A DNA stretch of 64,000 nucleotides. Source: Pseudomonas fortuita. GTDB taxonomy: Bacteria; Pseudomonadota; Gammaproteobacteria; Pseudomonadales; Pseudomonadaceae. The stretch covers positions 3,079,501 to 3,143,500 of the forward strand of contig NZ_CP114035.2 of assembly GCF_026898135.2 (NCBI RefSeq), written 5' to 3'. The position numbers were made by a program, and so were the translations under genes. Below are positions 1-64,000 of the stretch, piece by piece (position 1 is the stretch's first letter; the number at the start of each line of letters is the position of its first letter). The notes under the pieces are model-generated. The model worked only from the letters and a program-made list of their open reading frames with translations. It searched no databases and had not been told where the DNA came from.

Positions 1-1
1 C

Positions 2-580
2 GACATCGTTGCCGGCACCAGCGGCCGGGCCATCGATGGCACTGAAGTGTGCATTCGTTCGGCAGATAATCAACCGGTGGCCACGGGCGTGTCAGGAGAA
101 ATCTGCCTGCGCGGTTTTCATGTGATGCAGGGGTATTTCAATGACCCGCAAGCGACGGCGCAGGCCATTGATGCCGAGGGCTGGCTACACACGGGCGACA
201 TCGGCAATCTGGATGTGCATGGCAACCTGCAAATTACCGACCGCCTCAAGGATATGTTCATTGTCGGCGGCTTCAACTGCTATCCGGCAGAGATCGAGGC
301 GGGTTTGATCGAGCATCCGGCCATCGCGCAGGTGGCGGTGATCGGCGTTGCGGATGAGCGCATGGGGGAGGTGGGGTGTGCCTGCGTGGTATTGCGTGCA
401 GGCCAGCACCTGGATGAGCCGTCTCTGATCGCCTGGGCCAGAGAGCGGATGGCCAACTACAAAGTGCCGCGACAGGTTCGGTTCTTTGAAGCGTTGCCGG
501 TGAATGCCTCGAACAAGGTGGTCAAACCTGAGCTGCGTGCGGCGGTTCTGCAGGGCGAGGGCGGGCTGGCCTGGCGATGA
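2..580 (+). CDS. fadD3: Steroid acyl-CoA ligase, FadD3-like, C-terminal part (cut by window start)
   Basis: The last ~192 residues of an AMP-binding (ANL) acyl-CoA ligase; the start lies left of the window and frame 2 is open from the first base. The LHTGDIG core, the [20 protein letters not shown] hinge region and the C-terminal catalytic lysine region ([12 protein letters not shown]) are all visible. The [11 protein letters not shown] stretch resembles FadD3, which activates the perhydroindane propionate HIP left after rings A and B are removed. That fits the C/D-ring genes further right. It converges on the crotonase at 698-1483. The family is certain; the HIP substrate is inferred from context. 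Confidence 0.8.
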
Positions 581-639
581 GGCCCCCATTGATCAACCCC
601 GCAGGCCGTAGGAATATCGCGTAGCGACGTAGCAGAGAG

Positions 640-666
640 GGGGCCCGGAGTGCAGCGTAGGGCCCC
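640..666. terminator. GC-rich hairpin between convergent genes
   Basis: A 7-bp inverted repeat, GGGGCCC (640-646) and GGGCCCC (660-666), sits between the convergent ligase and crotonase genes. There is no clear T-tract, so a role as transcription terminator is only suggested by position. Confidence 0.35.
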
Positions 667-697
667 TGGAGCGTTCCGTGGTGCTGGGCCGGCCCCA

Positions 698-1483
698 TCA
701 GTGCCCTTCAAACCGGGCAGGCCGCTTATCAATGAATGCCTGCATGCCTTCCTTCTGGTCACGTGAGGCAAACAACAACGCATTGGCCTTGCGCTCCAGC
801 GCCAAACCCGCTTCCAGCGGTGCATCCATCCCCGCAAGAATCACCTCTTTGATCTGCTCGGCAGCCAACGGCGGCATTGCCGCAACCATCTGCGCCAATT
901 TCAAGCCGTGGGCGAGCACCTGATCATCGGCCACCACCTCACTGACCAGCCCCGCAATCCAGGCCTCTTCAGCCGTGATCGGCTGGCCGGTCAGCGCCAT
1001 CCGCATTGCCTTGGCCTTGCCGACCGCCCGCACCAACCGCTGGGTGCCGCCAATCCCGGGCATGATCCCGATCTTGATTTCCGGCTGGCAGAAGCGTGCA
1101 CTCTGCCCGGCAACAATGATATCGGCGAGCATCGCCAGCTCGCAGCCACCGCCATAGGCGTAACCGCATACCGCCGCGATCACAGGTTTGGGGCAGTGCT
1201 GGATCGGCGCCCAGACCCGCTCGGTGTGGCGCTGATAGATATCAATGGGACCCACCCCGGCCAGGCTGTTGATATCGCCCCCGGCGGCGAACACCTTGTC
1301 GCCGCCGGTCAGCAGAATGCAGCGCACATCAGCATTGCTCCCCAGCTCAATGAAGTAGTGCGACAGCAGCGCCTGTAGCTCCAGGCTCAGGGCATTGGTG
1401 GCGTGCGGGCGGTTGAGCCGCACCAGGGCGACACCTGGGGCCGGGTACTCCAGCAGCACCGACGCGGTAACTGAATCGGACAT
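698..1483 (-). CDS. Enoyl-CoA hydratase (crotonase family)
   Basis: A 261-residue crotonase with both catalytic glutamates of a true hydratase: E115 in GGGCEL and E135 in QPEIKIG. The oxyanion-hole region FAAGGDIN lies near residue 65. The start at 1483 is chosen because AGAGG sits just upstream and the family homology begins there; the frame is open further 5' without homology. It probably hydrates an unsaturated acyl-CoA in steroid side-chain or ring beta-oxidation; the exact substrate cannot be told. It is transcribed alone, divergently from the operon beginning at 1633, and shares the dyad site at 1557-1576 with it. Confidence 0.85.
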   Translation of the reverse strand: MSDSVTASVLLEYPAPGVALVRLNRPHATNALSLELQALLSHYFIELGSNADVRCILLTGGDKVFAAGGDINSLAGVGPIDIYQRHTERVWAPIQHCPKPVIAAVCGYAYGGGCELAMLADIIVAGQSARFCQPEIKIGIMPGIGGTQRLVRAVGKAKAMRMALTGQPITAEEAWIAGLVSEVVADDQVLAHGLKLAQMVAAMPPLAAEQIKEVILAGMDAPLEAGLALERKANALLFASRDQKEGMQAFIDKRPARFEGH

Positions 1484-1556
1484 GATCAACCTCTGGCAGT
1501 AGGCACCGCAGAGCGGGCGCCATTGCGCGGATTGTTGCCAGCGCGGCGCCACGCTT

Positions 1557-1576
1557 CATCGTCCGTTCAGACGACG
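1557..1576. promoter_or_regulatory. Island dyad motif S1, apparently bidirectional
   Basis: Minus strand reads GTCTGAACGGACGATG, a full match to the island consensus, ending 73 bases before the crotonase start at 1483. A minus-strand AACAAT at 1536-1531 is suitably placed as -10. Read on the plus strand the same bases give GTC-N6-GACGACG, one change from the GACGATG half, ending 56 bases before the SDR start at 1633, with TAGAGT at 1597-1602 as a possible -10. One site may therefore serve both divergent units. Confidence 0.65.
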
Positions 1577-1632
1577 TGGTCGAGCAGTTTTGTCCCTAGA
1601 GTGGCCCTCAACACAAGCATGAGGAGCGTGCC

Positions 1633-2418
1633 ATGAGTGGTCACTCGGGACTGGATTACAACGGCAAGGTGGTACTGGTCACCGGCGGTACCAAAGGCAT
1701 TGGCGCTGGCATTGCCCGCAGCTATCTGGCCGCCGGGGCCAAGGTGATCGTGTGTGGGCGCAACCTGCCTGAGCAATTGCCGAGCGTGGCTCAGGGCCAG
1801 GCGGACTTCATCGCCGCCGACGTGCGCGACCAGGCCTCCTTGCAAGGCCTGTTTGAGAGCATCCGCAGCAAATACGGCCGCCTCGATGTGCTGGTCAACA
1901 ACGCGGGCGGCAGCCCCTCGGCCGACGCCGCTAGCGCCTCGCCGCGTTTTCATGAGGGGATTATCCGCCTCAACCTGATTGCACCGCTCAATGTCGCCCA
2001 GCAAGCCAACCTGCTGATGCAGGCCCAGGCCGACGGCGGTTGCATCGTGTTTATTGGCAGCATCAGCGGCCTGCGTGCCTCGCCCGGCACAGCGGCGTAC
2101 GGCGCGGCCAAGGCCGGCGTGCTGGCCCTGGTGCAGTCGCTGGCGGCGGAGTGGGCGCCAAAGGTGCGGGTGGTGGCGGTAAGCCCAGGCCTGGTGCGCA
2201 CCGAGCTTGCCCATCTGCACTATGGCGACGCGCAAGGCATCGCTGCGGTCAGCGCCGGTATCCCGGCCGGGCGCATGGCGGTGCCCGAGGACATCGGCAA
2301 CGCCTGCCTCTATATCGCTTCACCGCTGGCCACTTACGCCAGCGGTTGCAACCTGTTGCTGCATGGCGGTGGTGAACGCCCGGCTTATCTCGGTGCGGCG
2401 CAGGCTACCCCGCACTGA
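1633..2418 (+). CDS. SDR-family oxidoreductase of the steroid island
   Basis: A 261-residue classical short-chain dehydrogenase with the NAD(P) motif TGGTKGIG near residue 18, NNAGG and the catalytic YGAAK. It resembles, from memory, Rv3549c of the mycobacterial cholesterol regulon, which lies beside echA20 and ipdAB there. A role as hydroxyacyl-CoA dehydrogenase or hydroxysteroid dehydrogenase is likely but the substrate is not visible. GAGGAGCG precedes the ATG. It is the first gene of a nine-gene plus-strand operon that runs to 11466. Confidence 0.8.
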   Translation: MSGHSGLDYNGKVVLVTGGTKGIGAGIARSYLAAGAKVIVCGRNLPEQLPSVAQGQADFIAADVRDQASLQGLFESIRSKYGRLDVLVNNAGGSPSADAASASPRFHEGIIRLNLIAPLNVAQQANLLMQAQADGGCIVFIGSISGLRASPGTAAYGAAKAGVLALVQSLAAEWAPKVRVVAVSPGLVRTELAHLHYGDAQGIAAVSAGIPAGRMAVPEDIGNACLYIASPLATYASGCNLLLHGGGERPAYLGAAQATPH

Positions 2419-2474
2419 TCGACCCACGTCGGCGTTGCGTTGCGGGCGCCGCTTTGAACACGCAGGAGACGAAC

Positions 2475-3452
2475 TTGGCTGATCCAGAATTGCTATCCAA
2501 AGTGCGCGCCCTGGTTGGGCGCCAATACGGCCGTGTAAACGCCTGGGACGAGGTCAACGCGCCAATGATTCGCCAGTGGTGCGAAGTCATCGGCCTTGAA
2601 AACCCGCTCTACACCGACCCTGTAGCAGCTGCCAACAGCAGCAATGACGGCATCATCGCGCCGCCACCCATGCTGCAGATCTGGTGCATGGAAGGCTTTC
2701 ACATCAATAACTACGCACCAGGCTCGACCACCGAAAACCCCTATGAAGTGCTCGGTGTGATTGAAAGCTATGGCTACCCGTCGGTGGTGGCGGTGAACTC
2801 TGAGCTGACCTTCGAGCGCAACCTGCGCCTGGGCGAAAAGCTCTACTACACCACCCGCCTGGACTCGGTCGGCGAGGAAAAGACCACCGGCCTTGGCACT
2901 GGCTTTTTTGTCACCCTGGTCATGAGCTACTTCTCGCAGCAGGCCACGGGCGACGAAAAAGTCGGCGAGCTGTTGTTCCGGGTGTTCAAGTTCCGCCCGG
3001 CCAACGCGCACAAGGTCCAGGGGCAGCCCCAGGCCGTGGCCGAGCCGGCGCAGGCGAAGCGTCCGGCGCCCGGCGTCAGCGACGACACGCGGTTTTTCTG
3101 GGACGGCTGCAAGGAAGGCAAGCTGTTGATCCAGCGCTGTACGCAGTGCCGCACCTTGCGCCATCCGCCGGCACCGGTGTGCATCGAGTGCCATGGCTTC
3201 GACTGGGATACCCAGCAGGCCAGCGGCAAGGGCCGGTTGTACTCCTTCGTAGTGATGCACTACCCGCAGGTGGCACCGTTCGATCATCCCAACCCGATCG
3301 GTCTGATCGAACTGGACGAGGGCGTACGCCTGATCGCCGGCCTGGTTGGCGTCAAACGTGAAGACATCAGCATTGACCAGCGTGTGGAGGTCGAGTTTCA
3401 GACCTTCGACGACGACCTGGCGCTGCCGATGTTCCGTCCATCGGCACAGTAG
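2475..3452 (+). CDS. chsH2: ChsH2-like MaoC-DUF35 fusion (hydratase subunit and aldolase partner)
   Basis: A hot-dog (MaoC-like) domain at about residues 1-175 is followed by a linker and a DUF35 domain (about 203-325) with a rubredoxin-like zinc ribbon, C222, C225, C236, C239, and an OB-fold. In the known system ChsH2 pairs with ChsH1 to hydrate the C3 side-chain enoyl-CoA, and its DUF35 domain joins Ltp2 for the retro-aldol step. Both partners are encoded in this operon. The start is taken as TTG 2475, because AGGAG at 2464-2468 sits six bases before it; an earlier in-frame TTG (2454) lacks a ribosome site. No ATG start is available near here. Confidence 0.85.
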   Translation: MADPELLSKVRALVGRQYGRVNAWDEVNAPMIRQWCEVIGLENPLYTDPVAAANSSNDGIIAPPPMLQIWCMEGFHINNYAPGSTTENPYEVLGVIESYGYPSVVAVNSELTFERNLRLGEKLYYTTRLDSVGEEKTTGLGTGFFVTLVMSYFSQQATGDEKVGELLFRVFKFRPANAHKVQGQPQAVAEPAQAKRPAPGVSDDTRFFWDGCKEGKLLIQRCTQCRTLRHPPAPVCIECHGFDWDTQQASGKGRLYSFVVMHYPQVAPFDHPNPIGLIELDEGVRLIAGLVGVKREDISIDQRVEVEFQTFDDDLALPMFRPSAQ

Positions 3453-3460
3453 GGGGCACC

Positions 3461-4594
3461 ATGGATTTTGAACTCAGCGAAGAGCAGCGTGCCATCGCCG
3501 AAATGGCGGGCAGCCTGATGAGCGACTACTGCACCGACGAGCGCCTGCGTGACTGGGACCTCTGCGGGCAAGCCTATATGCAAGACCTGTGGCACAGCTG
3601 CGTACAAACCGGCCTGCATGCCCTGGCTATCCCCGAAGCTGCTGGTGGCAGCGGGCTGGGCATGACCGAGCTGGTGCAGATCCTCGATGCCCAGGGCGGT
3701 GCCCTGGCGCAAGTGCCGTTGTGGCGTCACCAATTGGCCGCGACCACCCTCGCCGAGTTCGGCGACAAGGCCCTGGCACCATGGGTGGAACAGGCTGTGG
3801 CGGGCTCAGGCTTGCTGACCCTGAGCCTCGATGGCCTGAACACGGTGCGCGGCATCGAGCTCGAGGCCAGCGCCGAAGAGGGCGGGTGGCGCCTCGATGG
3901 CCGGGTTGCGGCACTCGCGTTGGCCGAGCAGTCGGTGGCAGCGCTGGTACTGGCCCGGGTGATGGGGCAGCCACGGCTGGTTCTGGTAGACCTTGGACAG
4001 TCGGGCATCAGCCGGGTAGCGGGGGTCATGACCCACGGCGAAGCCATTGCTGACCTCAGCTTCAGCGGCGTCACCCTGAACAATCTGCAGGTGCTGCCCG
4101 CCGCGGCCCTGGATTGGCTGGCACCGCGTGCAATTGCCTCCCTGGCGGCCTTGCAGTTGGGCGTCAGCGCCGAGCAGGTGCACCGCACCGTCGCCTATGT
4201 CAGCGAGCGTCAGCAATTCGGCCGCTGTATCGGGAGCTTCCAGGCCGTGCAAATGAGCATGGCCGACACCCATGTGCACCTGGAGGTGTTGCGCAGTGCC
4301 CTGTGGCAATTGTGCTACCGCCTCGACGCCGGTCTGCCGGCCCCTTCGCAGGCCTTGGCCACCGCGTACCTGGCGTGCGAAGCCGGGCACCGCATCGGCC
4401 ACACCGCACAGCATGTGCATGGCGGCATCGGCGTCGACCTGACGTACCCGATCCATCGCTTTCTCTACTGGAGCCGCGCCCTGAGCAGCGCATTGGGAGG
4501 GTCGTCGATGATCCTGGAGCGTCTGGGCGACTGGTTGAGCGATAACACTACCTTGGGATGGAAATATGACCTCGATGAACACCAAGCGCTTTGA
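3461..4594 (+). CDS. chsE1: Acyl-CoA dehydrogenase, ChsE1/FadE28-like
   Basis: A 377-residue acyl-CoA dehydrogenase subunit. The C-terminal half carries RQQFGRCIGSFQAVQ and HVHGGIGVDLTYPIHRF, the FAD-contact segments; the HGGxGxDxTYPxHR form is the one I associate with FadE28. In the family ChsE1 forms an alpha2beta2 enzyme with ChsE2 (here 6194-7363) that desaturates the three-carbon steroid side-chain CoA. GGGGGCACC precedes the ATG. The 3' end overlaps the ChsH1-like gene by 29 bases, suggesting coupled translation. Confidence 0.82.
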   Translation: MDFELSEEQRAIAEMAGSLMSDYCTDERLRDWDLCGQAYMQDLWHSCVQTGLHALAIPEAAGGSGLGMTELVQILDAQGGALAQVPLWRHQLAATTLAEFGDKALAPWVEQAVAGSGLLTLSLDGLNTVRGIELEASAEEGGWRLDGRVAALALAEQSVAALVLARVMGQPRLVLVDLGQSGISRVAGVMTHGEAIADLSFSGVTLNNLQVLPAAALDWLAPRAIASLAALQLGVSAEQVHRTVAYVSERQQFGRCIGSFQAVQMSMADTHVHLEVLRSALWQLCYRLDAGLPAPSQALATAYLACEAGHRIGHTAQHVHGGIGVDLTYPIHRFLYWSRALSSALGGSSMILERLGDWLSDNTTLGWKYDLDEHQAL

Positions 4595-4985
4595 AGACGT
4601 GCGCCCTGGCGAGCAACTGCCCGAGCTGACGATCCCGATCACGGTTGGCCTGATTGCCGGTGGGGCGATAGCCACACGCGACTACTTTCCCGGTCACCAT
4701 GACCTGGACGCGGCGCGCGAGCTGGGTTCGCCCCATATCTTCATGAACATCCTGACCACCAACGGCCTGGTGCAACGCTTCATCGAGCAGTGGAGCGGCC
4801 CGCAGGTTCAGTTCCGTACGCTGAAAATAAAACTGGGCGCGCCAAACTACCCCGGCGACAGCATGACCCTCAGCGGCGAAGTGACCCATCAGGATGCGGC
4901 TACGCGCAGCCTGGAAGTGACCCTCAAGGGCAAAAACTCCATGGGCAATCACGTGACCGGCACGGTCGCGCTGGTTCTGCCTTGA
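4566..4985 (+). CDS. chsH1: ChsH1-like MaoC-type enoyl-CoA hydratase subunit
   Basis: A 139-residue single hot-dog protein with ATRDYFPGHHDLDAA near residues 36-50, matching the ChsH1 stretch that carries the catalytic Asp-His pair. It also has MNILTTNGLVQR and GNHVTGTV. It should pair with the N-terminal domain of the ChsH2-like protein to hydrate the double bond made by ChsE1-ChsE2. It begins inside the end of chsE1 and is followed 19 bases later by ltp2, so the order is chsH2-chsE1-chsH1-ltp2-chsE2 rather than the mycobacterial order. Confidence 0.83.
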   Translation: MTSMNTKRFEDVRPGEQLPELTIPITVGLIAGGAIATRDYFPGHHDLDAARELGSPHIFMNILTTNGLVQRFIEQWSGPQVQFRTLKIKLGAPNYPGDSMTLSGEVTHQDAATRSLEVTLKGKNSMGNHVTGTVALVLP

Positions 4986-5004
4986 TCCGCGGGAGACAAC
5001 ACAG

Positions 5005-6183
5005 ATGACGAATTCGTCGATTTCCGGGCGCGCTGCCATTGCAGGGCTGGGCGCGACCGAGTTTTCCAAGAATTCCGGGCGCACCGAACTGCGCCTGGCC
5101 ATGGAAGCGACCCTGGCAGCGCTCGAGGACGCCGGAATTGACCCTGGCGAAGTGGAGGGTTTCAGTTCCTATTCGGTCGATAAGGTACCGGAGTACGAAA
5201 TTGCCCGCCTGCTGGGCTGCAAAGACGTCAAGTTCTTCTCCCAGGTGCCCCACGGTGGCGGCGCCGCCTGCGGGCCGGTGATGCATGCGGCGATGGCGGT
5301 GGCCACCGGGGTGGCCAAGGTGGTGGTGGTCTATCGGGCGATGAACGAACGCTCCTGGTACCGCTTCGGTACCGGCAGCTATGGCTTTGCCTCGACGCCG
5401 ACCTTCGAGAACGTGAACTACGGCTGGTACATGCCGCACGGCTTTCACACCCCGGCGGCCTGGGTCGGCATGTTTGCCCAGCGCTACATGCACACCTACG
5501 GTGCTACCTCCGAGGACTTTGGCCGGGTGGCGGTGGCAGTGCGCGATTTTGCCGCCACCAACCCCCAGGCATTTTTCTACGGCAAGCCCATCACCCTTGA
5601 AGAACACCAGGCCTCGCGCTGGATCTGCGAGCCGTTGCACCTGCTGGACTGTTGCCAGGAGTCCGATGGCGCGGTGGCCATGGTAATCACCTCGGCCGAG
5701 CGGGCCAGAGACCTCAAGCAAAAGCCCGTGATCATCAAGGCCGGCTCCCAGGGCATCAGCGCGGGGCAACAAGTGATGACCTCCTACTACCGCGACAACA
5801 TCACCGGGCTGCCGGAAATGGGTGTGGTCGCCAAAGAGCTCTACAGCCAGTCGGGCCTGGGCCCGGAGGCGTTGCAGACTGCCGTGATCTACGACCACTT
5901 CACGCCATTCGTACTGCCGCAACTGGAAGAATTCGGCTTTGCAAGGCGCGGTGAAGCCAAGGAATTCATCCGTGCCGGGCACCACGCCCGTGGCGGCAAA
6001 CTGCCAATCAACACCCACGGCGGGCAGTTGGGCGAAGCCTACATCCACGGCATGAATGGCATCGCCGAAGCCGTGCGCCAGGTTCGGGGTACGGCGGCCA
6101 ACCAGGTGGACAGTGTCGAAAACGTGTTGGTGACCGCCGGAACCGGCGTGCCTACCAGCGGCCTGATTCTCGGCGCGGTATAA
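5005..6183 (+). CDS. ltp2: Ltp2-like steroid side-chain aldolase (thiolase fold)
   Basis: A 392-residue SCP-x/thiolase-fold protein. Stretches typical of Ltp2 are FSKNSGRTELRLA near the N-terminus, GGGAACGPVMHAA, FFYGKPITLEEHQ, LLDCCQESDGAVA, and PINTHGGQLGEAYIHGMNG near residue 330. Ltp2 works as a retro-aldolase with the DUF35 domain of ChsH2, releasing the last propionyl-CoA of the side chain to leave a 17-ketosteroid. GGGAGACAACAC precedes the ATG. The match of neighbours (ChsH2, ChsH1, ChsE1, ChsE2) makes the assignment strong. Confidence 0.88.
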   Translation: MTNSSISGRAAIAGLGATEFSKNSGRTELRLAMEATLAALEDAGIDPGEVEGFSSYSVDKVPEYEIARLLGCKDVKFFSQVPHGGGAACGPVMHAAMAVATGVAKVVVVYRAMNERSWYRFGTGSYGFASTPTFENVNYGWYMPHGFHTPAAWVGMFAQRYMHTYGATSEDFGRVAVAVRDFAATNPQAFFYGKPITLEEHQASRWICEPLHLLDCCQESDGAVAMVITSAERARDLKQKPVIIKAGSQGISAGQQVMTSYYRDNITGLPEMGVVAKELYSQSGLGPEALQTAVIYDHFTPFVLPQLEEFGFARRGEAKEFIRAGHHARGGKLPINTHGGQLGEAYIHGMNGIAEAVRQVRGTAANQVDSVENVLVTAGTGVPTSGLILGAV

Positions 6184-6193
6184 GGAGCGTCCC

Positions 6194-7363
6194 ATGTTCG
6201 TCGATCTCACCCCCGAACAGCATGCCCTGAGGCTAAAGGTCCGGGACTATTTCCAGAACCTGATGACCCCCGAGCTTCGCCAGCAGATGCGCGGCACCGA
6301 AGGCGGCGAGCTGTTTCGCCGCACCATCGCCCAGATTGGCCGTGACGGCTGGCTGGCGGTTGGCTGGCCGAAGGCCTATGGCGGCCAGGGTTACGCGGCC
6401 ACCGAGCAATTGATCTTCTTCGAAGAAGCCAACATCGCTGGCGCACCGCTGCCGTTCGTGACCATCAGCACCGTTGGCCCGGCCCTCATGGCCCACGGCT
6501 CGGCGCTGCAAAAAGAAAAATTCCTGCCCGGTATCGCCGCCGGCGAGATCAACTTTGCCATCGGCTACTCCGAAGCCAGTGCCGGCAGCGACCTGGCCGT
6601 GCTGAAAACCACCGCGCGCGAAGACGCCGACGGCTTTTTGGTCAACGGCAGCAAACTGTGGACCTCGGGCGCCGACTCGGCCGACTACATCTGGTTGGCG
6701 GCACGTACCGACCCGGAGCAGGCGCGGCACAAGGGCATCTCGATCCTGATTCTCGATACCCAGGCCGAAGGCTTCTCCAGTACGCTGATTCCAACCTCCG
6801 GCAACCCCACGGCCGCCACGTATTACGATAACGTGCGGGTGCCGAGGGATATGCTGGTGGGCGAACTGCACGGTGGCTGGAAACTCATCACCGCACAGCT
6901 CAACCACGAGCGCCTGGGCCTGGGTGCCTGGTCGGACAAGGTCGTCAGCCTGTTCAGCCGGGTGTACCTGTGGGCACGTTGTGCCGATGAGCAAGGCCAG
7001 CGTGCTACCGACCACGCCTGGGTGCGCCGCGATCTGGCCGAGTGTTATGCCCGGCTCGAAGCCATGCGCCTGATCAACTTCCGTATTGCCGCCGACCTTG
7101 AGCGGGACCGCGTCGATGTCGCGCTGGCCTCGACCACCAAGGTCTACGGCTCGGAATCGGCGATCGAGATCCTGCGCAAGCTGTCGGCCATCGTCGGTGC
7201 CAGCGGCTTGACGCGGGCGGGCTCTGCGGCGGCTTATCTGCTCGGCGAGCTGGAGTATGAAGTGCGCGCCTCGGTGAACCTGACCTTCGGCGGTGGTACC
7301 AATGAAATCCAGCGCGAGTTGATTGCCCAGTTCGGCCTGGGCATGCCGCGCACGCAACGCTGA
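6194..7363 (+). CDS. chsE2: Acyl-CoA dehydrogenase, ChsE2/FadE29-like
   Basis: A 389-residue acyl-CoA dehydrogenase starting MFVDLTPEQ, with WPKAYGGQG near residue 57, IGYSEASAGSDLA (about 123-135), KHKGISIL-type loop, and LTFGGGTNEIQRE near residue 365. The N-terminus and the TFGGGxNE ending resemble FadE29, the partner of FadE28. AGGAGCG precedes the ATG. The canonical YEGT glutamate is replaced by FGGGT, as expected for an enzyme that places its catalytic base elsewhere. Ten bases separate it from ltp2. Confidence 0.83.
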   Translation: MFVDLTPEQHALRLKVRDYFQNLMTPELRQQMRGTEGGELFRRTIAQIGRDGWLAVGWPKAYGGQGYAATEQLIFFEEANIAGAPLPFVTISTVGPALMAHGSALQKEKFLPGIAAGEINFAIGYSEASAGSDLAVLKTTAREDADGFLVNGSKLWTSGADSADYIWLAARTDPEQARHKGISILILDTQAEGFSSTLIPTSGNPTAATYYDNVRVPRDMLVGELHGGWKLITAQLNHERLGLGAWSDKVVSLFSRVYLWARCADEQGQRATDHAWVRRDLAECYARLEAMRLINFRIAADLERDRVDVALASTTKVYGSESAIEILRKLSAIVGASGLTRAGSAAAYLLGELEYEVRASVNLTFGGGTNEIQRELIAQFGLGMPRTQR

Positions 7364-7417
7364 GTCACCGTTGTACCCTTGAAGCGAATAACAATAACGT
7401 CCCTTTCAGGTGAACGA

Positions 7418-8605
7418 ATGAGCGCAATCGAGCAGTTCAGGCAAGCGACGCGCCAATGGCTGGAGGCCAATTGCCCGCCATCGCTGCGCACGCCCACCCC
7501 CGACGGCGAAATCGTCTGGGGTGGCCGTCAAGTAGACTTTCCCAGCGAAGACGCCCGGCTCTGGTTCGAGCGTATGCGTGACAAAGGCTGGTTCTGCCCG
7601 CAATGGCCCAGCGAATACGGCGGGGGCGGGTTGAGCGCCGAGTACAACGCGGTGCTGGAAAGCGAGCTGCGCCGGCTAAAGTGTCGGCCCGCGCAGATCA
7701 ACCTGGGTATCTGGATGCTTGGCCCGGTGCTGTTGGAGTTCGGTAGCGAAGCGCAGAAACAGGCGCTGCTGCCACCGATGTGTCGTGGTGAGGTGCGCTG
7801 GTGCCAAGGCTTCTCCGAACCCAATGCTGGTTCCGACCTCGCCAGCCTGAAAACCTCGGCGGTGGCCGATGGCGATGACTTCGTGATCAACGACACCAAG
7901 ATCTGGACTTCCTATGGCGACAAGTCCGACTGGATGTACGCCTTAGTGCGCACTGATCCGAAAGCGCCCAAGCACCAGGGGATCAGCCTGATCGTGCTGG
8001 ACATGAAAAGCCCTGGGGTGAGTGTTTCACCGATTGACCTGATCAGCGGCAAATCGGCTTTCTGCCAGGTATTCTTCGATAACGTGCGCGTTCCGCAAAG
8101 CCAGTTGATCGGGCCGCTCAACGGTGGCTGGAACCTGGGCAAGAGCCTGCTGCAGCACGAGCGCAAGGCCATGTCCAAGTTCGGCGAGTTCAGCCTGCCC
8201 ACGCACTTTCACCTGCTGCCGTTGATCGAACGCTACCTGCCCGACAGCCAGGCGCCTGACGACCAGGCCCTGCGTGCTCGGGCCCAGGCCTGCGCGATGA
8301 ATGAACAGGCCTACAACCTCACCGTGCAGCGCATGGGCGAGGAGGCCCGGGCTGGCCTGGATATCAGCGCGATCATGGCCATCATGAAACTGGTGCATAC
8401 CGAGCAGGAACGCGACAAGTTCGAGATTCTCCTCGATGCCCTTGGCTACCGCGCGCTGGGCGTTGAAGGCGAGCCGTTCAGCGGCCAGGAACTGGCGATT
8501 ACCCGAGGCTGGCTCAACAGCTATGCCCTGACCATTTCCGGCGGTTCGTCGGAGGTGCAGTTGAATGTCATCGCAAAGCGGGTCTTGAACCTGCCCAGTG
8601 CTTGA
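7418..8605 (+). CDS. Acyl-CoA dehydrogenase, large subunit of second steroid side-chain pair
   Basis: A 395-residue acyl-CoA dehydrogenase with FSEPNAGSDLASL, IWTSYGDKSDW, FDNVRVP and a C-terminal SGGSSEVQLNVIAKRVLNLP. Start 7418 follows AGGTGA. With the next gene it forms a heteromeric pair of the kind used for steroid acyl-CoAs. Since chsE1-chsE2 already serve the last cycle, this pair may act in the first cycle on the five-carbon bile-acid side chain (the Scd1AB step known from Pseudomonas Chol1). That assignment is inference. Confidence 0.78.
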   Translation: MSAIEQFRQATRQWLEANCPPSLRTPTPDGEIVWGGRQVDFPSEDARLWFERMRDKGWFCPQWPSEYGGGGLSAEYNAVLESELRRLKCRPAQINLGIWMLGPVLLEFGSEAQKQALLPPMCRGEVRWCQGFSEPNAGSDLASLKTSAVADGDDFVINDTKIWTSYGDKSDWMYALVRTDPKAPKHQGISLIVLDMKSPGVSVSPIDLISGKSAFCQVFFDNVRVPQSQLIGPLNGGWNLGKSLLQHERKAMSKFGEFSLPTHFHLLPLIERYLPDSQAPDDQALRARAQACAMNEQAYNLTVQRMGEEARAGLDISAIMAIMKLVHTEQERDKFEILLDALGYRALGVEGEPFSGQELAITRGWLNSYALTISGGSSEVQLNVIAKRVLNLPSA

Positions 8606-8618
8606 GGGGAGTGTGAAC

Positions 8619-9773
8619 ATGAGTCTGGTGTATAGCGAAGAGCAACGCCTGTTGGCCGACAGCGCCCGCGAATTTCTCGCGGCGCGCAGCCCGGTGGCGG
8701 CGCAGCGGCGCCTGCGCGACGAGGCAAGCGTGCCAGGGTATGACCCGCAGCTGTGGCAAGAAGCCGTGGGTCTGGGCTGGAGTGGCATTCCATTTCCCGA
8801 GGCGTTGGGCGGGCTTGAATTCGGCTGCATGGGCCTGGGGCCGATTTTCGAGGCCATGGGCAGAAACCTCTCGGCTTCACCCTTGTTGTCCAGTGTGGTA
8901 CTCGGTGGCTCGCTGATCCATCTGGCTGGCGGCGCGGCGCAACACGACCAGTGGCTGACGGCGGTGATCAGTGGCGAGCGGCGCCTGGCCCTGGCACTGG
9001 ATGAAAAACCGCGCCATGCCCCTGAGCACACGGCACTGACGGCGACGGCCGAGGCTGGTGGTTATCGTCTGGATGGCGAGAAATTCTTCGTCATCGATGG
9101 CCTGGGCGCCGATGCCTACCTGGTAGCGGCGCGCACCAGTGGCCGCGCGGGTGAGAAGCAGGGCATCAGTGCATTCCTGATCCCGGCGAACACCCCGGGC
9201 TTGCAGGTCAGCGCATTGACGCTGATCGACTCGCGCAATTGCGCGCGGCTGCGTCTGAGTGCCGTGCAAGTGGGCAGCGAAGCTTTGCTCGGTACGCTCG
9301 GTGGGGCTTGGTCGGTGCTGGACGAGGCGCTGGACCGGGGACGTGCTTGCCTGGCCGCCGAGTTGCTCGGCGCTGCCGAGCAACTGTTTGCCATGACCCT
9401 GGAATACCTCAAGACCCGCGTGCAGTTCGATGTCCCCATCGGTTCGTTCCAGGCCCTGCAACATCGGGCCGCGCGCTTGCATGTGGAGTTGCAGCTGGCC
9501 CGCAGCGCGGTGATGGCGGCGTTGGCCGCACTCGATGACAACGCGTTGAGCGCGGCCGAGCGCGGGCGGCTGGTGAGCCTGGGCAAATGGAAGGCCGGCG
9601 AGGTGGCCGCCCAGGTCAGCAATGAGGCGGTACAGATGCACGGTGGCATCGGTGTCACCGATGAGCTGGACGTCGGCCTTTACCTCAAGCGGATTCGCGT
9701 GGCCCAGGCGTGCCTGGGTGACAGTGACTTCCAGTGCGCGCGCTACGCCGCTTTCGCGTCTTTGGAGAGCTAA
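8619..9773 (+). CDS. Acyl-CoA dehydrogenase, small subunit of second pair
   Basis: A 384-residue acyl-CoA dehydrogenase with a divergent middle domain and a conserved C-terminal half: TRVQFDVPIGSFQALQ near residue 266 and VQMHGGIGVTDELDVGLY near residue 340. It starts 13 bases after the previous dehydrogenase and is the likely FAD-binding partner of it. The ATG at 8619 follows GAGGGGAGTG. Its product would be an alpha,beta-unsaturated steroid acyl-CoA. Confidence 0.78.
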   Translation: MSLVYSEEQRLLADSAREFLAARSPVAAQRRLRDEASVPGYDPQLWQEAVGLGWSGIPFPEALGGLEFGCMGLGPIFEAMGRNLSASPLLSSVVLGGSLIHLAGGAAQHDQWLTAVISGERRLALALDEKPRHAPEHTALTATAEAGGYRLDGEKFFVIDGLGADAYLVAARTSGRAGEKQGISAFLIPANTPGLQVSALTLIDSRNCARLRLSAVQVGSEALLGTLGGAWSVLDEALDRGRACLAAELLGAAEQLFAMTLEYLKTRVQFDVPIGSFQALQHRAARLHVELQLARSAVMAALAALDDNALSAAERGRLVSLGKWKAGEVAAQVSNEAVQMHGGIGVTDELDVGLYLKRIRVAQACLGDSDFQCARYAAFASLES

Positions 9774-9777
9774 GAAC

Positions 9778-11466
9778 ATGAAGCTGGAACAGTGGCGCAA
9801 CGCCTGGCAGCAATTGATTGGCCCTGGTTCGCCGTTCGAGGTGGTGTCTTCGCCCAACGACGGCCTGCGGTATTTTCGCCATGCACCTGCGAACTTGCTC
9901 GAAGCCATCGATGCGGGCCGTGCGCACGGTGACCGTGAGTTTCTGGTGTGGGAGCAGCAACGGCTGACGTTCGCCGGCTTTTTCGATCAGGTCGACCGCC
10001 TGGCTGCGCAACTGGCGCAGCGCTTCGGGGTAAAGCAGGGTGATCCAGTGGCCATTGCCATGCGCAATCAGCCTGCCTGGCTGGTGGCCTTTGTCGCGGT
10101 GCAGCGTTGTGGCGCGGTGTGCGTGCCGTTGAACAGCTGGGGCCTGCGTGACGAATTGTTCCATGGCCTGCAAGACAGCGGTGCGCAGGTGCTGGTCTGT
10201 GACGAACAACGCCTGCAATTGCTGACCAGCGATCTGCTCGCACAGCGACTGGTCAGCATTGTGGTTGGCATGCCGGCGGGGCAAGCATTATCGGCCAACT
10301 GCCAGCGTTTCGAAGATCTGATCCAGGGGCCGCTGCTGGCGCTGCCGGCCATCGAGATCAATCCGGCTGACCCGGCGCTTATCCTCTATACCTCTGGCAC
10401 CACCAGCCGGGCCAAGGGCGTGCTGTCCAGCCATCGGGCCATTTGCCAGGCACTGGCCGCGCTGGAGTTCCAGTCGGCGTTCTGCGCCGTGAGTTCGCCC
10501 GAGCGTATCCAGGCGGTAATCGCCAGCGGCTTGGCGCCGACCAACCTGATGGCGGTGCCGCTGTTCCATGTCAGTGGCCTGCACGCCCAGTTTTTGCTGG
10601 GGCTGCGCAGCGGCCGGCGCTTGTTGCTGATGTACAAATGGGACGTGGACAAAGCCTTCGACCTGATTCGCGACGAGCGCTGCACCCAGTTCAACGGCGC
10701 ACCGGTAATGATGCAGCAATTGCTTGGCTCGCCGCGGTTTGCCAGCACCGACAGCGACAGCCTGTACGGCCTCGGCCTGGGCGGGGCGGTGGCTTCCAGC
10801 CGGCTGCTGGCGCACATCAGCAAGCGCAAGCCCCATGCGATTGGCGGCAGTGGCTATGGCTTGACCGAAAGCAACGGCATCGGTGCCGCGGTGGGCGGCG
10901 ATCAGTTCGTCTACAAGCCCGACTCGGTGGGCTGGCCGCTGCCGATCGTAGATGTATGCATCGGCCCGGACCCGTACTCACCGCTACCCGCGGGGCGCAG
11001 CGGTTTGATCTGGCTACGTTCGCCGACCCTGATGAGCGCCTACTGGCTGTTGCCCGAAGCCAGTGCCGAGACCTTGCGCGACGGTTGGCTCGACACCGGT
11101 GATATTGGCCATCTGGACGACGAGGGCTTTCTGTACATCACCGACCGTGCCAAGGACCTGATCAACCGGGCGGGCGAGAAGATATCCGCCAGTGAAGTGG
11201 AGTCGTGTATCTGCGAAATGCCTGGCGTGACCGAGGCGGCCGCCTTTGCCCTGGACGATGAGGAACTGGGCGAGCGCCTGGCCCTGGTATTGCGCAGCGA
11301 ACTGCAGCCAGCGCCTACCCCGGAGCAAGTGTGCGCCTTTATCGGCCAGCGCCTGGCGGCCTACAAGGTGCCAGCCGAGGTACACCTGCGCCGCGATCCG
11401 CTGCCGCGTAATGCGTCGGGCAAGGTGATCAAGGCGCAACTGAAGGAATCATTGGTCGGCGCCTGA
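9778..11466 (+). CDS. Acyl-CoA ligase (AMP-binding), probable steroid side-chain activation
   Basis: A 562-residue ANL-family acyl-CoA synthetase. The P-loop is YTSGTTSRAKGV (residues 204-215; the usual Gly-x-Pro is Ser-Arg-Ala). Further on are GYGLTES, DTGDIGHLDDEGF, and TDRAKDLINRAGEKIS, with the terminal catalytic lysine in NASGKVIKAQL. The ATG at 9778 follows GGAGAGC; a longer open frame upstream overlaps the dehydrogenase and is not used. It closes the operon 1633-11466. Bile acids need CoA activation before side-chain beta-oxidation, the likely task. A ring-derived acid is the alternative. Confidence 0.78.
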   Translation: MKLEQWRNAWQQLIGPGSPFEVVSSPNDGLRYFRHAPANLLEAIDAGRAHGDREFLVWEQQRLTFAGFFDQVDRLAAQLAQRFGVKQGDPVAIAMRNQPAWLVAFVAVQRCGAVCVPLNSWGLRDELFHGLQDSGAQVLVCDEQRLQLLTSDLLAQRLVSIVVGMPAGQALSANCQRFEDLIQGPLLALPAIEINPADPALILYTSGTTSRAKGVLSSHRAICQALAALEFQSAFCAVSSPERIQAVIASGLAPTNLMAVPLFHVSGLHAQFLLGLRSGRRLLLMYKWDVDKAFDLIRDERCTQFNGAPVMMQQLLGSPRFASTDSDSLYGLGLGGAVASSRLLAHISKRKPHAIGGSGYGLTESNGIGAAVGGDQFVYKPDSVGWPLPIVDVCIGPDPYSPLPAGRSGLIWLRSPTLMSAYWLLPEASAETLRDGWLDTGDIGHLDDEGFLYITDRAKDLINRAGEKISASEVESCICEMPGVTEAAAFALDDEELGERLALVLRSELQPAPTPEQVCAFIGQRLAAYKVPAEVHLRRDPLPRNASGKVIKAQLKESLVGA

Positions 11467-11470
11467 CTGA

Positions 11471-11489
11471 TTAGTCTTTCCGGACGATG
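11471..11489 (+). promoter_or_regulatory. Island dyad motif S2 before the DUF1329 gene
   Basis: TTAGTCTTTCCGGACGATG, the clearest copy of the consensus. It ends 66 bases before the ATG at 11556, and AACAAT at 11509-11514 is placed as a -10 element, putting the dyad centre near -42. It starts four bases after the ligase stop, so the DUF1329 gene has its own promoter. Confidence 0.7.
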
Positions 11490-11555
11490 TACTCCCCCGC
11501 AGATCAGGAACAATGGAGGTACCCCAGTAGTCCTGGTCTGCGAAGGAGCCAACCG

Positions 11556-12938
11556 ATGAAAATAACAACAAAAGGCGTGATGTTCGTAGCTGCAGTGGCC
11601 GCCAATGTCGGCCTGCAAGGCAACGCACTTGCGCAAGTGTCGCCTGAAGAGGCTGCCAAACTCGGCAAGGAACTGACCTGTGTCGGTGCCGAGAAAGCCG
11701 GTAATGCCGAGGGTACCATTCCGCCCTACACCGGCAAGTACCTTGGCGAAGTGCCGGGCTGGAACCATGTGAAGTTCTCTGGCGATCAACCGGTCGACCC
11801 TTACGCCAACGAAAAGCCCATCCTGGTGATCACCGCGCAGAACATGGGCCAGTACGAGAGCCATTTGACCGAAGGCCAGAAGGCCCTGCTCAAGCGCTAT
11901 CCCACCAGCTACAAAATGAACATCTACCCGGGCCATCGGGACTTTCGTTACCCGGACTACGTCTGCGAGCGGGCGATGAAGAACGCCTTGAGCGCCAAGC
12001 TGGTCGACGACGGCATGGGCATCGAGGGGATTGGCCAAGTCCCGTTCCCGATTCCGAAAAACGGCATGGAACTGCTGTGGAATCACCAGTTGCCGGCACG
12101 GGCCTACACCGAAGAAAAGGTCAGCGACCTGGCTTCGGTGTTGCCAAACGGCAGCATCGGCTGGGGCCGCGCCTATGCGCGCAACCTCTCGCAAGCCAAC
12201 TCACCGACCGTCGAGCCAAAAACCGAAGGCCAGATACAAGCCATGAGCTGGAACACCACCTTGAAGCCGGTGCGCGACAACGGTGTGGTGAGTATTTCGC
12301 AAGAGCCCTATAACTTCCTCGCCAACCCTCGCCAGGCCTGGAGCTACAGCCCGTCTACCCGGCGTGTGCGGCAACTGCCTGGCTACGGGTACGATCAGCC
12401 GATGATCGGCACCAACGGGACCATGACGGTTGACGAAGACCGTCTTTACAACGGTTCGCCCGAGCGCTTCAACTGGACGCTGATCGGCAAGCGCGAAGTC
12501 TACGTGCCGGCCAACGCCTTCAAACCCAATACCGGTGACATCAAGTACGCCGACATGCTTACCCCCAACCACCCCAACCCCGACTACATGCGCTACGAGC
12601 TGCGCCGTGTGTGGGTGCTTGAGGCCAAGCTGAAAGAAGGCTACCGCCATGTATACGGCAAGCGTGTGCTGTTTATTGACGAAGACACCTGGAACGCGGT
12701 GGTTTCGGACAACTATGACAGCCGTGGTGCGTTGTGGAAGCACGCGATGATCAACTACTACTACCACCCGGACATGAGCGCCTGGCAGGCCGGTTCGCAG
12801 TTCTTCATGGACCTGAACTCGGGCCAGTACACCGGCTACGCCATGACCAACGAATCGAAGAAAGGACCGATTCTCAACGAAGCCAAATTCACCCCGGACA
12901 TGTACACCGCCGATGCGGCGAGGGCGATGGGGCGGTAA
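11556..12938 (+). CDS. DUF1329 outer-membrane-associated protein
   Basis: A 460-residue exported protein. The signal peptide runs to about residue 25 (hydrophobic core, then GNALA before QVSPEE). No lipobox cysteine is seen. The body is the DUF1329 family of about 450 residues, with a beta-rich fold resembling LolB-type carriers. Genes of this family recur with DUF1302 proteins, YCF48 propellers and RND permeases in clusters for steroids and other hydrophobic substrates. A part in uptake or envelope transit of steroid is proposed on that basis. AAGGAGCC precedes the ATG. Confidence 0.82.
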   Translation: MKITTKGVMFVAAVAANVGLQGNALAQVSPEEAAKLGKELTCVGAEKAGNAEGTIPPYTGKYLGEVPGWNHVKFSGDQPVDPYANEKPILVITAQNMGQYESHLTEGQKALLKRYPTSYKMNIYPGHRDFRYPDYVCERAMKNALSAKLVDDGMGIEGIGQVPFPIPKNGMELLWNHQLPARAYTEEKVSDLASVLPNGSIGWGRAYARNLSQANSPTVEPKTEGQIQAMSWNTTLKPVRDNGVVSISQEPYNFLANPRQAWSYSPSTRRVRQLPGYGYDQPMIGTNGTMTVDEDRLYNGSPERFNWTLIGKREVYVPANAFKPNTGDIKYADMLTPNHPNPDYMRYELRRVWVLEAKLKEGYRHVYGKRVLFIDEDTWNAVVSDNYDSRGALWKHAMINYYYHPDMSAWQAGSQFFMDLNSGQYTGYAMTNESKKGPILNEAKFTPDMYTADAARAMGR

Positions 12939-12943
12939 CGACA

Positions 12944-12986
12944 AAGCCAAAAAAACCCCAGGTAGAACCTGGGGTTTTTTTGGCTT
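12944..12986. terminator. Bidirectional Rho-independent terminator
   Basis: A 20-bp near-perfect stem, AAGCC-A7-CCCCAGGT at 12944-12963 and its complement at 12967-12986, with a three-base loop AGA. A7 on one side and T7 on the other let it stop transcription from both converging genes. It touches the stop codon of the minus-strand reductase gene. Confidence 0.93.
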
Positions 12987-15115
12987 CAGGCTTCTCGCCC
13001 AGCGCGATTGCCGGCGGCGATGGCGCCTTCGATGTAACCCAGGCTCTGACAGTCACCAATGCTGACGACCTTCAACCCGGCACTGCTCAGTGCATCGCTC
13101 AGGCGGGTATCAGGCGTCGCACCACTGGCCAGCACCATCGAATCACCGCGCACCTCGGCAGCTTCACCTTCGGCTGTCTGATAGCGCACGCGGTTACCGT
13201 CGATGGCGGTAACGCTCACCCCGGTCAGCAGCTGCCCACCGTGCACACGGATGCCATGCAGCACCCGCCAACGCCGCACAATCGCCAGTTCCCGGCCCAG
13301 GTGGCCGCTGTTTTCCAGCACACACACCTGACGCCCACGTGCAATCAGGAACTCCGCCAGTTCCAGCCCCACCAGCCCACCGCCGACAATGATCACGCGT
13401 TTGCCCAGGGGCATCCACACGCGTGACAGCTTTTGCATGGCGTCGGTGCTGTCGGTGACGCCGATCAGGTTGCCGGCCTTCATCAGGGTGCGTTGCGTCA
13501 GCGACAGCTTGCGCCGGGCGATCTCTTCGGCACGGTCGCCGGTCATCAGCCGGCGCAGTTCATCACCACTCCAGACATGATCCTGCTCGGCGCCTGGGAT
13601 GCCCGGTGCGGCGCGCTGTGCGCCGGTGGCCACAATCACTTGATCGACGCCCAGGTCGCGCAGCAAGGCTGCATCCACCGTACTGCCCATGCGTACATCG
13701 ATGGGCAGTTGCCGCACCTGGTACAGCAGGTTGTCGAGCAGGCGTCCGTTTTCGGGGTAGGCGAGGGCAGCAAAGAACAGGGTGCCGCCCAGGCGGTCAC
13801 TGCGCTCGAGCAGCGTCACGCGATGGCCGCGCAAGGCCGCCACGCGCGCGGCTTCCAGGCCCGCCGGGCCACCGCCGATCACCGCCACATGTTGCGGGGC
13901 TGCAACCGGAGTGATGACGCGCTCGCTTTCATGCCCGGTTTGCGGGTTGACCGCGCATTTGACCCGCTCGTTGATAAAGATCTGGCTGACACACACGTAG
14001 CAGTAAATGCACGGTCGAATGGCCTGCAGCTCACCGGCCTGCAGTTTGTTGGGCAATTGTGGGTCGGCCAGCAACTTGCGGCCCATGGCGATGAAATCAC
14101 ACTGGCCGGCGGCAATCGCGGCGTCGCCGGTTTCTGGTTCGATACGCCCGACGGCAATCACCGGAATGCTTACGCATTGCTTGATGGCCGCTGTCCATTG
14201 GAGAAAAGCCCCGGGCTTTTGCACCAGCGGCGCTTCGGTAAAGGCCACGCCGCTACTGGTCATGGCGTAGGCCGAGACACTGACTGCATCGGCGCCGGCG
14301 CCCTCAGCCAGGCGAGCAACCGCCTTGGCATCGTCGAGGGTGATGCCACCGGGGGTCAGCAGTTCTTCGGCATCCAGCCGCAGCCAGACGCCAAAGCCGG
14401 TGCCAACCCGCGTGCGTATGGCGGCCAGGACCTCAAGCAGCAAGCGCGCACGGTTTTCCACTGTGCCACCGTATGCGTCTTCACGGCGGTTGTAATACGG
14501 CGATAAAAAGCCGGCGATGATGTAGTTGTGCGCGGCATGGATTTCCACACCGTCGAACCCGGCGCGATGTGCACGCTCGGCAGCGGCTGCGAACCATTCG
14601 ACCATCTGTGCGATGTCGTCCTGGTCCATCACCCGCATCTCGATCCTGCCTTTGCGACCGCGTACGGCGCTGACAAAGGAGGCGAGTTCTTCCGGGGTCA
14701 AGACCTGCATCATGTCGGAGGTACTGGCCGGGGGCAACGACGGCACCCACAGTGGCCGGCCCGCAGCCATGTCCCGTATGGCGTTCTTGCCGGCGTGCTG
14801 CAGCTGCATGGCGATCTTTGTACCGTGCCTGTGCACGCGTTCAGCCAGTTGGGCAAGGCCCGGGATGAATTCATCAGAAGAGACACCGACCTGGTACGGC
14901 TCGGCGGTACCGGCCGGGAAGGCGACGGCGCACACCCCCATGATCAATAGCCCGGCACCGCCTTCGGCACGTGCTTCGTAGTAGGCCTGGATACGTTCGC
15001 CACAGTGCCCGTCGGATTCGGCGAAGTTGGAGCCCATGGGCGCCATGATGATGCGATTACGCAGTTGAAGGGGGCCGATGCGGCCAGGCGCAAGCAAGTG
15101 GGAGAGTTTTGTCAT
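12986..15115 (-). CDS. Fe-S old yellow enzyme, 2,4-dienoyl-CoA reductase / BaiCD-BaiH type
   Basis: A 709-residue three-part flavoenzyme. An FMN-binding TIM barrel (about 1-350) carries IHAAHNY near 192-198. A 4Fe-4S ligand set follows, C369, C372, C375, C387. The C-terminal FAD/NAD(P) domain begins with GGGPAGLEAA near 414. The family reduces C=C bonds in dienoyl-CoA; BaiCD and BaiH members reduce oxo-delta4 or delta4,6 bile acids. In this island it may reduce a ring double bond formed after 7-dehydration, or a conjugated acyl-CoA. The ATG at 15115 is chosen on homology. It is the last gene of a three-gene minus-strand unit. Confidence 0.82.
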   Translation of the reverse strand: MTKLSHLLAPGRIGPLQLRNRIIMAPMGSNFAESDGHCGERIQAYYEARAEGGAGLLIMGVCAVAFPAGTAEPYQVGVSSDEFIPGLAQLAERVHRHGTKIAMQLQHAGKNAIRDMAAGRPLWVPSLPPASTSDMMQVLTPEELASFVSAVRGRKGRIEMRVMDQDDIAQMVEWFAAAAERAHRAGFDGVEIHAAHNYIIAGFLSPYYNRREDAYGGTVENRARLLLEVLAAIRTRVGTGFGVWLRLDAEELLTPGGITLDDAKAVARLAEGAGADAVSVSAYAMTSSGVAFTEAPLVQKPGAFLQWTAAIKQCVSIPVIAVGRIEPETGDAAIAAGQCDFIAMGRKLLADPQLPNKLQAGELQAIRPCIYCYVCVSQIFINERVKCAVNPQTGHESERVITPVAAPQHVAVIGGGPAGLEAARVAALRGHRVTLLERSDRLGGTLFFAALAYPENGRLLDNLLYQVRQLPIDVRMGSTVDAALLRDLGVDQVIVATGAQRAAPGIPGAEQDHVWSGDELRRLMTGDRAEEIARRKLSLTQRTLMKAGNLIGVTDSTDAMQKLSRVWMPLGKRVIIVGGGLVGLELAEFLIARGRQVCVLENSGHLGRELAIVRRWRVLHGIRVHGGQLLTGVSVTAIDGNRVRYQTAEGEAAEVRGDSMVLASGATPDTRLSDALSSAGLKVVSIGDCQSLGYIEGAIAAGNRAGREA

Positions 15116-15197
15116 TGTTATGTCAGCCCTTGGTAGAAGCCAGTCGATACGACAGCGGCCAGGTTGCTGCTGTCGCAAGGTACGTTGCGTACGACGA

Positions 15198-16028
15198 CTA
15201 GGCTTGGCGCAGGAACTCGAGGCAGGAACGGTTGAACAACTCACGGTGCTCCACCTGAACCCAATGTCCACAGCGATTGAGCAGAATAAAGCGGGCGTCA
15301 GGGGCGTTGTCGAGCACTTTCATCGCGCCACCGACCGGGTTGAAGTTGTCGTTGGTGCCCCAGAACCCCAGAATCGGTACCCGCAGCTCCTCGAGGCGCT
15401 CGGTCATGTTCGGCACCATCATGGTCGAGAACAGGCAGTGCGGCTGGTATTTGGCCACGGCAACGCGTTCGGCCAGCAGGCTGTCGGGCAGTTGCGAGGC
15501 ATCGAACAGCTGCAGGCTCATGATCTGGCGCATTTTGTCGATGTCGAGCGGGCCGGCATTGAACAGCTCGACCATGCGCTGAATACCGATCTTCTTGAAG
15601 TAGGTTTCGCGCTCTTCGACACCGCCCGGGGCCATCAGGATCAGCTTGTCGAGCAATTGCGGTTCGGCCAGCCCCAGGCCAATGGCGATGGCGCCACCCA
15701 GGGAATTGCCGAGCAGGGTACAACGTTGCACTTCAAGGGCCTTGAGCAAGCCGGACACGGCGTTGACGAAGAAATCCAGGTTGTACTGGACGTTGTCGGG
15801 CTTGTCCGAACGGCCGAAGCCGGGCAGGTCGATCACCAGGTTACGAAAGCCGGCCGCAACGAAGTCGGGGTAGTTGCCCTTGAAGTTGCTGTAGCCACTG
15901 GCGCCCGGGCCACTGCCATGCAACCACACCACGACGGGGCCGCTCCCTTCGTCGAGGTAATGCAGGCGCAGGCCGTTGTCGAGGGTGACGAAGTGGCCGA
16001 TAGGCAACGGTAGGTCTTGTTCTGACAT
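15198..16028 (-). CDS. hsaD: HsaD/TesD-type meta-cleavage product hydrolase
   Basis: A 276-residue alpha/beta-hydrolase. The oxyanion region is HGSGPGASGYSNFKGN (37-52), the nucleophile S109 in GNSLGGA, the acid D227 in GTNDNFNP, and the base H255 in RCGHW. These are hallmarks of C-C bond hydrolases acting on meta-cleavage products. In a steroid cluster with an HsaC-type dioxygenase (28076) the substrate is most likely 4,9-DSHA, split into HIP and a hydroxyhexadienoate. GGAGATTCGAAG precedes the ATG. Aromatic (biphenyl-type) hydrolases are the alternative but no such pathway is in view. Confidence 0.86.
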   Translation of the reverse strand: MSEQDLPLPIGHFVTLDNGLRLHYLDEGSGPVVVWLHGSGPGASGYSNFKGNYPDFVAAGFRNLVIDLPGFGRSDKPDNVQYNLDFFVNAVSGLLKALEVQRCTLLGNSLGGAIAIGLGLAEPQLLDKLILMAPGGVEERETYFKKIGIQRMVELFNAGPLDIDKMRQIMSLQLFDASQLPDSLLAERVAVAKYQPHCLFSTMMVPNMTERLEELRVPILGFWGTNDNFNPVGGAMKVLDNAPDARFILLNRCGHWVQVEHRELFNRSCLEFLRQA

Positions 16029-16045
16029 CTTCGAATCTCCATTGA

Positions 16046-17380
16046 TCAGGCAGTTACGGCATTTTCAGGGGTGGCAGTCGGTGCAGCCGATCGCTGCAGT
16101 TGGGCGCGGTAGCGGGGCAGGGCCATGCCCAGGAATACGGTCGAGAGCATCAGCATCGAAATGGAGGCGGCCAGGGCGTAGCGCAGCGCTTCGGTGCCGA
16201 GGGACGGGGCGAGCAGATCGCTGAGTACGCCGATCAACAGCGGGCCAACGCCGACACCCAGCAGGGTCATGGCCATGACGAAGATTGAAGTTGCCTGGGC
16301 CAGGCGCGCAGCCGGGAACAAATGTGTGACGGCGCCCAGGCACGGGGTCGCCCACCAGGTACCAAAGAAGGCAAAGCCTGCATAGAAGAGGAATGCGGTC
16401 GGCACCGGGGTGCTGCCCAGATGGAACAGAATGCCGGTTGGCCAAAGGAAGTACGCCAATGCGAACGGGATACTGACCAGGGTGGCTAGCAGCGGGACGC
16501 CGATCTGCCAGCCGGCATCACGGCGAGCCATGCGGTCGGAGATTATGCCGCAGGCCAGAGTGCCGAAGGTGGCACCGCTGCCGCCCACTACGCCGACCAG
16601 AAAACCTGCATCCTGCAGGTTCAAACCGTGGGAGCGGATCAGGAAACTCGGGCTCCAGGTGCCAATCGCATAGCCGGCGATGGCGCTGGACGCGCCGGTC
16701 AGCACCAGCCAAAGGAACGATGGGGTTTCCATCAGCTTGGCCACCGTCTTCGCCCAGCCTTCTTGAATGACTTCGACCTTGGTATGCACTTCGCTGGCAA
16801 TTTTCGGCGCACGGACCGTGAGCCACAGCAGCAGCCCCAGCAGGATGCCCGGTAGACCAATGATCACAAACGCCGAGCGCCAGCCATAATGCTGGGCGAT
16901 CCAGCCACCAAAACCGAGGCCGAATATGGCGCCGAAGCTTGAGCCAAGCATCAGGATGGACAGCGCAGTGGAGCGATTTTTTGCTGGGTAAAGCTGCGAA
17001 ATCATCGCCACCGAAGGCGCCGTGCCGCCCGCTTCACCAACGGCTACGCCGATCCGCGCCAACACCAGCAGCCAGAAGCTGGTGGCCAGGCCACAGGCCA
17101 TGGTCATCACACTCCAGGCAATGCAGCAGGCGGCGATAACCGGTTTCGGCCCGATACGGTCGGAAAGCCGGCCCAGGGGGAAGCCGAACAGGGTATAGAA
17201 CACCGCAAATGTCACCCCCGAGAGCAGGCCGATGCCCGTGTCGGAAATGCCGAACTCCGCCTTGACCGGCTCGATCAGGATCGCCATCAACTGCCGGTCG
17301 ATGTAGTTGAAGATGTAAATCACGGCCAGCACGAACAGTGCGTAGTGGCTACGCCAGGTAACGCGGTTGGAAGAGTTCAC
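16046..17380 (-). CDS. MFS permease, probable steroid or organic-acid transporter
   Basis: A 444-residue major facilitator with 12 predicted membrane segments. The first is around residues 15-35 (YALFVLAVIYIFNYIDRQ), followed by GxLSDRIGPKP between segments 2 and 3. The start is a GTG at 17380, eight bases after GGGAG; the frame is open 5' to 17443 but that part lacks homology and overlaps the regulatory site. It is the first gene of the minus-strand unit with hsaD and the reductase. The N-terminus (NYIDRQLMAILIEPVK) recalls spinster-like carriers. Substrate unknown; bile acid or a pathway intermediate is plausible. Confidence 0.8.
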   Translation of the reverse strand: MNSSNRVTWRSHYALFVLAVIYIFNYIDRQLMAILIEPVKAEFGISDTGIGLLSGVTFAVFYTLFGFPLGRLSDRIGPKPVIAACCIAWSVMTMACGLATSFWLLVLARIGVAVGEAGGTAPSVAMISQLYPAKNRSTALSILMLGSSFGAIFGLGFGGWIAQHYGWRSAFVIIGLPGILLGLLLWLTVRAPKIASEVHTKVEVIQEGWAKTVAKLMETPSFLWLVLTGASSAIAGYAIGTWSPSFLIRSHGLNLQDAGFLVGVVGGSGATFGTLACGIISDRMARRDAGWQIGVPLLATLVSIPFALAYFLWPTGILFHLGSTPVPTAFLFYAGFAFFGTWWATPCLGAVTHLFPAARLAQATSIFVMAMTLLGVGVGPLLIGVLSDLLAPSLGTEALRYALAASISMLMLSTVFLGMALPRYRAQLQRSAAPTATPENAVTA

Positions 17381-17440
17381 GACGGGTGCTCCCGGTTTTG
17401 TTCTAGTGAGCAGGAGCGTGGCGCCGATCACGCTCGGGCA

Positions 17441-17456
17441 CATCGTCCATTCAGAC
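17441..17456 (-). promoter_or_regulatory. Island dyad motif S3 before the MFS-hsaD unit
   Basis: Minus strand GTCTGAATGGACGATG, ending 60 bases before the GTG at 17380. The -10 region at 17420-17415 (CACGCT on the minus strand) is weak. It lies back to back with motif S4, 36 bases away, which faces the other direction. Confidence 0.6.
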
Positions 17457-17492
17457 CACTTGCTTGCGGCACAGCGGGCAAGCGCGGCTGCG

Positions 17493-17510
17493 TAGTCTTA
17501 TCGGACGATG
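17493..17510 (+). promoter_or_regulatory. Island dyad motif S4 before the SDR-SDR-SnoaL-OYE operon
   Basis: TAGTCTTATCGGACGATG, ending 97 bases before the ATG at 17608. GTTAAT at 17528-17533 or TAATGA two bases later can serve as -10. Matches the island consensus throughout. Confidence 0.65.
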
Positions 17511-17607
17511 TTGCGGTTTTGTACAGGGTTAATGATTTGTCCCGTGCTCGATCATCCAGCGCGTTGTGCCGGTGATCGGGGAAGCCAAGGCTTGCGGGAG
17601 ATCAACG

Positions 17608-18342
17608 ATGAAGTTAGCGAACAAAGTGGCCCTGATCACGGGCGCCGGGCAAGGCATGGGGCGGGCGATTGCCCAGCGCTTTGCCGAGGCCGGCGCGCGG
17701 GTGGTGGCGGTCGACATCAACCTGCAGGCTGCCGAGCAGACGATCGAAGGGCTCGGTGAGCACGCCCTGGCGCTGGCGTGCAACGTCGCCGACAGCGACT
17801 CGGTGGCGGCGGCGATGCACAGGCTGGAAGCCCGTTTCGGCGCCCTCGACATCCTGGTGAATAACGCCGGTGTCGGTTCAGTCGACAGCTTTGTCGACAC
17901 CCCGGACGCGCATTGGCAGCGGGTCATTGGGGTCAACCTCACGGGCACCTTCCTGTGCAGCCGTGAAGCGGTGCGGCTGATGCAAAAGCACGCCATTCAG
18001 GGCGTGGTGATCAATATTTCCAGCACCGCCGCGATGACTGGCGAAGGCCCAAGCCATTACTGCGCGGCCAAAGCCGGCGTCATGGGGCTGACCCGCAGCA
18101 TGGCGCGGGAGCTGGCCGCCAGCGGCATCCGCGTCAACACCTTGGTGCCCGGCCCGACCAACACACCGATGATGGCCGACATCCCCGATGAGTGGCTGCA
18201 GGGCATGCTCAAGGCAATCCCCTTAGGCCGTATGGGCGAGGTCGATGAGATCGCCCGCGCCGCCGTGTTTCTGGCCAGTTCCGACGCCAGCTTCATCACC
18301 GGTCAGAACCTCGCCGTCAACGGCGGCATGGCCTTCATTTGA
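17608..18342 (+). CDS. SDR oxidoreductase, candidate hydroxysteroid dehydrogenase (SteA/SteB-like position)
   Basis: A 244-residue classical SDR: TGAGQGMG near residue 12, NNAGVG, and catalytic YCAAK. The ending SSDASFITGQNLAVNGG is typical. GGGAG eight bases upstream fixes the ATG at 17608. It leads a run of SDR, SDR, SnoaL-like protein and old yellow enzyme. That order matches what I recall of the Comamonas steABCD genes, where two SDRs oxidise the 12-alpha-hydroxyl and reduce the ketone to 12-beta. A 7-alpha-hydroxysteroid dehydrogenase is an alternative. Confidence 0.75.
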   Translation: MKLANKVALITGAGQGMGRAIAQRFAEAGARVVAVDINLQAAEQTIEGLGEHALALACNVADSDSVAAAMHRLEARFGALDILVNNAGVGSVDSFVDTPDAHWQRVIGVNLTGTFLCSREAVRLMQKHAIQGVVINISSTAAMTGEGPSHYCAAKAGVMGLTRSMARELAASGIRVNTLVPGPTNTPMMADIPDEWLQGMLKAIPLGRMGEVDEIARAAVFLASSDASFITGQNLAVNGGMAFI

Positions 18343-18356
18343 ACCGGGAGCAGGCA

Positions 18357-19130
18357 ATGAGCACACGACTTCAAGGCAAGATCGCCTTCATTACCGGCGC
18401 CAGCTCCGGGATTGGTGCCGCCACCGCCCGACGCTTTGCCCAGGAGGGCGCCACCGTGGTGCTCTGCGGGCGTAATCAGGCGCCATTGGAAGCTGTGGCC
18501 AGCACCATTCGCGAAGCAGGTGGCAAGGCCCATTGGCAGGTCGTCGATGTCAGCGACGAGCAAGCCTTTGTCGGCGCAATCGAGGCCGCAGCGCAGCAGC
18601 ATGGCCGCCTGGACATCCTGGTCAACAACGCCATGGCCTACACCTGGGGTGCCATCGACAGCACCAGCACGGGCGACTGGCACGCCAACTTCCGCACCAC
18701 CGTGGACGGCACGTTCTGGGGCACGCGCACGGCCATGGCGCTGATGAAAGCCCAAGGCGGCGGCGCCATCGTCAACATCGCCTCGATCTGCGGGTTGTTT
18801 GGTACGCCCTGGATGGCCGGCTACTCGGCAGCCAAGGCCGCAGTGATCAACTTCAGCCGAGCTGCAGCCAGCGAAGGGGCGGCCAACAGGATTCGCTGCA
18901 ACGTGGTGGTCCCGGGCGTCATCGAAACCCCGGCAACCGCGAGCATGCTGGCCGACGCCAAGGCCCGTGGCAACACCGAGAAACTGATCCCGCTGCGCCG
19001 TATCGGCCAGGCGCAGGAGGTAGCCAACGCGATTCTGTTCCTGGCAAGCGACGAAGCGTCCTATATCACCGGCGCGTGTGTGCCGGTGGATGGCGGGCGC
19101 AGCTCGGAACTCTACACGGTGCTGGAGTGA
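18357..19130 (+). CDS. SDR oxidoreductase, second hydroxysteroid dehydrogenase candidate
   Basis: A 257-residue SDR with TGASSGIG near residue 14, NNAMAYTWG where NNAG is usual, and catalytic YSAAK. GGGAGCAGGCA precedes the ATG. The stop overlaps the next start by one base (TGATG), so the two proteins are likely made together. It probably acts on a ring hydroxyl or ketone alongside the preceding SDR; which position, and in which direction, cannot be read from sequence. Confidence 0.75.
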   Translation: MSTRLQGKIAFITGASSGIGAATARRFAQEGATVVLCGRNQAPLEAVASTIREAGGKAHWQVVDVSDEQAFVGAIEAAAQQHGRLDILVNNAMAYTWGAIDSTSTGDWHANFRTTVDGTFWGTRTAMALMKAQGGGAIVNIASICGLFGTPWMAGYSAAKAAVINFSRAAASEGAANRIRCNVVVPGVIETPATASMLADAKARGNTEKLIPLRRIGQAQEVANAILFLASDEASYITGACVPVDGGRSSELYTVLE

Positions 19131-19765
19131 TGAGCATGGAACCGAACACGTTGTTGGCACGCATCGACCGGCTTGAGTCGATTGAGGAAATTCGTCAATT
19201 GGCGGCCAAGTACTCGCTGTCGCTGGACATGCGCGACCTCGATGCCCATGTCAATCTGTTTGCCGAAGACATCCGCGTTGGCCGCGAAAAGACTGGCCGT
19301 GCGCATCTGAAAGCGTGGGTCGATGCCACCTTGCGCGATCAGTTCAGCGGTACCTCGCATCACCTGGGCCAGCACATCATCGAACTGCTTGACGCCGACA
19401 ATGCTGTTGGCGTGGTGTATTCCAAGAACGAGCATGAGACCGGCCCCGAGTGGGTGACCATGCAAATGCTTTATTGGGATGACTACCAGCGCATCGATGG
19501 CCGCTGGTACTTCCGTCGCCGCCTGCCGTGCTACTGGTACGCCAGCGACCTCAACAAGCCGCCGATCGGCGAGCGAAAGATGCGCTGGCCAGGGCGTGAA
19601 CCCTATGCCGGCAGCTTCCACGACCTGTTCCCGTCGTGGGCCGAGTTCTGGGCCCGGCGCCCGGACAAGGAGCAACTGCCTGATGTTGCCCCGGCCGCGC
19701 CCCTTGAGCACTTTCTAGCCACCCTGCGACGCGGTGCTGCGGCACCGAAGATTCGTGTGCGCTGA
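19130..19765 (+). CDS. SnoaL-like/NTF2-fold protein, candidate steroid dehydratase
   Basis: A 211-residue protein of the SnoaL-like (NTF2-fold) superfamily: an N-terminal helix pair IEEIRQLAAKYSLSLDMRD, then FAEDIRVGREKTGRAHL, and a beta sheet with GRWYFRRRLPCYWY near residue 125. The same fold holds bile-acid 7-alpha-dehydratases (BaiE, Hsh2) and SteC-type dehydratases. Placed between two SDRs and an old yellow enzyme, it probably removes a hydroxyl (C7 or C12) as water. Start 19130 overlaps the previous stop; ATG 19136 is an alternative two codons later. Confidence 0.7.
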   Translation: MSMEPNTLLARIDRLESIEEIRQLAAKYSLSLDMRDLDAHVNLFAEDIRVGREKTGRAHLKAWVDATLRDQFSGTSHHLGQHIIELLDADNAVGVVYSKNEHETGPEWVTMQMLYWDDYQRIDGRWYFRRRLPCYWYASDLNKPPIGERKMRWPGREPYAGSFHDLFPSWAEFWARRPDKEQLPDVAPAAPLEHFLATLRRGAAAPKIRVR

Positions 19766-19774
19766 GGACTCGCG

Positions 19775-20848
19775 ATGAGCATATTGTTTGAACCCCTGCG
19801 CCTGGGTGAGCTGGAGCTGAGCAACCGCATTGTCATGGCGCCGATGACCCGCAGCCGCGCCAGCGTACAGGCCGTGCCGACAGCTGAAATGGTCGACTAT
19901 TACCGCCAGCGCGCCAGTGCCGGGCTGATCATTGCCGAAGGCACCGCACCGTCAGCCGAGGGGCTGGGCTATTGCCGCACACCGGCCATTTACGACAGCG
20001 CGCAGATCGAGGGTTGGCGCCAGATCACCCGCGCGGTGAGCAATGCCGGCGGGCGCATGGTGTTGCAGTTGATGCACGTGGGCCGCGCCGCCAGTTGGCA
20101 AAACAAACCGGCGGGGGCACGGACCGTCGCCCCATCGGCGATACGCGCCCGCACCCAGGTGTTCTGCGATGGGGCCGGCCTGGTCGATACCGATGAGCCT
20201 CAGGCGTTGAGCCTTGAGGACATTGACCGCGTGATCGAGCAATACCGGCGCGCAGCCCTGAACGCCCGCGAAGCCGGCTTCGAAGGGGTCGAGCTGCATT
20301 GCACCAGTGGTTACCTGCCGATGCAGTTCATGGCGTCCGGCAGCAACCAGCGCAGTGATGGCTATGGTGGCGCAGCAGCCAACCGTGTGCGTTTCCCGGC
20401 CCAGGTGTTGGCCGCGATGGCGGCGGCAATCGGCTCGGGGCGCGTAGGTTTTCGCTTGTGCCCGGGTAACCCTTACAACGACATCAGCGACGCTGACCCG
20501 GCCGGCACTGCACAAGCCTTGTGTGAGCAAGTCGAGCCGCTTGGCCTGGCTTACCTGCACATCATGCGCTCGCCGCTGGCCACACTGGATGCCTTTGCCT
20601 TGGCGCGCAGCCATAGCAGCAGCGGGTTGATCCTCAATGACGGTTTCGACGGGCCTTCGGCCGCTGCGGCAATAGAAGCTGGGCAGGGCGCCGCAGTGTC
20701 GTTCGCCCGCCACTTTATCGGCAACCCGGACCTGGTCGAACGCCTGCGTGCCGGCCTGCCCCTAGCCGGTTTCGACCGCAAGACACTCTATACGAAAGGA
20801 TCGCCTGGCTATTCGGATTATCCGACCCACGCCCAGGCGACTGCATGA
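19775..20848 (+). CDS. Old yellow enzyme family FMN reductase
   Basis: A 357-residue single-domain old yellow enzyme (TIM barrel, FMN): SNRIVMAPMTRSRA near residue 15, LQLMHVGR near residue 93, VELHCTSGYL near 170, and FARHFIGNPDLVERL near the end. The usual His-x-x-Asn/His substrate pair reads His-Cys-Thr-Ser, so the second polar residue is changed. It follows the SnoaL-like gene by nine bases, suggesting it reduces the double bond that dehydration leaves (SteD-like role). An OPDA-reductase-like general enone reductase is the alternative. Confidence 0.78.
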   Translation: MSILFEPLRLGELELSNRIVMAPMTRSRASVQAVPTAEMVDYYRQRASAGLIIAEGTAPSAEGLGYCRTPAIYDSAQIEGWRQITRAVSNAGGRMVLQLMHVGRAASWQNKPAGARTVAPSAIRARTQVFCDGAGLVDTDEPQALSLEDIDRVIEQYRRAALNAREAGFEGVELHCTSGYLPMQFMASGSNQRSDGYGGAAANRVRFPAQVLAAMAAAIGSGRVGFRLCPGNPYNDISDADPAGTAQALCEQVEPLGLAYLHIMRSPLATLDAFALARSHSSSGLILNDGFDGPSAAAAIEAGQGAAVSFARHFIGNPDLVERLRAGLPLAGFDRKTLYTKGSPGYSDYPTHAQATA

Positions 20849-20873
20849 ACAGCCGGTTTTATCGGAGGTAGGG

Positions 20874-22739
20874 ATGAACAATTTCAATAACAACGCAAGC
20901 CTGCTGTCCAGTGTTGATCGCGGGGTTGTGCCCCGCGAACAAACCCAGGCCATCCTTGATCGCCGGGCCGAAGCTGCCGCGCGGATCAAACCTGCGGATC
21001 GCTATACCCTGGCGGATCGCCTCGAAGAACAGGCGCAACGCCACGGCGAGCGGCCTTTCGTCATTTATGGCGATCAGCGCTTGAGCTACGCCCAGGTCAA
21101 CGCCCGGGCCGACCAACTGGCTCACGTATTTCATTCCCGTGGCCTGCGCCCCGGCGATGTCTGCGCGCTGGCCATGGAGAACCGCCCGGCGTTTTTCTGC
21201 TGCTGGTTTGGCCTGGTCAAGCTCGGTGTGGTGGTGGGCTTCGTCAATACCCAGGTCAGTGGCCGGCCGCTGGTGCACGCGCTGGAGGCAATCGACGCCA
21301 AAGCGATGCTCGTCGGCGAGGAAGTGCTGGGCAACGTTCTGGCAACCGAAGGCCTGCCGCCGCTGCCGCTGTTGCTGGTCGAAGAAGCCGAGCAAGCGTG
21401 GGCCGGGGCAATGCCTGCACAGGTTGACACCGGCCTGGCCGAAGCATTGGCCAATGCCCCGTGCACGCCATTCCCGCGTGACCTGCGTGCCGACCTGCGC
21501 GCCGAGTCGCCGAGCCTGCTGATCTTTACCTCGGGCACCACCGGTTTGCCGAAAGCCGCGCGTTACAGCCATATGCGCTGGATGTCGACGGGCGACATCA
21601 TGGAAGTCACTCTGCAGACCACGCCCGGCGATGTGTTCTATTGCTGCCTGCCGCTGTACCACGGCGCAGCGGCCACTTCAGTGACGTCAACCGCGCTGAA
21701 AACAGGTGCGGCGATCGTGGTGCGGCGCAAGTTCAGCGTCCGCGAATTCTGGAAGGACGTGCGCGAGCACCGCATCAGCGTGTTCCAGTACATCGGCGAG
21801 ATCTGCCGCTACCTGCTCAACCAGCCCAAGGCGGCCGGCGAACGCGACCATGGCCTGCGCTGCATGCTCGGCGCCGGGTTGACGCGCGAGACCTGGCAGA
21901 ACTGGGTGCAGCGTTTCGGGCCGATCCAGGTGTTCGAGGGCTGGGGTTCTACCGAGTCCAATACCAACGTGGTCAACGTCGACAACTATGTGGGCGCCTG
22001 CGGGCGCATACCGTTCTGGGACAAGAGCAACCTGCGCCTGGTGCGCTATGACGTTGAAACCGACAGCCATCCACGCGACGAGCACGGTTTTTACCAGCTC
22101 TGCGAAGTGGGTGAAGTGGGTGAAGCCCTGGGCTTGATCATCGACCACCCGCAGATCGGCGGCGGCCGCTTCGAGGGTTACACCTCGGCCGAGGCAACCG
22201 ACAGCAAGATCCGCCGCAATGTCTTGCGCCCAGGGGATGCCTATTGGAGTTCGGGCGACCTGCTGCGTTATGACGAAGACGGCTACCTGTACTTCATCGA
22301 CCGCATCGGTGACACCTTTCGCTGGAAGAGCGAGAACGTCTCCACCCTGGAGGTGGCGGCTGCGCTGGGGGATTTTGCCGGGCTCGAGCTGATCAACATC
22401 TACGGTGTGCAGGTGCCCGGGCAAGAGGGGCGCGCCGGCATGGCGGCGGTGCTGATGCAGCCTGGCCAGCCATTTGACCCTGAAGCGTTCTATGCGCTGA
22501 CCGAGGTGCGTTTGCCACGCTATGCGGCGCCGGTGTTCGTGCGGGTGTCAGCGGCGGCTGACCTGACCAGCACCTTCAAATTGCGCAAGGTCGACCTGCA
22601 GCGCCAGGGCTACGCGCCGACGGCGTTCAGCGACCCGCTGTTCATCCGTGACGAAAGCAGCCGCAGCTATGTGCCGTACAGCACCCACGTGCTAAGGCGC
22701 ATTGGCCTGGCCGCTTTTGCGGGTGACGTCAGTGAGTAG
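20874..22739 (+). CDS. FATP-type very-long-chain/bile-acid acyl-CoA synthetase
   Basis: A 621-residue ANL enzyme of the FATP/SLC27 branch: P-loop TSGTTGLPKA (219-228), CxLPLYHGAA, EGWGSTESN, GYLYFIDRIGDTFRWKSENVS (the FATP signature) and a C-terminal SxTFKLRKVDL lysine. The mammalian bile-acid-CoA synthetase belongs to this branch, so activation of the C24 carboxyl of a bile acid is a reasonable guess. GGAGGTAGGG precedes the ATG. It is the third CoA ligase in the window, next to a metallo-beta-lactamase-fold gene that overlaps its end by eight bases. Confidence 0.82.
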   Translation: MNNFNNNASLLSSVDRGVVPREQTQAILDRRAEAAARIKPADRYTLADRLEEQAQRHGERPFVIYGDQRLSYAQVNARADQLAHVFHSRGLRPGDVCALAMENRPAFFCCWFGLVKLGVVVGFVNTQVSGRPLVHALEAIDAKAMLVGEEVLGNVLATEGLPPLPLLLVEEAEQAWAGAMPAQVDTGLAEALANAPCTPFPRDLRADLRAESPSLLIFTSGTTGLPKAARYSHMRWMSTGDIMEVTLQTTPGDVFYCCLPLYHGAAATSVTSTALKTGAAIVVRRKFSVREFWKDVREHRISVFQYIGEICRYLLNQPKAAGERDHGLRCMLGAGLTRETWQNWVQRFGPIQVFEGWGSTESNTNVVNVDNYVGACGRIPFWDKSNLRLVRYDVETDSHPRDEHGFYQLCEVGEVGEALGLIIDHPQIGGGRFEGYTSAEATDSKIRRNVLRPGDAYWSSGDLLRYDEDGYLYFIDRIGDTFRWKSENVSTLEVAAALGDFAGLELINIYGVQVPGQEGRAGMAAVLMQPGQPFDPEAFYALTEVRLPRYAAPVFVRVSAAADLTSTFKLRKVDLQRQGYAPTAFSDPLFIRDESSRSYVPYSTHVLRRIGLAAFAGDVSE

Positions 22740-23820
22740 CCTGGATGCCCAGGGGCACGAATGGCGCGCAGGCCTGCGCTTCCCCTGGCCGCAGCCACCA
22801 GCCAATGGCGAGGTTCAGCAGGTTGCCGAAGGGCTGTTGTGGCTGCGCATGCCGCTGCCGTTCGGGCTTGACCACATCAACCTGTACCTGCTGCGCCACG
22901 GCGAGGGCTGGGTGGCGGTCGATACCGGGCTCAACAACACGCAGACCCGCGACATCTGGGAAGCGCTGTTTGTGACGGTGTTGGGTGGTTTGCCGCTGCT
23001 GGCGGTGATCTGCACGCACTTTCACTCGGACCATGTCGGGGTGCTCGGCTGGTTGACCGAGCGCTTCCGCTGCCCGGTGTTCATGAGCGCCAGTGAATAT
23101 CAGGCGATGCACCAGCTGCGCGCGCCAGGTGACACCAGCACTAGCTGGGCGTTTTACCAGCATTACCAGCGCGCAGGCTTCAACCAGGAACAGACCGCAG
23201 CATTGTTCCCGTTGCTGGGCTCCGCGCACTTTCGGCCAGAGGTGCCCACCAGTTTCCGGCGCCTGAGTGAAGGCACACAACTGGTGATAGGCGGGCGCCG
23301 TTGGCAGGTCCTGATCGGCCGCGGCCATTCGCCCGAACATGCCTGCCTGTACTGCGCCGAGGACGGCCTGTTGATTTCCGGTGACCAGGTGCTGCCGCGC
23401 ATCACCTCCAGTGTCTGCGTGCAGGTCACCGAGCCCGATGCCGACCCATTGCGCGACTGGCTGGATTCGGTCGAGCGCTTGCGGGAGGTGCCCGATAGCG
23501 TGCTGGTGCTACCGGCGCATGAACGGCCGTTTTACAACCTGCATCTGCGCCTTGATCAACTGCGCGCGCACCACCTGGGGCACTTGCAGCAACTGTTGGC
23601 CGCCTGCACCGCGCCGCGCAGTGCCGTGGAGCTGATGGCCGAGCTGTTTCCGAAGGTGAAGGGGCGCTTCGATGAATTGATGGCGATTGGCGAGACCCTG
23701 GCGCATGTCAATTACCTGATTGCGCAGGGGCAACTGGTGCGTGAAGAAACAGCCGGCGTGTTCCGCTACGGGCGCACGCCCGAGGGTGTCAACGTTCAGT
23801 CGGTGCTAGGGCAGCTGTGA
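22732..23820 (+). CDS. Metallo-beta-lactamase-fold hydrolase
   Basis: A 362-residue protein with the HxHxDH metal motif THFHSDH (H96, H98, D100, H101), a later GRGHSPEHACLY histidine, and GDQVLPR, all typical of the glyoxalase II/lactonase group; a C-terminal alpha domain (LPAHERPFYNL onward) resembles LACTB2-type enzymes. The start is taken as the GTG at 22732 overlapping the ligase stop, since the ATG at 22702 lies within the ligase. Its reaction is unknown: a thioesterase (salvaging CoA from stalled steroid acyl-CoA) or a lactonase are the reasonable options. Confidence 0.75.
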   Translation: MSSLDAQGHEWRAGLRFPWPQPPANGEVQQVAEGLLWLRMPLPFGLDHINLYLLRHGEGWVAVDTGLNNTQTRDIWEALFVTVLGGLPLLAVICTHFHSDHVGVLGWLTERFRCPVFMSASEYQAMHQLRAPGDTSTSWAFYQHYQRAGFNQEQTAALFPLLGSAHFRPEVPTSFRRLSEGTQLVIGGRRWQVLIGRGHSPEHACLYCAEDGLLISGDQVLPRITSSVCVQVTEPDADPLRDWLDSVERLREVPDSVLVLPAHERPFYNLHLRLDQLRAHHLGHLQQLLAACTAPRSAVELMAELFPKVKGRFDELMAIGETLAHVNYLIAQGQLVREETAGVFRYGRTPEGVNVQSVLGQL

Positions 23821-23891
23821 GTGGGCTGAGGCTAACGAGTGGTGTTCTTGCACTTTTGCGCGACCGTCAGGTCGTTAATCGGAGAGGCAGT

Positions 23892-25568
23892 GTGACTAAT
23901 AAAAACAACAAATATGGTGCTGGCCCAGCTGTATCGGGTTTCGAATTATCGGGTCTGGTGGTGGCAACCGCATTGGTTTGCACACCCGCATGGTCTGGTG
24001 AAACGATCGAGTTCGACAACGGCACGACAATCGACTGGACGGTGACCACCAGCTACGGCCTGGGGGTTCGCCTGTCGAACCCGTCAAGCAAACTGTTGAC
24101 ACCCAACGCCGATGATGGCGATCGCAACTTCGACAAGGGCAGCCTGGTGACCAACCGGATCGGCGCCCTGGCCGAGATGATCGTGCGCAAGGACAACTAC
24201 GGCGGGGTGCTGCGCGCCAGTACCTTCTACGATGATGTTTACCATCGTTCCAACGACAACGACTCACCGGGCACGGTCAACAAGGCTGGCGACCATAACG
24301 AGTTCACCAGCGACACCAAATATTACAGCGGCGGGCGCAGCAAGTTCCTCGATGCTTATGTGTTCAGCGGCTGGCGCTTTGACAATGGTTCGATGCTCGA
24401 TGTGAAGGCCGGGCGCCATATCGAGTCGTGGGGCGAAAGCTTGTTCTACCCCGGCGTCAGTGGTGTACAGAACCCGTCCGATGCGGTCAAGGCCGCGCAG
24501 CCCGGGGTCGAGGTCAAGGAAGTGCTGTTGCCGGTCGGCCAGGTGTCGGCGTCGTATCGCTTGAACCCGCAGTGGACCTTGGGCGCTTACGTGCAATACG
24601 AATGGATGGGCACGGAATTGCCGCCGGTGGGCAGCTACCTGTCCACCAGCGATGTGGTCGGGCCAGGACGAGAATTTCTCATCGGGGCCAATGGTACGCG
24701 CATCAACTACCAGGGCACCGATGAACCGCGTGACAGCGGTCAGTGGGGGGCTCAGATACGCTTTCGACCCGTGCCCGCCCTGGAACTGTCATTGTTTCAT
24801 GTCAATTATCATGACAAGAACCCAGCCACTGCCCTGGTGGGTTACCGGGCCGTCCCGGCCGGGCCAGGCGTGTTCTTCGGCACGCCAGATGGCTACCGCA
24901 TTACCTACTTTGAAGACATTAAGCTGACCGGGATCAGTGCCTCGACCAAAATCGGCGAGACCCAGATCGGTGGCGAGTGGTCGTATCGCGACGGTGCTCC
25001 AGTGATGGTCAACACCGGCCTTGGCCCCACGCCTGCGCGTGGCAAGGGCCAGCAAATGCAATTGTCGGCGATCCGTATTCTGGGTGACCGGCCTTGGGCG
25101 AGCCAGACCTCGCTTACCGCCGAGATCGTGCATGTGCGTGTCGACAGCGTGGACGAAGCCTCGGCCGCGCCGAACCTGCTGGGTTTAGGCAACAGCCTGA
25201 TTCCGTCCATGCGGCCGCTGGTGCAACCGTCCGACGACTACACCTACAAGACCTCGACTGGCTGGCGCAGCAAGACTGCCAGTGCCTACACCCTGGGTGC
25301 GTCTTTCAGCTACCCGGGCGTGTTCGAAGGCTGGGACCTGGAAGTGCCGGTGAACTTCTCCAACGTGTTCAGTGGTGCCACGCCGATGGCCGGGACCATC
25401 TCCGGGTTGCAGGGTGATCGCCGGTTGAGCCTGGGCGCCACCTTCAAGTACCTGGGCAACCTGGAAGTCGCCCTGCGGGTTACCGGCTACCTGGGCGACG
25501 CTGACCCGGTCAAGCGCCTGCTGGCAGACCGCGACTACGGTACATTCTCGGTCAAATACAGCTTCTGA
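23892..25568 (+). CDS. DUF1302 outer-membrane beta-barrel-like protein
   Basis: A 558-residue protein starting at GTG 23892 after GGAGAGGCAG. The signal peptide has a hydrophobic stretch LVVATALVC and cleavage near TPAWS-GETIEF (about residue 38). The body is rich in alternating aromatic/polar strands and ends with a C-terminal phenylalanine (YGTFSVKYSF), as outer-membrane barrels do. DUF1302 genes accompany DUF1329 genes in hydrophobic-substrate clusters, where they are thought to form an outer-membrane channel or carrier. Here the two lie in different transcription units. Confidence 0.8.
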   Translation: MTNKNNKYGAGPAVSGFELSGLVVATALVCTPAWSGETIEFDNGTTIDWTVTTSYGLGVRLSNPSSKLLTPNADDGDRNFDKGSLVTNRIGALAEMIVRKDNYGGVLRASTFYDDVYHRSNDNDSPGTVNKAGDHNEFTSDTKYYSGGRSKFLDAYVFSGWRFDNGSMLDVKAGRHIESWGESLFYPGVSGVQNPSDAVKAAQPGVEVKEVLLPVGQVSASYRLNPQWTLGAYVQYEWMGTELPPVGSYLSTSDVVGPGREFLIGANGTRINYQGTDEPRDSGQWGAQIRFRPVPALELSLFHVNYHDKNPATALVGYRAVPAGPGVFFGTPDGYRITYFEDIKLTGISASTKIGETQIGGEWSYRDGAPVMVNTGLGPTPARGKGQQMQLSAIRILGDRPWASQTSLTAEIVHVRVDSVDEASAAPNLLGLGNSLIPSMRPLVQPSDDYTYKTSTGWRSKTASAYTLGASFSYPGVFEGWDLEVPVNFSNVFSGATPMAGTISGLQGDRRLSLGATFKYLGNLEVALRVTGYLGDADPVKRLLADRDYGTFSVKYSF

Positions 25569-25579
25569 TTAGCGCGCCG

Positions 25580-25606
25580 GCGTCAGGTGTGAGTCAACCC
25601 TGACGC
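25580..25606 (+). terminator. Hairpin after the DUF1302 gene
   Basis: GCGTCAGG (25580-25587) pairs with CCTGACGC (25599-25606). No T-run follows, so a weak terminator or a transcript-end structure is the most that can be said. Confidence 0.45.
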
Positions 25607-25618
25607 TGGCCGCTGTTC

Positions 25619-25636
25619 TAGTCAAAATGGACGATC
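25619..25636 (+). promoter_or_regulatory. Island dyad motif S5 before the second aldolase pair
   Basis: TAGTCAAAATGGACGATC: GTC-N6-GAC intact, last base C instead of G. Ends 71 bases before the ATG at 25708. The -10 region near 25657 (CATGGT) is poor. Confidence 0.6.
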
Positions 25637-25707
25637 ACTCGCCACGGCACCTGTGGCATGGTCGCAAGACAAAAACCTCAAGCACACAGCCTTCGAGTGG
25701 GGGATAC

Positions 25708-26919
25708 ATGGGTCTTAAAGGTCATGCGGCGATTGTCGGCGCCGCGCAATACAAACCCGAGAAGTACGCCACAGCGCCGCGAATGTTCCATCTTGAGCAA
25801 GTGGCCGACCTGGCAGCGCAGGCGCTGCACGACGCCGGCTTGCGTGCCGACGACCTCGATGGCCTGGTGATCAATGGCCCGCACTTCCACGAAGCTTCGG
25901 TGTTCGTGCCGGCCATGGCCGCTGAATACCTGGGTTTGTCTGTTAATTTCGCCGAAGTGGTCGACCTTGGTGGTTGTACCGCAGTGGGTATGGTCTGGCG
26001 CGCGGCCGCGGCGATCGAGCTGGGCCTGTGCCAGGCGGTGCTGTGTGTGATGCCGGCGCGCCTGGCGCCGATGGGCCCCGACGAAGATCCCGGGGCAATG
26101 GCCCGCGCCATGCGTTACGGCGGTCACAGTACCGCCTTTGGCGCGCCAGAGGCGGAGTTCGATCTGCCTTACGGCCACATGGGCCAGAACACCGGCTACG
26201 CCATGATCGCCCAGCGCTACGCCGCGCAGTACGGTTACGACCCGGTGGCCATGGCCAAGATTGCCGTTGATCAACGTACCAATGCCTTGGCCAACCCCCA
26301 GGCGATGTTCCATGGCCAGCCGTTGACGATCGAGCAGGTGCTGGCGAGCAAGCGTGTGGCTGATCCTTTGCACGTACTCGAGATTGTCATGCCGGTGGCC
26401 GGTGGCGCGGCATTGATCATTGCCTCCAAAGAAGTGGCCGCACGTGCACGCAAGCGCCCGGCATTCATCACAGGCTTCGGTGAGCACCTGGCGTTCAAGT
26501 CACCTTCGTATGCCCAGAACATGCTCAACACCCCGATTGGGCCTGCTTCGCGCCGCGCCTTCGAGATGGCCAGGCTCAAACCGGGCGATGTCGATGCGGC
26601 GCAGATCTATGACTGTTACACCATTACCGCGTTGCTGACCCTGGAGGACGCCGGCTTCTGTGCCAAGGGTGAGGGCATGCAGTTTGTTCGCGAGCATGAC
26701 CTGACCTGGCGCGGCGATTTCCCCATGAACACCCACGGTGGCCAGTTGAGTTTCGGCCAGGCCGGCGCTGCCGGGGGCATGTCACAGGTGATCGAGGCTG
26801 TCACGCAGATCACCGGTGAGGCGGGGGAGCGCCAGCTTGAACGCTGCGACGCTGTCTACGTGTCCGGCACCGGTGGCGTGATGAGTGAGCAGGCCGCGTT
26901 GATACTTCAGGGAGCATGA
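25708..26919 (+). CDS. Second Ltp2/Sal-type steroid aldolase (thiolase fold)
   Basis: A 403-residue SCP-x/thiolase-fold protein related to the Ltp2-like protein at 5005: GAAQYKPEKYATAP near the N-terminus, VDLGGCTAVGMVWRAAA, the NPQAMFHGQPLTIEQ segment aligned with the Ltp2 FYGKPI region, DPLHVLEIVMPVAGGAA, and NTHGGQLSFGQAGAAGG near residue 355. In Pseudomonas Chol1 two aldolases (Sal1, Sal2) act in successive side-chain cycles. This one, with the DUF35-MaoC protein next door, is a candidate for the first cycle. GGGGG precedes the ATG; the stop overlaps the next frame's ATG. Confidence 0.8.
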   Translation: MGLKGHAAIVGAAQYKPEKYATAPRMFHLEQVADLAAQALHDAGLRADDLDGLVINGPHFHEASVFVPAMAAEYLGLSVNFAEVVDLGGCTAVGMVWRAAAAIELGLCQAVLCVMPARLAPMGPDEDPGAMARAMRYGGHSTAFGAPEAEFDLPYGHMGQNTGYAMIAQRYAAQYGYDPVAMAKIAVDQRTNALANPQAMFHGQPLTIEQVLASKRVADPLHVLEIVMPVAGGAALIIASKEVAARARKRPAFITGFGEHLAFKSPSYAQNMLNTPIGPASRRAFEMARLKPGDVDAAQIYDCYTITALLTLEDAGFCAKGEGMQFVREHDLTWRGDFPMNTHGGQLSFGQAGAAGGMSQVIEAVTQITGEAGERQLERCDAVYVSGTGGVMSEQAALILQGA

Positions 26920-26924
26920 CCCGC

Positions 26925-27872
26925 ATGTCGAACAATAAGCCAATGCCGGTGCCGACTGAAATTTCCGCGCCGTTCTGGGAAGGCCTGAAGGCACAGCGCC
27001 TGTTGATACAACAGTGTAATGCTTGTGAACACTGGGTCTTCTACCCGCGCAGGCACTGCCCGCAGTGCCTGGCCCATGACCTGAGCTGGCGCGAAGTCAG
27101 TGGTAGCGCCACCCTGTACAGCTTCACCGTGGCACGCATTGCCACGTTGCCGGATTTTGCCGATGAGATGCCACAAAAGCTGGCCGTCATCGAACTGGAC
27201 GAAGGCGTGCGAATCAACACCACCCTGGTGGGGCTTGCAGAGGATCAGATCCGCATCGGCATGCGGCTCAAACCGGTGTTTGCCGAAGTCGACGCCAAGG
27301 GTACGCGTTTACTGCGCTTTACCGGTCCGGACCAGGACAGCACGGCGCTACAGCGCTACAACGGCGTGCCTCAGGCGCAACCGCCGGAGCAGGGTGAAGC
27401 AGCATCTGTGCGCTTGGTCGCCATGGATGATGAGGTGGTACTGCAGAGCCTGGTCAATGAAACCTTCAGCCCCTGGAGCAACCAGATTGTCATCGATCAG
27501 GCACTGATCGATGCCTTCGCCGCGCTGTCGGGTGATGACTACTGGATTCACACCGATCCGCAGCGTGCACGCAAGGACAGCCCGTTTGGCGGCACCATTG
27601 CCCACGGCGCGCTGGTACAGGTGTTGCAGTCGCGGCTCAAGCTGGCGCTGGGTTATGAGATCACCGGTTTCAGCACCATGGTCAACTACGGCTCCGACCG
27701 CCTGCGCTTCCCGGCGCCGGTGCCGGCGGGCTCGCGGGTTCATGCACGGGCCAGGGTCAAGCAGGTGGCGCGGGTCAAGCGCGGCACCCAGTTGACCCTG
27801 GAGGTGAATACCCACGTCGTCGGCAGTGATCGGCCCTCGGTCATCAACGACCTGGTAATCCTGTACATGTAA
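26925..27872 (+). CDS. DUF35-MaoC fusion (domain order opposite to ChsH2), Shy1-like
   Basis: A 315-residue two-domain protein. N-terminal DUF35 (about 10-135) has the zinc ribbon C31, C34, C45, C48 and an OB-fold. The C-terminal MaoC/NodN hydratase domain (about 180-315) has LSGDDYWIHTD with D204 and H209, plus GGTIAHG. It joins in one chain the hydratase and the DUF35 aldolase partner, in reverse order to the ChsH2-like protein at 2475. It should hydrate a steroid enoyl-CoA and support the adjacent aldolase. Start 26925 is preferred (GGGAG ten bases upstream); ATG 26916 overlaps the previous stop but sits on the ribosome site. Confidence 0.8.
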   Translation: MSNNKPMPVPTEISAPFWEGLKAQRLLIQQCNACEHWVFYPRRHCPQCLAHDLSWREVSGSATLYSFTVARIATLPDFADEMPQKLAVIELDEGVRINTTLVGLAEDQIRIGMRLKPVFAEVDAKGTRLLRFTGPDQDSTALQRYNGVPQAQPPEQGEAASVRLVAMDDEVVLQSLVNETFSPWSNQIVIDQALIDAFAALSGDDYWIHTDPQRARKDSPFGGTIAHGALVQVLQSRLKLALGYEITGFSTMVNYGSDRLRFPAPVPAGSRVHARARVKQVARVKRGTQLTLEVNTHVVGSDRPSVINDLVILYM

Positions 27873-27993
27873 CCCCTCCGAAGGCGCGAGATTGCCCTGC
27901 GATGCGATGCGATGCGTTGTGCCTGCGCATCACTGTCGCGGGGCAAGCCTGTTTCCACCGCCTGCATTTCAGTACTCCCGATAGATCAACTGC

Positions 27994-28012
27994 TTAGTCT
28001 CAACGGACGATG
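27994..28012 (+). promoter_or_regulatory. Island dyad motif S6 before hsaC-ipd operon
   Basis: TTAGTCTCAACGGACGATG, ending 63 bases before the ATG at 28076, with CACAAT at 28033-28038 as -10. The dyad centre falls at about -42 from the start point this predicts. Upstream (27897-27960) a short GATGC tandem and a degenerate REP-like stretch (TCGCGGGGCAAGCCTG) occupy the intergenic space. Confidence 0.7.
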
Positions 28013-28075
28013 AGCACCAGGCCTGCCCTCAGCACAATGAAGACCAACAACGGTCCAGTCATTGAGGAGCAGGGC

Positions 28076-28981
28076 ATGATGGATATCCGGGGGCTGAGCT
28101 ACTTTGTCGCTCAAATCGAAAACCTCAGTCAGTGGCAACGTTATGCCGAAGACGTGCTGGGCATGATGGTGGTGCCCGCGCCCAGTGGCGGACTGTACGT
28201 GAAGATGGACGATCGGCCGTTTCGCATGCTCATCGTCGAAGGCGCCAAGGCAGGGTACCTGGCCTCAGGCTGGGAGCTGGCCAGCGAGCGGGCATTCAAC
28301 GCCGCATTGCAGGCACTGGAGCAAAACGGTGTGCGCTGGCAAGCAGGTTCTGCCGCCGAGATCGAGCAGCGTGGCGTACAGGCACTGGTGAGTGTCCTGG
28401 ACCCCTCCGGCAACCGCCACGAGTTGAGCTGGGGGCACCGTTCCGATTGCCTGCCGTTCATTTCGCCGCAAGGCGTACCGGGTTTTGTCACCGGCGACAT
28501 GGGCCTGGGCCATACCGTGTTGCCGGCCCCGGACTTTGACGCGACCCTGGCCTTCGTCAAGGACGTGCTGGGCTTCGAGCTGTCGGACATCTTCAACTTT
28601 CGCCCCGACCCGGCAGCACCGCCAATCCGCATTCACTTCCTGCATTGCCGCAACAGCCGCCATCACTCGCTGGCGCTGGCGGAGTACGCGGTGCCTTCAG
28701 GCTGCGTGCACGTGATGGTGGAAGTGGGTTCGATGACTGAAGTGGGCCGCGCCCATGACCGGCGCCTGGCCCATCACGTGCCGCTGTCGGCGACCCTCGG
28801 TCAGCACCTCAATGACCGGATGACCTCGTTTTACATGAAGACCCCGTCCGGCTTCGACCTGGAGTACGGCTACGGCGGCCTGCAAGTGGACTGGGCTGAG
28901 CACTCGGCCTTCGAATTTACCCGGGTAAGCCTGTGGGGGCATGACTTTTCCGTCGGCCAACAGCAAGGAGATGTGCAATGA
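28076..28981 (+). CDS. hsaC: HsaC/TesB-type extradiol ring-cleavage dioxygenase
   Basis: A 301-residue type I (vicinal oxygen chelate) extradiol dioxygenase. Iron ligands read as H146 (MGLGHTVL), H212 (GCVHVMVEV) and E263 (GFDLEYG). Active-site neighbours are the RHHSLAL histidines near 196, H244 (GQHLND) and Y253 (SFYMKTP). Numbering is nearly identical to BphC and HsaC. The substrate expected here is 3,4-DHSA, the catecholic 9,10-secosteroid; its product feeds the HsaD-like hydrolase at 15198. GAGGAG six bases before ATG 28076 fixes the start; the upstream ATG at 28010 lies inside the regulatory motif. First gene of the long C/D-ring operon. Confidence 0.88.
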   Translation: MMDIRGLSYFVAQIENLSQWQRYAEDVLGMMVVPAPSGGLYVKMDDRPFRMLIVEGAKAGYLASGWELASERAFNAALQALEQNGVRWQAGSAAEIEQRGVQALVSVLDPSGNRHELSWGHRSDCLPFISPQGVPGFVTGDMGLGHTVLPAPDFDATLAFVKDVLGFELSDIFNFRPDPAAPPIRIHFLHCRNSRHHSLALAEYAVPSGCVHVMVEVGSMTEVGRAHDRRLAHHVPLSATLGQHLNDRMTSFYMKTPSGFDLEYGYGGLQVDWAEHSAFEFTRVSLWGHDFSVGQQQGDVQ

Positions 28982-29853
28982 ACAAGCAAATGACGGCGGC
29001 CGATGCCGTGGCGCACCTGCGCGATGGCATGACCATCGGCTTCGGCGGCTGGGGGCCACGGCGCAAGCCGATGGCGGTTGTGCGCGAGATTCTGCGGTCC
29101 CCCGTCAAGGACCTGACCGTGGTCGCCTACGGTGGCCCGGAAGTGGGCATGCTGTGTGCGGCGGGCAAGGTCAAGAAGCTGGTGTTCGGCTTTGCCACCC
29201 TCGATGCCATTCCGCTGGAACCCTATTACCGCAAAGCCCGCGAAGCCGGTGGCCTGGAGTTGCTAGAGGTGGATGAAGGCATGTTCCAGTGGGGCCTGCG
29301 TGCAGCGGCCATGCGTTTGCCGTTTCTACCGACCCGCTGCGGCCTGGCCACCGATGTCACACGGTTGAACCCTGAACTTAAAACCATCCAGTCGCCGTAT
29401 GACGACGGTGAAGTGCTGCTGGCCATGCCCGCCCTGAACCTGGACGTGGCGTTTGTCCACGTCAACGTCGCCGACCGCCTGGGCAACACCCTGGTGACCG
29501 GCCCAGACCCGTATTTCGACCACCTGTTCGCTCGCGCGGCCCAGCAGTGCTTCGTGTCTTGCGAGCAATTGCACGAACGACTGGAACTGACCACCGAACA
29601 GGCACGCTGCAACACCTTTGAGCGGTACCTGGTCAGTGGCGTGATCCATGCACCGTTCGGCGCCCACCCGACCGCCTGCCAGCCCGAGTATGGCTGGGAC
29701 CTGAGCCACCTCAAACGCTATGCCGCCAGTGCCGGTGAAGAGGGCGGCTGGCAGGCCTATGTTGCGCAGTATGTGGCGGCCGGTGAGCGGGCTTATCAAG
29801 AGCAGAACGGCGGTGCCGAACGCATGGGCTCCCTGGCCCTGCCAGTATTCTGA
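28978..29853 (+). CDS. ipdA: IpdA: steroid ring-C hydrolase, alpha subunit (CoA-transferase fold)
   Basis: A 291-residue class I CoA-transferase-fold protein. TIGFGGWGPRRKPMAVVREI (19-38), VAYGGPEVGMLCAAGKVKK, LEVDEGMFQWGLRAAAMRLP and DPYFDHLF are hallmarks of IpdA. IpdAB is not a transferase but hydrolyses the last steroid ring (COCHEA-CoA). The glutamate in VDEGM (about E100) sits where the IpdA catalytic glutamate lies. The start overlaps the hsaC stop by four bases (ATGA). The beta subunit follows directly. Confidence 0.9.
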   Translation: MNKQMTAADAVAHLRDGMTIGFGGWGPRRKPMAVVREILRSPVKDLTVVAYGGPEVGMLCAAGKVKKLVFGFATLDAIPLEPYYRKAREAGGLELLEVDEGMFQWGLRAAAMRLPFLPTRCGLATDVTRLNPELKTIQSPYDDGEVLLAMPALNLDVAFVHVNVADRLGNTLVTGPDPYFDHLFARAAQQCFVSCEQLHERLELTTEQARCNTFERYLVSGVIHAPFGAHPTACQPEYGWDLSHLKRYAASAGEEGGWQAYVAQYVAAGERAYQEQNGGAERMGSLALPVF

Positions 29854-29864
29854 GGAGGATGAAA

Positions 29865-30662
29865 ATGTCGACTACCTGTGAATTCACCCTCGCGGAACTG
29901 ATGATTGTCGCGGCCAGCGAAGCCTGGCGTGACAACGGCGAGCTGATCGCCTCGGGCCTGGGCGTGATCCCGCGCCTGGGCGCCAGCCTGGCCAAACTCA
30001 GCCACAGCCCGCAACTGCTGATGACCGACAGCGAGGCCTACCTGGTCGAAGAACCGATCCCGTTGGGGCCGCGTGGCGATCATGTGCCCAAATATTCGGG
30101 CTCGCTGACCTTCGAACGGGTGTTCAAGTGCGTCTGGGGTGGCCGCCGTCACGCCATGATCGGCCCGACGCAGATCGACCGCTGGGGCCAGAGCAACCTT
30201 TCTTGCGTGGGCGATTACCACAAGCCCAAGGCCGCAATGCTGGGTGTGCGCGGCTTGCCCGGCAACAGCATCAATCACATCAACTCGTTCTTTGTACCCA
30301 ACCATAACACCCGCGTGTTCGTCAGCGGCGAAGTGGACATGGTCTCCGGTGTCGGTTTCAAGGCCGACCGCTGGCCAAAAGGCGTACGTCGCGACCTGAT
30401 GGACATCCGCCTGATCATCACCGACTTGTGTGTGATGGATTTCGACGGCCCGGACCGCGCGGTGCAGGTGCGCAGCCTGCACCCGGGGGTGAGCTTTGAG
30501 CAGGTGCAGGAAAACACCGGTTTCCCGCTGCTCAAGTCAGCGTCGCTGAAAGAAACCGTACACCCGACGCCTGAGCAACTGGCGCTGATCCGTCGGCTCG
30601 ACCCCCATGATCTGCGCAGTTCGGCGATCAAGGGCAACCCGGCTGGCATACGCCTGGCGTAA
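29865..30662 (+). CDS. ipdB: IpdB: steroid ring-C hydrolase, beta subunit
   Basis: A 265-residue CoA-transferase-fold partner of IpdA: ELMIVAASEAWRDNGELIAS, SGLGVIPRLGASLAKL, GGRRHAMIGPTQIDRWG and INSFFVPNHNTRVFVSGEVD. ATG 29865 is preferred over 29859, because AGGAGG (29853-29858) abuts the earlier ATG but stands six bases before the later one. With IpdA it opens the remaining carbocycle in HIP breakdown. Confidence 0.9.
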   Translation: MSTTCEFTLAELMIVAASEAWRDNGELIASGLGVIPRLGASLAKLSHSPQLLMTDSEAYLVEEPIPLGPRGDHVPKYSGSLTFERVFKCVWGGRRHAMIGPTQIDRWGQSNLSCVGDYHKPKAAMLGVRGLPGNSINHINSFFVPNHNTRVFVSGEVDMVSGVGFKADRWPKGVRRDLMDIRLIITDLCVMDFDGPDRAVQVRSLHPGVSFEQVQENTGFPLLKSASLKETVHPTPEQLALIRRLDPHDLRSSAIKGNPAGIRLA

Positions 30663-30678
30663 GGCGAGGGACATGAGC

Positions 30679-31590
30679 ATGAACAGCCCTGACAGTGAAT
30701 TCGTCGAGCGTGCAGACCACTCGGTGTACGAAACGCAGGAACCGGTGTTGTACAGCGTGGCAGAGGGTATCGCCACGCTGACCATGAACCGGCCAGGCTT
30801 CAACAATGCGCAGAACTCGCAGATGACGTATGCGCTGGATGCGGCGCTGCGCCAGGCTGTCAACGATGATGCGGTCAAGGTCATTGTACTGCGCGGGGCG
30901 GGCAAGCATTTTTCGGCCGGCCATGACATTGGCACGCCCGGGCGCGATATCAACAAACCGTTCGAGCGTGCACACCTCTGGTGGGATCACACCAACAAGC
31001 CCGGCGCCGAGCAGCTGTATGCCCGCGAGCAAGAGGTGTACCTGGGCATGTGCCGGCGCTGGCGTGAGCTGCCCAAGCCGACCATTGCCATGGTCCAGGG
31101 TGCGTGTGTGGCCGGTGGGCTGATGCTGGCCTGGGTGTGCGACCTGATCGTGGCCAGCGATGATGCGTTTTTCCAGGACCCCGTGGTACGTATGGGCATT
31201 CCGGGGGTGGAGTATTTTGCCCACCCGTATGAACTGAACCCACGCATCGCCAAGGAGTTTCTGTTCACCGGCGATCGCATGAGTGCCGAGCGTGCCTACC
31301 AGATGGGCATGGTCAACAGGGTAGTGCCCCGTGAGGAACTGGAGCAGGGCACCTATGCGCTGGCGGCCGGTATTGCCCGGCAGCCGCGAATGGGCCTTGC
31401 GCTGACCAAGCAGGCCATTAACCACGTCGAGGATCTGCAGGGTAAACGCACGGCGATGGACGCCGCCTTTGCCTGGCACCACTTCGCCCATGCCCACAAC
31501 GAACTGCTGTCGGGTGACAAGCTGGGCGGCTTCGATGCCAAGGCCATGGCCCAGGCCAACAAGGCTGCCGCCAGTGGAGAGCAGGCATGA
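30679..31590 (+). CDS. Crotonase-family protein lacking both hydratase glutamates
   Basis: A 303-residue enoyl-CoA hydratase/isomerase-fold protein. The CoA-binding part is recognisable (GKHFSAGHDIG, GACVAGGLMLAW, RMGIPGVEYFAHP). However, the first catalytic glutamate (GGGCEL in hydratases) is methionine (GGLML) and the second (QPE) is replaced by QDP. The reaction is therefore not ordinary hydration; C-C hydrolysis, isomerisation or decarboxylation are open. It sits between ipdB and ipdC, so the substrate should be a HIP-derived CoA ester. ATG 30679 has GCGAGGG eight bases upstream; ATG 30673 is possible. Its end overlaps ipdC by four bases. Confidence 0.8.
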   Translation: MNSPDSEFVERADHSVYETQEPVLYSVAEGIATLTMNRPGFNNAQNSQMTYALDAALRQAVNDDAVKVIVLRGAGKHFSAGHDIGTPGRDINKPFERAHLWWDHTNKPGAEQLYAREQEVYLGMCRRWRELPKPTIAMVQGACVAGGLMLAWVCDLIVASDDAFFQDPVVRMGIPGVEYFAHPYELNPRIAKEFLFTGDRMSAERAYQMGMVNRVVPREELEQGTYALAAGIARQPRMGLALTKQAINHVEDLQGKRTAMDAAFAWHHFAHAHNELLSGDKLGGFDAKAMAQANKAAASGEQA

Positions 31591-32693
31591 GCCGCTGGTT
31601 GTGTACGCCACTGACCGAAGCCTTGGGCTGCCGCTACCCGATCGTGCAGACCGCCATGGGATGGGTGGCAGACGCCAACCTGGTGATTGCCACAACCCGC
31701 GCCGGTGGTTTCGGTTTTCTGGCCGGGGCCACGATTGCGGCCGATGCCCTGGAAGGCGAGATCAACAAGGTAATTGCCGCCACCGGTGGCAGCAATTTCG
31801 GCCTGAACTTCCATATGTTCCAGGAAAACGCGACCCAATGCGTTGACCTGGCGATTCGCTACCGCTTGCGGGCGGTCAGTTACGGACGTGGCCCGGACAA
31901 ACAGACCATCGCCCGCTTCAAGGCTGCCGGGGTGCTGTGCATCCCGACGGTGGGTGCACTCAAACACGCCCTGAAGGCGGTGGAGCTGGGCGCGGACATG
32001 ATCACCATCCAGGGCGGCGAGGGCGGCGGGCATACCGGTGGTGTGCCCAGTTCGATCCTGTTGCCCCAGGTGCTCGCGGCGGTGTCGGTCCCGGTAATCG
32101 CCGCAGGTGGTTACTCCACCGGCAGAGGCCTTGCCGGCGCGCTGGCGACCGGCGCTGTGGGTATTGCCATGGGCACGCGCTTTTTGATGACCCGGGACTC
32201 GCCTACGCCGTCGAGCACCTTGGTGCATTACCTCGAGGTCAACGACCCGCAACGGGTGCGGGTGACCACGGCGGTAGATGGCATGCGCCACCGCATGATC
32301 GAGAACCCGTTTATCAACCGCCTGGAGCAGGCCGGGTCTTTCGGGCGCCTGTGCATCGCGTTGCGCAGCGCCTGGAAATGGAAGCAGCAAACCGGAATGA
32401 GCCTGAGCCATCTGTTCGGTGTGCTGCGCCAGGCACTCAAGGAAGACCCCGGCGCGCTGTCGCAAACGCTGATGGCCGCCAACCAGCCGGTACTGCTGCA
32501 GCGTTCGATGATCGACGGTGTTCCGGACGAAGGCATTCTGCCCAGCGGCCAGGTAGCCGCCGCCATTGGCGAACTCAAGAGTTGCCAGCAAGTGATCGAA
32601 GAAATTGCCCAGGAAGCCGAACGCTGCCTGGAAGCCCTGTTGGCCTGCCGTAGCGAGCATCAGCCTGCCGAACTTTGGAGAACACCCTCATGA
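31587..32693 (+). CDS. ipdC: IpdC: flavin-dependent reductase of C/D-ring degradation
   Basis: A 368-residue nitronate-monooxygenase-like FMN protein: YPIVQTAMGWVADANLV (14-30), IQGGEGGGHTGG, PVIAAGGYSTGRGLAGAL and GIAMGTRFL (the phosphate-binding loop), then TTAVDGMRHRMI and MAANQPVLLQRSMIDG. These segments fit IpdC, which reduces the hydroxy-HIC-CoA intermediate, rather than a true nitronate monooxygenase. Overlaps by four bases with both neighbours, so translation is coupled. Confidence 0.88.
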   Translation: MSRWLCTPLTEALGCRYPIVQTAMGWVADANLVIATTRAGGFGFLAGATIAADALEGEINKVIAATGGSNFGLNFHMFQENATQCVDLAIRYRLRAVSYGRGPDKQTIARFKAAGVLCIPTVGALKHALKAVELGADMITIQGGEGGGHTGGVPSSILLPQVLAAVSVPVIAAGGYSTGRGLAGALATGAVGIAMGTRFLMTRDSPTPSSTLVHYLEVNDPQRVRVTTAVDGMRHRMIENPFINRLEQAGSFGRLCIALRSAWKWKQQTGMSLSHLFGVLRQALKEDPGALSQTLMAANQPVLLQRSMIDGVPDEGILPSGQVAAAIGELKSCQQVIEEIAQEAERCLEALLACRSEHQPAELWRTPS

Positions 32694-33442
32694 GTCAAGC
32701 ATTTACCACACAGATCGAGGCGGGCATTGCCGAGCTGGTGCTGGCCAAACCGCCGGTCAATGCCCTGGGCAGCCAGGAGTGGATGGACCTGGCCCATCAG
32801 GTCGAAGCCCTGGGCGCCAACCCCGACGTCCGGGTAATCGTCATCCGTGCCGAAGGCCGTGGTTTCTGCGCCGGTGTCGACATCAAGGAACTGGACGCCC
32901 ACCCCGAACGCATCGTAGCGGTCAACGCCGGTAATTATGCGGCGTTCAAGGCGGTGCATCGCAACCCTGTGCCGGTCATCGTCGCCGTGCACGGCTTCGT
33001 CCTCGGTGGTGGCGTCGGCATTACCGGTGCTGCCGACATTGTCGTGGCCTCAGAGTGCGCCACCTTTGCCTTGCCCGAAGTTGACCGTGGGGCCATGGGC
33101 GGCGGCGCGCACCTGCAGCGTTTGTTCCCGGTGCAGAAGGTTCGTTATCTGTTCTTCACCGGCGACAAGATCGGCGCCGCCGAGGCTGCGCAGTATGGCT
33201 TCATCGAGCGCGTGGTGCCCAAAGAGCAGCTGCGCGAAACCGCGCTGGAGATTGCCGCCAGAATCGCTGCCAAGAGCCCGGTGATGATCGGTATCGCCAA
33301 GGAAGCCCTGAACGGTATCGAGGACGGCAACCTGGAAGACAAATACCGCTGGGAGCAGGGGCTGACCCTGCAGGCCTACACCAGTCCGGATTCTGCGCAA
33401 ACCCGCCGCGCCTTCGTCGAAAAACGCGACGCCAAGTTCTGA
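32690..33442 (+). CDS. echA20: EchA20-like ring-opening crotonase
   Basis: A 250-residue crotonase: KPPVNALGSQEWMDLA (20-35), RAEGRGFCAGVDIKE (53-67), HGFVLGGGVGITGAADIVVAS, FALPEVDRGAMGGGAHLQRL and the C-terminal RAFVEKRDAKF. The first hydratase glutamate is glycine (GGGVG), while E130 in LPE remains. This pattern and the AEGRGFxAGVDIKE stretch fit EchA20, which opens ring D hydrolytically before IpdAB acts. TTTGGAG nine bases upstream selects ATG 32690 over an in-frame TTG at 32675. Confidence 0.88.
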   Translation: MSQAFTTQIEAGIAELVLAKPPVNALGSQEWMDLAHQVEALGANPDVRVIVIRAEGRGFCAGVDIKELDAHPERIVAVNAGNYAAFKAVHRNPVPVIVAVHGFVLGGGVGITGAADIVVASECATFALPEVDRGAMGGGAHLQRLFPVQKVRYLFFTGDKIGAAEAAQYGFIERVVPKEQLRETALEIAARIAAKSPVMIGIAKEALNGIEDGNLEDKYRWEQGLTLQAYTSPDSAQTRRAFVEKRDAKF

Positions 33443-33451
33443 GAGAGTGCC

Positions 33452-34612
33452 ATGGAACTAGCTTATACCCCCAAACAGAAGGCCTTCCGTGAGGAAGTGC
33501 GTGAATGGCTGGCGGCCAATCAGCCGACTACGCCGCTGGCCAACTACGACACCCGGGAAGGATTCGAGCAGCATAGGGCCTGGGAGGCGAAGCTGTTCGA
33601 GCAGCGCCTGTCGATGGTCATGTGGCCCAAGGCCTACGGCGGGCGCGGTTGCGACCTGATCGAGTGGCTGATTTTCGAGGAAGAGTACTACGGCGCAGAC
33701 GCACCGATGCGTATCAACCAGAACGGTCAGCTGCTGCTCGGCCCAACGTTGATGGAGTTCGGTACCGAGGCGCAGAAGCAGCGCTTCCTGCCGCGCATGG
33801 CGTCCAGTGTCGACATGTGGGCCCAGGGCTGGTCCGAGCCCAATGCCGGCTCCGACATGGCCGCGATCACCAGCAAGGCCATCCGTGATGGCGATCACTA
33901 TGTGCTCAACGGGCAGAAAACCTGGTCCAGCCGCGCACTGTTTGCCGACTGGCTGTTTGGCCTGTTCCGCAGCGACCCGGCCTCGACCCGGCACAACGGC
34001 TTGTCGTTCGTGATGGTGCCGCTCGATGCCCCGGGCGTGACCATCCGGCCGATCAAGGCGCTGAACGGCAAGAACACCTTTGCCGAAGTGTTTTTCGACG
34101 ACGTGCGCGTGCCGGTTGAAAACTGCATTGGTGCCGAAGGCCAGGGCTGGCATGTGGCGATGGCCACCGCCGGCTTTGAACGAGGTTTGCTGTTGCGTTC
34201 GCCGGCACGCTTCCAGGCCACGGCGCGCAAGTTGATACAGCTGTACAACGCCAACCGCCAGAGCGCCGACCGCGACCCGAGCATCCGCGAAGCGGTTGTC
34301 GAGGCCTGGCTGGGCGCTGAAGGCTACGCGCTGTCGTCCTATCACACCGTCGGGCGCTTGAGCCGTGGCGCGCAAATCGGCGCCGAGTCGAGCATCAACA
34401 AGATCATCTGGTCGGAGCTCGACTTGAAGATGCACGAAACCGCCATGCGCATCCTGGGTGCGCACGGGGAGTTGTTGAGCAGTGCTGCGCAAGCGGTCGA
34501 AGGCGGCTGGCTTGATGGCTTCCTGTTCGCCCAGGCCGGGCCGATCTACGCCGGCACCAACGAAATCCAGCGCAACATCATCGCCGAGCGCATGCTCGGC
34601 CTGCCGAAATAG
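33452..34612 (+). CDS. fadE31: Acyl-CoA dehydrogenase, FadE31/FadE30-like
   Basis: A 386-residue acyl-CoA dehydrogenase: LANYDTREGFEQHRAWE near residue 27, SEPNAGSDMAAI, WSSRALFADWLFGLFRSD, FERGLLLRSPARF and YAGTNEIQRNIIAERMLGLP. The glutamate of the usual YEGT is alanine, but a glutamate in GFERG is placed like the base of isovaleryl-CoA dehydrogenase. It precedes its presumed partner (34622) by nine bases. The pair should desaturate a HIP-derived acyl-CoA. FadE30 is the alternative name. Confidence 0.8.
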   Translation: MELAYTPKQKAFREEVREWLAANQPTTPLANYDTREGFEQHRAWEAKLFEQRLSMVMWPKAYGGRGCDLIEWLIFEEEYYGADAPMRINQNGQLLLGPTLMEFGTEAQKQRFLPRMASSVDMWAQGWSEPNAGSDMAAITSKAIRDGDHYVLNGQKTWSSRALFADWLFGLFRSDPASTRHNGLSFVMVPLDAPGVTIRPIKALNGKNTFAEVFFDDVRVPVENCIGAEGQGWHVAMATAGFERGLLLRSPARFQATARKLIQLYNANRQSADRDPSIREAVVEAWLGAEGYALSSYHTVGRLSRGAQIGAESSINKIIWSELDLKMHETAMRILGAHGELLSSAAQAVEGGWLDGFLFAQAGPIYAGTNEIQRNIIAERMLGLPK

Positions 34613-34621
34613 GAGCCGGCC

Positions 34622-35680
34622 ATGGACTTTACCTTTACCGATGATCAGCTCACGTTTCGCGAAGCCATCAGCCGTTTCCTGATGACCGAGGCGGCGCCCG
34701 AAATGCTGCGCGAGATCTGGGAAACCGATACAGGCCGCTCCGCTGACTTGCGCAACAAGATAGCCCAACAGGGCCTGACGGCATTGTCGGTGCCCGAACA
34801 GTTCGGTGGCCTGGGCATGGACGATGTGGCCTGGGCACTGATGACCCAGGAGCTGGGCTACTACGCCATCCCGGACTCGCTGGCCGACACGGCTTATGTG
34901 GTCACCGGGCTGCTCAACGGCCTGCCAGACGACAGCCCGGTCAAAGCCCGCCTGCTGCCGCGCATCGCCGATGGCAGCGTGCGCCTGGCTATCGGCCACC
35001 CGATCAACCCGTTGGTGCCTGATGCACCGCTGGCAGAGTGGCTGATCCTTGCCCAGGGCGATGAGGTGCATGCGGTGCCGCGCGCGCAGGTCGATGTGCA
35101 GGCCAACGCCAGTATCGATGCCTCCAGGCGCCTGGGCCTGGTGAGCTGGCAGCCAACACGCGACACCTTGCTGATCGGCGGCGAACAGGGGCGGGCCTTG
35201 TGGGCCGATACCTTGAACCGCGGCGCCTTGTCGGTTGCCGGGCAACTGCTCGGCCTGGCCCAGCGAATCCTCGACCTGTCGGTGGACTACGTGGCCCAGC
35301 GCAAGCAATTTGGTAAGCCGATCGGCAGCTTTCAGGCGGTCAAGCATCACCTGGCCGATATCGCCAGCAAGATCGAATTCGCCAAACCTGTGCTGTATCG
35401 CGCGGCCTATGCCTTGGCGCAGGGGGATCGCCGCGCCGATGTCTATGTATCGCAGGCCAGGCTGGCCTGTTGCGACGCCAGCTGGCTGGCGGCGCGCCAC
35501 GGTATCCAGGTGCACGGTGCCATGGGTTACACCTGGGAGGTCGACCTGCAGATGTTCATGAAGCGCGTGTGGTCGCTGGACCCGTCCTGGGGCGACCGTG
35601 CCACCCATAAAACCCGCGTCGCCGCCTATGTGCTCAGCGATGAAGCCCGGCTTGGGCCGGGCGCCACCTTCGAGGACTGA
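34622..35680 (+). CDS. fadE32: Acyl-CoA dehydrogenase, FadE32-like partner subunit
   Basis: A 352-residue acyl-CoA dehydrogenase with a degenerate middle domain and a typical C-terminal part: VAQRKQFGKPIGSFQAVKHH near residue 222 and GIQVHGAMGYTWEVDLQMFMKR near residue 295 (FAD contacts). Paired subunits, one with a full active site and one shortened, are characteristic of steroid acyl-CoA dehydrogenases. It is followed after three bases by the thiolase gene. Confidence 0.8.
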   Translation: MDFTFTDDQLTFREAISRFLMTEAAPEMLREIWETDTGRSADLRNKIAQQGLTALSVPEQFGGLGMDDVAWALMTQELGYYAIPDSLADTAYVVTGLLNGLPDDSPVKARLLPRIADGSVRLAIGHPINPLVPDAPLAEWLILAQGDEVHAVPRAQVDVQANASIDASRRLGLVSWQPTRDTLLIGGEQGRALWADTLNRGALSVAGQLLGLAQRILDLSVDYVAQRKQFGKPIGSFQAVKHHLADIASKIEFAKPVLYRAAYALAQGDRRADVYVSQARLACCDASWLAARHGIQVHGAMGYTWEVDLQMFMKRVWSLDPSWGDRATHKTRVAAYVLSDEARLGPGATFED

Positions 35681-35683
35681 GCC

Positions 35684-36835
35684 ATGCCCCAAGCGTATAT
35701 CGTCGATGCCCTGCGCAGCCCCACGGGCAAACGCAAAGGCAGTCTGGCCCACGTGCATGCCATTGACCTGGGCGCGCATGTGTTGAAAGCGCTGGTCGAA
35801 CGCAACGCCATTCCTGCCCACGCGTATGACGACGTGATTTTCGGGTGTGTCGACGCCATCGGCTCGCAGGCGGGTGACATCGCTCGCACCAGCTGGCTGG
35901 CTGCCGGCTTGCCGCTGAACGTGCCGGGCACCACGGTCGACCGGCAGTGCGGTTCGTCGCAACAGGCGCTGCATTTTGCCGCGCAAGCGGTGATGAGTGG
36001 CATGCAGGAGGTGGTGGCTGTCGGTGGTGTGCAGACCATGACCCAGATCCCGATCTCGTCGGCGATGCTCGCTGGCCAACCGCTGGGCTTCAGTGACCCG
36101 TTTTCCGGCAGCAAAGGCTGGCAGGCGCGCTTTGGGCAGCAGCCGGTCAATCAGTTTTACGCCGCACAGCGCATCGCCGATCACTGGCAGATCAGCCGCG
36201 AAGACATGGAAGTGTTTGCCCTGGAAAGCCATCGTCGCGCCTTGGCGGCTGCAGAAGCCGGCTATTTCGCCCGCGAGATCGTTGCCTGTGAAGGCCTGGC
36301 CTTTGATGAAACGCCGCGGGTCAGCAGCCTGGAGAAAATGGCCAGCCTGGAGCCTGTGAGCGCTGAGTTCCCGTCGATCACAGCCGCCGTATCGAGCCAG
36401 ACCTGCGATGCGTCCGCGGCCTTGCTAGTGGTATCGGAGGCGGCGCTCAAGCGCTACAACCTGACCCCCAGGGCGCGTATTCATCACCTGTCGGTGCTCG
36501 GCGACGACCCGATCTGGCACCTCACGGCACCGATTGCAGCCACCCGTGCGGCGCTCAAGAAGGCTGGCCTGCGCATGGCTGATATCGACCTTGTGGAAAT
36601 CAACGAAGCGTTTGCCTCGGTGGTCATGGCCTGGGCCAAGGAGCTCGATTACGACCCGGCTCGCACCAACGTCAATGGCGGCGCCATCGCCCTTGGCCAC
36701 CCGCTGGGCGCTACCGGTGCGCGCTTGATGACCACCTTGCTGCATTCGCTTGAACGCACCGGCGGGCGTTATGGCCTGCAGACCATGTGTGAAGGCGGCG
36801 GCCAGGCCAACGTTAGCATCATCGAACGGCTTTGA
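35684..36835 (+). CDS. fadA6: FadA6-like beta-ketothiolase
   Basis: A 383-residue degradative thiolase. Nucleophile C89 in [42 protein letters not shown] and the terminal [16 protein letters not shown] with the second cysteine. The [22 protein letters not shown] and [12 protein letters not shown] segments fit FadA6, the thiolase of the HIP pathway. The upstream FadE pair and following SDR complete a beta-oxidation set. Confidence 0.87.
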
Positions 36836-36868
36836 AGCTACCCACACTCAACAACAGGAAAATATCCT

Positions 36869-37747
36869 ATGGGAATCTGTGCAGGTCGTACTGCGATCAT
36901 CACCGGTGCCGGTGGCGGGCTGGGCCGCGCGTATGCGTTGGCATTTGCCGCCGAAGGCGCCAATGTGGTGGTCAATGACATTCGTCGCGAGGCCGCCGAG
37001 GCAGTGGTCGACGAGATTTGCTCCCAGGGTGGCCGAGCAATCGCCAACGATGGCGACATCACCACCCTGAGCAGCGCTCAAGGCATCGTCGATGCTGCAT
37101 TGGCGGCGTTCGACGAAGTGCATGTTTTGGTCAACAACGCCGGGGTCTTGCGTGACCGCATGTTCATCAGCCTGTCGGAAGAGGACTGGGACATGGTGAT
37201 GCGCGTGCACCTGAAGGGGCATTACTGCCTGGCCAACATCCTCGGCCGGCGCTGGCGCGATCAGGCGAAGGCCGGTATCCGGGTGGCGGCGCGTATTATC
37301 AATACCAGTTCCGGCGCCGGTTTGCAGGGCTCGATCGGGCAGTCAAACTATGCAGCGGCCAAAGGCGGTATCGCTTCCCTGACCCTGGTGCAGGCGGCGG
37401 AACTGGCCCGCTATGGCGTCACCGCCAACGCCCTGGCCCCGGCGGCGCGTACGGCGATGACCGAAAGCGCAATGCCGGACATGGTCAAGAAGCCCGAGGA
37501 CGACAGCTTCGACGCCTGGGCGCCGGAGAACGTCGCACCTTTGGTGGTATGGCTGGGCAGTGAGGCGTCCGGACATGTCAGTGGCCAGCTGTTCGAGAGC
37601 CAGGGCGGCCGGATCTCCCTCGGTGATGGCTGGCGTACCGGCGTCACCCGCGACAAGGGGGCGCGATGGCAGGTCGCTGAACTAGGGGCGGCGGTCGATG
37701 CGATCCTCAGCGAAGCACCCAAGGCGCAAAAGGTCTGGGGTACGTGA
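36869..37747 (+). CDS. SDR dehydrogenase of C/D-ring degradation
   Basis: A 292-residue SDR with TGAGGGLGRAYALAFAAEGA near residue 13, NNAGVLRDRMF, and catalytic YAAAK. The long C-terminal tail (GWRTGVTRDKGARWQVAELG) is typical of peroxisomal-MFE-like hydroxyacyl-CoA dehydrogenases. It resembles Rv3548c, which lies beside echA20-ipdAB in mycobacteria. A 3-hydroxyacyl-CoA dehydrogenase step on a HIP-derived CoA ester is likely. Last gene of the S6 operon, ended by the terminator at 37763. Confidence 0.8.
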   Translation: MGICAGRTAIITGAGGGLGRAYALAFAAEGANVVVNDIRREAAEAVVDEICSQGGRAIANDGDITTLSSAQGIVDAALAAFDEVHVLVNNAGVLRDRMFISLSEEDWDMVMRVHLKGHYCLANILGRRWRDQAKAGIRVAARIINTSSGAGLQGSIGQSNYAAAKGGIASLTLVQAAELARYGVTANALAPAARTAMTESAMPDMVKKPEDDSFDAWAPENVAPLVVWLGSEASGHVSGQLFESQGGRISLGDGWRTGVTRDKGARWQVAELGAAVDAILSEAPKAQKVWGT

Positions 37748-37762
37748 GCGCAGCTTGATGCA

Positions 37763-37796
37763 CAGGCGTCGGCATTACCGGCGCCTGCCTCTTTTT
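37763..37796 (+). terminator. Rho-independent terminator of the ipd operon
   Basis: A 10-bp stem (CAGGCGTCGG at 37763-37772, CCGGCGCCTG partner at 37778-37787, one G-T pair) with loop CATTA, followed by CCTCTTTTTG. It separates the S6 operon from the ipdF unit. Confidence 0.85.
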
Positions 37797-37813
37797 GCCT
37801 TGCCACAACCGAC

Positions 37814-37832
37814 CCCGTCCGTTTTGACGATG
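37814..37832 (+). promoter_or_regulatory. Island dyad motif S7 before ipdF
   Basis: CCCGTCCGTTTTGACGATG: GTC-N6-GAC and the ATG are kept, the first G of GGAC is T. Ends 61 bases before ATG 37894, with TTATAC at 37852-37857 as a good -10. Confidence 0.65.
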
Positions 37833-37893
37833 TGCCTGCCCCCTGCGGCCTTTATACCTGTCGACAACCTGTTTTCTGTCAGAGGTATACCGC

Positions 37894-38679
37894 GTGAAAC
37901 AAGCCCCTCCTTATGTGCCAGGCCACCAGTTGCTGGCTGGCAAATCCGTGCTCATCACTGCCGCCGCTGGCGCTGGCATCGGCTATGCCGTGGCCAAGCG
38001 CTGCGCCGAAGAAGGCTGCCGCGCCCTGATGATTTCCGATGTTCATCCCCGGCGCCTGGAGCAGGCGGTGGAACAGCTCAAGGCCGACACCGGCTTGCAG
38101 GCCGTGTACGGCCAGCTGTGCAACGTCACTGTCGAAACCGAGGTGCAAGCCCTGGTCGCCGCCGCCGAACAGGCCCTTGGCGGCGTCGACGTGCTGATCA
38201 ACAACGCAGGCCTTGGTGGTTCCAGGCGGGTCACCGAGATGAGCGACGAGGAATGGCTGCGGGTAATTGATGTGACCCTCACCGGCACCTTCCGCATGAC
38301 CCGCGCGATGCTGCCGCACATGGAGCGCCGAGGGAGCGGGGCGATCATCAACAACGCTTCGGTACTCGGCTGGCGTGCGCAGAAAGAGCAGGCGCACTAC
38401 GCCGCCGCCAAGGCCGGGGTCATGGCGCTGACCCGCTGCAGTGCGCTGGAAGCCGCCGAAAGCGGGGTGCGCATCAACGCCGTGTCGCCGTCGATTGCCT
38501 TGCACGAATTTCTCAAGAAAGCCAGCAGCGAAGAACTGCTGGCCAAACTGGCCGATCGTGAAGCCTTTGGCCGCGCCGCTGAAGTGTGGGAAGTCGCCAA
38601 CGTCATGATCCTCCTGGCCAGCGATTACGCCTCCTACATGGTCGGCGAAGTGCTGTCGGTCAGTTCACAACAGGCTTGA
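37894..38679 (+). CDS. ipdF: IpdF-like SDR (5-hydroxy-HIP-CoA dehydrogenase)
   Basis: A 261-residue SDR with TAAAGAGIGYAVAKRCAEEG near residue 19, NNAGLGGSRRVTEMSDEEW, NNASVLGWRAQKEQAHYAAAKAG (catalytic Y and K in YAAAK) and NAVSPSIALHEFLKKASSEELL. The NASVLGWRAQ and INAVSPSIA stretches fit IpdF, which oxidises the 5-alpha-hydroxyl of HIP-CoA. Start 37894 is the GTG that opens VKQAPPYVPGH, preceded by a weak AGAGGT. First gene of a three-gene unit. Confidence 0.86.
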   Translation: MKQAPPYVPGHQLLAGKSVLITAAAGAGIGYAVAKRCAEEGCRALMISDVHPRRLEQAVEQLKADTGLQAVYGQLCNVTVETEVQALVAAAEQALGGVDVLINNAGLGGSRRVTEMSDEEWLRVIDVTLTGTFRMTRAMLPHMERRGSGAIINNASVLGWRAQKEQAHYAAAKAGVMALTRCSALEAAESGVRINAVSPSIALHEFLKKASSEELLAKLADREAFGRAAEVWEVANVMILLASDYASYMVGEVLSVSSQQA

Positions 38680-38688
38680 GGGCACCCC

Positions 38689-39159
38689 ATGAGCACCCGA
38701 TTCTGTAGCGCCGAGCAAATGCTCAAGGCCCAGGGCCTGGACCTGGGCGTCACCGACTGGCTGCAGCTGACCCAGGCGCGGGTCAATCTGTTCGCCGAAG
38801 CCACTGGCGATCAGCAGTGGATACATGTCGACCCTGAGCGCGCCGCCAATGGCCCGTTCGGGGCGTGCATCGCCCATGGCTACCTGACCCTGGCCCTGGC
38901 CAACCTGTTCATGCCGCAGTTGATGAGCATCGACAACATGGCCATGGGGGTGAACTACGGCACCGACCGCGTGCGTTTCCCCGCCGTGGTGAAAGTCGGT
39001 GCGCGGGTACGCGGCCGAGGGCAGGTCATCAGTGCCGAGCTGATCGGCAGCGCAGTTCAGCTGGTGGTGCGCATCAGCGTCGAGATCGAGGGCGCCGAAC
39101 GCCCTGGCTGCGTGGTCGACACCATCAGCCGTTACACCTTCAATCCCGTCACCGAGTGA
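38689..39159 (+). CDS. MaoC/NodN-type enoyl-CoA hydratase
   Basis: A 156-residue single hot-dog (R)-specific hydratase with the catalytic pair in [11 protein letters not shown] (D41, H46), [15 protein letters not shown], and [14 protein letters not shown]. The length is normal for the stand-alone family. Lying between ipdF and a thiolase, it probably hydrates an enoyl-CoA of the C/D-ring pathway. GAGGGC precedes the ATG nine bases after the ipdF stop. Confidence 0.84.
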
Positions 39160-39167
39160 GGCTGTTC

Positions 39168-40376
39168 ATGGACAAGCAAGACGTTGTAATCGTAGCGACT
39201 GCCCGTACTGCAATGAGCAAATCCTTTCGCGGCTCTTTCAACGACACCGAAGCCCCGGTGCTTGGCGGCCATGTGGTACGCGCGGTGGTCGAGCGTGCAG
39301 GTATCGAGCCTGGCGCGGTAGATGACGTGATCATGGGCGCTGCAGTACAGCAGGGCACCCAGGGCTACAACATTGGCAGGCTATGCGCCTACACCGGCGG
39401 TTTGCCCGACAGCGTGCCGGGCATGGCACTTGACCGGATGTGCGCTTCAGGGCTGATCAGTATCGGCATGGCGGCGAAGAACATTCTGCTCGGTGAAATG
39501 AGCATTGCCATCGGCGGCGGTGTCGAGTCGCTGTCGCTGACCCAGAACAAGCACAAGAACACCTACCGCAACCAGTCGGAGGCGGTGCTGGCGTGTATGC
39601 CAAGCGCCTACATCCCGATGATCGAAACCGCCGAGATCGTTGCCCAGCGCTACGGCATCAGCCGCGCGGCCCAGGACGACTACTCCCTGCAAAGTCAGCA
39701 GCGCACCGCGGTGGCCCAGCGCGATGGCCTGTTCGACGAAGAAATCGTACCGCTGCAAGTGCGCAAGCTGCGCTTTGACAAGGAAGGCCAGCCCGATGGC
39801 CATGAGCAGGTGGTTGCCGATCGCGACGAGTGCAACCGTCCTTCAACCCGCTTCGAAGACCTGGCGGCGTTGAAACCCGTGTGGAAGAACGGCCAATGGG
39901 TCGAGCAGGGCGAGTTCATCACCGCCGGCAACGCATCACAGTTCTCCGACGGAGCCTCGGCCAGCTTGCTGATGAGCCGCGCCGAGGCCGCCCGGCGTGG
40001 CCTGAAGCCGCTGGGGACGTATCGCGGCATCGCCGTGGCCGGCTGCGCGCCGGAAGAAATGGGCATCGGCCCGGTGCTGGCGGTGCCCAAACTGCTCAAA
40101 CGCTTCGGTTTGAGCGTGGCCGAAATCGGGTTATGGGAAATCAACGAAGCCTTTGCCTGCCAGGTCCTGCATTGCCGCGACGCTCTGGGGATTTCTGCGG
40201 AGCGCCTGAACGTCAACGGTGGGGCTATTTCGATTGGTCACCCGTTCGGCATGTCGGGTGCGCGCATGGTCGGTCACGGCCTGCTGGAAGGGCGCCGTCG
40301 CGGCGTGCGCTACGTGGTCGTGGCCATGTGCATCGGGGGGGGCATGGGCGCGGCGGGCCTGTTCGAGCTGGACTGA
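39168..40376 (+). CDS. Acetyl-CoA acyltransferase (degradative thiolase)
   Basis: A 402-residue thiolase: nucleophile C92 in [57 protein letters not shown] and [14 protein letters not shown] with the second active cysteine. The true start is ATG 39168; the open frame 5' of it overlaps the MaoC gene out of frame. It would cleave a 3-ketoacyl-CoA from ring or side-chain degradation. FadA5- and FadA6-type roles are both possible, but FadA6 is already encoded at 35684. Confidence 0.84.
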
Positions 40377-40403
40377 CCCGCGGTTCTGTCTATCGGCACC
40401 GGG

Positions 40404-40422
40404 TTAGGCCATTTGGACGATG
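40404..40422 (+). promoter_or_regulatory. Island dyad motif S8 before YCF48-MMPL-luxR operon
   Basis: TTAGGCCATTTGGACGATG: one change in the upstream half (GGC for GTC). Ends 96 bases before ATG 40519; GACTAT at 40443-40448 fits as -10. As the regulator gene is the third gene of this operon, the site would give positive autoregulation if the regulator binds it. Confidence 0.62.
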
Positions 40423-40518
40423 TCCCGCAGGTCGAGCAGACGGACTATCTACACACCTCAGACACCGCGCCTGGGTGGCGCGGTGATTCACGACTACAAG
40501 AACAAGAGGGTGGACCGT

Positions 40519-41562
40519 ATGTCTATTGTCGAGCGCCTGGATGTCGCTGCACGCAGTCGCCCATGCGCCAAGCTTATTGCCTATTTCGTGTGCATTACGG
40601 TCGCCGCAATCGTTGCGCTGGCATTTACCCCACGCGGCGCGCTGAACATCGCCCAGACAACGCTGAATACCGAGCGCATGCAGATAAACGGCCTGCTCAA
40701 TCTGGGCAGCCGTCAGGTGGCGGTGGGTGAGCGCGGAACCATCCTGATCAGCGATGACCGCGGCCGCACCTGGCAGCAAGCCACGGTCGAGCCGCAACGC
40801 CAGATTTCCCTGACGGCTTTGACCGCGTTGAACCCCGAGCAATTGGTAGCCGTTGGCCAGGACAGCCTGATTCTGCGCTCCAATGACGCTGGCAGCAGCT
40901 GGCAAGAGGTCCAATTTGATGCCGCAGCAGGCGAGCCGTTGCTCGGTGCATGGGCGGCCGGTGGCGAGCAGGTCGTGGTATTCGGCAGCTACGGCAAGTT
41001 CTACCAGTCTGAGAATGCCGGACGCAGCTGGCGCGCGGTGGCGCTGGAGGTCGACCGTGCCCATCTCAATGCGCTGGATGGCGGTAGCGATGGCCGACGC
41101 ATGTTGGTCGGCGAACAGGGCCTGGTCATGCGCAGCGCCGATAACGGGCAGCATTGGCAACAGTTGCCGGCATTCTATAACGGCTCACTGTTTGGCGTGG
41201 TTCGCCTGAGCGCCCAGCGTTGGGTGACCTACGGCATGCGCGGCCATGTGTTTGTGACCGACAACTTCGGTGAGCAGTGGCAGGCGATCAAGGTCGGCAA
41301 TACCCAGCCGCTTTATGGCCATGTTGTGCTGCCAGACCACAGCGGCGTACTGATTGTCGGCGGCGGCAGCTCGATGGTGCGCCTGGACGCACAAGGCCGC
41401 TTGATCGGCACCACCCGGCAACCGGGGTTGGGCACCTTGACCTCAGCCATCGTGGTGGGCACCGATCAGTTGCTGGTAGCCGGTGAACGGGGCGTTTTCC
41501 AAGGGAACGGTAACAGCGTTGCCTCACTGGGCAAAGGAGAGCAAAGTCATGAAGTACGCTAA
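40519..41562 (+). CDS. YCF48-type beta-propeller, membrane-anchored
   Basis: A 347-residue protein with one N-terminal membrane segment (about 19-37, IAYFVCITVAAIVALAF) and a large periplasmic part made of BNR/YCF48 repeats. Recurring cores are VGERGTILISDDRGRTWQQ, VGQDSLILRSNDAGSSWQE, FGSYGKFYQSENAGRSWRA and VGEQGLVMRSADNGQHWQQ. Such propellers accompany RND permeases in hydrophobic-substrate clusters and may act as their periplasmic partner. Start 40519 is preferred; the frame is open to 40420 without a ribosome site. It overlaps the permease gene by 14 bases. Confidence 0.8.
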   Translation: MSIVERLDVAARSRPCAKLIAYFVCITVAAIVALAFTPRGALNIAQTTLNTERMQINGLLNLGSRQVAVGERGTILISDDRGRTWQQATVEPQRQISLTALTALNPEQLVAVGQDSLILRSNDAGSSWQEVQFDAAAGEPLLGAWAAGGEQVVVFGSYGKFYQSENAGRSWRAVALEVDRAHLNALDGGSDGRRMLVGEQGLVMRSADNGQHWQQLPAFYNGSLFGVVRLSAQRWVTYGMRGHVFVTDNFGEQWQAIKVGNTQPLYGHVVLPDHSGVLIVGGGSSMVRLDAQGRLIGTTRQPGLGTLTSAIVVGTDQLLVAGERGVFQGNGNSVASLGKGEQSHEVR

Positions 41563-43939
41563 AGCGCGGTCCGGGCGCTTGGTCGAGCGTTGCGCCGACC
41601 TGCTGTTGGCACGACGCAAACTGCTGTTGACGGTATTCCTTTTGCTGACCCTGGGGCTGGGCTACAGCGCTACCCACACCCAGCTCGACCCCGGCTTCAA
41701 CAAGCAGATCCCGGTGCGGCATGAGTACATGCTCAACTTCCTCGAATTCAGCCAGTACTTCACCGGCGCTAACCGCTTTCTGGTGAGCGTTAGATGGAAG
41801 GGCGAAGGCGACATATACAACCCCGAGTTTCTCGACACGCTGCGCAAGGTGACTGACGATGTGTTCTTCATCAACGGCGTCAGCCGCGCCAGCGTAACCT
41901 CGCTGTTCACCGCCAACGTGCGTTACATCGAAATCACCGAAGAAGGCTTTTTTGGTGATGTGGTGGTACCGCCACGCTTCACCGCGAGCGCCGAAGACCT
42001 GGCTCAGGTGCGCAGCAACGCCGCGCGCTCCGGGCAGGTCGGGCGGCTGGTGGCCAATGACCTTAAGTCGGCGATGGTCCGTGCCGATTTACAGGACGTT
42101 GACCCACAAACAGGCAAATCGGTCAGTTATGTTGAAGTCGCCAAGCGTCTGGAGGACATTCGCGACAAGTACAGCAGCGATCAGATCGAGATCAACATTG
42201 TCGGTTTCGCCAAGCTGGTGGGTGATGTTGTCGAAGGGCTGATGACCGTGATCGGCTTTTTTGTCGTCGCCTTCCTGATCACCGGCCTGCTGCTGTGGCT
42301 CTATTCACGCTCGTTGCGCCTGACCGTAGTGGCGCTGTTGGTGGCTTTGCTGCCGGTGGTGTGGCTTTTGGGCTTGTTACCGCTGATGGGCCTGGGTATC
42401 GACCCGATGTCGATACTGGTGCCGTTCCTGATTTTTTCCATTGGCGTTTCGCACGCCGTGCAGATGACCAATGCCTGGAAACAGGAAGTGCTGGCCGGCA
42501 AGGATTCGCTGCAGGCGGCGCAACTGGCCTTTTGCAAGATCTTCATTCCTGGCTCCCTGGCGTTGCTGATGAATGCCTTGGGCTTTGGCGTGATCATGCT
42601 GATCGACATCCCTATCGTGCATGAACTGGGGGTCACGGCCTGTATCGGCGTGATGCTGATGATCATCACCAACAAGCTGATGTTGCCGATCATTATTTCC
42701 TACCTGCGCCTGGAGCGTAGTGTGCTGAGCAAGGAGTGCGTCCAGCAGCAGGGAAGGCACCCGCTGTGGTGGCGCTTGTCGGCGCTGGCCGAACCGCGCC
42801 CGGCCCTGGCGGTGCTGGCGCTCAGCCTGATGTTGCTGAGCGTGGCGGTGCTCAAGGCCCGGCAGCTGGAAGTCGGTGACATCGGTGCTGGCGCGCCAGA
42901 GTTGCGCGCCGAGTCACGTTACAACCAGGACAACACGAAAATTGTCAGCAGCTACTCCATCGGCCTGGATGTGCTGGCGGTGTTTGTCCGGGCTCAGGGG
43001 CTGGAAGAGGCGTGCCTGTCACCGTCGGTGATGCGTGCGGTGGAAGCCTTCGACTTCCAGATGCGCAGCGTCACCGGCGTGCAGTCGGTGCAGTCGGTGG
43101 CCGGCTTTGGCAAGACGGTGATTGCCGGCAACAACGAAGGCAACCCACGTTGGGCGGCCATTCCTGGGTCGGCCCGGGGCTTGAGTCAAGGTGCCCGTGC
43201 CTACATGCCCGAGGACGGCCTGGTGACCGATGGCTGCCAGCAGATGCAGATTCTGGTGTTTCTCACCGATCACGATGGCGCCACGGTCTCGCATGTGGTC
43301 CAGGAGGCCAAGCGGATCATTGCCCAGGTCCAGGTGCCGGAAATCAGGTTCTTTCTCGGCGGTGGCAATGTGGGGGTAATGGCGGCGTCCAATGATGCGG
43401 TCAAGCGCGCCGAAGTGCTGATGCTGGTGGCGTTGTTTGGCTCGGTGCTGTTGTTCTGCTGGTTGACCTTCAAATCGTTGCGCGCGGTGTTGTGCATCCT
43501 GGTGCCGCTGGCCATCGTGGCGGTACTGTGCAATGCACTGATGGCCATGCTTGGCATCGGGTTGAAGGTGGCGACCCTGCCGGTGATGGCGCTTGGGGTT
43601 GGCGTCGGGGTTGACTACGGCATTTACCTGTATGAGCGGATCCAGCACGAAATGGCCGAGGGCGCCAACCTGCGCCACGCGTTCTACCAGGCCATGTGCC
43701 AACGCGGAACAGCGGCCGTTTTCACTGCCCTGACCATGGCGATCGGGGTGTGCACCTGGGCCTTTGCACCGCTGAAATTTCAGGCCGATATGGGGGTCTT
43801 GCTATCGTTCATGTTTCTGGTCAATGTACTTGGGGCAATTTTCCTGCTGCCGGCCTTGGCCGCCTGGTTCAACCTCGGCAAACCCCTGGTTGCGGTCAAA
43901 GCGAACCGTGCAGCGCGCGCGCACGTGTTTGAATCATAA
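41549..43939 (+). CDS. RND/MMPL-family permease
   Basis: A 796-residue RND-superfamily protein (MMPL/patched-like). TM1 lies near residues 25-43. After a periplasmic loop come five clustered segments (about 225-400, with LLPLMGLGIDPMSILVPFLIFSIGVSHAVQ). The second repeat has TM7 near 435, another loop, and segments about 635-780 (VMALGVGVGVDYGIYLYE). No membrane-fusion or outer-membrane partner gene is adjacent; the YCF48 propeller is instead. It may move steroid across or out of the inner membrane. AAAGGAGA eight bases upstream fixes ATG 41549. Confidence 0.85.
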   Translation: MKYAKARSGRLVERCADLLLARRKLLLTVFLLLTLGLGYSATHTQLDPGFNKQIPVRHEYMLNFLEFSQYFTGANRFLVSVRWKGEGDIYNPEFLDTLRKVTDDVFFINGVSRASVTSLFTANVRYIEITEEGFFGDVVVPPRFTASAEDLAQVRSNAARSGQVGRLVANDLKSAMVRADLQDVDPQTGKSVSYVEVAKRLEDIRDKYSSDQIEINIVGFAKLVGDVVEGLMTVIGFFVVAFLITGLLLWLYSRSLRLTVVALLVALLPVVWLLGLLPLMGLGIDPMSILVPFLIFSIGVSHAVQMTNAWKQEVLAGKDSLQAAQLAFCKIFIPGSLALLMNALGFGVIMLIDIPIVHELGVTACIGVMLMIITNKLMLPIIISYLRLERSVLSKECVQQQGRHPLWWRLSALAEPRPALAVLALSLMLLSVAVLKARQLEVGDIGAGAPELRAESRYNQDNTKIVSSYSIGLDVLAVFVRAQGLEEACLSPSVMRAVEAFDFQMRSVTGVQSVQSVAGFGKTVIAGNNEGNPRWAAIPGSARGLSQGARAYMPEDGLVTDGCQQMQILVFLTDHDGATVSHVVQEAKRIIAQVQVPEIRFFLGGGNVGVMAASNDAVKRAEVLMLVALFGSVLLFCWLTFKSLRAVLCILVPLAIVAVLCNALMAMLGIGLKVATLPVMALGVGVGVDYGIYLYERIQHEMAEGANLRHAFYQAMCQRGTAAVFTALTMAIGVCTWAFAPLKFQADMGVLLSFMFLVNVLGAIFLLPALAAWFNLGKPLVAVKANRAARAHVFES

Positions 43940-43947
43940 CAATAAAA

Positions 43948-43974
43948 GCGGGCACGGCCTGGGCTGTGCCCCGC
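43948..43974 (+). terminator. Hairpin between permease and luxR genes
   Basis: GCGGGCAC (43948-43955) pairs with GTGCCCCGC (43966-43974, one bulge). No T-run follows; the regulator's ribosome site GAGGAG starts just after. It may lower expression of the regulator relative to the permease, or protect the mRNA end. Confidence 0.5.
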
Positions 43975-43987
43975 GAGGAGACGGGCG

Positions 43988-45238
43988 ATGGGAAATTCCA
44001 CCGTGGGGTTTGGAGCGCTGGCAGAAATGGGTATGGAGCTGGCTGAATATGACACGCTCATCGGCGAGTTCTATGACGGCTCGCTGAACCACAAGTTGAT
44101 GGCCAAGACCTTGCGCCACGTACGCAGCCTGTATCAGGCCAATTACGTCACCTTGATCTTGCGAGTGCCAGAGCAACCTGACCTGGGCCTGATGATTGTC
44201 GTCGGTGACATCGAAGGCGAGGGGGAGGTGAGTTACTGGGCCTACCCACAAGCTGTTACCCCCTTCAGCAACCCGCCGATGGACCAGGTGTTCACCGTCG
44301 AAGACCTGATGACCGAAGCCGAGTGGGCCAATTCGGTCTACTACAAGACCTACGGTACCGTGCACGACACCTACCACATCATGGGTGCCGACGTTTCAAC
44401 TCCCGATGGCGGCAAGCTGCGGTTTCGCATTACCCGGCCCAAAGCCGCGCTGAAATTCACCGCCTCCGAGCGCACCCTGTGTGAAATGATCCTGCCGCAT
44501 TTGCGCCGTGCGATGCACGTGCACAACCTGCTCGATCGCAGCGAGTCGATCAGCGAGCTGTATGCCCAGGCCATCAGCCGCCTGTCAGTGGCCACCATCG
44601 TGCTTGACCAGAGTGGCAGCGTGCTGCGCCTCAACCCGGTGGCCAGCGAACTGCTGGAACAGGCGGACGGCCTGAAACTGGTGGGTGGGCGCCTTGAAGC
44701 CACCTATCCCAGCGACAACCGCGAACTGCAGCGCCTGGTACGCAATGCCTTCGCGCGTGACGTCAATAGCGAAAAGGTCAGCACTGCGGCCGAAGCGATG
44801 TCGGTGGCCAGGCCATCGGGCCAGGTCAACCTGGGGGTAGTGATCGAGGCCATTCCGACCCAGGACTGGGCCGAGGGTAAGAGCAAACCTGCGGTGGTGG
44901 TATACATCCGCGACGCGGTTGGCCGCTCTATGGCTAGCGAAACGGTAACCAAGCAACTGTTCAACCTGACCCGGGCCGAAACCGCACTGGCCATGGAGCT
45001 GGCTAACGGCCTGTCGCTTGAAGAGGCCGCCGAAGTATTGAATGTGCGCCGCAACACCGCACGGGCGCATTTGCGCTCGATCTTTTCAAAGACGGGTGTG
45101 CGCCGCCAGACGGAGTTGGTGCGCATCATTCTCAACAGTGTGGTTGCCTTGGGAAAGCCCAAACTGGCAGCACTGCCAAACGACAAGCCGGAAAAACCGG
45201 TGTTGAAGCTGGCCACCCCGGCGCGCAATAGCGCCTGA
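43988..45238 (+). CDS. LuxR-type transcriptional regulator, candidate activator of the island
   Basis: A 416-residue protein with a C-terminal LuxR/GerE helix-turn-helix (about 322-385: NLTRAETALAMELANGLSLEEAAE, VLNVRRNTARAHLRSIFSKTG). A PAS-like middle region lies near 190-300 (LDQSGSVLRLNPVASELL). There is no autoinducer-binding or receiver signature. It resembles in layout the TesR-type activator of Comamonas steroid genes. It is the only regulator gene in the 49-kb island, and the repeated dyad near -42 is what a dimeric LuxR-type activator would need. GAGGAG precedes the ATG. Link to the motif is inference. Confidence 0.83.
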   Translation: MGNSTVGFGALAEMGMELAEYDTLIGEFYDGSLNHKLMAKTLRHVRSLYQANYVTLILRVPEQPDLGLMIVVGDIEGEGEVSYWAYPQAVTPFSNPPMDQVFTVEDLMTEAEWANSVYYKTYGTVHDTYHIMGADVSTPDGGKLRFRITRPKAALKFTASERTLCEMILPHLRRAMHVHNLLDRSESISELYAQAISRLSVATIVLDQSGSVLRLNPVASELLEQADGLKLVGGRLEATYPSDNRELQRLVRNAFARDVNSEKVSTAAEAMSVARPSGQVNLGVVIEAIPTQDWAEGKSKPAVVVYIRDAVGRSMASETVTKQLFNLTRAETALAMELANGLSLEEAAEVLNVRRNTARAHLRSIFSKTGVRRQTELVRIILNSVVALGKPKLAALPNDKPEKPVLKLATPARNSA

Positions 45239-45258
45239 CCTTCGCCCCGCTTACCCGA

Positions 45259-45293
45259 ACGCCCCGGTCCTGTTTGCAAGGCCGGGGCGTTTT
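45259..45293 (+). terminator. Rho-independent terminator of the luxR operon
   Basis: A 9-bp GC stem, ACGCCCCGG (45259-45267) with CCGGGGCGT (45282-45290), followed by TTT. The T-run runs directly into dyad motif S9. Confidence 0.85.
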
Positions 45294-45310
45294 AGTCCGT
45301 GCGGACGATG
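45292..45310 (+). promoter_or_regulatory. Island dyad motif S9 before hsdA
   Basis: TTAGTCCGTGCGGACGATG, a full consensus match. Ends 60 bases before ATG 45371, with CAATAC at 45331-45336 as -10, so the dyad centre lies near -42. It overlaps the tail of the preceding terminator. Confidence 0.7.
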
Positions 45311-45370
45311 TTGTGGGGTTTGCGCGGCACCAATACTAGCCAGCACCACCATTCAACAAGGAGCAACGTT

Positions 45371-46135
45371 ATGCCAGTTACAGCGGTCAGCGGTTCTGCA
45401 TCCGGTATCGGTGCGGCAGTCTGCCAGGCGCTACGCGCCGCCGGGCACCGCACCATCGGCATCGACCGGGCAAATGCCGAGGTGATTGCCGACCTGTCCA
45501 GCGCAAGCGGGCGCCAGGCCGCCATCAGTGAGGTGCTCGAGCACTGCGACGGGGTGCTCGACGGCCTGGTGTGCTGCGCCGGGGTCGGCTCCAGCGCGGA
45601 ATCCAGTACTATCGTGTCGGTCAACTACTTTGGTGTCTGTGAGCTGCTTGACGGCCTGGCCGATGCACTGGCCAAAGGCGAAAGGCCAGCCGCTGTAGTG
45701 ATCGGATCGATTGCCGCCACCCATGTGAACCCGGATCAGCAGCCGATGATTGCGGCCATGCTGGCCGGCAACGAAGCGCTGGCGCTGGAACACGCCAATA
45801 CGTTGGGGCAGTCCCATGTGGCCTATGCCAGTTCCAAATACGCCGTGACCTGCAATGCCCGTAGCAAGGCGGTTGCCTGGGCAAAACAAGGCATACGCCT
45901 GAATGTGGTGGCGCCTGGGGCAGTCGAGACACCGTTGCACCAGGCGTCTCTGAACGATCCACGCTTTGCCAAGGCGGTCCGTGAGTTTGTCGCACCGCTG
46001 GGGCGCGCCGGCAACCCTGAGGAGATCGCCCAGGTCGTGGCATTCTTGCAGTCGACTCAAGCCAGTTTTGTCCACGGCACTGTGATGTTTGTAGATGGCG
46101 GTATGGATGCCATGGTTCGTCCGGCACGTTTCTAG
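45371..46135 (+). CDS. hsdA: 3-alpha-hydroxysteroid dehydrogenase/carbonyl reductase (HsdA)
   Basis: A 254-residue SDR. SGSASGIGAAV near residue 7 binds NAD; GIDRANAEVIADLSSASGR, DGLVCCAG, VSVNYFG, S113 and Y152-x3-K156 form the active site; DGGMDAMVRP ends the protein. The AEVIADLS stretch and the VNYFG helix fit the Comamonas testosteroni 3-alpha-HSD/CR closely. It oxidises the 3-alpha-hydroxyl of bile acids to the 3-keto form, an entry reaction. AAGGAG precedes ATG 45371. This is the strongest single pointer to a steroid with a 3-alpha-OH as substrate. Confidence 0.88.
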   Translation: MPVTAVSGSASGIGAAVCQALRAAGHRTIGIDRANAEVIADLSSASGRQAAISEVLEHCDGVLDGLVCCAGVGSSAESSTIVSVNYFGVCELLDGLADALAKGERPAAVVIGSIAATHVNPDQQPMIAAMLAGNEALALEHANTLGQSHVAYASSKYAVTCNARSKAVAWAKQGIRLNVVAPGAVETPLHQASLNDPRFAKAVREFVAPLGRAGNPEEIAQVVAFLQSTQASFVHGTVMFVDGGMDAMVRPARF

Positions 46136-46158
46136 CCTATGTACACGTGAGAACAACA

Positions 46159-46992
46159 ATGACCAAAGTGGCATTCATTACCGGGGCAAGCCGCGGTATC
46201 GGGCGCGAGACGGCATTGGCCTTTGCCCGGGCCGGGTTCGATGTGGCGATCAGTGCCCGCACTGTTGAGGAGGGCGCAAGCACAGTGCATCGGCTGTGCG
46301 ATGCCCAGGGCGTGCCCCTGGCGGGCAGCCTCAACAGTACGGCAGCCGCGATCCGCGCCTTGGGGCGCAAGGCGTTGGTGGTGCCTATGGATCTGCTCGA
46401 CAGCGCCTCGGTACTGGCCGCCGGGCAGGCAGTACTGGCGGCGCTCGGGCGCATCGATGTGCTGATAAACAACGCCATCTACCAGGGTCACGACCTCAAC
46501 AGCGCATTCATGTCGCTGCAGCCGCAGACCATGCAGCGGGTATTCCAGGGTTATGTGCTGGCGCCGCTGTTGCTGACCCAGACCGTGTTGCCCGGCATGC
46601 TCGAACGGGGCGCCGGGGTGGTGATCAACGTCACCTCCGGTGCCGGTGAAGGCGACCCGCCTGTGGCCGCCGTCGACGGTGGCTGGGGCTATGCGTACGG
46701 TGCCGGCAAGGCTGCGGTCTCCAGGGTCTCGGGGGTGCTTGCAGCCGAACTGGGCGAGCAGGGGATTCGCGCCTTCACGCTCAATCCGGGGGTGGTCACC
46801 ACTGACGCGCTGAAGGCCACGATCGGTGAGAACGGCGTGCTGGCCATGCGCATCGGCACTGCGCCTCCCCAGGTGCCGGCAGAGGTGATGGTGTGGCTGG
46901 CCACCCACGATCAGGCCGCGCGCTTTCAACGGCGCACCATCGCCGCGCAGGCGTTTGCGCTGGAGCACGGCATCGTCGCCAACTGGCGATGA
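46159..46992 (+). CDS. SDR-family oxidoreductase downstream of hsdA
   Basis: A 277-residue SDR with TGASRGIGRETALAFARAG near residue 8, NNAIYQGHDLNSAF where NNAG is usual, an insert GEGDPPVAAVDGGWG before the catalytic YGAGK, and NPGVVTTDALKA. I cannot name the substrate. Co-transcription with hsdA makes a ring hydroxyl or an acyl-CoA side-chain carbinol plausible. ATG 46159 is chosen on homology; an in-frame GTG at 46147 has no better ribosome site. Confidence 0.75.
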   Translation: MTKVAFITGASRGIGRETALAFARAGFDVAISARTVEEGASTVHRLCDAQGVPLAGSLNSTAAAIRALGRKALVVPMDLLDSASVLAAGQAVLAALGRIDVLINNAIYQGHDLNSAFMSLQPQTMQRVFQGYVLAPLLLTQTVLPGMLERGAGVVINVTSGAGEGDPPVAAVDGGWGYAYGAGKAAVSRVSGVLAAELGEQGIRAFTLNPGVVTTDALKATIGENGVLAMRIGTAPPQVPAEVMVWLATHDQAARFQRRTIAAQAFALEHGIVANWR

Positions 46993-47015
46993 ACACTGGC
47001 TGAAGAAGTACTCGT

Positions 47016-47049
47016 GGTGCTCATCTAGTCCATGCGGAGGATGAGCACC
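47016..47049. repeat. 10-bp inverted repeat enclosing dyad motif S10
   Basis: GGTGCTCATC (47016-47025) and its exact complement GATGAGCACC (47040-47049) enclose the S10 motif. The right arm overlaps the GATG end of the motif. It could be an operator for a second factor, a cruciform, or the transcript-end hairpin of the SDR gene. Confidence 0.75.
47025..47043 (+). promoter_or_regulatory. Island dyad motif S10 before kshA
   Basis: CTAGTCCATGCGGAGGATG: consensus except GAG for GAC. Ends 71 bases before ATG 47115, with GAAGAT at 47064-47069 as a possible -10. Confidence 0.6.
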
Positions 47050-47114
47050 GGCGGCTGCTCGGTGAAGATTGACCGGGCAAGTTACCGGGGATTTTCACAC
47101 GAGGAACAATAACA

Positions 47115-48152
47115 ATGACCAAGCTCGCAGCAATCAATGTCGAAACTGCTCTGGCCCCGCGCTTCGGCCGAGGCTGGCACTGCCTGGGTGAAGCGGCCGA
47201 CTACCGTGATGGCCAGCTGCACACCCTGAATATCTTCGGCACGCGCTTGCTGGCATTTGCGACTTCCAGCGGCCAGATCAGCGTCATTGATGCCCATTGC
47301 CCGCATATGGGCGCTGACCTCTCGCGCGGCACCCTGGAAAATGACCGGGTGGTATGCCCCTTTCATCACTGGCAGTACGATGCCAGCGGCAAGTGCGTGG
47401 AGATCCCGTACTGCAAACGTATCCCGCCGAAAGCCAAGACCCACAGCTGGCTGACGTGTGAAGAAAACAACCTTCTGTTTGTCTGGAACAACCCGGAAGG
47501 CAAGGCGCCGGCAGACGGTGTTGTGATTCCTCATCTGCCGGAACAGGACAGTGACGAATGGCTGCACGACTGGCACATGGACAAGCTGATTATCGAGACC
47601 AACCCACGCGAACTGGTCGATAACCTGGCAGATGCCCAGCACTTCGGTCCGGTTCATGGCACGCCAACCAAGTATTTCGCCAACGTCTTCGAAGGCCACA
47701 TTGCCCAGCAGATTTTCCATGGTGACTCCGAGCGCCTGGGCGGTGATCTGGTGGCCGAGTCGGCGTACTACGGACCAGCCACGCACTTTACCCGGATGCG
47801 GGCAGTTTTTGAGGGCATGGAGATCCACTCGATCCTGCTCAACTGCCATGTGCCGATCACCGCCAACAGTTTTGAGCTGCGTTTTGGCTGCATGGTGAAG
47901 AAAGTGCCGGGGTGGAGCGAAGAACAAAATCGGGAAATGGCCAAGGACTATGTGATGCGCAACCGCGAATCCTTCTACCAGGACGTGGATATCTGGGCGC
48001 ACAAGATTCGGGTGAACAACCCGGTCCTGGCCGAAGGCGATGGCCCGGTCTATCAACTGCGTGAATGGTACGAGCAGTTTTTCATGGACGAAACCAGCGT
48101 GCCGGCCACCATGGCCGAGCGGCGCGAAATCATTACCGTCGGCCAGCGCTGA
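47115..48152 (+). CDS. kshA: KshA-type Rieske oxygenase (3-ketosteroid 9-alpha-hydroxylase component)
   Basis: A 345-residue Rieske non-heme iron oxygenase. The [2Fe-2S] ligands are C62 and H64 (DAHCPHMG) and C81 and H84 (CPFHHW). The mononuclear iron site is N170, H176, H181 in DNLADAQHFGPVHGTP, followed by ANVFEGHIAQQ, a stretch I associate with KshA. It would add the 9-alpha-hydroxyl that triggers ring-B opening. The reductase KshB is not in the window. Rieske demethylases are the alternative. Slightly shorter than actinobacterial KshA. Confidence 0.84.
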   Translation: MTKLAAINVETALAPRFGRGWHCLGEAADYRDGQLHTLNIFGTRLLAFATSSGQISVIDAHCPHMGADLSRGTLENDRVVCPFHHWQYDASGKCVEIPYCKRIPPKAKTHSWLTCEENNLLFVWNNPEGKAPADGVVIPHLPEQDSDEWLHDWHMDKLIIETNPRELVDNLADAQHFGPVHGTPTKYFANVFEGHIAQQIFHGDSERLGGDLVAESAYYGPATHFTRMRAVFEGMEIHSILLNCHVPITANSFELRFGCMVKKVPGWSEEQNREMAKDYVMRNRESFYQDVDIWAHKIRVNNPVLAEGDGPVYQLREWYEQFFMDETSVPATMAERREIITVGQR

Positions 48153-48176
48153 AAGCCGCCCGAGCAGGAGAGAGCA

Positions 48177-49364
48177 ATGAACATGAGTGGCCGAAATACA
48201 CTGGCGATCATGCTGGCCGCCAGCTTCGCTTCGACGATTGGCGGCTTGCCATTCAATACCTTGCCTATCCTGCTCGGGTCGATGGTCGATAGCCTGGGCT
48301 TTACTGTCGAACAGATCGGCCTGCTGGGCTCGGTGTGTTTTGCCGGCTACCTGCTCGGCACGCTGTTGGCAGTGGTGCTGATCGATCGCATGAACTGGCG
48401 CTGGTTGACCCTGGGGTGTGCGTTTGGCGCTGCGGCGGCATATGGTATGTCGTCCTGGCTGCCGCCTGCGGTCCAGTCGTGGCTGTGGGCGGTGATCGGC
48501 TTTTTTGCTGCGCTGATGACTTGCCTGGGTATGCGCATCATGGGTGAAATGGCCAACAAGGAACGCGCCCTGGGCATGCGCCTGGGTATTGAACTGGGCG
48601 TGGTAGCCGCAGTGCTGTTTGCCTTGCCGTCGCTGGTAATTGCGTATTTCCATTACACCGGCGCGGCCTTGATGCTGGCTGCGATCATTCTGCTGTTGAG
48701 CCTAAGCGCGCTGGCGTTGCCCAGGCGTCAGGAATTCATTCACGAAGCGCAGCAGGGGCAAGCCGATTCGTTGCTGGCACGCTTCAGGTTCCCGCCGGCG
48801 GCTTATGCTGCGTTGGCGTTTTTCTTCCTTTTCGGCGCCGGGCAGATAGGCCTATGGGCGTTTCTCGAACGCTTGGGCCATGGCCTGGCGCTGCAGCCAG
48901 CGGAACTGGGTATCGTCTTCGCCGTGCTGAAACTGCTGGGCGGCGCAGCGGCGCTTGCCTTGGCCGTGGTGGGTGACCGCCTGGGCGTACGCGTCCCCCA
49001 TCTGATCGTTCTCGCGGTGCTGGGTACCGGGCTGCTGTTACTGGGCAATGCCGAAGGCTTTTTGATGTATGCCGCCGGCGCCTGGATCTGGGAAGTGGGC
49101 TTTACCTGGGGTTGTGTCTATCAGACCGCAGCGATTGCACGCCTGGACCGCAGCGGTCGTTCGATCATGCTGATTCCAGGCGCCTTTGCGCTGAGCTCCA
49201 TGGCAGGTCCGGCCCTGGCCGGGCAACTGGTCAGTGAGGGCTTCGGCGTACTGTTATGGCTGGCGGCAGGCTGTGCGCTGATCCCGGTGCTGGCCTTTAC
49301 CTGGCTGCTGGCGCAACGCTTGCAAAACGTGGGCACTGGCTGCGCGGTTGGTGTGCAGGCTTGA
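48177..49364 (+). CDS. MFS permease following kshA
   Basis: A 395-residue major facilitator with about 12 membrane segments, the first around residues 8-28. It is hydrophobic throughout, with a short central loop (LPRRQEFIHEAQQGQADS, near residue 180). CAGGAGAGAGCA precedes the ATG (48177; a second ATG at 48183). It sits 24 bases after kshA and probably shares its promoter. A role in uptake or export of steroid is inferred from position only. Confidence 0.78.
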   Translation: MNMSGRNTLAIMLAASFASTIGGLPFNTLPILLGSMVDSLGFTVEQIGLLGSVCFAGYLLGTLLAVVLIDRMNWRWLTLGCAFGAAAAYGMSSWLPPAVQSWLWAVIGFFAALMTCLGMRIMGEMANKERALGMRLGIELGVVAAVLFALPSLVIAYFHYTGAALMLAAIILLLSLSALALPRRQEFIHEAQQGQADSLLARFRFPPAAYAALAFFFLFGAGQIGLWAFLERLGHGLALQPAELGIVFAVLKLLGGAAALALAVVGDRLGVRVPHLIVLAVLGTGLLLLGNAEGFLMYAAGAWIWEVGFTWGCVYQTAAIARLDRSGRSIMLIPGAFALSSMAGPALAGQLVSEGFGVLLWLAAGCALIPVLAFTWLLAQRLQNVGTGCAVGVQA

Positions 49365-49545
49365 TGGCGGACCGCTATAAACCCATGACGCTGGCCGATG
49401 CCTGCCGGTTCGCGAGGCACGGCGTTTCGGGAGCTCCTAAAATGAAAACAGATCCGGCGAAGGACTTTGCTCGCTATTGCCAGGCATCACGCTCTAGAAT
49501 CGCATCCATTGGCCTGTCGTTCAGTGCATTAGAAAAGAGGCAATT

Positions 49546-51618
49546 ATGGATCGCGAAGCCGCCGGCTCTTCAGGAGACCTGGATGCTCCCGCATTAACCA
49601 ATCAGGAGTCTGCTTTTCCAACGACCGCGTTGGAGCGTCTACAGTTGGCGCTTGATGCTGGCGCCATCATTGGAACGTGGGTGTGGGATATTCGGCCCAA
49701 CCAGGTGACTGCGGATGAGCGATTCTCGCGATCTTTCGGACTGCCTGCAGATAAATGCATGGCGGGTATTCCAATCGAGGAAGCTTTCGCCTCGATTCAC
49801 CCGGACGATCGAGATCGTGTCTCTGCCGATATCCAGGAGGCGATGGGCCGCGGGGGGGGCTTCCGGTGTGAATACCGTGTCAGGCAGCATGATGGCAGCT
49901 ACCGCTGGATCGAGGCCAATGGAAGAGCCGAGCTTGACGAGGAAGGTCAGGCTGTGCGGTTCCCCGGCATTCTCATGGACGTTGAGTCACGCCGTTCAGC
50001 CGAGGCTGAGCGTGACAGGATGTCAGCCTTGCTTCGGACATTCACGGCGGCCGTTCCCGGTGTTGTCTACGCAAAAGATCGCGAGGGGCGGCTAATCGTT
50101 GCGAATGATGGTGTCACCCAACTGGTTGGCAAACCACCAGAGCTTTACCTGGGCAAAACCGACCTGGAGTTTCTGGAAGACAAAGCTCAAGCACGGCAGA
50201 TAATGGAAACCGATCGGCTCGTCATGCATGGCGGGAAAGCCGTTCAGATCGAAGAGCGCGTCGACATGCCGGACGGCACGGCTACTTACTGGCTTTCTGT
50301 CAAAGCGCCACTGTGCGACGAAGCAGGCGAGGTCATGGGGCTGATTGGCTCGTCCATCGATGTCACCGCGCGCAAAAATGCCGAGTCGGAGTTGCTGGAG
50401 CTTAACCGCACGCTGGAAGCGAAGATTGAACAAGCCGTGGCCGAGCGAGAGGCGGCGCACGCAGCGCTACGTCAATCGCAGAAAATGGAGGCGGTCGGCC
50501 AACTGACCGGGGGTATCGCTCACGACTTCAATAACCTGCTTGCGGGCATCACGGGAAGCCTTGATTTGATCAAGCTTCGCTTGAAGCAGGGCCGTATTGC
50601 TGACGTAGAACGTTACCTGACAGTGGCACATGGTGCGGCACAAAGGGCCGCGTCCCTGACCCACCGGCTCTTGGCCTTTTCACGCCGCCAGACGCTGATG
50701 CCTGTGCATACCGATGTCAACACCCTGATCAGCGACATGGAGGAGCTGATACGCAGGACGGTCGGGCCAGCGATCCAACTCAAGGTCGAGCTCCAGGCAA
50801 AATCAAGCACCTGTCTGGTCGATCCGGCTCAGGTCGAGAACGCACTGCTGAATTTATGCATCAACGCTCGCGACGCATTGGAAGGTGGAGGATCGATCTC
50901 CATCAAGACGTACAACGAGGAGCTGGTACAAGGGGACGCGCTCGATCCTGAACTGGCACCCGGCACGTACTTCACCGTCTGTGTAGCCGATGACGGGGTA
51001 GGGATGAGCACTGAGACGCTAGCGCGTGCATTCGAGCCATTCTTTACCACCAAACCTGTAGGGGCGGGTACAGGGCTCGGCCTGTCCATGATCTATGGTT
51101 TCGCCAAACAGTCAGGCGGGCAGGTTCGGATCGAATCCCAAGTGGGCCGAGGCGCCCGCGTGTATCTGCAGCTACCCAGCCTCAAGGTTGAGGTGGATGC
51201 GGCAGGTCGTACCGAGCCATTGCCTGAATCAGAGCTGACCTCCTCAGGCGAAACGGTCCTGGTCGTCGACGATGAACCCTCCGTGCGCATGTTTGTGAGC
51301 GAGTCGCTGGGTAGCTGCGGATACATTGTCATTGAGGCCACGGATAGTCTGGCTGGCCTGCAGTTGCTCCGCTCGGATACCCGCATCGATCTGCTTGTCA
51401 CAGACATCGGCCTGCCAGGAGGCACTGACGGCAGGCAGATGGCCAATACTGGCCGCAGCATCAGGCCTGGCCTGCCAGTCCTGTTCATGACCGGGTATGC
51501 GCAGCCAAAGATACTGGACAATGCCCAGCTCGAGCCCAACACGGCTGTGCTGACAAAACCCTTCACACTCGAAACGCTGACGTTGACCGTAAATGCTTTA
51601 CTCAAGAACTGCTGCTGA
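49546..51618 (+). CDS. Hybrid sensor histidine kinase with two PAS domains and a receiver
   Basis: A 690-residue soluble hybrid kinase. PAS/PAC 1 spans about 30-150 and PAS/PAC 2 about 160-278, joined by a coiled coil (280-312). The HisKA box has H326 in GGIAHDFNNLLAG. The HATPase_c domain has N (NALLNLCINARDAL), DDGVGM and GTGLGLSMIYG motifs. A C-terminal receiver (about 570-688) has the phosphoacceptor D620 in LLVTDIGLPG. No membrane segment is seen, so the signal is internal. AAAAGAGG precedes the ATG. No response regulator lies next to it, and no link to steroids is visible. Confidence 0.88.
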   Translation: MDREAAGSSGDLDAPALTNQESAFPTTALERLQLALDAGAIIGTWVWDIRPNQVTADERFSRSFGLPADKCMAGIPIEEAFASIHPDDRDRVSADIQEAMGRGGGFRCEYRVRQHDGSYRWIEANGRAELDEEGQAVRFPGILMDVESRRSAEAERDRMSALLRTFTAAVPGVVYAKDREGRLIVANDGVTQLVGKPPELYLGKTDLEFLEDKAQARQIMETDRLVMHGGKAVQIEERVDMPDGTATYWLSVKAPLCDEAGEVMGLIGSSIDVTARKNAESELLELNRTLEAKIEQAVAEREAAHAALRQSQKMEAVGQLTGGIAHDFNNLLAGITGSLDLIKLRLKQGRIADVERYLTVAHGAAQRAASLTHRLLAFSRRQTLMPVHTDVNTLISDMEELIRRTVGPAIQLKVELQAKSSTCLVDPAQVENALLNLCINARDALEGGGSISIKTYNEELVQGDALDPELAPGTYFTVCVADDGVGMSTETLARAFEPFFTTKPVGAGTGLGLSMIYGFAKQSGGQVRIESQVGRGARVYLQLPSLKVEVDAAGRTEPLPESELTSSGETVLVVDDEPSVRMFVSESLGSCGYIVIEATDSLAGLQLLRSDTRIDLLVTDIGLPGGTDGRQMANTGRSIRPGLPVLFMTGYAQPKILDNAQLEPNTAVLTKPFTLETLTLTVNALLKNCC

Positions 51619-51642
51619 CAAGTGCCGTATTTCAATGACGCA

Positions 51643-53214
51643 TCAGAGCGTCAGGCGATCTTCAGCCACGACCTGATTACGTCCATTCTGCTTGGCCAGG
51701 TACAGGCGTTCGTCGGCACGCTTGAGGATGGCCGTAGCGTTGGGGGTGTGTGCACTGCGACTGGCCACACCGATGGAAATGGTCAACGTGCCGATCTCCG
51801 ACACAGCGGCAGCGCTGAGCGTGGTGCGGATCCGCTCGGCGACCTCGCAGGCCGTGTTCAGCGCGGTGTTCGGCAGTAGCAGGCAGAACTCTTCGCCACC
51901 GGCACGGCACGGCAGGTCCCCGGCCCGGGTACAGTCGCGGATTACTTGGGCCACCCTCTGCAAGGCCAGGTCACCGACATCGTGACCAAAGTTGTCGTTC
52001 ACCCGCTTGAAATGGTCGACGTCCAACGCCAGTGCCGAATACACCTGTTGGCTTGCGTCCAGCCCCTGAAGGGCCGCGTTCATCGCGCGCCTGTTGGCCA
52101 GGCCGGTGAGCGGGTCGGTGTCGGCCGCGGCGTTCAAGCTGCCGATTTTCTGTTGCAGCTGTTGCGACTGTAATACCAGCGCCTGGCGGATCGCCGCGGC
52201 CTCGGCATACCAGGCGTTGATGGCTGATAGTTCAGCCGTTGCATTCGGGGTCGAAAGGTCGGTGGCATGGCCGGCCAGCGCGCGCAATGGGCGAGTGATC
52301 AGCATCACGCCGAGCAGTATCAGGACCAGACCGATCACCCCAGCCGGGATGATCCTGATCAGCATGTCGCGCATCAGCTTGCCCAGTGGCGCCAGTGCCT
52401 GTTCCCGGGGTTGCTGGACAACCACGGCCCAGTTGGAGCCCTGCACGTGAGCGAACCCGGCGAGCATCGGCACCTTATGATAGTTGACCGTCTCCAGCGT
52501 GCCGCTGTCACCGACCAAGGCCTTGTCCACCGTTTCGCTCCAGCCGAGCACTTCACCGATTCGTTGCTGATCGGGGTGGTACAGCAACCGGCGGTTGCCA
52601 TCGGCGACAAAGGCAAACGCGCCATCAAGGTGATGTTCACCAATCAAAGAATGCATCACGCCACGCTGTTGCAAGACCACGGAGCCGCCGACCAGACCGA
52701 GATACTCGCCTGTGGGGCTGAAGACAGGCTGGGAGACGAAGACGATCAGCTTGCCGTTGGTTGAGGTAAACGCCTGGCTGACCATGGGGCGACGCACGTT
52801 GAGCGCTTCGTGCAGTTCGTCGGAGCTGACCGTCGAACCGATCGGCACCGCAGGCGGGTAAGCCTGCAGCACCCGGCCCGCAGGGTCGGTGATCAGCACG
52901 GTGTTCAACTCTGAATCCTGGGCCTGCAGGCGGTGCGCTTCTTCCTCGAGCAACGCTCGATTGGCAAAGTCGCTGCCCAGGCGTTGTGTGCTGTACTTCA
53001 GGCGCTCATTGACCGAGTACAGAAACTGATCGATGCTCGAGGCGACCTTGAAGGCATAGGCACGGTTGGCCTCCAATGCCGAATGCACCAGCGCATCGCG
53101 TTGCACACTGTAGGCCGTGATCAGGCTGTTGCACAGGGTACTCAGCACGGCGAGCAGGACAAAGCCAAGAACCAGGCCACGCAGGCCGATACGCGATGAC
53201 AGCACCTTGCCCAT
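51643..53214 (-). CDS. Membrane diguanylate cyclase (dCache-GGDEF)
   Basis: A 523-residue protein. TM1 lies near residues 10-34, a periplasmic dCache sensor about 40-275, TM2 about 285-306, then a HAMP-like linker and a GGDEF domain. The active site is GGEEF (439-443), preceded by five residues by an RxxD inhibitory site (R430-D433). DVDHFKRVNDNFGHDVGD is also typical. It should make cyclic-di-GMP in response to an extracellular small molecule. It converges with the kinase gene, ending 24 bases from it. Confidence 0.9.
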   Translation of the reverse strand: MGKVLSSRIGLRGLVLGFVLLAVLSTLCNSLITAYSVQRDALVHSALEANRAYAFKVASSIDQFLYSVNERLKYSTQRLGSDFANRALLEEEAHRLQAQDSELNTVLITDPAGRVLQAYPPAVPIGSTVSSDELHEALNVRRPMVSQAFTSTNGKLIVFVSQPVFSPTGEYLGLVGGSVVLQQRGVMHSLIGEHHLDGAFAFVADGNRRLLYHPDQQRIGEVLGWSETVDKALVGDSGTLETVNYHKVPMLAGFAHVQGSNWAVVVQQPREQALAPLGKLMRDMLIRIIPAGVIGLVLILLGVMLITRPLRALAGHATDLSTPNATAELSAINAWYAEAAAIRQALVLQSQQLQQKIGSLNAAADTDPLTGLANRRAMNAALQGLDASQQVYSALALDVDHFKRVNDNFGHDVGDLALQRVAQVIRDCTRAGDLPCRAGGEEFCLLLPNTALNTACEVAERIRTTLSAAAVSEIGTLTISIGVASRSAHTPNATAILKRADERLYLAKQNGRNQVVAEDRLTL

Positions 53215-53315
53215 GAGTAAACCTCATCCCTCGATAGCTGAAAAGTTCGGCACAAGCGTAGACGGGTATTACCGCGCAGGTGGGCGTCGGAGAGCCGCTG
53301 CTCTGGCGTGAGCCA

Positions 53316-53486
53316 TCAGGCCAGAAACTCCGAGTCTGCAGGGCAAGCCGGCTGCTTGTCCTGCTGGATGTTGCTGTACACGGCAACCCCGCACACGGCC
53401 GCCAGGCCGACACTGGCAAGCAGGATATCGCCCAGCAACATGCCTGCGACCAACACCAGCACGCTGATGCGAAAGAGGGTTGTCAT
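53316..53486 (-). CDS. Small membrane protein, 56 residues
   Basis: A short gene read directly from the minus strand: MTTLFRISVLVLVAGMLLGD, then a second hydrophobic stretch ILLASVGLAAVCGVAVY and a polar tail with two prolines and ending EFLA. GGAGG six bases before the ATG supports translation. It has one long or two short membrane segments. No family is recognised. It lies 101 bases upstream of, and in line with, the diguanylate cyclase gene. Confidence 0.65.
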   Translation of the reverse strand: MTTLFRISVLVLVAGMLLGDILLASVGLAAVCGVAVYSNIQQDKQPACPADSEFLA

Positions 53487-53667
53487 GACTGCCTCCGATG
53501 CAGTTCGATATCAGAACCCTGACCATACCGGCGCAGCCGAAATTGTGCAGCCCACTTGCGCGCCTGCGGCCGTGTTTACCTGTGAAATGGCAGAACGGAC
53601 CTCTTTGGCAGGATATGGAGTGCTGGTTGGCGGTATCCTGAAAGCCCCAGCCCCAGGTGCACCGATC

Positions 53668-54087
53668 ATGCGCACAATGATGCTTTTATTGGCAATCACG
53701 GCAGTTACAGGTTGCCAGTCGCCGCTGCCAAGCGCCAATCCTGAGATGGCCTGGGTCGATTTCTCGGTGCCATTTCCAAATGACAGGTTACTGATGGCCG
53801 AACGGCTGGATAAGCAACGGTTGCGCGACGGCCGCTTCTTTCAAGTGAGCCCCGGGCGCCATGAGCTGATCGTCAGGTTTGACTATGAAGTGGGCGGTGG
53901 CGGCGGGCTGAGCCTGATGGGCGGCACGACTGTACGCGAATGTTACCTGACAGTCCCTTACGCGAACTTTCAGGCAGGCCAGCGCTATGTGCTGGAAGGA
54001 AGGTCGATGGCGCTGACACCTGAGGCGCGCTTGTATGATGCCAAGGGGGAGATGGTTGCAGAGGTTAGCGAGTTCTATTGCCTCTAA
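53668..54087 (+). CDS. Small lipoprotein, hypothetical
   Basis: A 139-residue lipoprotein: MRTMMLLLAITAVTGCQS gives a signal peptide with the lipobox AVTGC (acylated C16). The mature part is beta-rich, with FFQVSPGRHELIVRFDYEV and GGTTVRECYLTVPY, and two later cysteines. No ionic residue follows the lipid cysteine, so outer-membrane sorting is expected. The frame is open 5' to 53308, but the lipobox fixes the start at 53668. Function unknown. Confidence 0.72.
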   Translation: MRTMMLLLAITAVTGCQSPLPSANPEMAWVDFSVPFPNDRLLMAERLDKQRLRDGRFFQVSPGRHELIVRFDYEVGGGGGLSLMGGTTVRECYLTVPYANFQAGQRYVLEGRSMALTPEARLYDAKGEMVAEVSEFYCL

Positions 54088-54097
54088 GGGGCAGGAA

Positions 54098-54235
54098 GCC
54101 TCAGCCTCTGCGGCTGTCGTTCAGGGCAGCGCATTTGGTCTTTCTGGCTACCTGCGCATTGCTTATGCGCTGGATGACGAGTCGCTGCGTGCGGCGTGCC
54201 AAGCCATTCACGGCTTCTGTGAGGACGCACGGTAG
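54098..54235 (+). pseudogene. 3' remnant of a fold-type I aminotransferase
   Basis: About 45 codons in one frame read ...VVQGSAFGLSGYLRIAYALD... followed by DESLRAACQAI and a stop at 54233. This is the C-terminal signature of aspartate-type PLP aminotransferases (the substrate arginine lies in YLRIAYA). Nothing of the remaining protein is found upstream, where the lipoprotein gene ends 10 bases before. The gene was evidently lost by deletion. Confidence 0.7.
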
Positions 54236-55028
54236 CTAAAGGGAGCGCAGCTTTTTGCTTGGCAGAGCCTTCCGCTCGGCGAACGGCTCGGGGGCTCCAT
54301 TCATGCAATAAGAAAAACAGATACCTGCAAAGGCTTTCATGGAGGCGGGAAGGGATGCCCGCCTTAGCGTCACCTTCGTCCATAAGTCAGGTGGCGCTTC
54401 GGGTATCCCACTGGAGAGTACACGGTTGAAGCAAACTCTTCAGAAGGGACAGCTTCTGGGTTGCGGGTTGGTACGTACTTCGAGGGTTTTGTTTGACGGG
54501 GTTGTTTGCATTGCGCAGTCCCTTTGGAAAGGACGATCGCCGTTCCCACAGCTAGCGCGTGAAACTGAGGCTTGTGGTTTACAGGTGGGAGCGGGATTGG
54601 TTGCAGGAACAACAGAGCCTAGGTGGAGGTATATCTGACATTAATGCCCGCTGCCCAGATACGTAACTGTCAGCTGTTGTTTTTTGCTCTAGAGTTCGAG
54701 CGAAAATCTACAAGTAGACAAAACAGAGCCTTAACCGGACCGAGCGCGGAAGCCTTGGAAAAGCGTATTTTTCCGACAGTATTCGAGCGAGTGATTGAAC
54801 CGTGGATAGCACCGTGTTTGGGGGGGCGAGTAGCGGGCTGGCCGAACGTGCTCAACAGCTTGAGGTCCGCTCCGGGGAAAGGAGTACCCCGTAAAGGCGA
54901 TGAACGTCTCGCGGGGGTACTGTCACTGGGGCCGGCAGGCTTGAACGCTGCATCTCAGCGTCAAGCAAACGGCTGATACCCAGCGGATTGGCGTTTTCAT
55001 GCTGGCGCCATTGATGAAGGCTGGGGGA
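54236..55028. other. Gene-poor interval
   Basis: About 790 bases without a convincing gene: the open frames present are short and lack coding character. Seen here are a hairpin AGGCGGG/CCCGCCT near 54350-54365, degenerate REP-like pieces (GTGGGAGCGGGATTG near 54583), and an imperfect hairpin GCTTGAACGCTG/CAGCGTCAAGC near 54940-54967. Together with the aminotransferase remnant it looks like a rearrangement scar. Confidence 0.6.
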
Positions 55029-56582
55029 TCAGGTGATGGCGCCGATCTGCCACGGCACGAACTCGTTCTGGCCGTAGCCATGCTGTTCGCTCTTGCTGCG
55101 CTCGCCCGAGGCGATGCTCAGCATCATCCGGTAGATGTGTTCGCCACGCTCTTCGATGGTCATGCTGCCGTCGGCAATGCCGCCGCAGTTGACGTCCATG
55201 TCCTCTTCCTGGGTTTCCCAAAGGCGGGTGTTGGTCGCCAGCTTGATCGACGGCGAGGGCGCGCAGCCGTAGGCCGAGCCGCGGCCAGTGGTAAAGGCGA
55301 TCAGGTTGGCGCCACCGGCGACCTGGCCCGTGGCGGAGATCGGGTCGTAGCCGGGTGTGTCCATGAACACCAGGCCGTGGGCGCGCACCGGTTCGGCGTA
55401 CTCGTAAACATCCATCAGGTCACTGGAACCGGCCTTGGCCACGGCACCCAGGGACTTTTCGAGGATGGTGGTGAGGCCGCCGGCCTTGTTGCCCGCCGAG
55501 GGGTTGTTGTTCAGCTCGGCGCCCATCCGCTGGCAGTAGGTTTCCCACCACTGGATGCGGGCGATCAGCTTCTCGCCCACCTGCTGGCTGACCGCGCGGC
55601 GCGTCAACAGGTGTTCGGCGCCATAGATTTCCGGGGTTTCCGAGAGAATTGCAGTGCCGCCGGCTGCCACCAGGCGGTCGACCGCATTGCCCAGCGCCGG
55701 GTTGGCGGTGATCCCCGAATAGCCGTCCGAGCCCCCGCACTGCAGGCCGACCGTGAGGTGGCGGACGCTCACCGGCTGGCGTTCGACCTGGTTGGCTTCG
55801 GCCAGCAGCGACTTGACCTGGGCGATGCCGCTGGCAATGGTCTTCGATGTGCCGCCGGTGCCCTGAATGGTGAACGTGCGCAGTGCGTGGCTGCTTTGCA
55901 GGCCCTGGGCCGCCAGCAGGTCGGGGATCTGGTTGGTCTCGCAGCCCAGGCCAATCAAAAGTACCGAGGCGAAGTTGGCATGTACCGCATAGCCGCCGAG
56001 GGTGCGGCGCAGCATTGCCAGCGCCTCGCCACCGGGGTCGACCGCGCAACCGACGCCGTGGGTCAGGGCAACCACGCCATCGACGTTGGGGTAGGGCGCC
56101 AACGCCTCGGGGTGGATATCGCGGCGAAAGTGGTCAGCGATCGCCCGTGCCACCGTGGCCGAGCAGTTCACCGAGGTGAGGATGCCGATGTAGTTGCGCG
56201 TGGCTACCCGGCCATCGGCGCGCACGATACCCATGAAGGTATCGTCGTTGGGCGCCTGCTGGCCTTTGGCATCGACGCCGAAGGCGTAGTCGCGGGCAAA
56301 TTCGCCCATCGCCAGATTGTGCACGTGCACATGTTCGCCTGCGGCGATCGCCTGGCTCGCGAAACCGATGATCTGCCCATAGCGGCGCAGCGGCTGGCCC
56401 GCGCTCAGTGCGTGGGCAGCCACCTTGTGGCCCGCCGGGATCGGCTCGCGCACAACGATGCCCTCTTCCAGCAGCAGGCCTTCGGTCAGCGGCTGGCGTG
56501 CCACCAGCACATCGTCCAGTGGGTTGAGTCGAATCACGGCGTTGGCAGCGCTTGCACTGCCTGTTGTTGTAATGAGTTGCAT
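55029..56582 (-). CDS. garD: Galactarate dehydratase GarD
   Basis: A 517-residue UxaA/GarD-family dehydratase, the normal length for Pseudomonas GarD. The N-terminal SAF domain (about 10-95) is followed by RNYIGILTSVNCSATVAR, THGVGCAVD, GLGCETNQI, LQCGGSDGYSG and the C-terminal TGRGSAYGCAPSPSIKLATN. It dehydrates meso-galactarate to keto-deoxy-glucarate. ATG 56582 is chosen because GAGGTG sits seven bases before it; an in-frame GTG at 56591 overlaps that site. It forms a minus-strand unit with the MFS and FAH genes. Confidence 0.9.
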   Translation of the reverse strand: MQLITTTGSASAANAVIRLNPLDDVLVARQPLTEGLLLEEGIVVREPIPAGHKVAAHALSAGQPLRRYGQIIGFASQAIAAGEHVHVHNLAMGEFARDYAFGVDAKGQQAPNDDTFMGIVRADGRVATRNYIGILTSVNCSATVARAIADHFRRDIHPEALAPYPNVDGVVALTHGVGCAVDPGGEALAMLRRTLGGYAVHANFASVLLIGLGCETNQIPDLLAAQGLQSSHALRTFTIQGTGGTSKTIASGIAQVKSLLAEANQVERQPVSVRHLTVGLQCGGSDGYSGITANPALGNAVDRLVAAGGTAILSETPEIYGAEHLLTRRAVSQQVGEKLIARIQWWETYCQRMGAELNNNPSAGNKAGGLTTILEKSLGAVAKAGSSDLMDVYEYAEPVRAHGLVFMDTPGYDPISATGQVAGGANLIAFTTGRGSAYGCAPSPSIKLATNTRLWETQEEDMDVNCGGIADGSMTIEERGEHIYRMMLSIASGERSKSEQHGYGQNEFVPWQIGAIT

Positions 56583-56609
56583 GGTGTTCACCTCAATAGG
56601 GCGCGTGGC

Positions 56610-57935
56610 TCAGGCCAGCCCGCGCTCGCGGTAGTCGATCAGGCCAGAGAACAGCATCAGGCCGAAGGCCATGACCACGAAGAAGATCAGGGCCAGGAAA
56701 TAGGAACCGGTGAACTGCACGATCAGGCCAATGAGGATCGGCACCAGTACGCCCACCATGTTGCCGCAGAAGTTCATGCTGCCGCCAAGTACGCCAGCTT
56801 TGGACTTGCCACCGAGGATCGCCGGCAGGCACCAGTACATGCCGCACCAGCGGATGAAGAACAGCGCCACGCACAGCAGGGCGATGACCAGGCCGGCATC
56901 CGGGGTATAGGCCACCAGCAGGATGCACAGGGCGGCGACCGCAGCAGAGCCGGCGAACATGCTGCGCATGACGGTATTCGGCTGGCCGCCTTTTGCTTTC
57001 CACTTGTCGGAGATCCAGCCGCCAATCAGTTCACCAATGAAACCACACATGAAGATCAGGAAAGTCGCACCGCCCATCGCCTTGATATCGAGGTTGTGGG
57101 CCTGGTGCAGGTAGCTGGGCATCCAGGTCAGCAGCCCGTAGAACACGCTGTTGTAGCAGGCATAGCCAGCAAACATGCACAGTACCGAACGGCTCTTGAG
57201 CAACGCCTTGAGCACCGCCTTGCGGTTGCCGTTGGCCTTGCTCGCGGCGTCGTTGGCCTGGGTGATGTAAGCCAGTTCAGCGGCGTTGACTTGCGGGTGC
57301 TCGCTGGGGTGGTTGCGGATGTACCACCAGGCCCAGATACCGGCAGCCACCGTGCCGACGCCAGCGACGATAAAGGCGATGCGCCAAGAATCGAACCAGG
57401 TGATCAGACCCGCGATGATAATTGCGCCGAATGCGGTGCCCAACGGCGCGCCGCCGTCGACCAGCGTGGCACCGCGGCCACGCTCGTTCGGCGTCAGCCA
57501 GGCGCCATTGAGCTTTGCGCCGGCGGGCATGATCGGCGACTCTGCCACGCCAAGGCCAATGCGCGTGACCAGCAAGGTGATCCAGTTGTGAGCAAACCCG
57601 CCCAAGGCCTGGAAGGCACCCCAGCCGATCGTCGCGACGCCAATGATATTGCGCACCTGGAAGCGGTCGAGTAGCACCCCGGCAGGAATCTGCATCAAGG
57701 CGTATGACCAGAAGAACGCGCTCAGGATCAAGCCTTCGAGCGCTGGAGTGAGCGCAAACTCGGCGGAAATCAACGGCAGTGCCACGGACAGCGAAGCGCG
57801 GTCGATGTAGTTGATCGCTGCCAGTAGCAGCAGGATCAGGAAGATGCGCCAGCGCACGGTGGTTGGCTTGGCGCTGTCGGTGTTGGCAGTCGCCAGGGCC
57901 GGTGCGGGGGCCGGAGGGTAGGGGCTGTTGTTCAT
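56610..57935 (-). CDS. gudP: MFS hexarate (galactarate/glucarate) transporter
   Basis: A 441-residue anion:cation symporter-type MFS with 12 segments, first about 30-50 (IFLILLLLAAINYIDRASLS, the GudP/GarP-like opening). The loop ERGRGATLVDGGAPLGTAFG lies near residue 148. Downstream garD makes galactarate or glucarate the likely substrate. Two ATGs are close: GTGAG stands six bases before 57935 but abuts 57941, so 57935 is preferred. Confidence 0.82.
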   Translation of the reverse strand: MNNSPYPPAPAPALATANTDSAKPTTVRWRIFLILLLLAAINYIDRASLSVALPLISAEFALTPALEGLILSAFFWSYALMQIPAGVLLDRFQVRNIIGVATIGWGAFQALGGFAHNWITLLVTRIGLGVAESPIMPAGAKLNGAWLTPNERGRGATLVDGGAPLGTAFGAIIIAGLITWFDSWRIAFIVAGVGTVAAGIWAWWYIRNHPSEHPQVNAAELAYITQANDAASKANGNRKAVLKALLKSRSVLCMFAGYACYNSVFYGLLTWMPSYLHQAHNLDIKAMGGATFLIFMCGFIGELIGGWISDKWKAKGGQPNTVMRSMFAGSAAVAALCILLVAYTPDAGLVIALLCVALFFIRWCGMYWCLPAILGGKSKAGVLGGSMNFCGNMVGVLVPILIGLIVQFTGSYFLALIFFVVMAFGLMLFSGLIDYRERGLA

Positions 57936-57999
57936 GCTCATCTCACTTTTGTGATTGTTATGAAATGCTGCGGTGGCGCGGCCCTGCGCCACCGTCGGG

Positions 58000-58998
58000 T
58001 CAGAGCGTCTTCACCGCGCCGGGTGAGATGGCCGCAGGCGTCTCGCTGATGCCGTTTCGCAGTGGGGCGCCGAACTCCGCCAGGCTGATTTCGAACACAT
58101 CGCCCTCAACGGCCTTGACCTGGTCGGCAAACGACAGCGTTGCAGTACCGAAGAAGTGGACGTGCACATCACCGGGGCGCAAAAACTGGCTGTACTTGAA
58201 ATGGTGGTACTCGAGATTCTCCAACGAGTGGCACATGTTGTCCTCACCGCTGAGGAAATCCTTTTCCCAGATCACCTGGTCACCGCGCAGTATCCGGCTG
58301 GTGCCCTGCAGATGGCGTGGCAACTCGCCGACACGCAGTTCGGGGCCGAATGAGCAATTACGCAGCTTGGAATGTGCCAGGTACAGGTAGCTGCGCCGCT
58401 CCATCACGTGGTCGGAAAACTCGTTGCCGATGGCAAAGCCCAGCCGGTAGGGCAGGCCATCATCACCGATCACATACAGGCCAGCCAGTTCCGGTTCTTC
58501 ACCAGCATCCTCGGCAAAGGCGGGGGGCTGCAAGGCTTGCCCTGGGCGGACGACGATCGAGCCATCGCCCTTGTAGAACCACTCTGGCTGCGCACCGGCG
58601 CTACCTGCGGGGGGACGGCCACCTTCAATGCCCCACTGGAACATGCGCGCGGTGTCGGTGAGCGCCGCCCCGTCATCGATTTTTTGTTGGTGCATCTTGT
58701 CGCGGGTGGAGGCACTGCCCAGGTGCGTGAGCCCGGTTCCGCTGATCAGACAGTGTGCCGGGTCTTCGTGGTCGAGCGGTGGAAGGACCCGGCATTCGTT
58801 CAAGGCATCGCTGTAGCGCTGGTCGGTGCTGTCCAGACCGCGTTCGAGCACTTCAGCGGCGAGGCTGCGCTGGTTGCGGATGGCAGCGAGGGCCAGTTCT
58901 CGCAGATGCGTGGTGTGGCGTACAACCTGAATCAGGTCGCCTTCCACTACGCCGACATGGCGCTGGGCGGGTGCAGTTTCAAATTGGATCAGGCGCAT
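58000..58998 (-). CDS. Fumarylacetoacetate hydrolase-family protein (AraD1/GguC type)
   Basis: A 332-residue FAH-fold protein: PPLDHEDPAHCLISGTGLTHLGSA, FYKGDGSIVVRPGQ, AGLYVIGDDGLPYRLGFAIGNEFSDH (metal-binding acidic residues) and HFFGTATLSFAD. This branch includes sugar-acid dehydratases and GguC. In the operon with garD it probably processes the 2-keto-3-deoxy acid formed by GarD. Divergent from the LysR gene, with 111 bases between. Confidence 0.78.
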   Translation of the reverse strand: MRLIQFETAPAQRHVGVVEGDLIQVVRHTTHLRELALAAIRNQRSLAAEVLERGLDSTDQRYSDALNECRVLPPLDHEDPAHCLISGTGLTHLGSASTRDKMHQQKIDDGAALTDTARMFQWGIEGGRPPAGSAGAQPEWFYKGDGSIVVRPGQALQPPAFAEDAGEEPELAGLYVIGDDGLPYRLGFAIGNEFSDHVMERRSYLYLAHSKLRNCSFGPELRVGELPRHLQGTSRILRGDQVIWEKDFLSGEDNMCHSLENLEYHHFKYSQFLRPGDVHVHFFGTATLSFADQVKAVEGDVFEISLAEFGAPLRNGISETPAAISPGAVKTL

Positions 58999-59109
58999 GC
59001 TGGCTCCGGTTTGTTGTTGTGGGGAAGCACTTGCCAGCCACTTTAAATTTCCATGGCATTGCTGCCTAATGAGAGCTGCGGACTGCCCGATAACTTTTAG
59101 TGATCCCCT

Positions 59110-60057
59110 ATGCTGCCATCATTAAGCTCCATGGCTTCGCGCCTTCGTTTACGCCAACTGCGCCTTTTGATCAGCCTTGACGAACTGGGCTCGATACACA
59201 AAGCCGCAGAGGCGATGTCGATCACCCAGCCTGGCGCCACCAAGGCGCTTAATGAAATTGAGTCTACCCTTGGCGCAGTACTGTTCGAGCGGACCAGCAA
59301 AGGGCTCGAAGCCAATGACCTGGGCCGCTGTGTGGTGCGTTATGCGCGCTTGATTGGCAATGACCTTGCGCATCTGCGTGAAGAGATGCTGGGCATTCTC
59401 CAAGGACATGGGGGACGTTTGTCGGTGGGCACCATCATGGGCGCCGTGCCGATCATGGTGGAAGGCCTGGCACGTTTGCGCGAGAACCAACCGGACCTAT
59501 CGGTATCGGTGGTAGAGGACACCAGTGACCGCTTGCTCAACCTGCTCGACCAAGGCCGTGTGGATGTGGTGATTTGCCGAACCAGCGTCAGCCCGAGACC
59601 TACAGCCTATGAAAGCCGCGTTAAACATCAGGAGCAGTTGGTGCTGGTGGCAAACCCGGCGCATCCGCTGGCAGCCTGCGCAGCGTTGACGCTTGAGCAA
59701 TTGGCGCACTCGCGCTGGGTGGTGTTCCCGGTAAACATGCCCATGCGGCTTACCCTCGAGCGTGAGTTTCGCGAGGCCGGCTTGAGCTTTCCGCAGTACC
59801 CCATTGAAACCTCATCGACTTTCACGACGCTATCGATGCTTATGCAAGATCGCGATCTGCTCGCGGTGATGCCGTGGGATGTCGCCAGGATGGCCCTGGA
59901 CCACGGCATGCTGGTGCGTTTGCCGCTGCAACTCAAGTCGCGCAGCGAGCCCTACGAGGTGGTGACACGGGTTGGTGTCGAGCTGAGCAAGCCTGCGCAG
60001 GTGCTCGTAGACATTTTGATGGACCAAACCCCTTCGAGTGCCCGCGAGGCCCAATGA
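59110..60057 (+). CDS. LysR-family regulator, galactarate locus
   Basis: A 315-residue LTTR with a winged helix near residues 10-70 (LRQLRLLISLDELGSIHKAAEAM, SITQPGATKALNEIESTLGAVLFER) and an effector domain. Divergent placement suggests it controls the FAH-MFS-garD unit, the usual arrangement for the family. ATG 59131 is an alternative start; neither has a strong ribosome site. The inducer is likely a hexarate or its keto-deoxy derivative. Confidence 0.84.
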   Translation: MLPSLSSMASRLRLRQLRLLISLDELGSIHKAAEAMSITQPGATKALNEIESTLGAVLFERTSKGLEANDLGRCVVRYARLIGNDLAHLREEMLGILQGHGGRLSVGTIMGAVPIMVEGLARLRENQPDLSVSVVEDTSDRLLNLLDQGRVDVVICRTSVSPRPTAYESRVKHQEQLVLVANPAHPLAACAALTLEQLAHSRWVVFPVNMPMRLTLEREFREAGLSFPQYPIETSSTFTTLSMLMQDRDLLAVMPWDVARMALDHGMLVRLPLQLKSRSEPYEVVTRVGVELSKPAQVLVDILMDQTPSSAREAQ

Positions 60058-60140
60058 GAGTCAGAGCTTCATTACACAGACCGGACAGTTTGGTGCAAGT
60101 CGATGAGAAATCGCGGACAAAAGAAAGCCCGCTGCTAGGC

Positions 60141-60310
60141 GTAATGCTGTTCACTTAGGGCTGCTGCGCAGCCCATCGCGGCACAAGGCCGCTCCTACCA
60201 CGACCGCGTAAGCCAATATTCACGGGGCTCACGCGGATACTGTAGGAGCGGCCTTGTGCCGCGAAAGGGCCGCAGAGCGGCCCCGGCGATCTTAAGTGAA
60301 CAGCATTACG
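60141..60310. repeat. REP pair inside an 18-bp inverted repeat
   Basis: CGTAATGCTGTTCACTTA (60141-60158) and its exact complement (60293-60310) flank two Pseudomonas-type REP units in opposite orientation. The left unit has GGCACAAGGCCGCTCCTACC near 60179-60200, the right GTAGGAGCGGCCTTGTGCCG near 60242-60262, followed by a hairpin AAGGGCCGCAGAGCGGCCCC. It occupies the space between the convergent LysR genes. Confidence 0.85.
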
Positions 60311-60375
60311 CTGCTAGGTGGGCAAGGTCTATCACATGTAGGGATAGCGATTCGGCTCACTGGCTGCAGCCGCTG

Positions 60376-61263
60376 TCATTTCAGCCAATTTCCCGCCTCT
60401 TCTAAAAAGTGCATGACAGCTCGCGAGCGCTCGTCCACGCGTGTAATGAGCGACAATTCGCTCTGCATGTCTGGCTGTTTCAGCTGAAGCGTACGGATGC
60501 CCGGCATGCTCAGCTGCGTAAGGGTTTCCGGGAGGATGCTAATCCCGATGCCGGCGGCTATCAGGCCGGGAATACTCATCAGCGACGGTACGTACATGAT
60601 GTTGGCGGGATGCAGCTGGTACTGCCGGCATAATTGCAAGATGTGCGAGGTGAGGCCGATCCCCGCCGGGTCTTCCAGAAAGATGAACTTCTCTTGCCGA
60701 AGGGATGCCAGATCGCCGTTGAAATCCCGCGCCAGCGCATGGTTGTCCGGGGTTAGAAGGACTAACCTGGAGAGGCTGAAACAGTGGGTGCGTAGTCGGT
60801 CGGGCAAATGGTCTTTGAAGATACGGGCAAAGCCGATATCGATTTTCCCTTCAAGCAATAAATCGAATTGGGCCTGAATCCGCGCATCCAGCAACGTTAC
60901 CTTAACCTCGGGATAGGCGCCGAAGTAATGCCGCATCAGTTGAGGGAGGTTAGCTTCGAGCAACGCCGAGTGGTAACCGATCGTGATCTCTCCAATTTCC
61001 CCCCGCCTAGCCCGCCGAGCAGCGGCTACCGCCAGGTCACTGGAATAGAGCGCATCCTTGGCGTGGGGTAGGAACGCTGCGCCGGCAGCAGTCAGTTCCA
61101 CCCCGCGGTTGGCACGTCGAAACAGCGCTACCCCCAATTCGCTCTCCAGGGTTTTGATCAGCTGACTCAGGGCCGGCTGGGCGATCTCAAGCTGCTCCGC
61201 GGCCTTGCTGAAATGCTGGAATGTTGCGGCGCAGACAAACGCACGTAGATGACGTAGCTCCAT
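60376..61263 (-). CDS. LysR-family regulator, quinate/shikimate-type locus
   Basis: A 295-residue LTTR. The helix-turn-helix lies in residues 1-60 (ELRHLRAFVCAATFQHFSKA, QLEIAQPALSQLIKTLESELG). The effector domain is of CatM/BenM style (TIGYHSALLEANLPQLMRHY). The ATG at 61263 follows GAGGGG. Divergent from the MHS permease gene with 140 bases between, so it presumably controls the permease and aroQ. Confidence 0.85.
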   Translation of the reverse strand: MELRHLRAFVCAATFQHFSKAAEQLEIAQPALSQLIKTLESELGVALFRRANRGVELTAAGAAFLPHAKDALYSSDLAVAAARRARRGEIGEITIGYHSALLEANLPQLMRHYFGAYPEVKVTLLDARIQAQFDLLLEGKIDIGFARIFKDHLPDRLRTHCFSLSRLVLLTPDNHALARDFNGDLASLRQEKFIFLEDPAGIGLTSHILQLCRQYQLHPANIMYVPSLMSIPGLIAAGIGISILPETLTQLSMPGIRTLQLKQPDMQSELSLITRVDERSRAVMHFLEEAGNWLK

Positions 61264-61403
61264 CAAAGCCCCTCTATAAGCTTACCTTATGGAAATCTCC
61301 AGAATTCGATAATTATTTTGCAGGCAAAAGCTTCTAAAGTCGACTCAGTACCAGCCCACACCCAGATCGGGCGTATCCCATAACAATAACGACTGAGACC
61401 CTC

Positions 61404-62759
61404 ATGAAAACTACAGAGCCCTCTGTTGCAGACAGTCAGATGTCAAAAAAGGCGGTGACAGCCGCCACCATTGGTACAGCGTTGGAGTGGTTCGATTTCA
61501 CCCTGTACGGTGCTGTTTCCGCGACCGTGCTACCGAAACTGTTCTTTCCCGCAATGGAGCCGACTTCAGGGCTGCTCGCTTCCTTGGCGACCTTCGGCGT
61601 AGGTCTGGCAGCGCGGCCATTAGGGGCGATCACATGTGGTTACCTCGGTGACAAACTCGGGCGCCGCAACCTCATGCTCGCGACAGTGACGCTGATGGGC
61701 TTGGCTTCGGTGTTGATGGGGCTGCTGCCGACCTACGCACAGGTGGGCATCTGGGCGCCCATCATGTTGGTGATTTTGCGAATCCTTCAGGGTTTTGCTT
61801 TGGGTGGGGAGTCCACGGGCGCCCAGCTGATGGCGTTGGAGCATGCACGGCCAGACCGACGTGGACGTTATTCTGGGTTTCTGGGCCTTTGTTCACCAAT
61901 GAGCCAAATCTTGGCAAACGGCGCGTTGTTAGGGCTGGCGGGATTCCTGAGCGCAGAACAATTTGAGTCTTTCGGTTGGCGGATTCCCTTCCTCTTGAGC
62001 TTCGTGCTCGTGGTGGTGGCGATCTTCATTCGGCTCAAGGTCAGCGAGACACCAGCCTTTGTCGCTTTGAAGCAGGACGAAACACCCCACGTTGGAAGCC
62101 CTTTGAAAGATGTGCTGAGGATCCATTCTCGTACCATCTTGCGGCTGATGTTCTTTTTCTGCTCACCCGCTGCTCTGTTTTACCTGATCGTGATTTTCAC
62201 ACTCAGCTACCTGGTCAAGCAACTCGGTATGCCGCAGTCCATGGGGTTCATGTCCCTGATGGTGGCTAACGTCTGCGCGATTTTTGGCGCGCTGGCTGGC
62301 GGGTACCTCAGTGACCGGTGGGGACGCAAGAAAGCGCTCGCCTTCGGCTCATGCATGACCCTCGGGATTCTGCTGGTGTACTTCCCAATGCTGAACACGC
62401 AGCAACCCGCCATGATCATGGCCGCCATGGGACTGTTCCTTGGATTCACCCAGTTCCAGAGCGGGATCCAACCCGTTGCATTCGCCGAAGCATTCCCCAC
62501 CAACGTGCGCTACACCGGCTCGGCCCTGGCTTATACCGGCGCCAACCTGCTGATTGGCGGCCCGATGCCTATCCTCGCCGTGTGGCTGATGAGTCAGACC
62601 GGCAATTCGCCATGGTTGCTCGTCGCGATATGCGCTGCGATCAACCTGGTGTCGCTTGCGATGATCCTGATAGGGCCAGAAACCCGCGGAATCGATCTCA
62701 GCAAGTCCGAACCAGCAGAGAACGTAACCTTCAGCAACTCCCCTCAATACCTCAAGTGA
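61404..62759 (+). CDS. MHS-family MFS permease (shikimate/ketoacid type)
   Basis: A 451-residue metabolite:H+ symporter. GTALEWFDFTLYG near residue 26, the GYLGDKLGRRN loop between TM2 and TM3, and RxGRYSGFLGL are family signatures. 12 membrane segments. The adjacent aroQ gene suggests quinate, dehydroquinate or shikimate as substrate. The family also carries ketoglutarate and aromatic acids. Confidence 0.85.
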   Translation: MKTTEPSVADSQMSKKAVTAATIGTALEWFDFTLYGAVSATVLPKLFFPAMEPTSGLLASLATFGVGLAARPLGAITCGYLGDKLGRRNLMLATVTLMGLASVLMGLLPTYAQVGIWAPIMLVILRILQGFALGGESTGAQLMALEHARPDRRGRYSGFLGLCSPMSQILANGALLGLAGFLSAEQFESFGWRIPFLLSFVLVVVAIFIRLKVSETPAFVALKQDETPHVGSPLKDVLRIHSRTILRLMFFFCSPAALFYLIVIFTLSYLVKQLGMPQSMGFMSLMVANVCAIFGALAGGYLSDRWGRKKALAFGSCMTLGILLVYFPMLNTQQPAMIMAAMGLFLGFTQFQSGIQPVAFAEAFPTNVRYTGSALAYTGANLLIGGPMPILAVWLMSQTGNSPWLLVAICAAINLVSLAMILIGPETRGIDLSKSEPAENVTFSNSPQYLK

Positions 62760-62774
62760 AAGCGGAGCCATACC

Positions 62775-63251
62775 ATGAGTCGCGCAGTTTTTGTCCTGAA
62801 TGGCCCCAACCTGAACATGTTGGGTCGCCGCGAGCCGGAAATTTACGGCACAACGACCCTGCAGCAGGTTCAGCAAAGCTGTGAGCAGCTTGCAAACGAG
62901 CTGGATCTGGTTTGCGAGTTTCGTCAAACGAACAGCGAAGCGGTGATGGTTGACTGGATCCAGGAGGCATTCGACAAGAACGCCGCAGTGATCATCAATC
63001 CGGCTGGCCTTTCGTTTAATTCAATCCCGGTGCTCGATGCGCTGAAATTGATCAAGGCGCCACTGGTGGAAGTCCACATTTCGAACATTCATGCCCGCGA
63101 TGAGCTCCATCGACACTCGATCATGTCCACCGTGGCTAATGGCGTGATTGCAGGATTGGGGGTGGAGGGATATCTGCTGGCGCTTAGAGCAGTGTGTACA
63201 CGGCTATCCGAACGATGGCCAACAAGCCTTGCTGCCTCGGCCTCGCGCTGA
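62775..63251 (+). CDS. aroQ: Type II 3-dehydroquinate dehydratase-like protein (AroQ)
   Basis: A 158-residue AroQ-fold protein. NGPNLNMLGRREPEIYG carries R19 and Y24, N75 is in INPAGLS, and H101 is in EVHISNIHAR. The usual THTS segment is replaced by SFNS, so the histidine at position 81 is phenylalanine. The rest (NGVIAGLGVEGYLLAL) is normal. With the MHS permease it probably serves catabolic quinate or shikimate use, but the changed residue leaves room for another substrate. Follows the permease by 15 bases. Confidence 0.82.
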   Translation: MSRAVFVLNGPNLNMLGRREPEIYGTTTLQQVQQSCEQLANELDLVCEFRQTNSEAVMVDWIQEAFDKNAAVIINPAGLSFNSIPVLDALKLIKAPLVEVHISNIHARDELHRHSIMSTVANGVIAGLGVEGYLLALRAVCTRLSERWPTSLAASASR

Positions 63252-63285
63252 AATCAAGCGTGTGACTGAAGCGCAAGACATCCAT

Positions 63286-63324
63286 AGGAGCTCTTGAAAT
63301 AACCGTTGTTAAATCAGAGCTCCT
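63286..63324. terminator. Inverted repeat between aroQ and cytochrome c genes
   Basis: AGGAGCTCT (63286-63294) pairs with AGAGCTCCT (63316-63324), with a 21-base AT-rich loop, then TTTC. It lies between convergent genes and may end both transcripts. Confidence 0.55.
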
Positions 63325-63332
63325 TTCGGTCA

Positions 63333-63623
63333 TCAGCGGGACATCCAGCCTATCGTAGCCGCGAGGTCTTCGTCGCTACAGTCACTGCAGAGTCCACGTG
63401 GTGGCATGACACTCAATCCATTCACTACGTTTTTGAGCAGTACGTCTTGCCCTTGAGCCAGGCGTGGTTGCCATGCAGCGACATCACCTTTCTTAGGCGC
63501 GTTGGGGAGTTGACCGTTGTGGCACATGGCGCAGGTTTTCGCGAATACGGCCTCAGGCTCTTGGCCTGCCTGGGCAGAAGCAATCATGAAGGCTGTAGCG
63601 GCAATCAGCAGTGTTTTTCTCAT
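63333..63623 (-). CDS. Small periplasmic c-type cytochrome
   Basis: A 96-residue protein with signal peptide (MRKTLLIAATAFMIASAQA, cleavage before GQEPE). Heme site CAMCH is near residue 32, and the methionine in LSVMPPRG is the likely axial ligand. A second cysteine pair CSDC near the end recalls cytochrome c5. It carries electrons to a periplasmic or membrane partner not visible here. It lies 22 bases upstream-facing from the gloB stop, in the same direction as gloB. Confidence 0.85.
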   Translation of the reverse strand: MRKTLLIAATAFMIASAQAGQEPEAVFAKTCAMCHNGQLPNAPKKGDVAAWQPRLAQGQDVLLKNVVNGLSVMPPRGLCSDCSDEDLAATIGWMSR

Positions 63624-63644
63624 GGATGATCTTCTTCTTGTTGT

Positions 63645-64000
63645 TCAAAAATTGTCTTTCCACTTGCGCATGGCAGCAAAGCATTCTTCGGCGGTTGTGA
63701 TGGCCAAGCCCGCTTGGCGTTGGACAACCTCAACGATCTTCGCTTCCCGCACACGGAGGAACGGGTTAATTGCGCGTTCAACGCTAATGTAGGTAGGCAA
63801 AGTGCACTGCCCGCGATTGCGGATTTCGCTGACCTCAGCCAAGCGCTCGGCGATTTGCTGATTGCCTGGGTCGACAGCCAAAGCAAAGGGCAGGTTGGAG
63901 AGGGTGTACTCATGTGCGCAGTACACCCGCGTCTGCTCTGGGAGCACGGCAAGGCGTTCGAGCGACGTCAGCATCTGCAGCGGCGTACCCTCGAAGAGGC
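63645..64000 (-). CDS. gloB: Hydroxyacylglutathione hydrolase (glyoxalase II), C-terminal part
   Basis: The last ~117 residues of a glyoxalase II; the N-terminal part lies beyond the window edge. FEGTPLQMLTSLERLAVLP, VYCAHEYTLSNLPFALAVDP and the C-terminal NPFLRVREAKIVEVV are diagnostic. It hydrolyses S-lactoylglutathione. The visible histidine in CAHEYT is a metal ligand. Confidence 0.88.
   Translation of the reverse strand, partial: LFEGTPLQMLTSLERLAVLPEQTRVYCAHEYTLSNLPFALAVDPGNQQIAERLAEVSEIRNRGQCTLPTYISVERAINPFLRVREAKIVEVVQRQAGLAITTAEECFAAMRKWKDNF

Follow-up and report, generated by a model that had tools for sequence, protein, structure and literature searches.

Most of the putative steroid catabolism operons in the stretch of DNA analysed here (64,000 nucleotides, referred to as the window) are preceded by a short repeated sequence of dyad character. 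This raises the question whether the repeats form a common operator and, if so, which protein reads it. A first-pass annotation had described ten copies, and all ten sequences were found where it had placed them:

1557..1576, best on the minus strand (TCGTCTGAACGGACGATG) with a second reading on the plus strand: candidate operator in the divergent gap between an enoyl-CoA hydratase gene (698-1552, minus) and an SDR gene (1633-2418, plus); hexamers AACAAT at 1536-1531 (minus) and TAGAGT at 1597-1602 (plus)
11471..11489, plus strand: candidate operator TAGTCTTTCCGGACGATG before a DUF1329 gene; hexamer AACAAT at 11509-11514
17441..17459, minus strand: candidate operator TGGTCTGAATGGACGATG before MFS transporter, alpha/beta hydrolase and flavin oxidoreductase genes (minus)
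17492..17510, plus strand: candidate operator TAGTCTTATCGGACGATG before SDR (17566), SnoaL, flavin oxidoreductase, AMP-ligase, beta-lactamase fold and DUF1302 genes
25618..25636, plus strand: weaker candidate operator TAGTCAAAATGGACGATC before thiolase-like and MaoC/OB-fold genes
27994..28012, plus strand: candidate operator TAGTCTCAACGGACGATG before an HsaC-like extradiol dioxygenase operon; hexamer CACAAT at 28033-28038
37814..37832, plus strand: weaker candidate operator CCGTCCGTTTTGACGATG before SDR, MaoC and thiolase genes
40404..40422, plus strand: candidate operator TAGGCCATTTGGACGATG before BNR-MMPL-LuxR, i.e. the regulator's own gene set
45292..45310, plus strand: candidate operator TAGTCCGTGCGGACGATG directly after the regulator gene and before an SDR gene ending at 46135; hexamer AATACT at 45332-45337
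47025..47043, plus strand: weaker candidate operator TAGTCCATGCGGAGGATG before KshA

Site 1557 had been listed on the plus strand. Its place stands, and the minus strand gives the better match, with two mismatches (toward the hydratase gene) vs four on the plus strand. Measured to the start codons that we chose, on which these distances depend, the sites end 56-97 bases upstream (73 bases for 1557 on minus), the same range as reported earlier.

Form and frequency of the repeated motif

Mismatches were counted against the 19-mer TTAGTC-N5-GGACGATG, the consensus of the first-pass annotation. It is exact in three of the ten window sites, has one mismatch in two and two mismatches in four (1557 read on minus), and site 37814 is four mismatches away. 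The motif as such held, its exact form did not: the 19-mer is too strict as a description, and the core common to the window sites is GTC-N6-GACGATG. GTC and GAC are both intact in 8/10 sites, the exceptions being 40404 (GGC) and 47025 (GAG); the right end of site 25619 reads GATC. An imperfect dyad, TMGTC-Y-N4-R-GACGATG, is the better consensus. Its half-sites (TMGTCC / CATCGTC) are asymmetric and their polarity is fixed.

Comparison with shuffled sequence, a check proposed together with the motif, gave 14 window matches to the 19-mer at up to three mismatches vs 3.11 +/- 1.70 in shuffles, none of 100 shuffles reaching 14. Scanning the genome at up to one mismatch revealed five sites among the matches listed, all five inside the window; the matches listed omit at least two minus-strand two-mismatch sites known from the window scan. 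At up to three mismatches the genome showed no excess (518 vs 699 in the reversed control), so the signal sits in the strong matches, and the plain 19-mer at this threshold was dropped as a genome scan. The window was also scanned with position weight matrices trained on 79 sites from other genomes or on 31 sites of a beta-proteobacterial set. By either foreign matrix the top 11 places in the window are the ten sites (11 orientations), the weakest scoring 14.9 vs 11.2 for the best reversed control in one scan and 15.3 vs 12.9 in the other. Since 1/20 Markov resamples reached 15.5 in the latter scan, sites 25619 and 37814 are individually near noise. The training sites were chosen elsewhere by closeness to the consensus, and the test is therefore independent in sequence but not in the idea of the motif. 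The repeated motif is confirmed as real.

Site 40404 has identical letters in L009, L013, L016, L018 and L111 and is one base off in L178. Site 17441, whose hexamer CACGCT is weak (2/6 match to TATAAT), has orthologous sites in five other genomes. Identical letters to site 25618..25636 occur in G015 (L173), and its counterpart was not found in G244 (L183). By matrix scan, site 37814 is kept in L009, L010 and L175, weak in L179 and not found in L016, L018 and L184. Matrix scores of site 47025 range from 14.3 to 19.1 in L009, L011, L012, L013, L016, L018 and L111; its right half is degenerate in some relatives, with scores of 2.0 in L010 and 7.4 in L174. Two further exact sites of the refined consensus lie 7-10 kb outside the window, at genome positions 3069323 (minus) and 3072614 (plus). 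They precede HsaB-like and HsaA/KstD/KshB-like genes, where HsaB, KstD and KshB are labels that we assigned from Pfam domains and general pathway knowledge. Taken together, the sites known so far cover about 57 kb of the genome, and the 49-kb extent claimed earlier was an underestimate.

Promoter geometry and the candidate regulator

A -10-like hexamer starts at column 38 in 64/88 sites and at column 39 in 17/88 (81/88 together), a count that takes in the window's own sites; a companion count was limited to the 79 foreign sites. Within the window, the hexamers agree with TATAAT at no more than two to four of six positions. As the dyad centre is column 7.5, a hexamer at column 38 or 39 puts it near -42.5 from the predicted start points, i.e. 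in class II geometry. The hexamer had been said to begin 17-20 bases after GATG, which did not hold, the measured distance being usually 20 or 21 bases. The proposed lux-box-like class II geometry itself is supported by the in-phase hexamer and by how seldom a good -35 box occurs: matches of at least 4/6 to -35 occur in 5/85 sites vs about 11.6 at random. Matches of 3/6 are found in 59/85 sites vs 35.4 at random, and the -35 place thus keeps some likeness. This likeness and the overlap of the dyad with the -35 place would suit a repressor of the kind known from KstR in Actinobacteria, one that sits on the dyad in the absence of steroid and obstructs polymerase. We consider a repressor very improbable, given that good -35 boxes are rarer than random, that the distance between dyad and hexamer is nearly fixed, as activators need, and that TesR/TeiR are described as positive in the accessible text of PMC8399759, PMC13101464 and PMC6895838.

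The gene of the likely regulator and its upstream neighbours are located as follows:

40420..43939, plus strand: genes for BNR/Ycf48-like and MMPL proteins that precede the regulator gene and seem to form one run with it after the candidate 40404 operator
43988..45238, plus strand: likely cognate regulator of 416 aa with a GAF/autoinducer-domain-like fold, a PAS-like part and a C-terminal LuxR-type (GerE) HTH

The regulator gene lies downstream of the HsaC-like operon within the steroid cluster (from HsaC-like 28010 to LuxR 43988). Its product matches Pfam GerE (PF00196) with 24.3 bits vs a cut-off of 23.5; the Pfam search gave no PAS match for the PAS-like part. In the structure model (mean pLDDT 78.8, pTM 0.53) GAF-like and PAS-like parts are recognised by fold matches. 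No second protein of the same genome matches it at E<=1e-5, and the HTH region is nearly constant across 112 aligned homologs. A hybrid histidine kinase is also encoded in the window, at 49546.

We regard it as highly probable that the repeats are operators of the 43988 LuxR-type (GerE) regulator, a TesR/TeiR-like activator, for which binding, activation, start points, ligand and autoregulation are predicted. A dimer of the 43988 protein would occupy the imperfect dyad, whose centre lies about 42.5 bases upstream of the predicted start point, and would stand in place of a proper -35 box. A steroid or pathway intermediate may bind the sensor part, upon which the regulator would engage sigma-70 RNA polymerase in the manner of a class II activator. 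A single protein could in this way turn on the steroid operons as well as, via the 40404 site, its own gene.

Co-occurrence with the regulator and recurrence in other genera

Three lines of evidence support the initial prediction that the sites are operators of the 43988 product: they co-occur with its protein family, they have the geometry described above, and they recur in other genera. Among 249 Pseudomonas genomes, the refined pattern TAGTCYNNNNDGACGATG has 3-12 copies in each of the 39 genomes with a homolog of the 43988 protein of at least 40% and 0-2 copies in each of the remaining 210, including G225 with a 35% homolog and 0 refined sites. Up to seven candidates were scored per genome, 'no homolog' meaning none at E<=1e-30 among those. 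The homolog table was drawn up before the refined pattern, which was picked once sites from several of these genomes were known; the clean separation is therefore partly tuned. In the co-occurrence test the refined pattern replaced exact TAGTC-N6-GACGATG, with means of 9.67 (21 genomes), 7.5 (18) and 2.37 (209); there the ranges overlap because of a TAGTCG background form, which makes up 9/55 exact copies in five genomes.

Because the genes of the cluster co-occur, a presence/absence pattern by itself does not distinguish the regulator from its cluster neighbours. The dyad might hence be the operator of another co-inherited regulator (a histidine-kinase system such as that at 49546, a LysR protein or one elsewhere in the genome), the LuxR protein being a bystander or acting upstream. 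This appears unlikely to us. When the window's regulators were looked for in 140 loci over 9 kb, mostly fetched through LuxR, 110 loci had LuxR, 2 the histidine kinase, 1 GGDEF, and 0 and 1 the LysR genes. Pseudomonas clusters with another gene order also have the motif alongside 39-43% homologs, and a dyad-shaped site suits a dimeric GerE protein.

Outside Pseudomonas, sites recur ahead of orthologous operons; the motif stands before steroid-type operons in Zoogloea, Aromatoleum and Caballeronia and on a Vibrio plasmid, where a similar dyad lies between hydratase and SDR genes, as at window site 1557. Two findings count against the operator reading. In three genomes of Zoogloea's order, TCGTC mostly replaces TAGTC, and the 20-kb surroundings of a 34% homolog (L109) and of the 42% and 37% homologs of G538 (L189, L190) yielded no site at up to one mismatch. 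In 1.67 Mb of DNA, mostly regulator flanks with some duplicates, TAGTC-N6-GACGATG occurs 138 times vs 0 in the reversed control, which argues against chance. Shared ancestry, by which the copies would be what remains of promoter DNA duplicated in a single transferred island, was weighed on 53 orthologous sites from chosen families (BLAST-supported downstream gene of at least 50% identity; pairs not independent). The set excludes two Zoogloea TCAACG sites for which there was no BLAST row, and by our choice the SZAS-78 MAG (titled only Proteobacteria) was grouped in beta and a Paucimonas-titled MAG (G253) outside. The clusters are related, and immediately downstream of the site orthologous pairs resemble each other slightly more than permuted ones (0.381 vs 0.314). 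Upstream flanks of beta-gamma pairs are at chance level (0.286 vs 0.285 permuted) while the dyad is kept, which largely contradicts shared ancestry; an origin by chance or shared ancestry is therefore extremely improbable.

Concerning the 6-bp centre, agreement between beta and gamma orthologous promoters exceeds label permutation. The centre of the HsaC site is TCAACG in 8/9 compared, the ninth being CCAACG, and TCAACG precedes HsaC in four Pseudomonas genomes, Aromatoleum and two MAGs. Tentatively, a regulator-operator module may have travelled with steroid catabolism through beta- and gamma-proteobacteria, its operon-specific centre acting as a dial for affinity or firing order that is read by a direct DNA-binding steroid sensor with no kinase cascade. 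TCAACG is also found before other genes in Aromatoleum and G244; the link between centre and gene is thus not strict, which lowers the odds of the dial and leaves us rather doubtful of it.

Relation to known regulatory systems

A compact operator marking steroid operons across genera would define a testable regulon. It would let promoter scans find steroid pathways, and the sensor part could be used for steroid biosensors. No published description of this operator was found in the literature searched, a coverage mostly outside subscription papers.

The likeness to lux-box class II promoters (LuxR/LasR type) is one of geometry, an inverted repeat at about -42.5 with a weak or absent -35 box, and not of sequence, as the half-sites are not those of the canonical lux-box. 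Moreover, the 43988 regulator has an extra PAS-like part, and its dyad halves are asymmetric with fixed polarity. VqmA, which is among the 43988 fold matches with low TM-scores, likewise joins a sensor (PAS) to a LuxR-type HTH. Its chains of 215-227 residues are without the large N-terminal GAF-like part of the 43988 protein, and the VqmA regulon differs from a steroid regulon. In KstR/KstR2 of Actinobacteria, too, one regulator family governs several steroid operons, but these are TetR-type repressors, and KstR homologs are absent from bile-acid-degrading Proteobacteria according to the accessible text of the review PMC8399759.

TesR/TeiR of Comamonas testosteroni share with the 43988 protein a LuxR-type HTH and a gene position downstream of ring-degradation genes starting with a meta-cleavage gene. 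The comparison was made by HTH, gene position and cluster counterparts; no TesR/TeiR name stands among the matches listed in three homolog searches (best 120 each, names partial or absent in many). The accessible portions of PMC8399759, PMC6678751, PMC13101464 and PMC6895838 describe no TesR/TeiR operator, and a report cited in that of PMC6895838 places tesR-like genes in C. testosteroni strains only. The review PMC6678751 presents TeiR as a kinase located in the polar membrane that works by phosphorylation, which counts against a direct operator. The 43988 model has GAF-like, PAS-like and HTH parts. The operator bears on whether regulators of the TesR/TeiR type exert their effect on DNA themselves or by way of a kinase cascade. 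In C. testosteroni, for which the tesB-through-tesR gene order is given in available text of PMC13101464, TesR is reported to be needed for induction of tesB-tesR, tesA1-tesG and tesA2-ORF18 (PMC6895838, as far as accessible), and the likely counterparts of these three clusters, by our assignment, carry the motif here.

The dyad in the window and in its genome

A dyad, TMGTC-Y-N4-R-GACGATG, precedes most steroid operons and is a real, conserved operator of a steroid regulon. The first-pass annotation had found ten copies by eye and summarized them in a 19-mer beginning TTAGTC-N5-. All ten sequences are present in the window where they had been placed and, as claimed, end 56-97 bases upstream of start codons, these being start codons of our own choice. 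The 19-mer itself fits them unevenly: three match exactly, two with one mismatch, four with two (1557 being read on the minus strand) and one, 37814, with four. GTC and GAC are both kept in eight of the ten. At up to three mismatches the 19-mer occurs at 14 places in the window, compared to 3.11 +/- 1.70 in 100 shuffles.

Since this pattern was derived from the window itself, it was tested with sites from other genomes. Using matrices whose training sites were themselves selected for closeness to the consensus, 79 sites returned exactly the ten copies as the window's top 11 (1557 counted in both orientations), the lowest listed site scoring 14.9 against a reversed control maximum of 11.2. Likewise, 31 sites of the beta set gave the same top 11 (15.3 versus 12.9 in the control), with one of 20 Markov resamples reaching 15.5. 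With the two matrices, four other stretches (60 kb) of the genome scored no higher than 12.5. The strong window sites are beyond doubt real. Those at 25619, 37814 and 47025 are each weak on their own and unevenly retained among relatives. A weak minus-strand match at 53868-53886 (TAGTCAAACCTGACGATC, matrix score 12.8-13.5), within an open frame without Pfam match, is probably due to chance.

The exact form TAGTC-N6-GACGATG occurs nine times in the genome. Six sites lie within 3069323-3124810, two of them before the window; the other three have the form TAGTCG...CGACGATG. Together with the two outside, the ten copies make 12 sites across approximately 57 kb. Gene labels are ours, from Pfam domains and general pathway knowledge.

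Features of the regulon
Exact site before the window: heads flavin reductase (HsaB-like), SDR and FAA-hydrolase genes
Second exact site before the window: heads HsaA-like, two FAD-binding (one KstD-like) and KshB-like genes
40404: one of the 12 sites, precedes the gene set containing the regulator
43988-45238, plus strand: LuxR-type regulator gene

In the divergent gap toward an aldehyde dehydrogenase gene, stretch L089 carries a second, symmetric dyad (9856-9871, TCGTCCAAGTGGACGATC on the minus strand), some 31 bases upstream from the exact HsaB site; a similar dyad is found in L010.

Promoter geometry and the six-base centre

The free columns of 41 non-redundant exact sites give TAGTC-[CT]-N4-[AG]-GACGATG, with T once in the second bracket. 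The left half is TGGTC or TCGTC at MFS and hydratase promoters, and three genomes from the order that includes Zoogloea have more TCGTC than TAGTC sites. In three target genes (11487, 28010, 40420) the listed frame has its first start codon at the ATG contained in the operator's GATG. As the HsaC family match begins only at residue 26, gene callers may put the start within the operator.

With columns numbered from the T of TAGTC (column 0), and with A required at position 2 and T at position 6, a -10-like hexamer begins at column 38 in 64 of 88 sites, at 39 in 17 and at 37 in four; three have no such hexamer beginning at any of columns 37-40. At the remaining columns from 22 to 61 it begins in at most 6 of 79 sites. 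If this hexamer spans -12 to -7, transcription would start at about column 50, which places the dyad centre (column 7.5) near -42.5, in agreement with the class II geometry proposed earlier. Matches to the -35 box of at least 4/6 are rarer than random (5 of 85 sites, about 11.6 expected); matches of 3/6 occur in 59 of 85 (35.4 expected), an excess to which TG within the motif may contribute. The window sites' own hexamers share two to four of six bases with TATAAT. The predicted layout is that of a promoter dependent on an activator in class II position.

The six bases between GTC and GAC are partly promoter-specific. In 73 beta-gamma pairs of orthologous promoters, which are not independent, their agreement is 0.667; permuting the labels gives 0.412, and none of 1000 permutations reaches the observed value. 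The upstream flank is at chance (0.286 versus 0.285), and the left half (0.997 versus 0.944), downstream stretch (0.381 versus 0.314) and hexamer region (0.489 versus 0.412) exceed permuted values. The HsaC centre is TCAACG in eight of nine sites and CCAACG in the remaining one. The rule is not strict: the HsaA centre differs between Pseudomonas (CGCTTT) and the beta set (CGTTCA), the SDR2 centre is variable, TCAACG also precedes an Aromatoleum AMP-ligase and another gene in genome G244, and TTTCCG precedes DUF1329 in Pseudomonas but AMP-ligase in Zoogloea and SZAS-78. Sequence agreement suggests that the centre is under selection, possibly tuning affinity operon by operon.

The 43988 protein and the operator across genera

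The regulator is a 416 aa protein with a GerE HTH, nearly constant over 112 aligned homologs. Its structure model has a mean pLDDT of 78.8 and a pTM of 0.53, thus domain placement is uncertain. The N-terminal part resembles GAF and LasR ligand domains; the middle part reads as PAS-like from modelled secondary structure and VqmA fold matches, with no Pfam PAS match. At E<=1e-5 it matches only itself in its own genome.

Homologs of at least 40% identity occur in 39 of 249 Pseudomonas genomes. In each of these 39 the refined motif is present 3-12 times (mean 7.1), versus 0-2 times (mean 0.13) in the other 210, one with a 35% homolog; the pattern was fixed after some of these genomes' sites had been seen. 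In Pseudomonas clusters whose gene order differs, homologs of 39-43% occur together with the same operator. Nine to 13 exact copies each, versus 0 in controls, are found in Zoogloea dura, Aromatoleum diolicum and the MAGs SZAS-78, Zoogloea sp. and Paucimonas sp.; 9 of these 55 copies have the TAGTCG background form. In the examined stretches of other genera HsaA, HsaB, HsaC, MFS, DUF1329 and SDR orthologs follow the sites, and some sites have no recognised gene behind them. Five places in a Caballeronia record score 18.7-27.0 (control 7.9), one preceding HsaA-KstD-KshB orthologs and another HsaC. A Vibrio plasmid that encodes a 52% homolog has its best three places at scores of 25.7, 25.0 and 20.7 (control 7.7), one within a divergent hydratase/SDR gap as at 1557. 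This plasmid, Vibrio alfacsensis plas1 (L193), from a fish-associated host, carries a large steroid-type cluster with regulator and operator.

Against a pairing of this family with the operator counts that no sites at up to one mismatch occur in 20 kb around a 34% homolog (L109) or in the 20-kb stretches around the 42% and 37% homologs of genome G538 (L189, L190). L109, from genome G225, holds a steroid-type cluster beside its LuxR homolog, and this cluster may use a different site. Some genomes (G042, G204, G538) have two to five paralogous regulators, two being neighbours at G042:C27:37153-39665. Overall, the 43988 protein most likely reads the operator as an activator.

Comparison with known steroid regulators

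In Comamonas testosteroni the LuxR-type protein TesR/TeiR is described as a positive regulator required by tesB-tesR, tesA1-tesG and tesA2-ORF18 (PMC13101464, PMC6895838); TeiR is elsewhere described as a polar membrane kinase (PMC6678751). In P. stutzeri Chol1, growth on cholate is reportedly delayed when a TeiR-like gene is deleted, cited as unpublished data (PMC8399759), and tesR-like genes are described as confined to C. testosteroni (PMC6895838). No operator of the TesR/TeiR family was found in the portions of the literature searched. By gene order and domain, the 43988 protein likely belongs to the TesR family. Class II activation is already known for LuxR-type proteins, and the system in the window would operate as a set of such promoters. 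Within the literature searched, what appears to be new is the operator itself, together with its spread over several genera and a centre that is partly promoter-specific.
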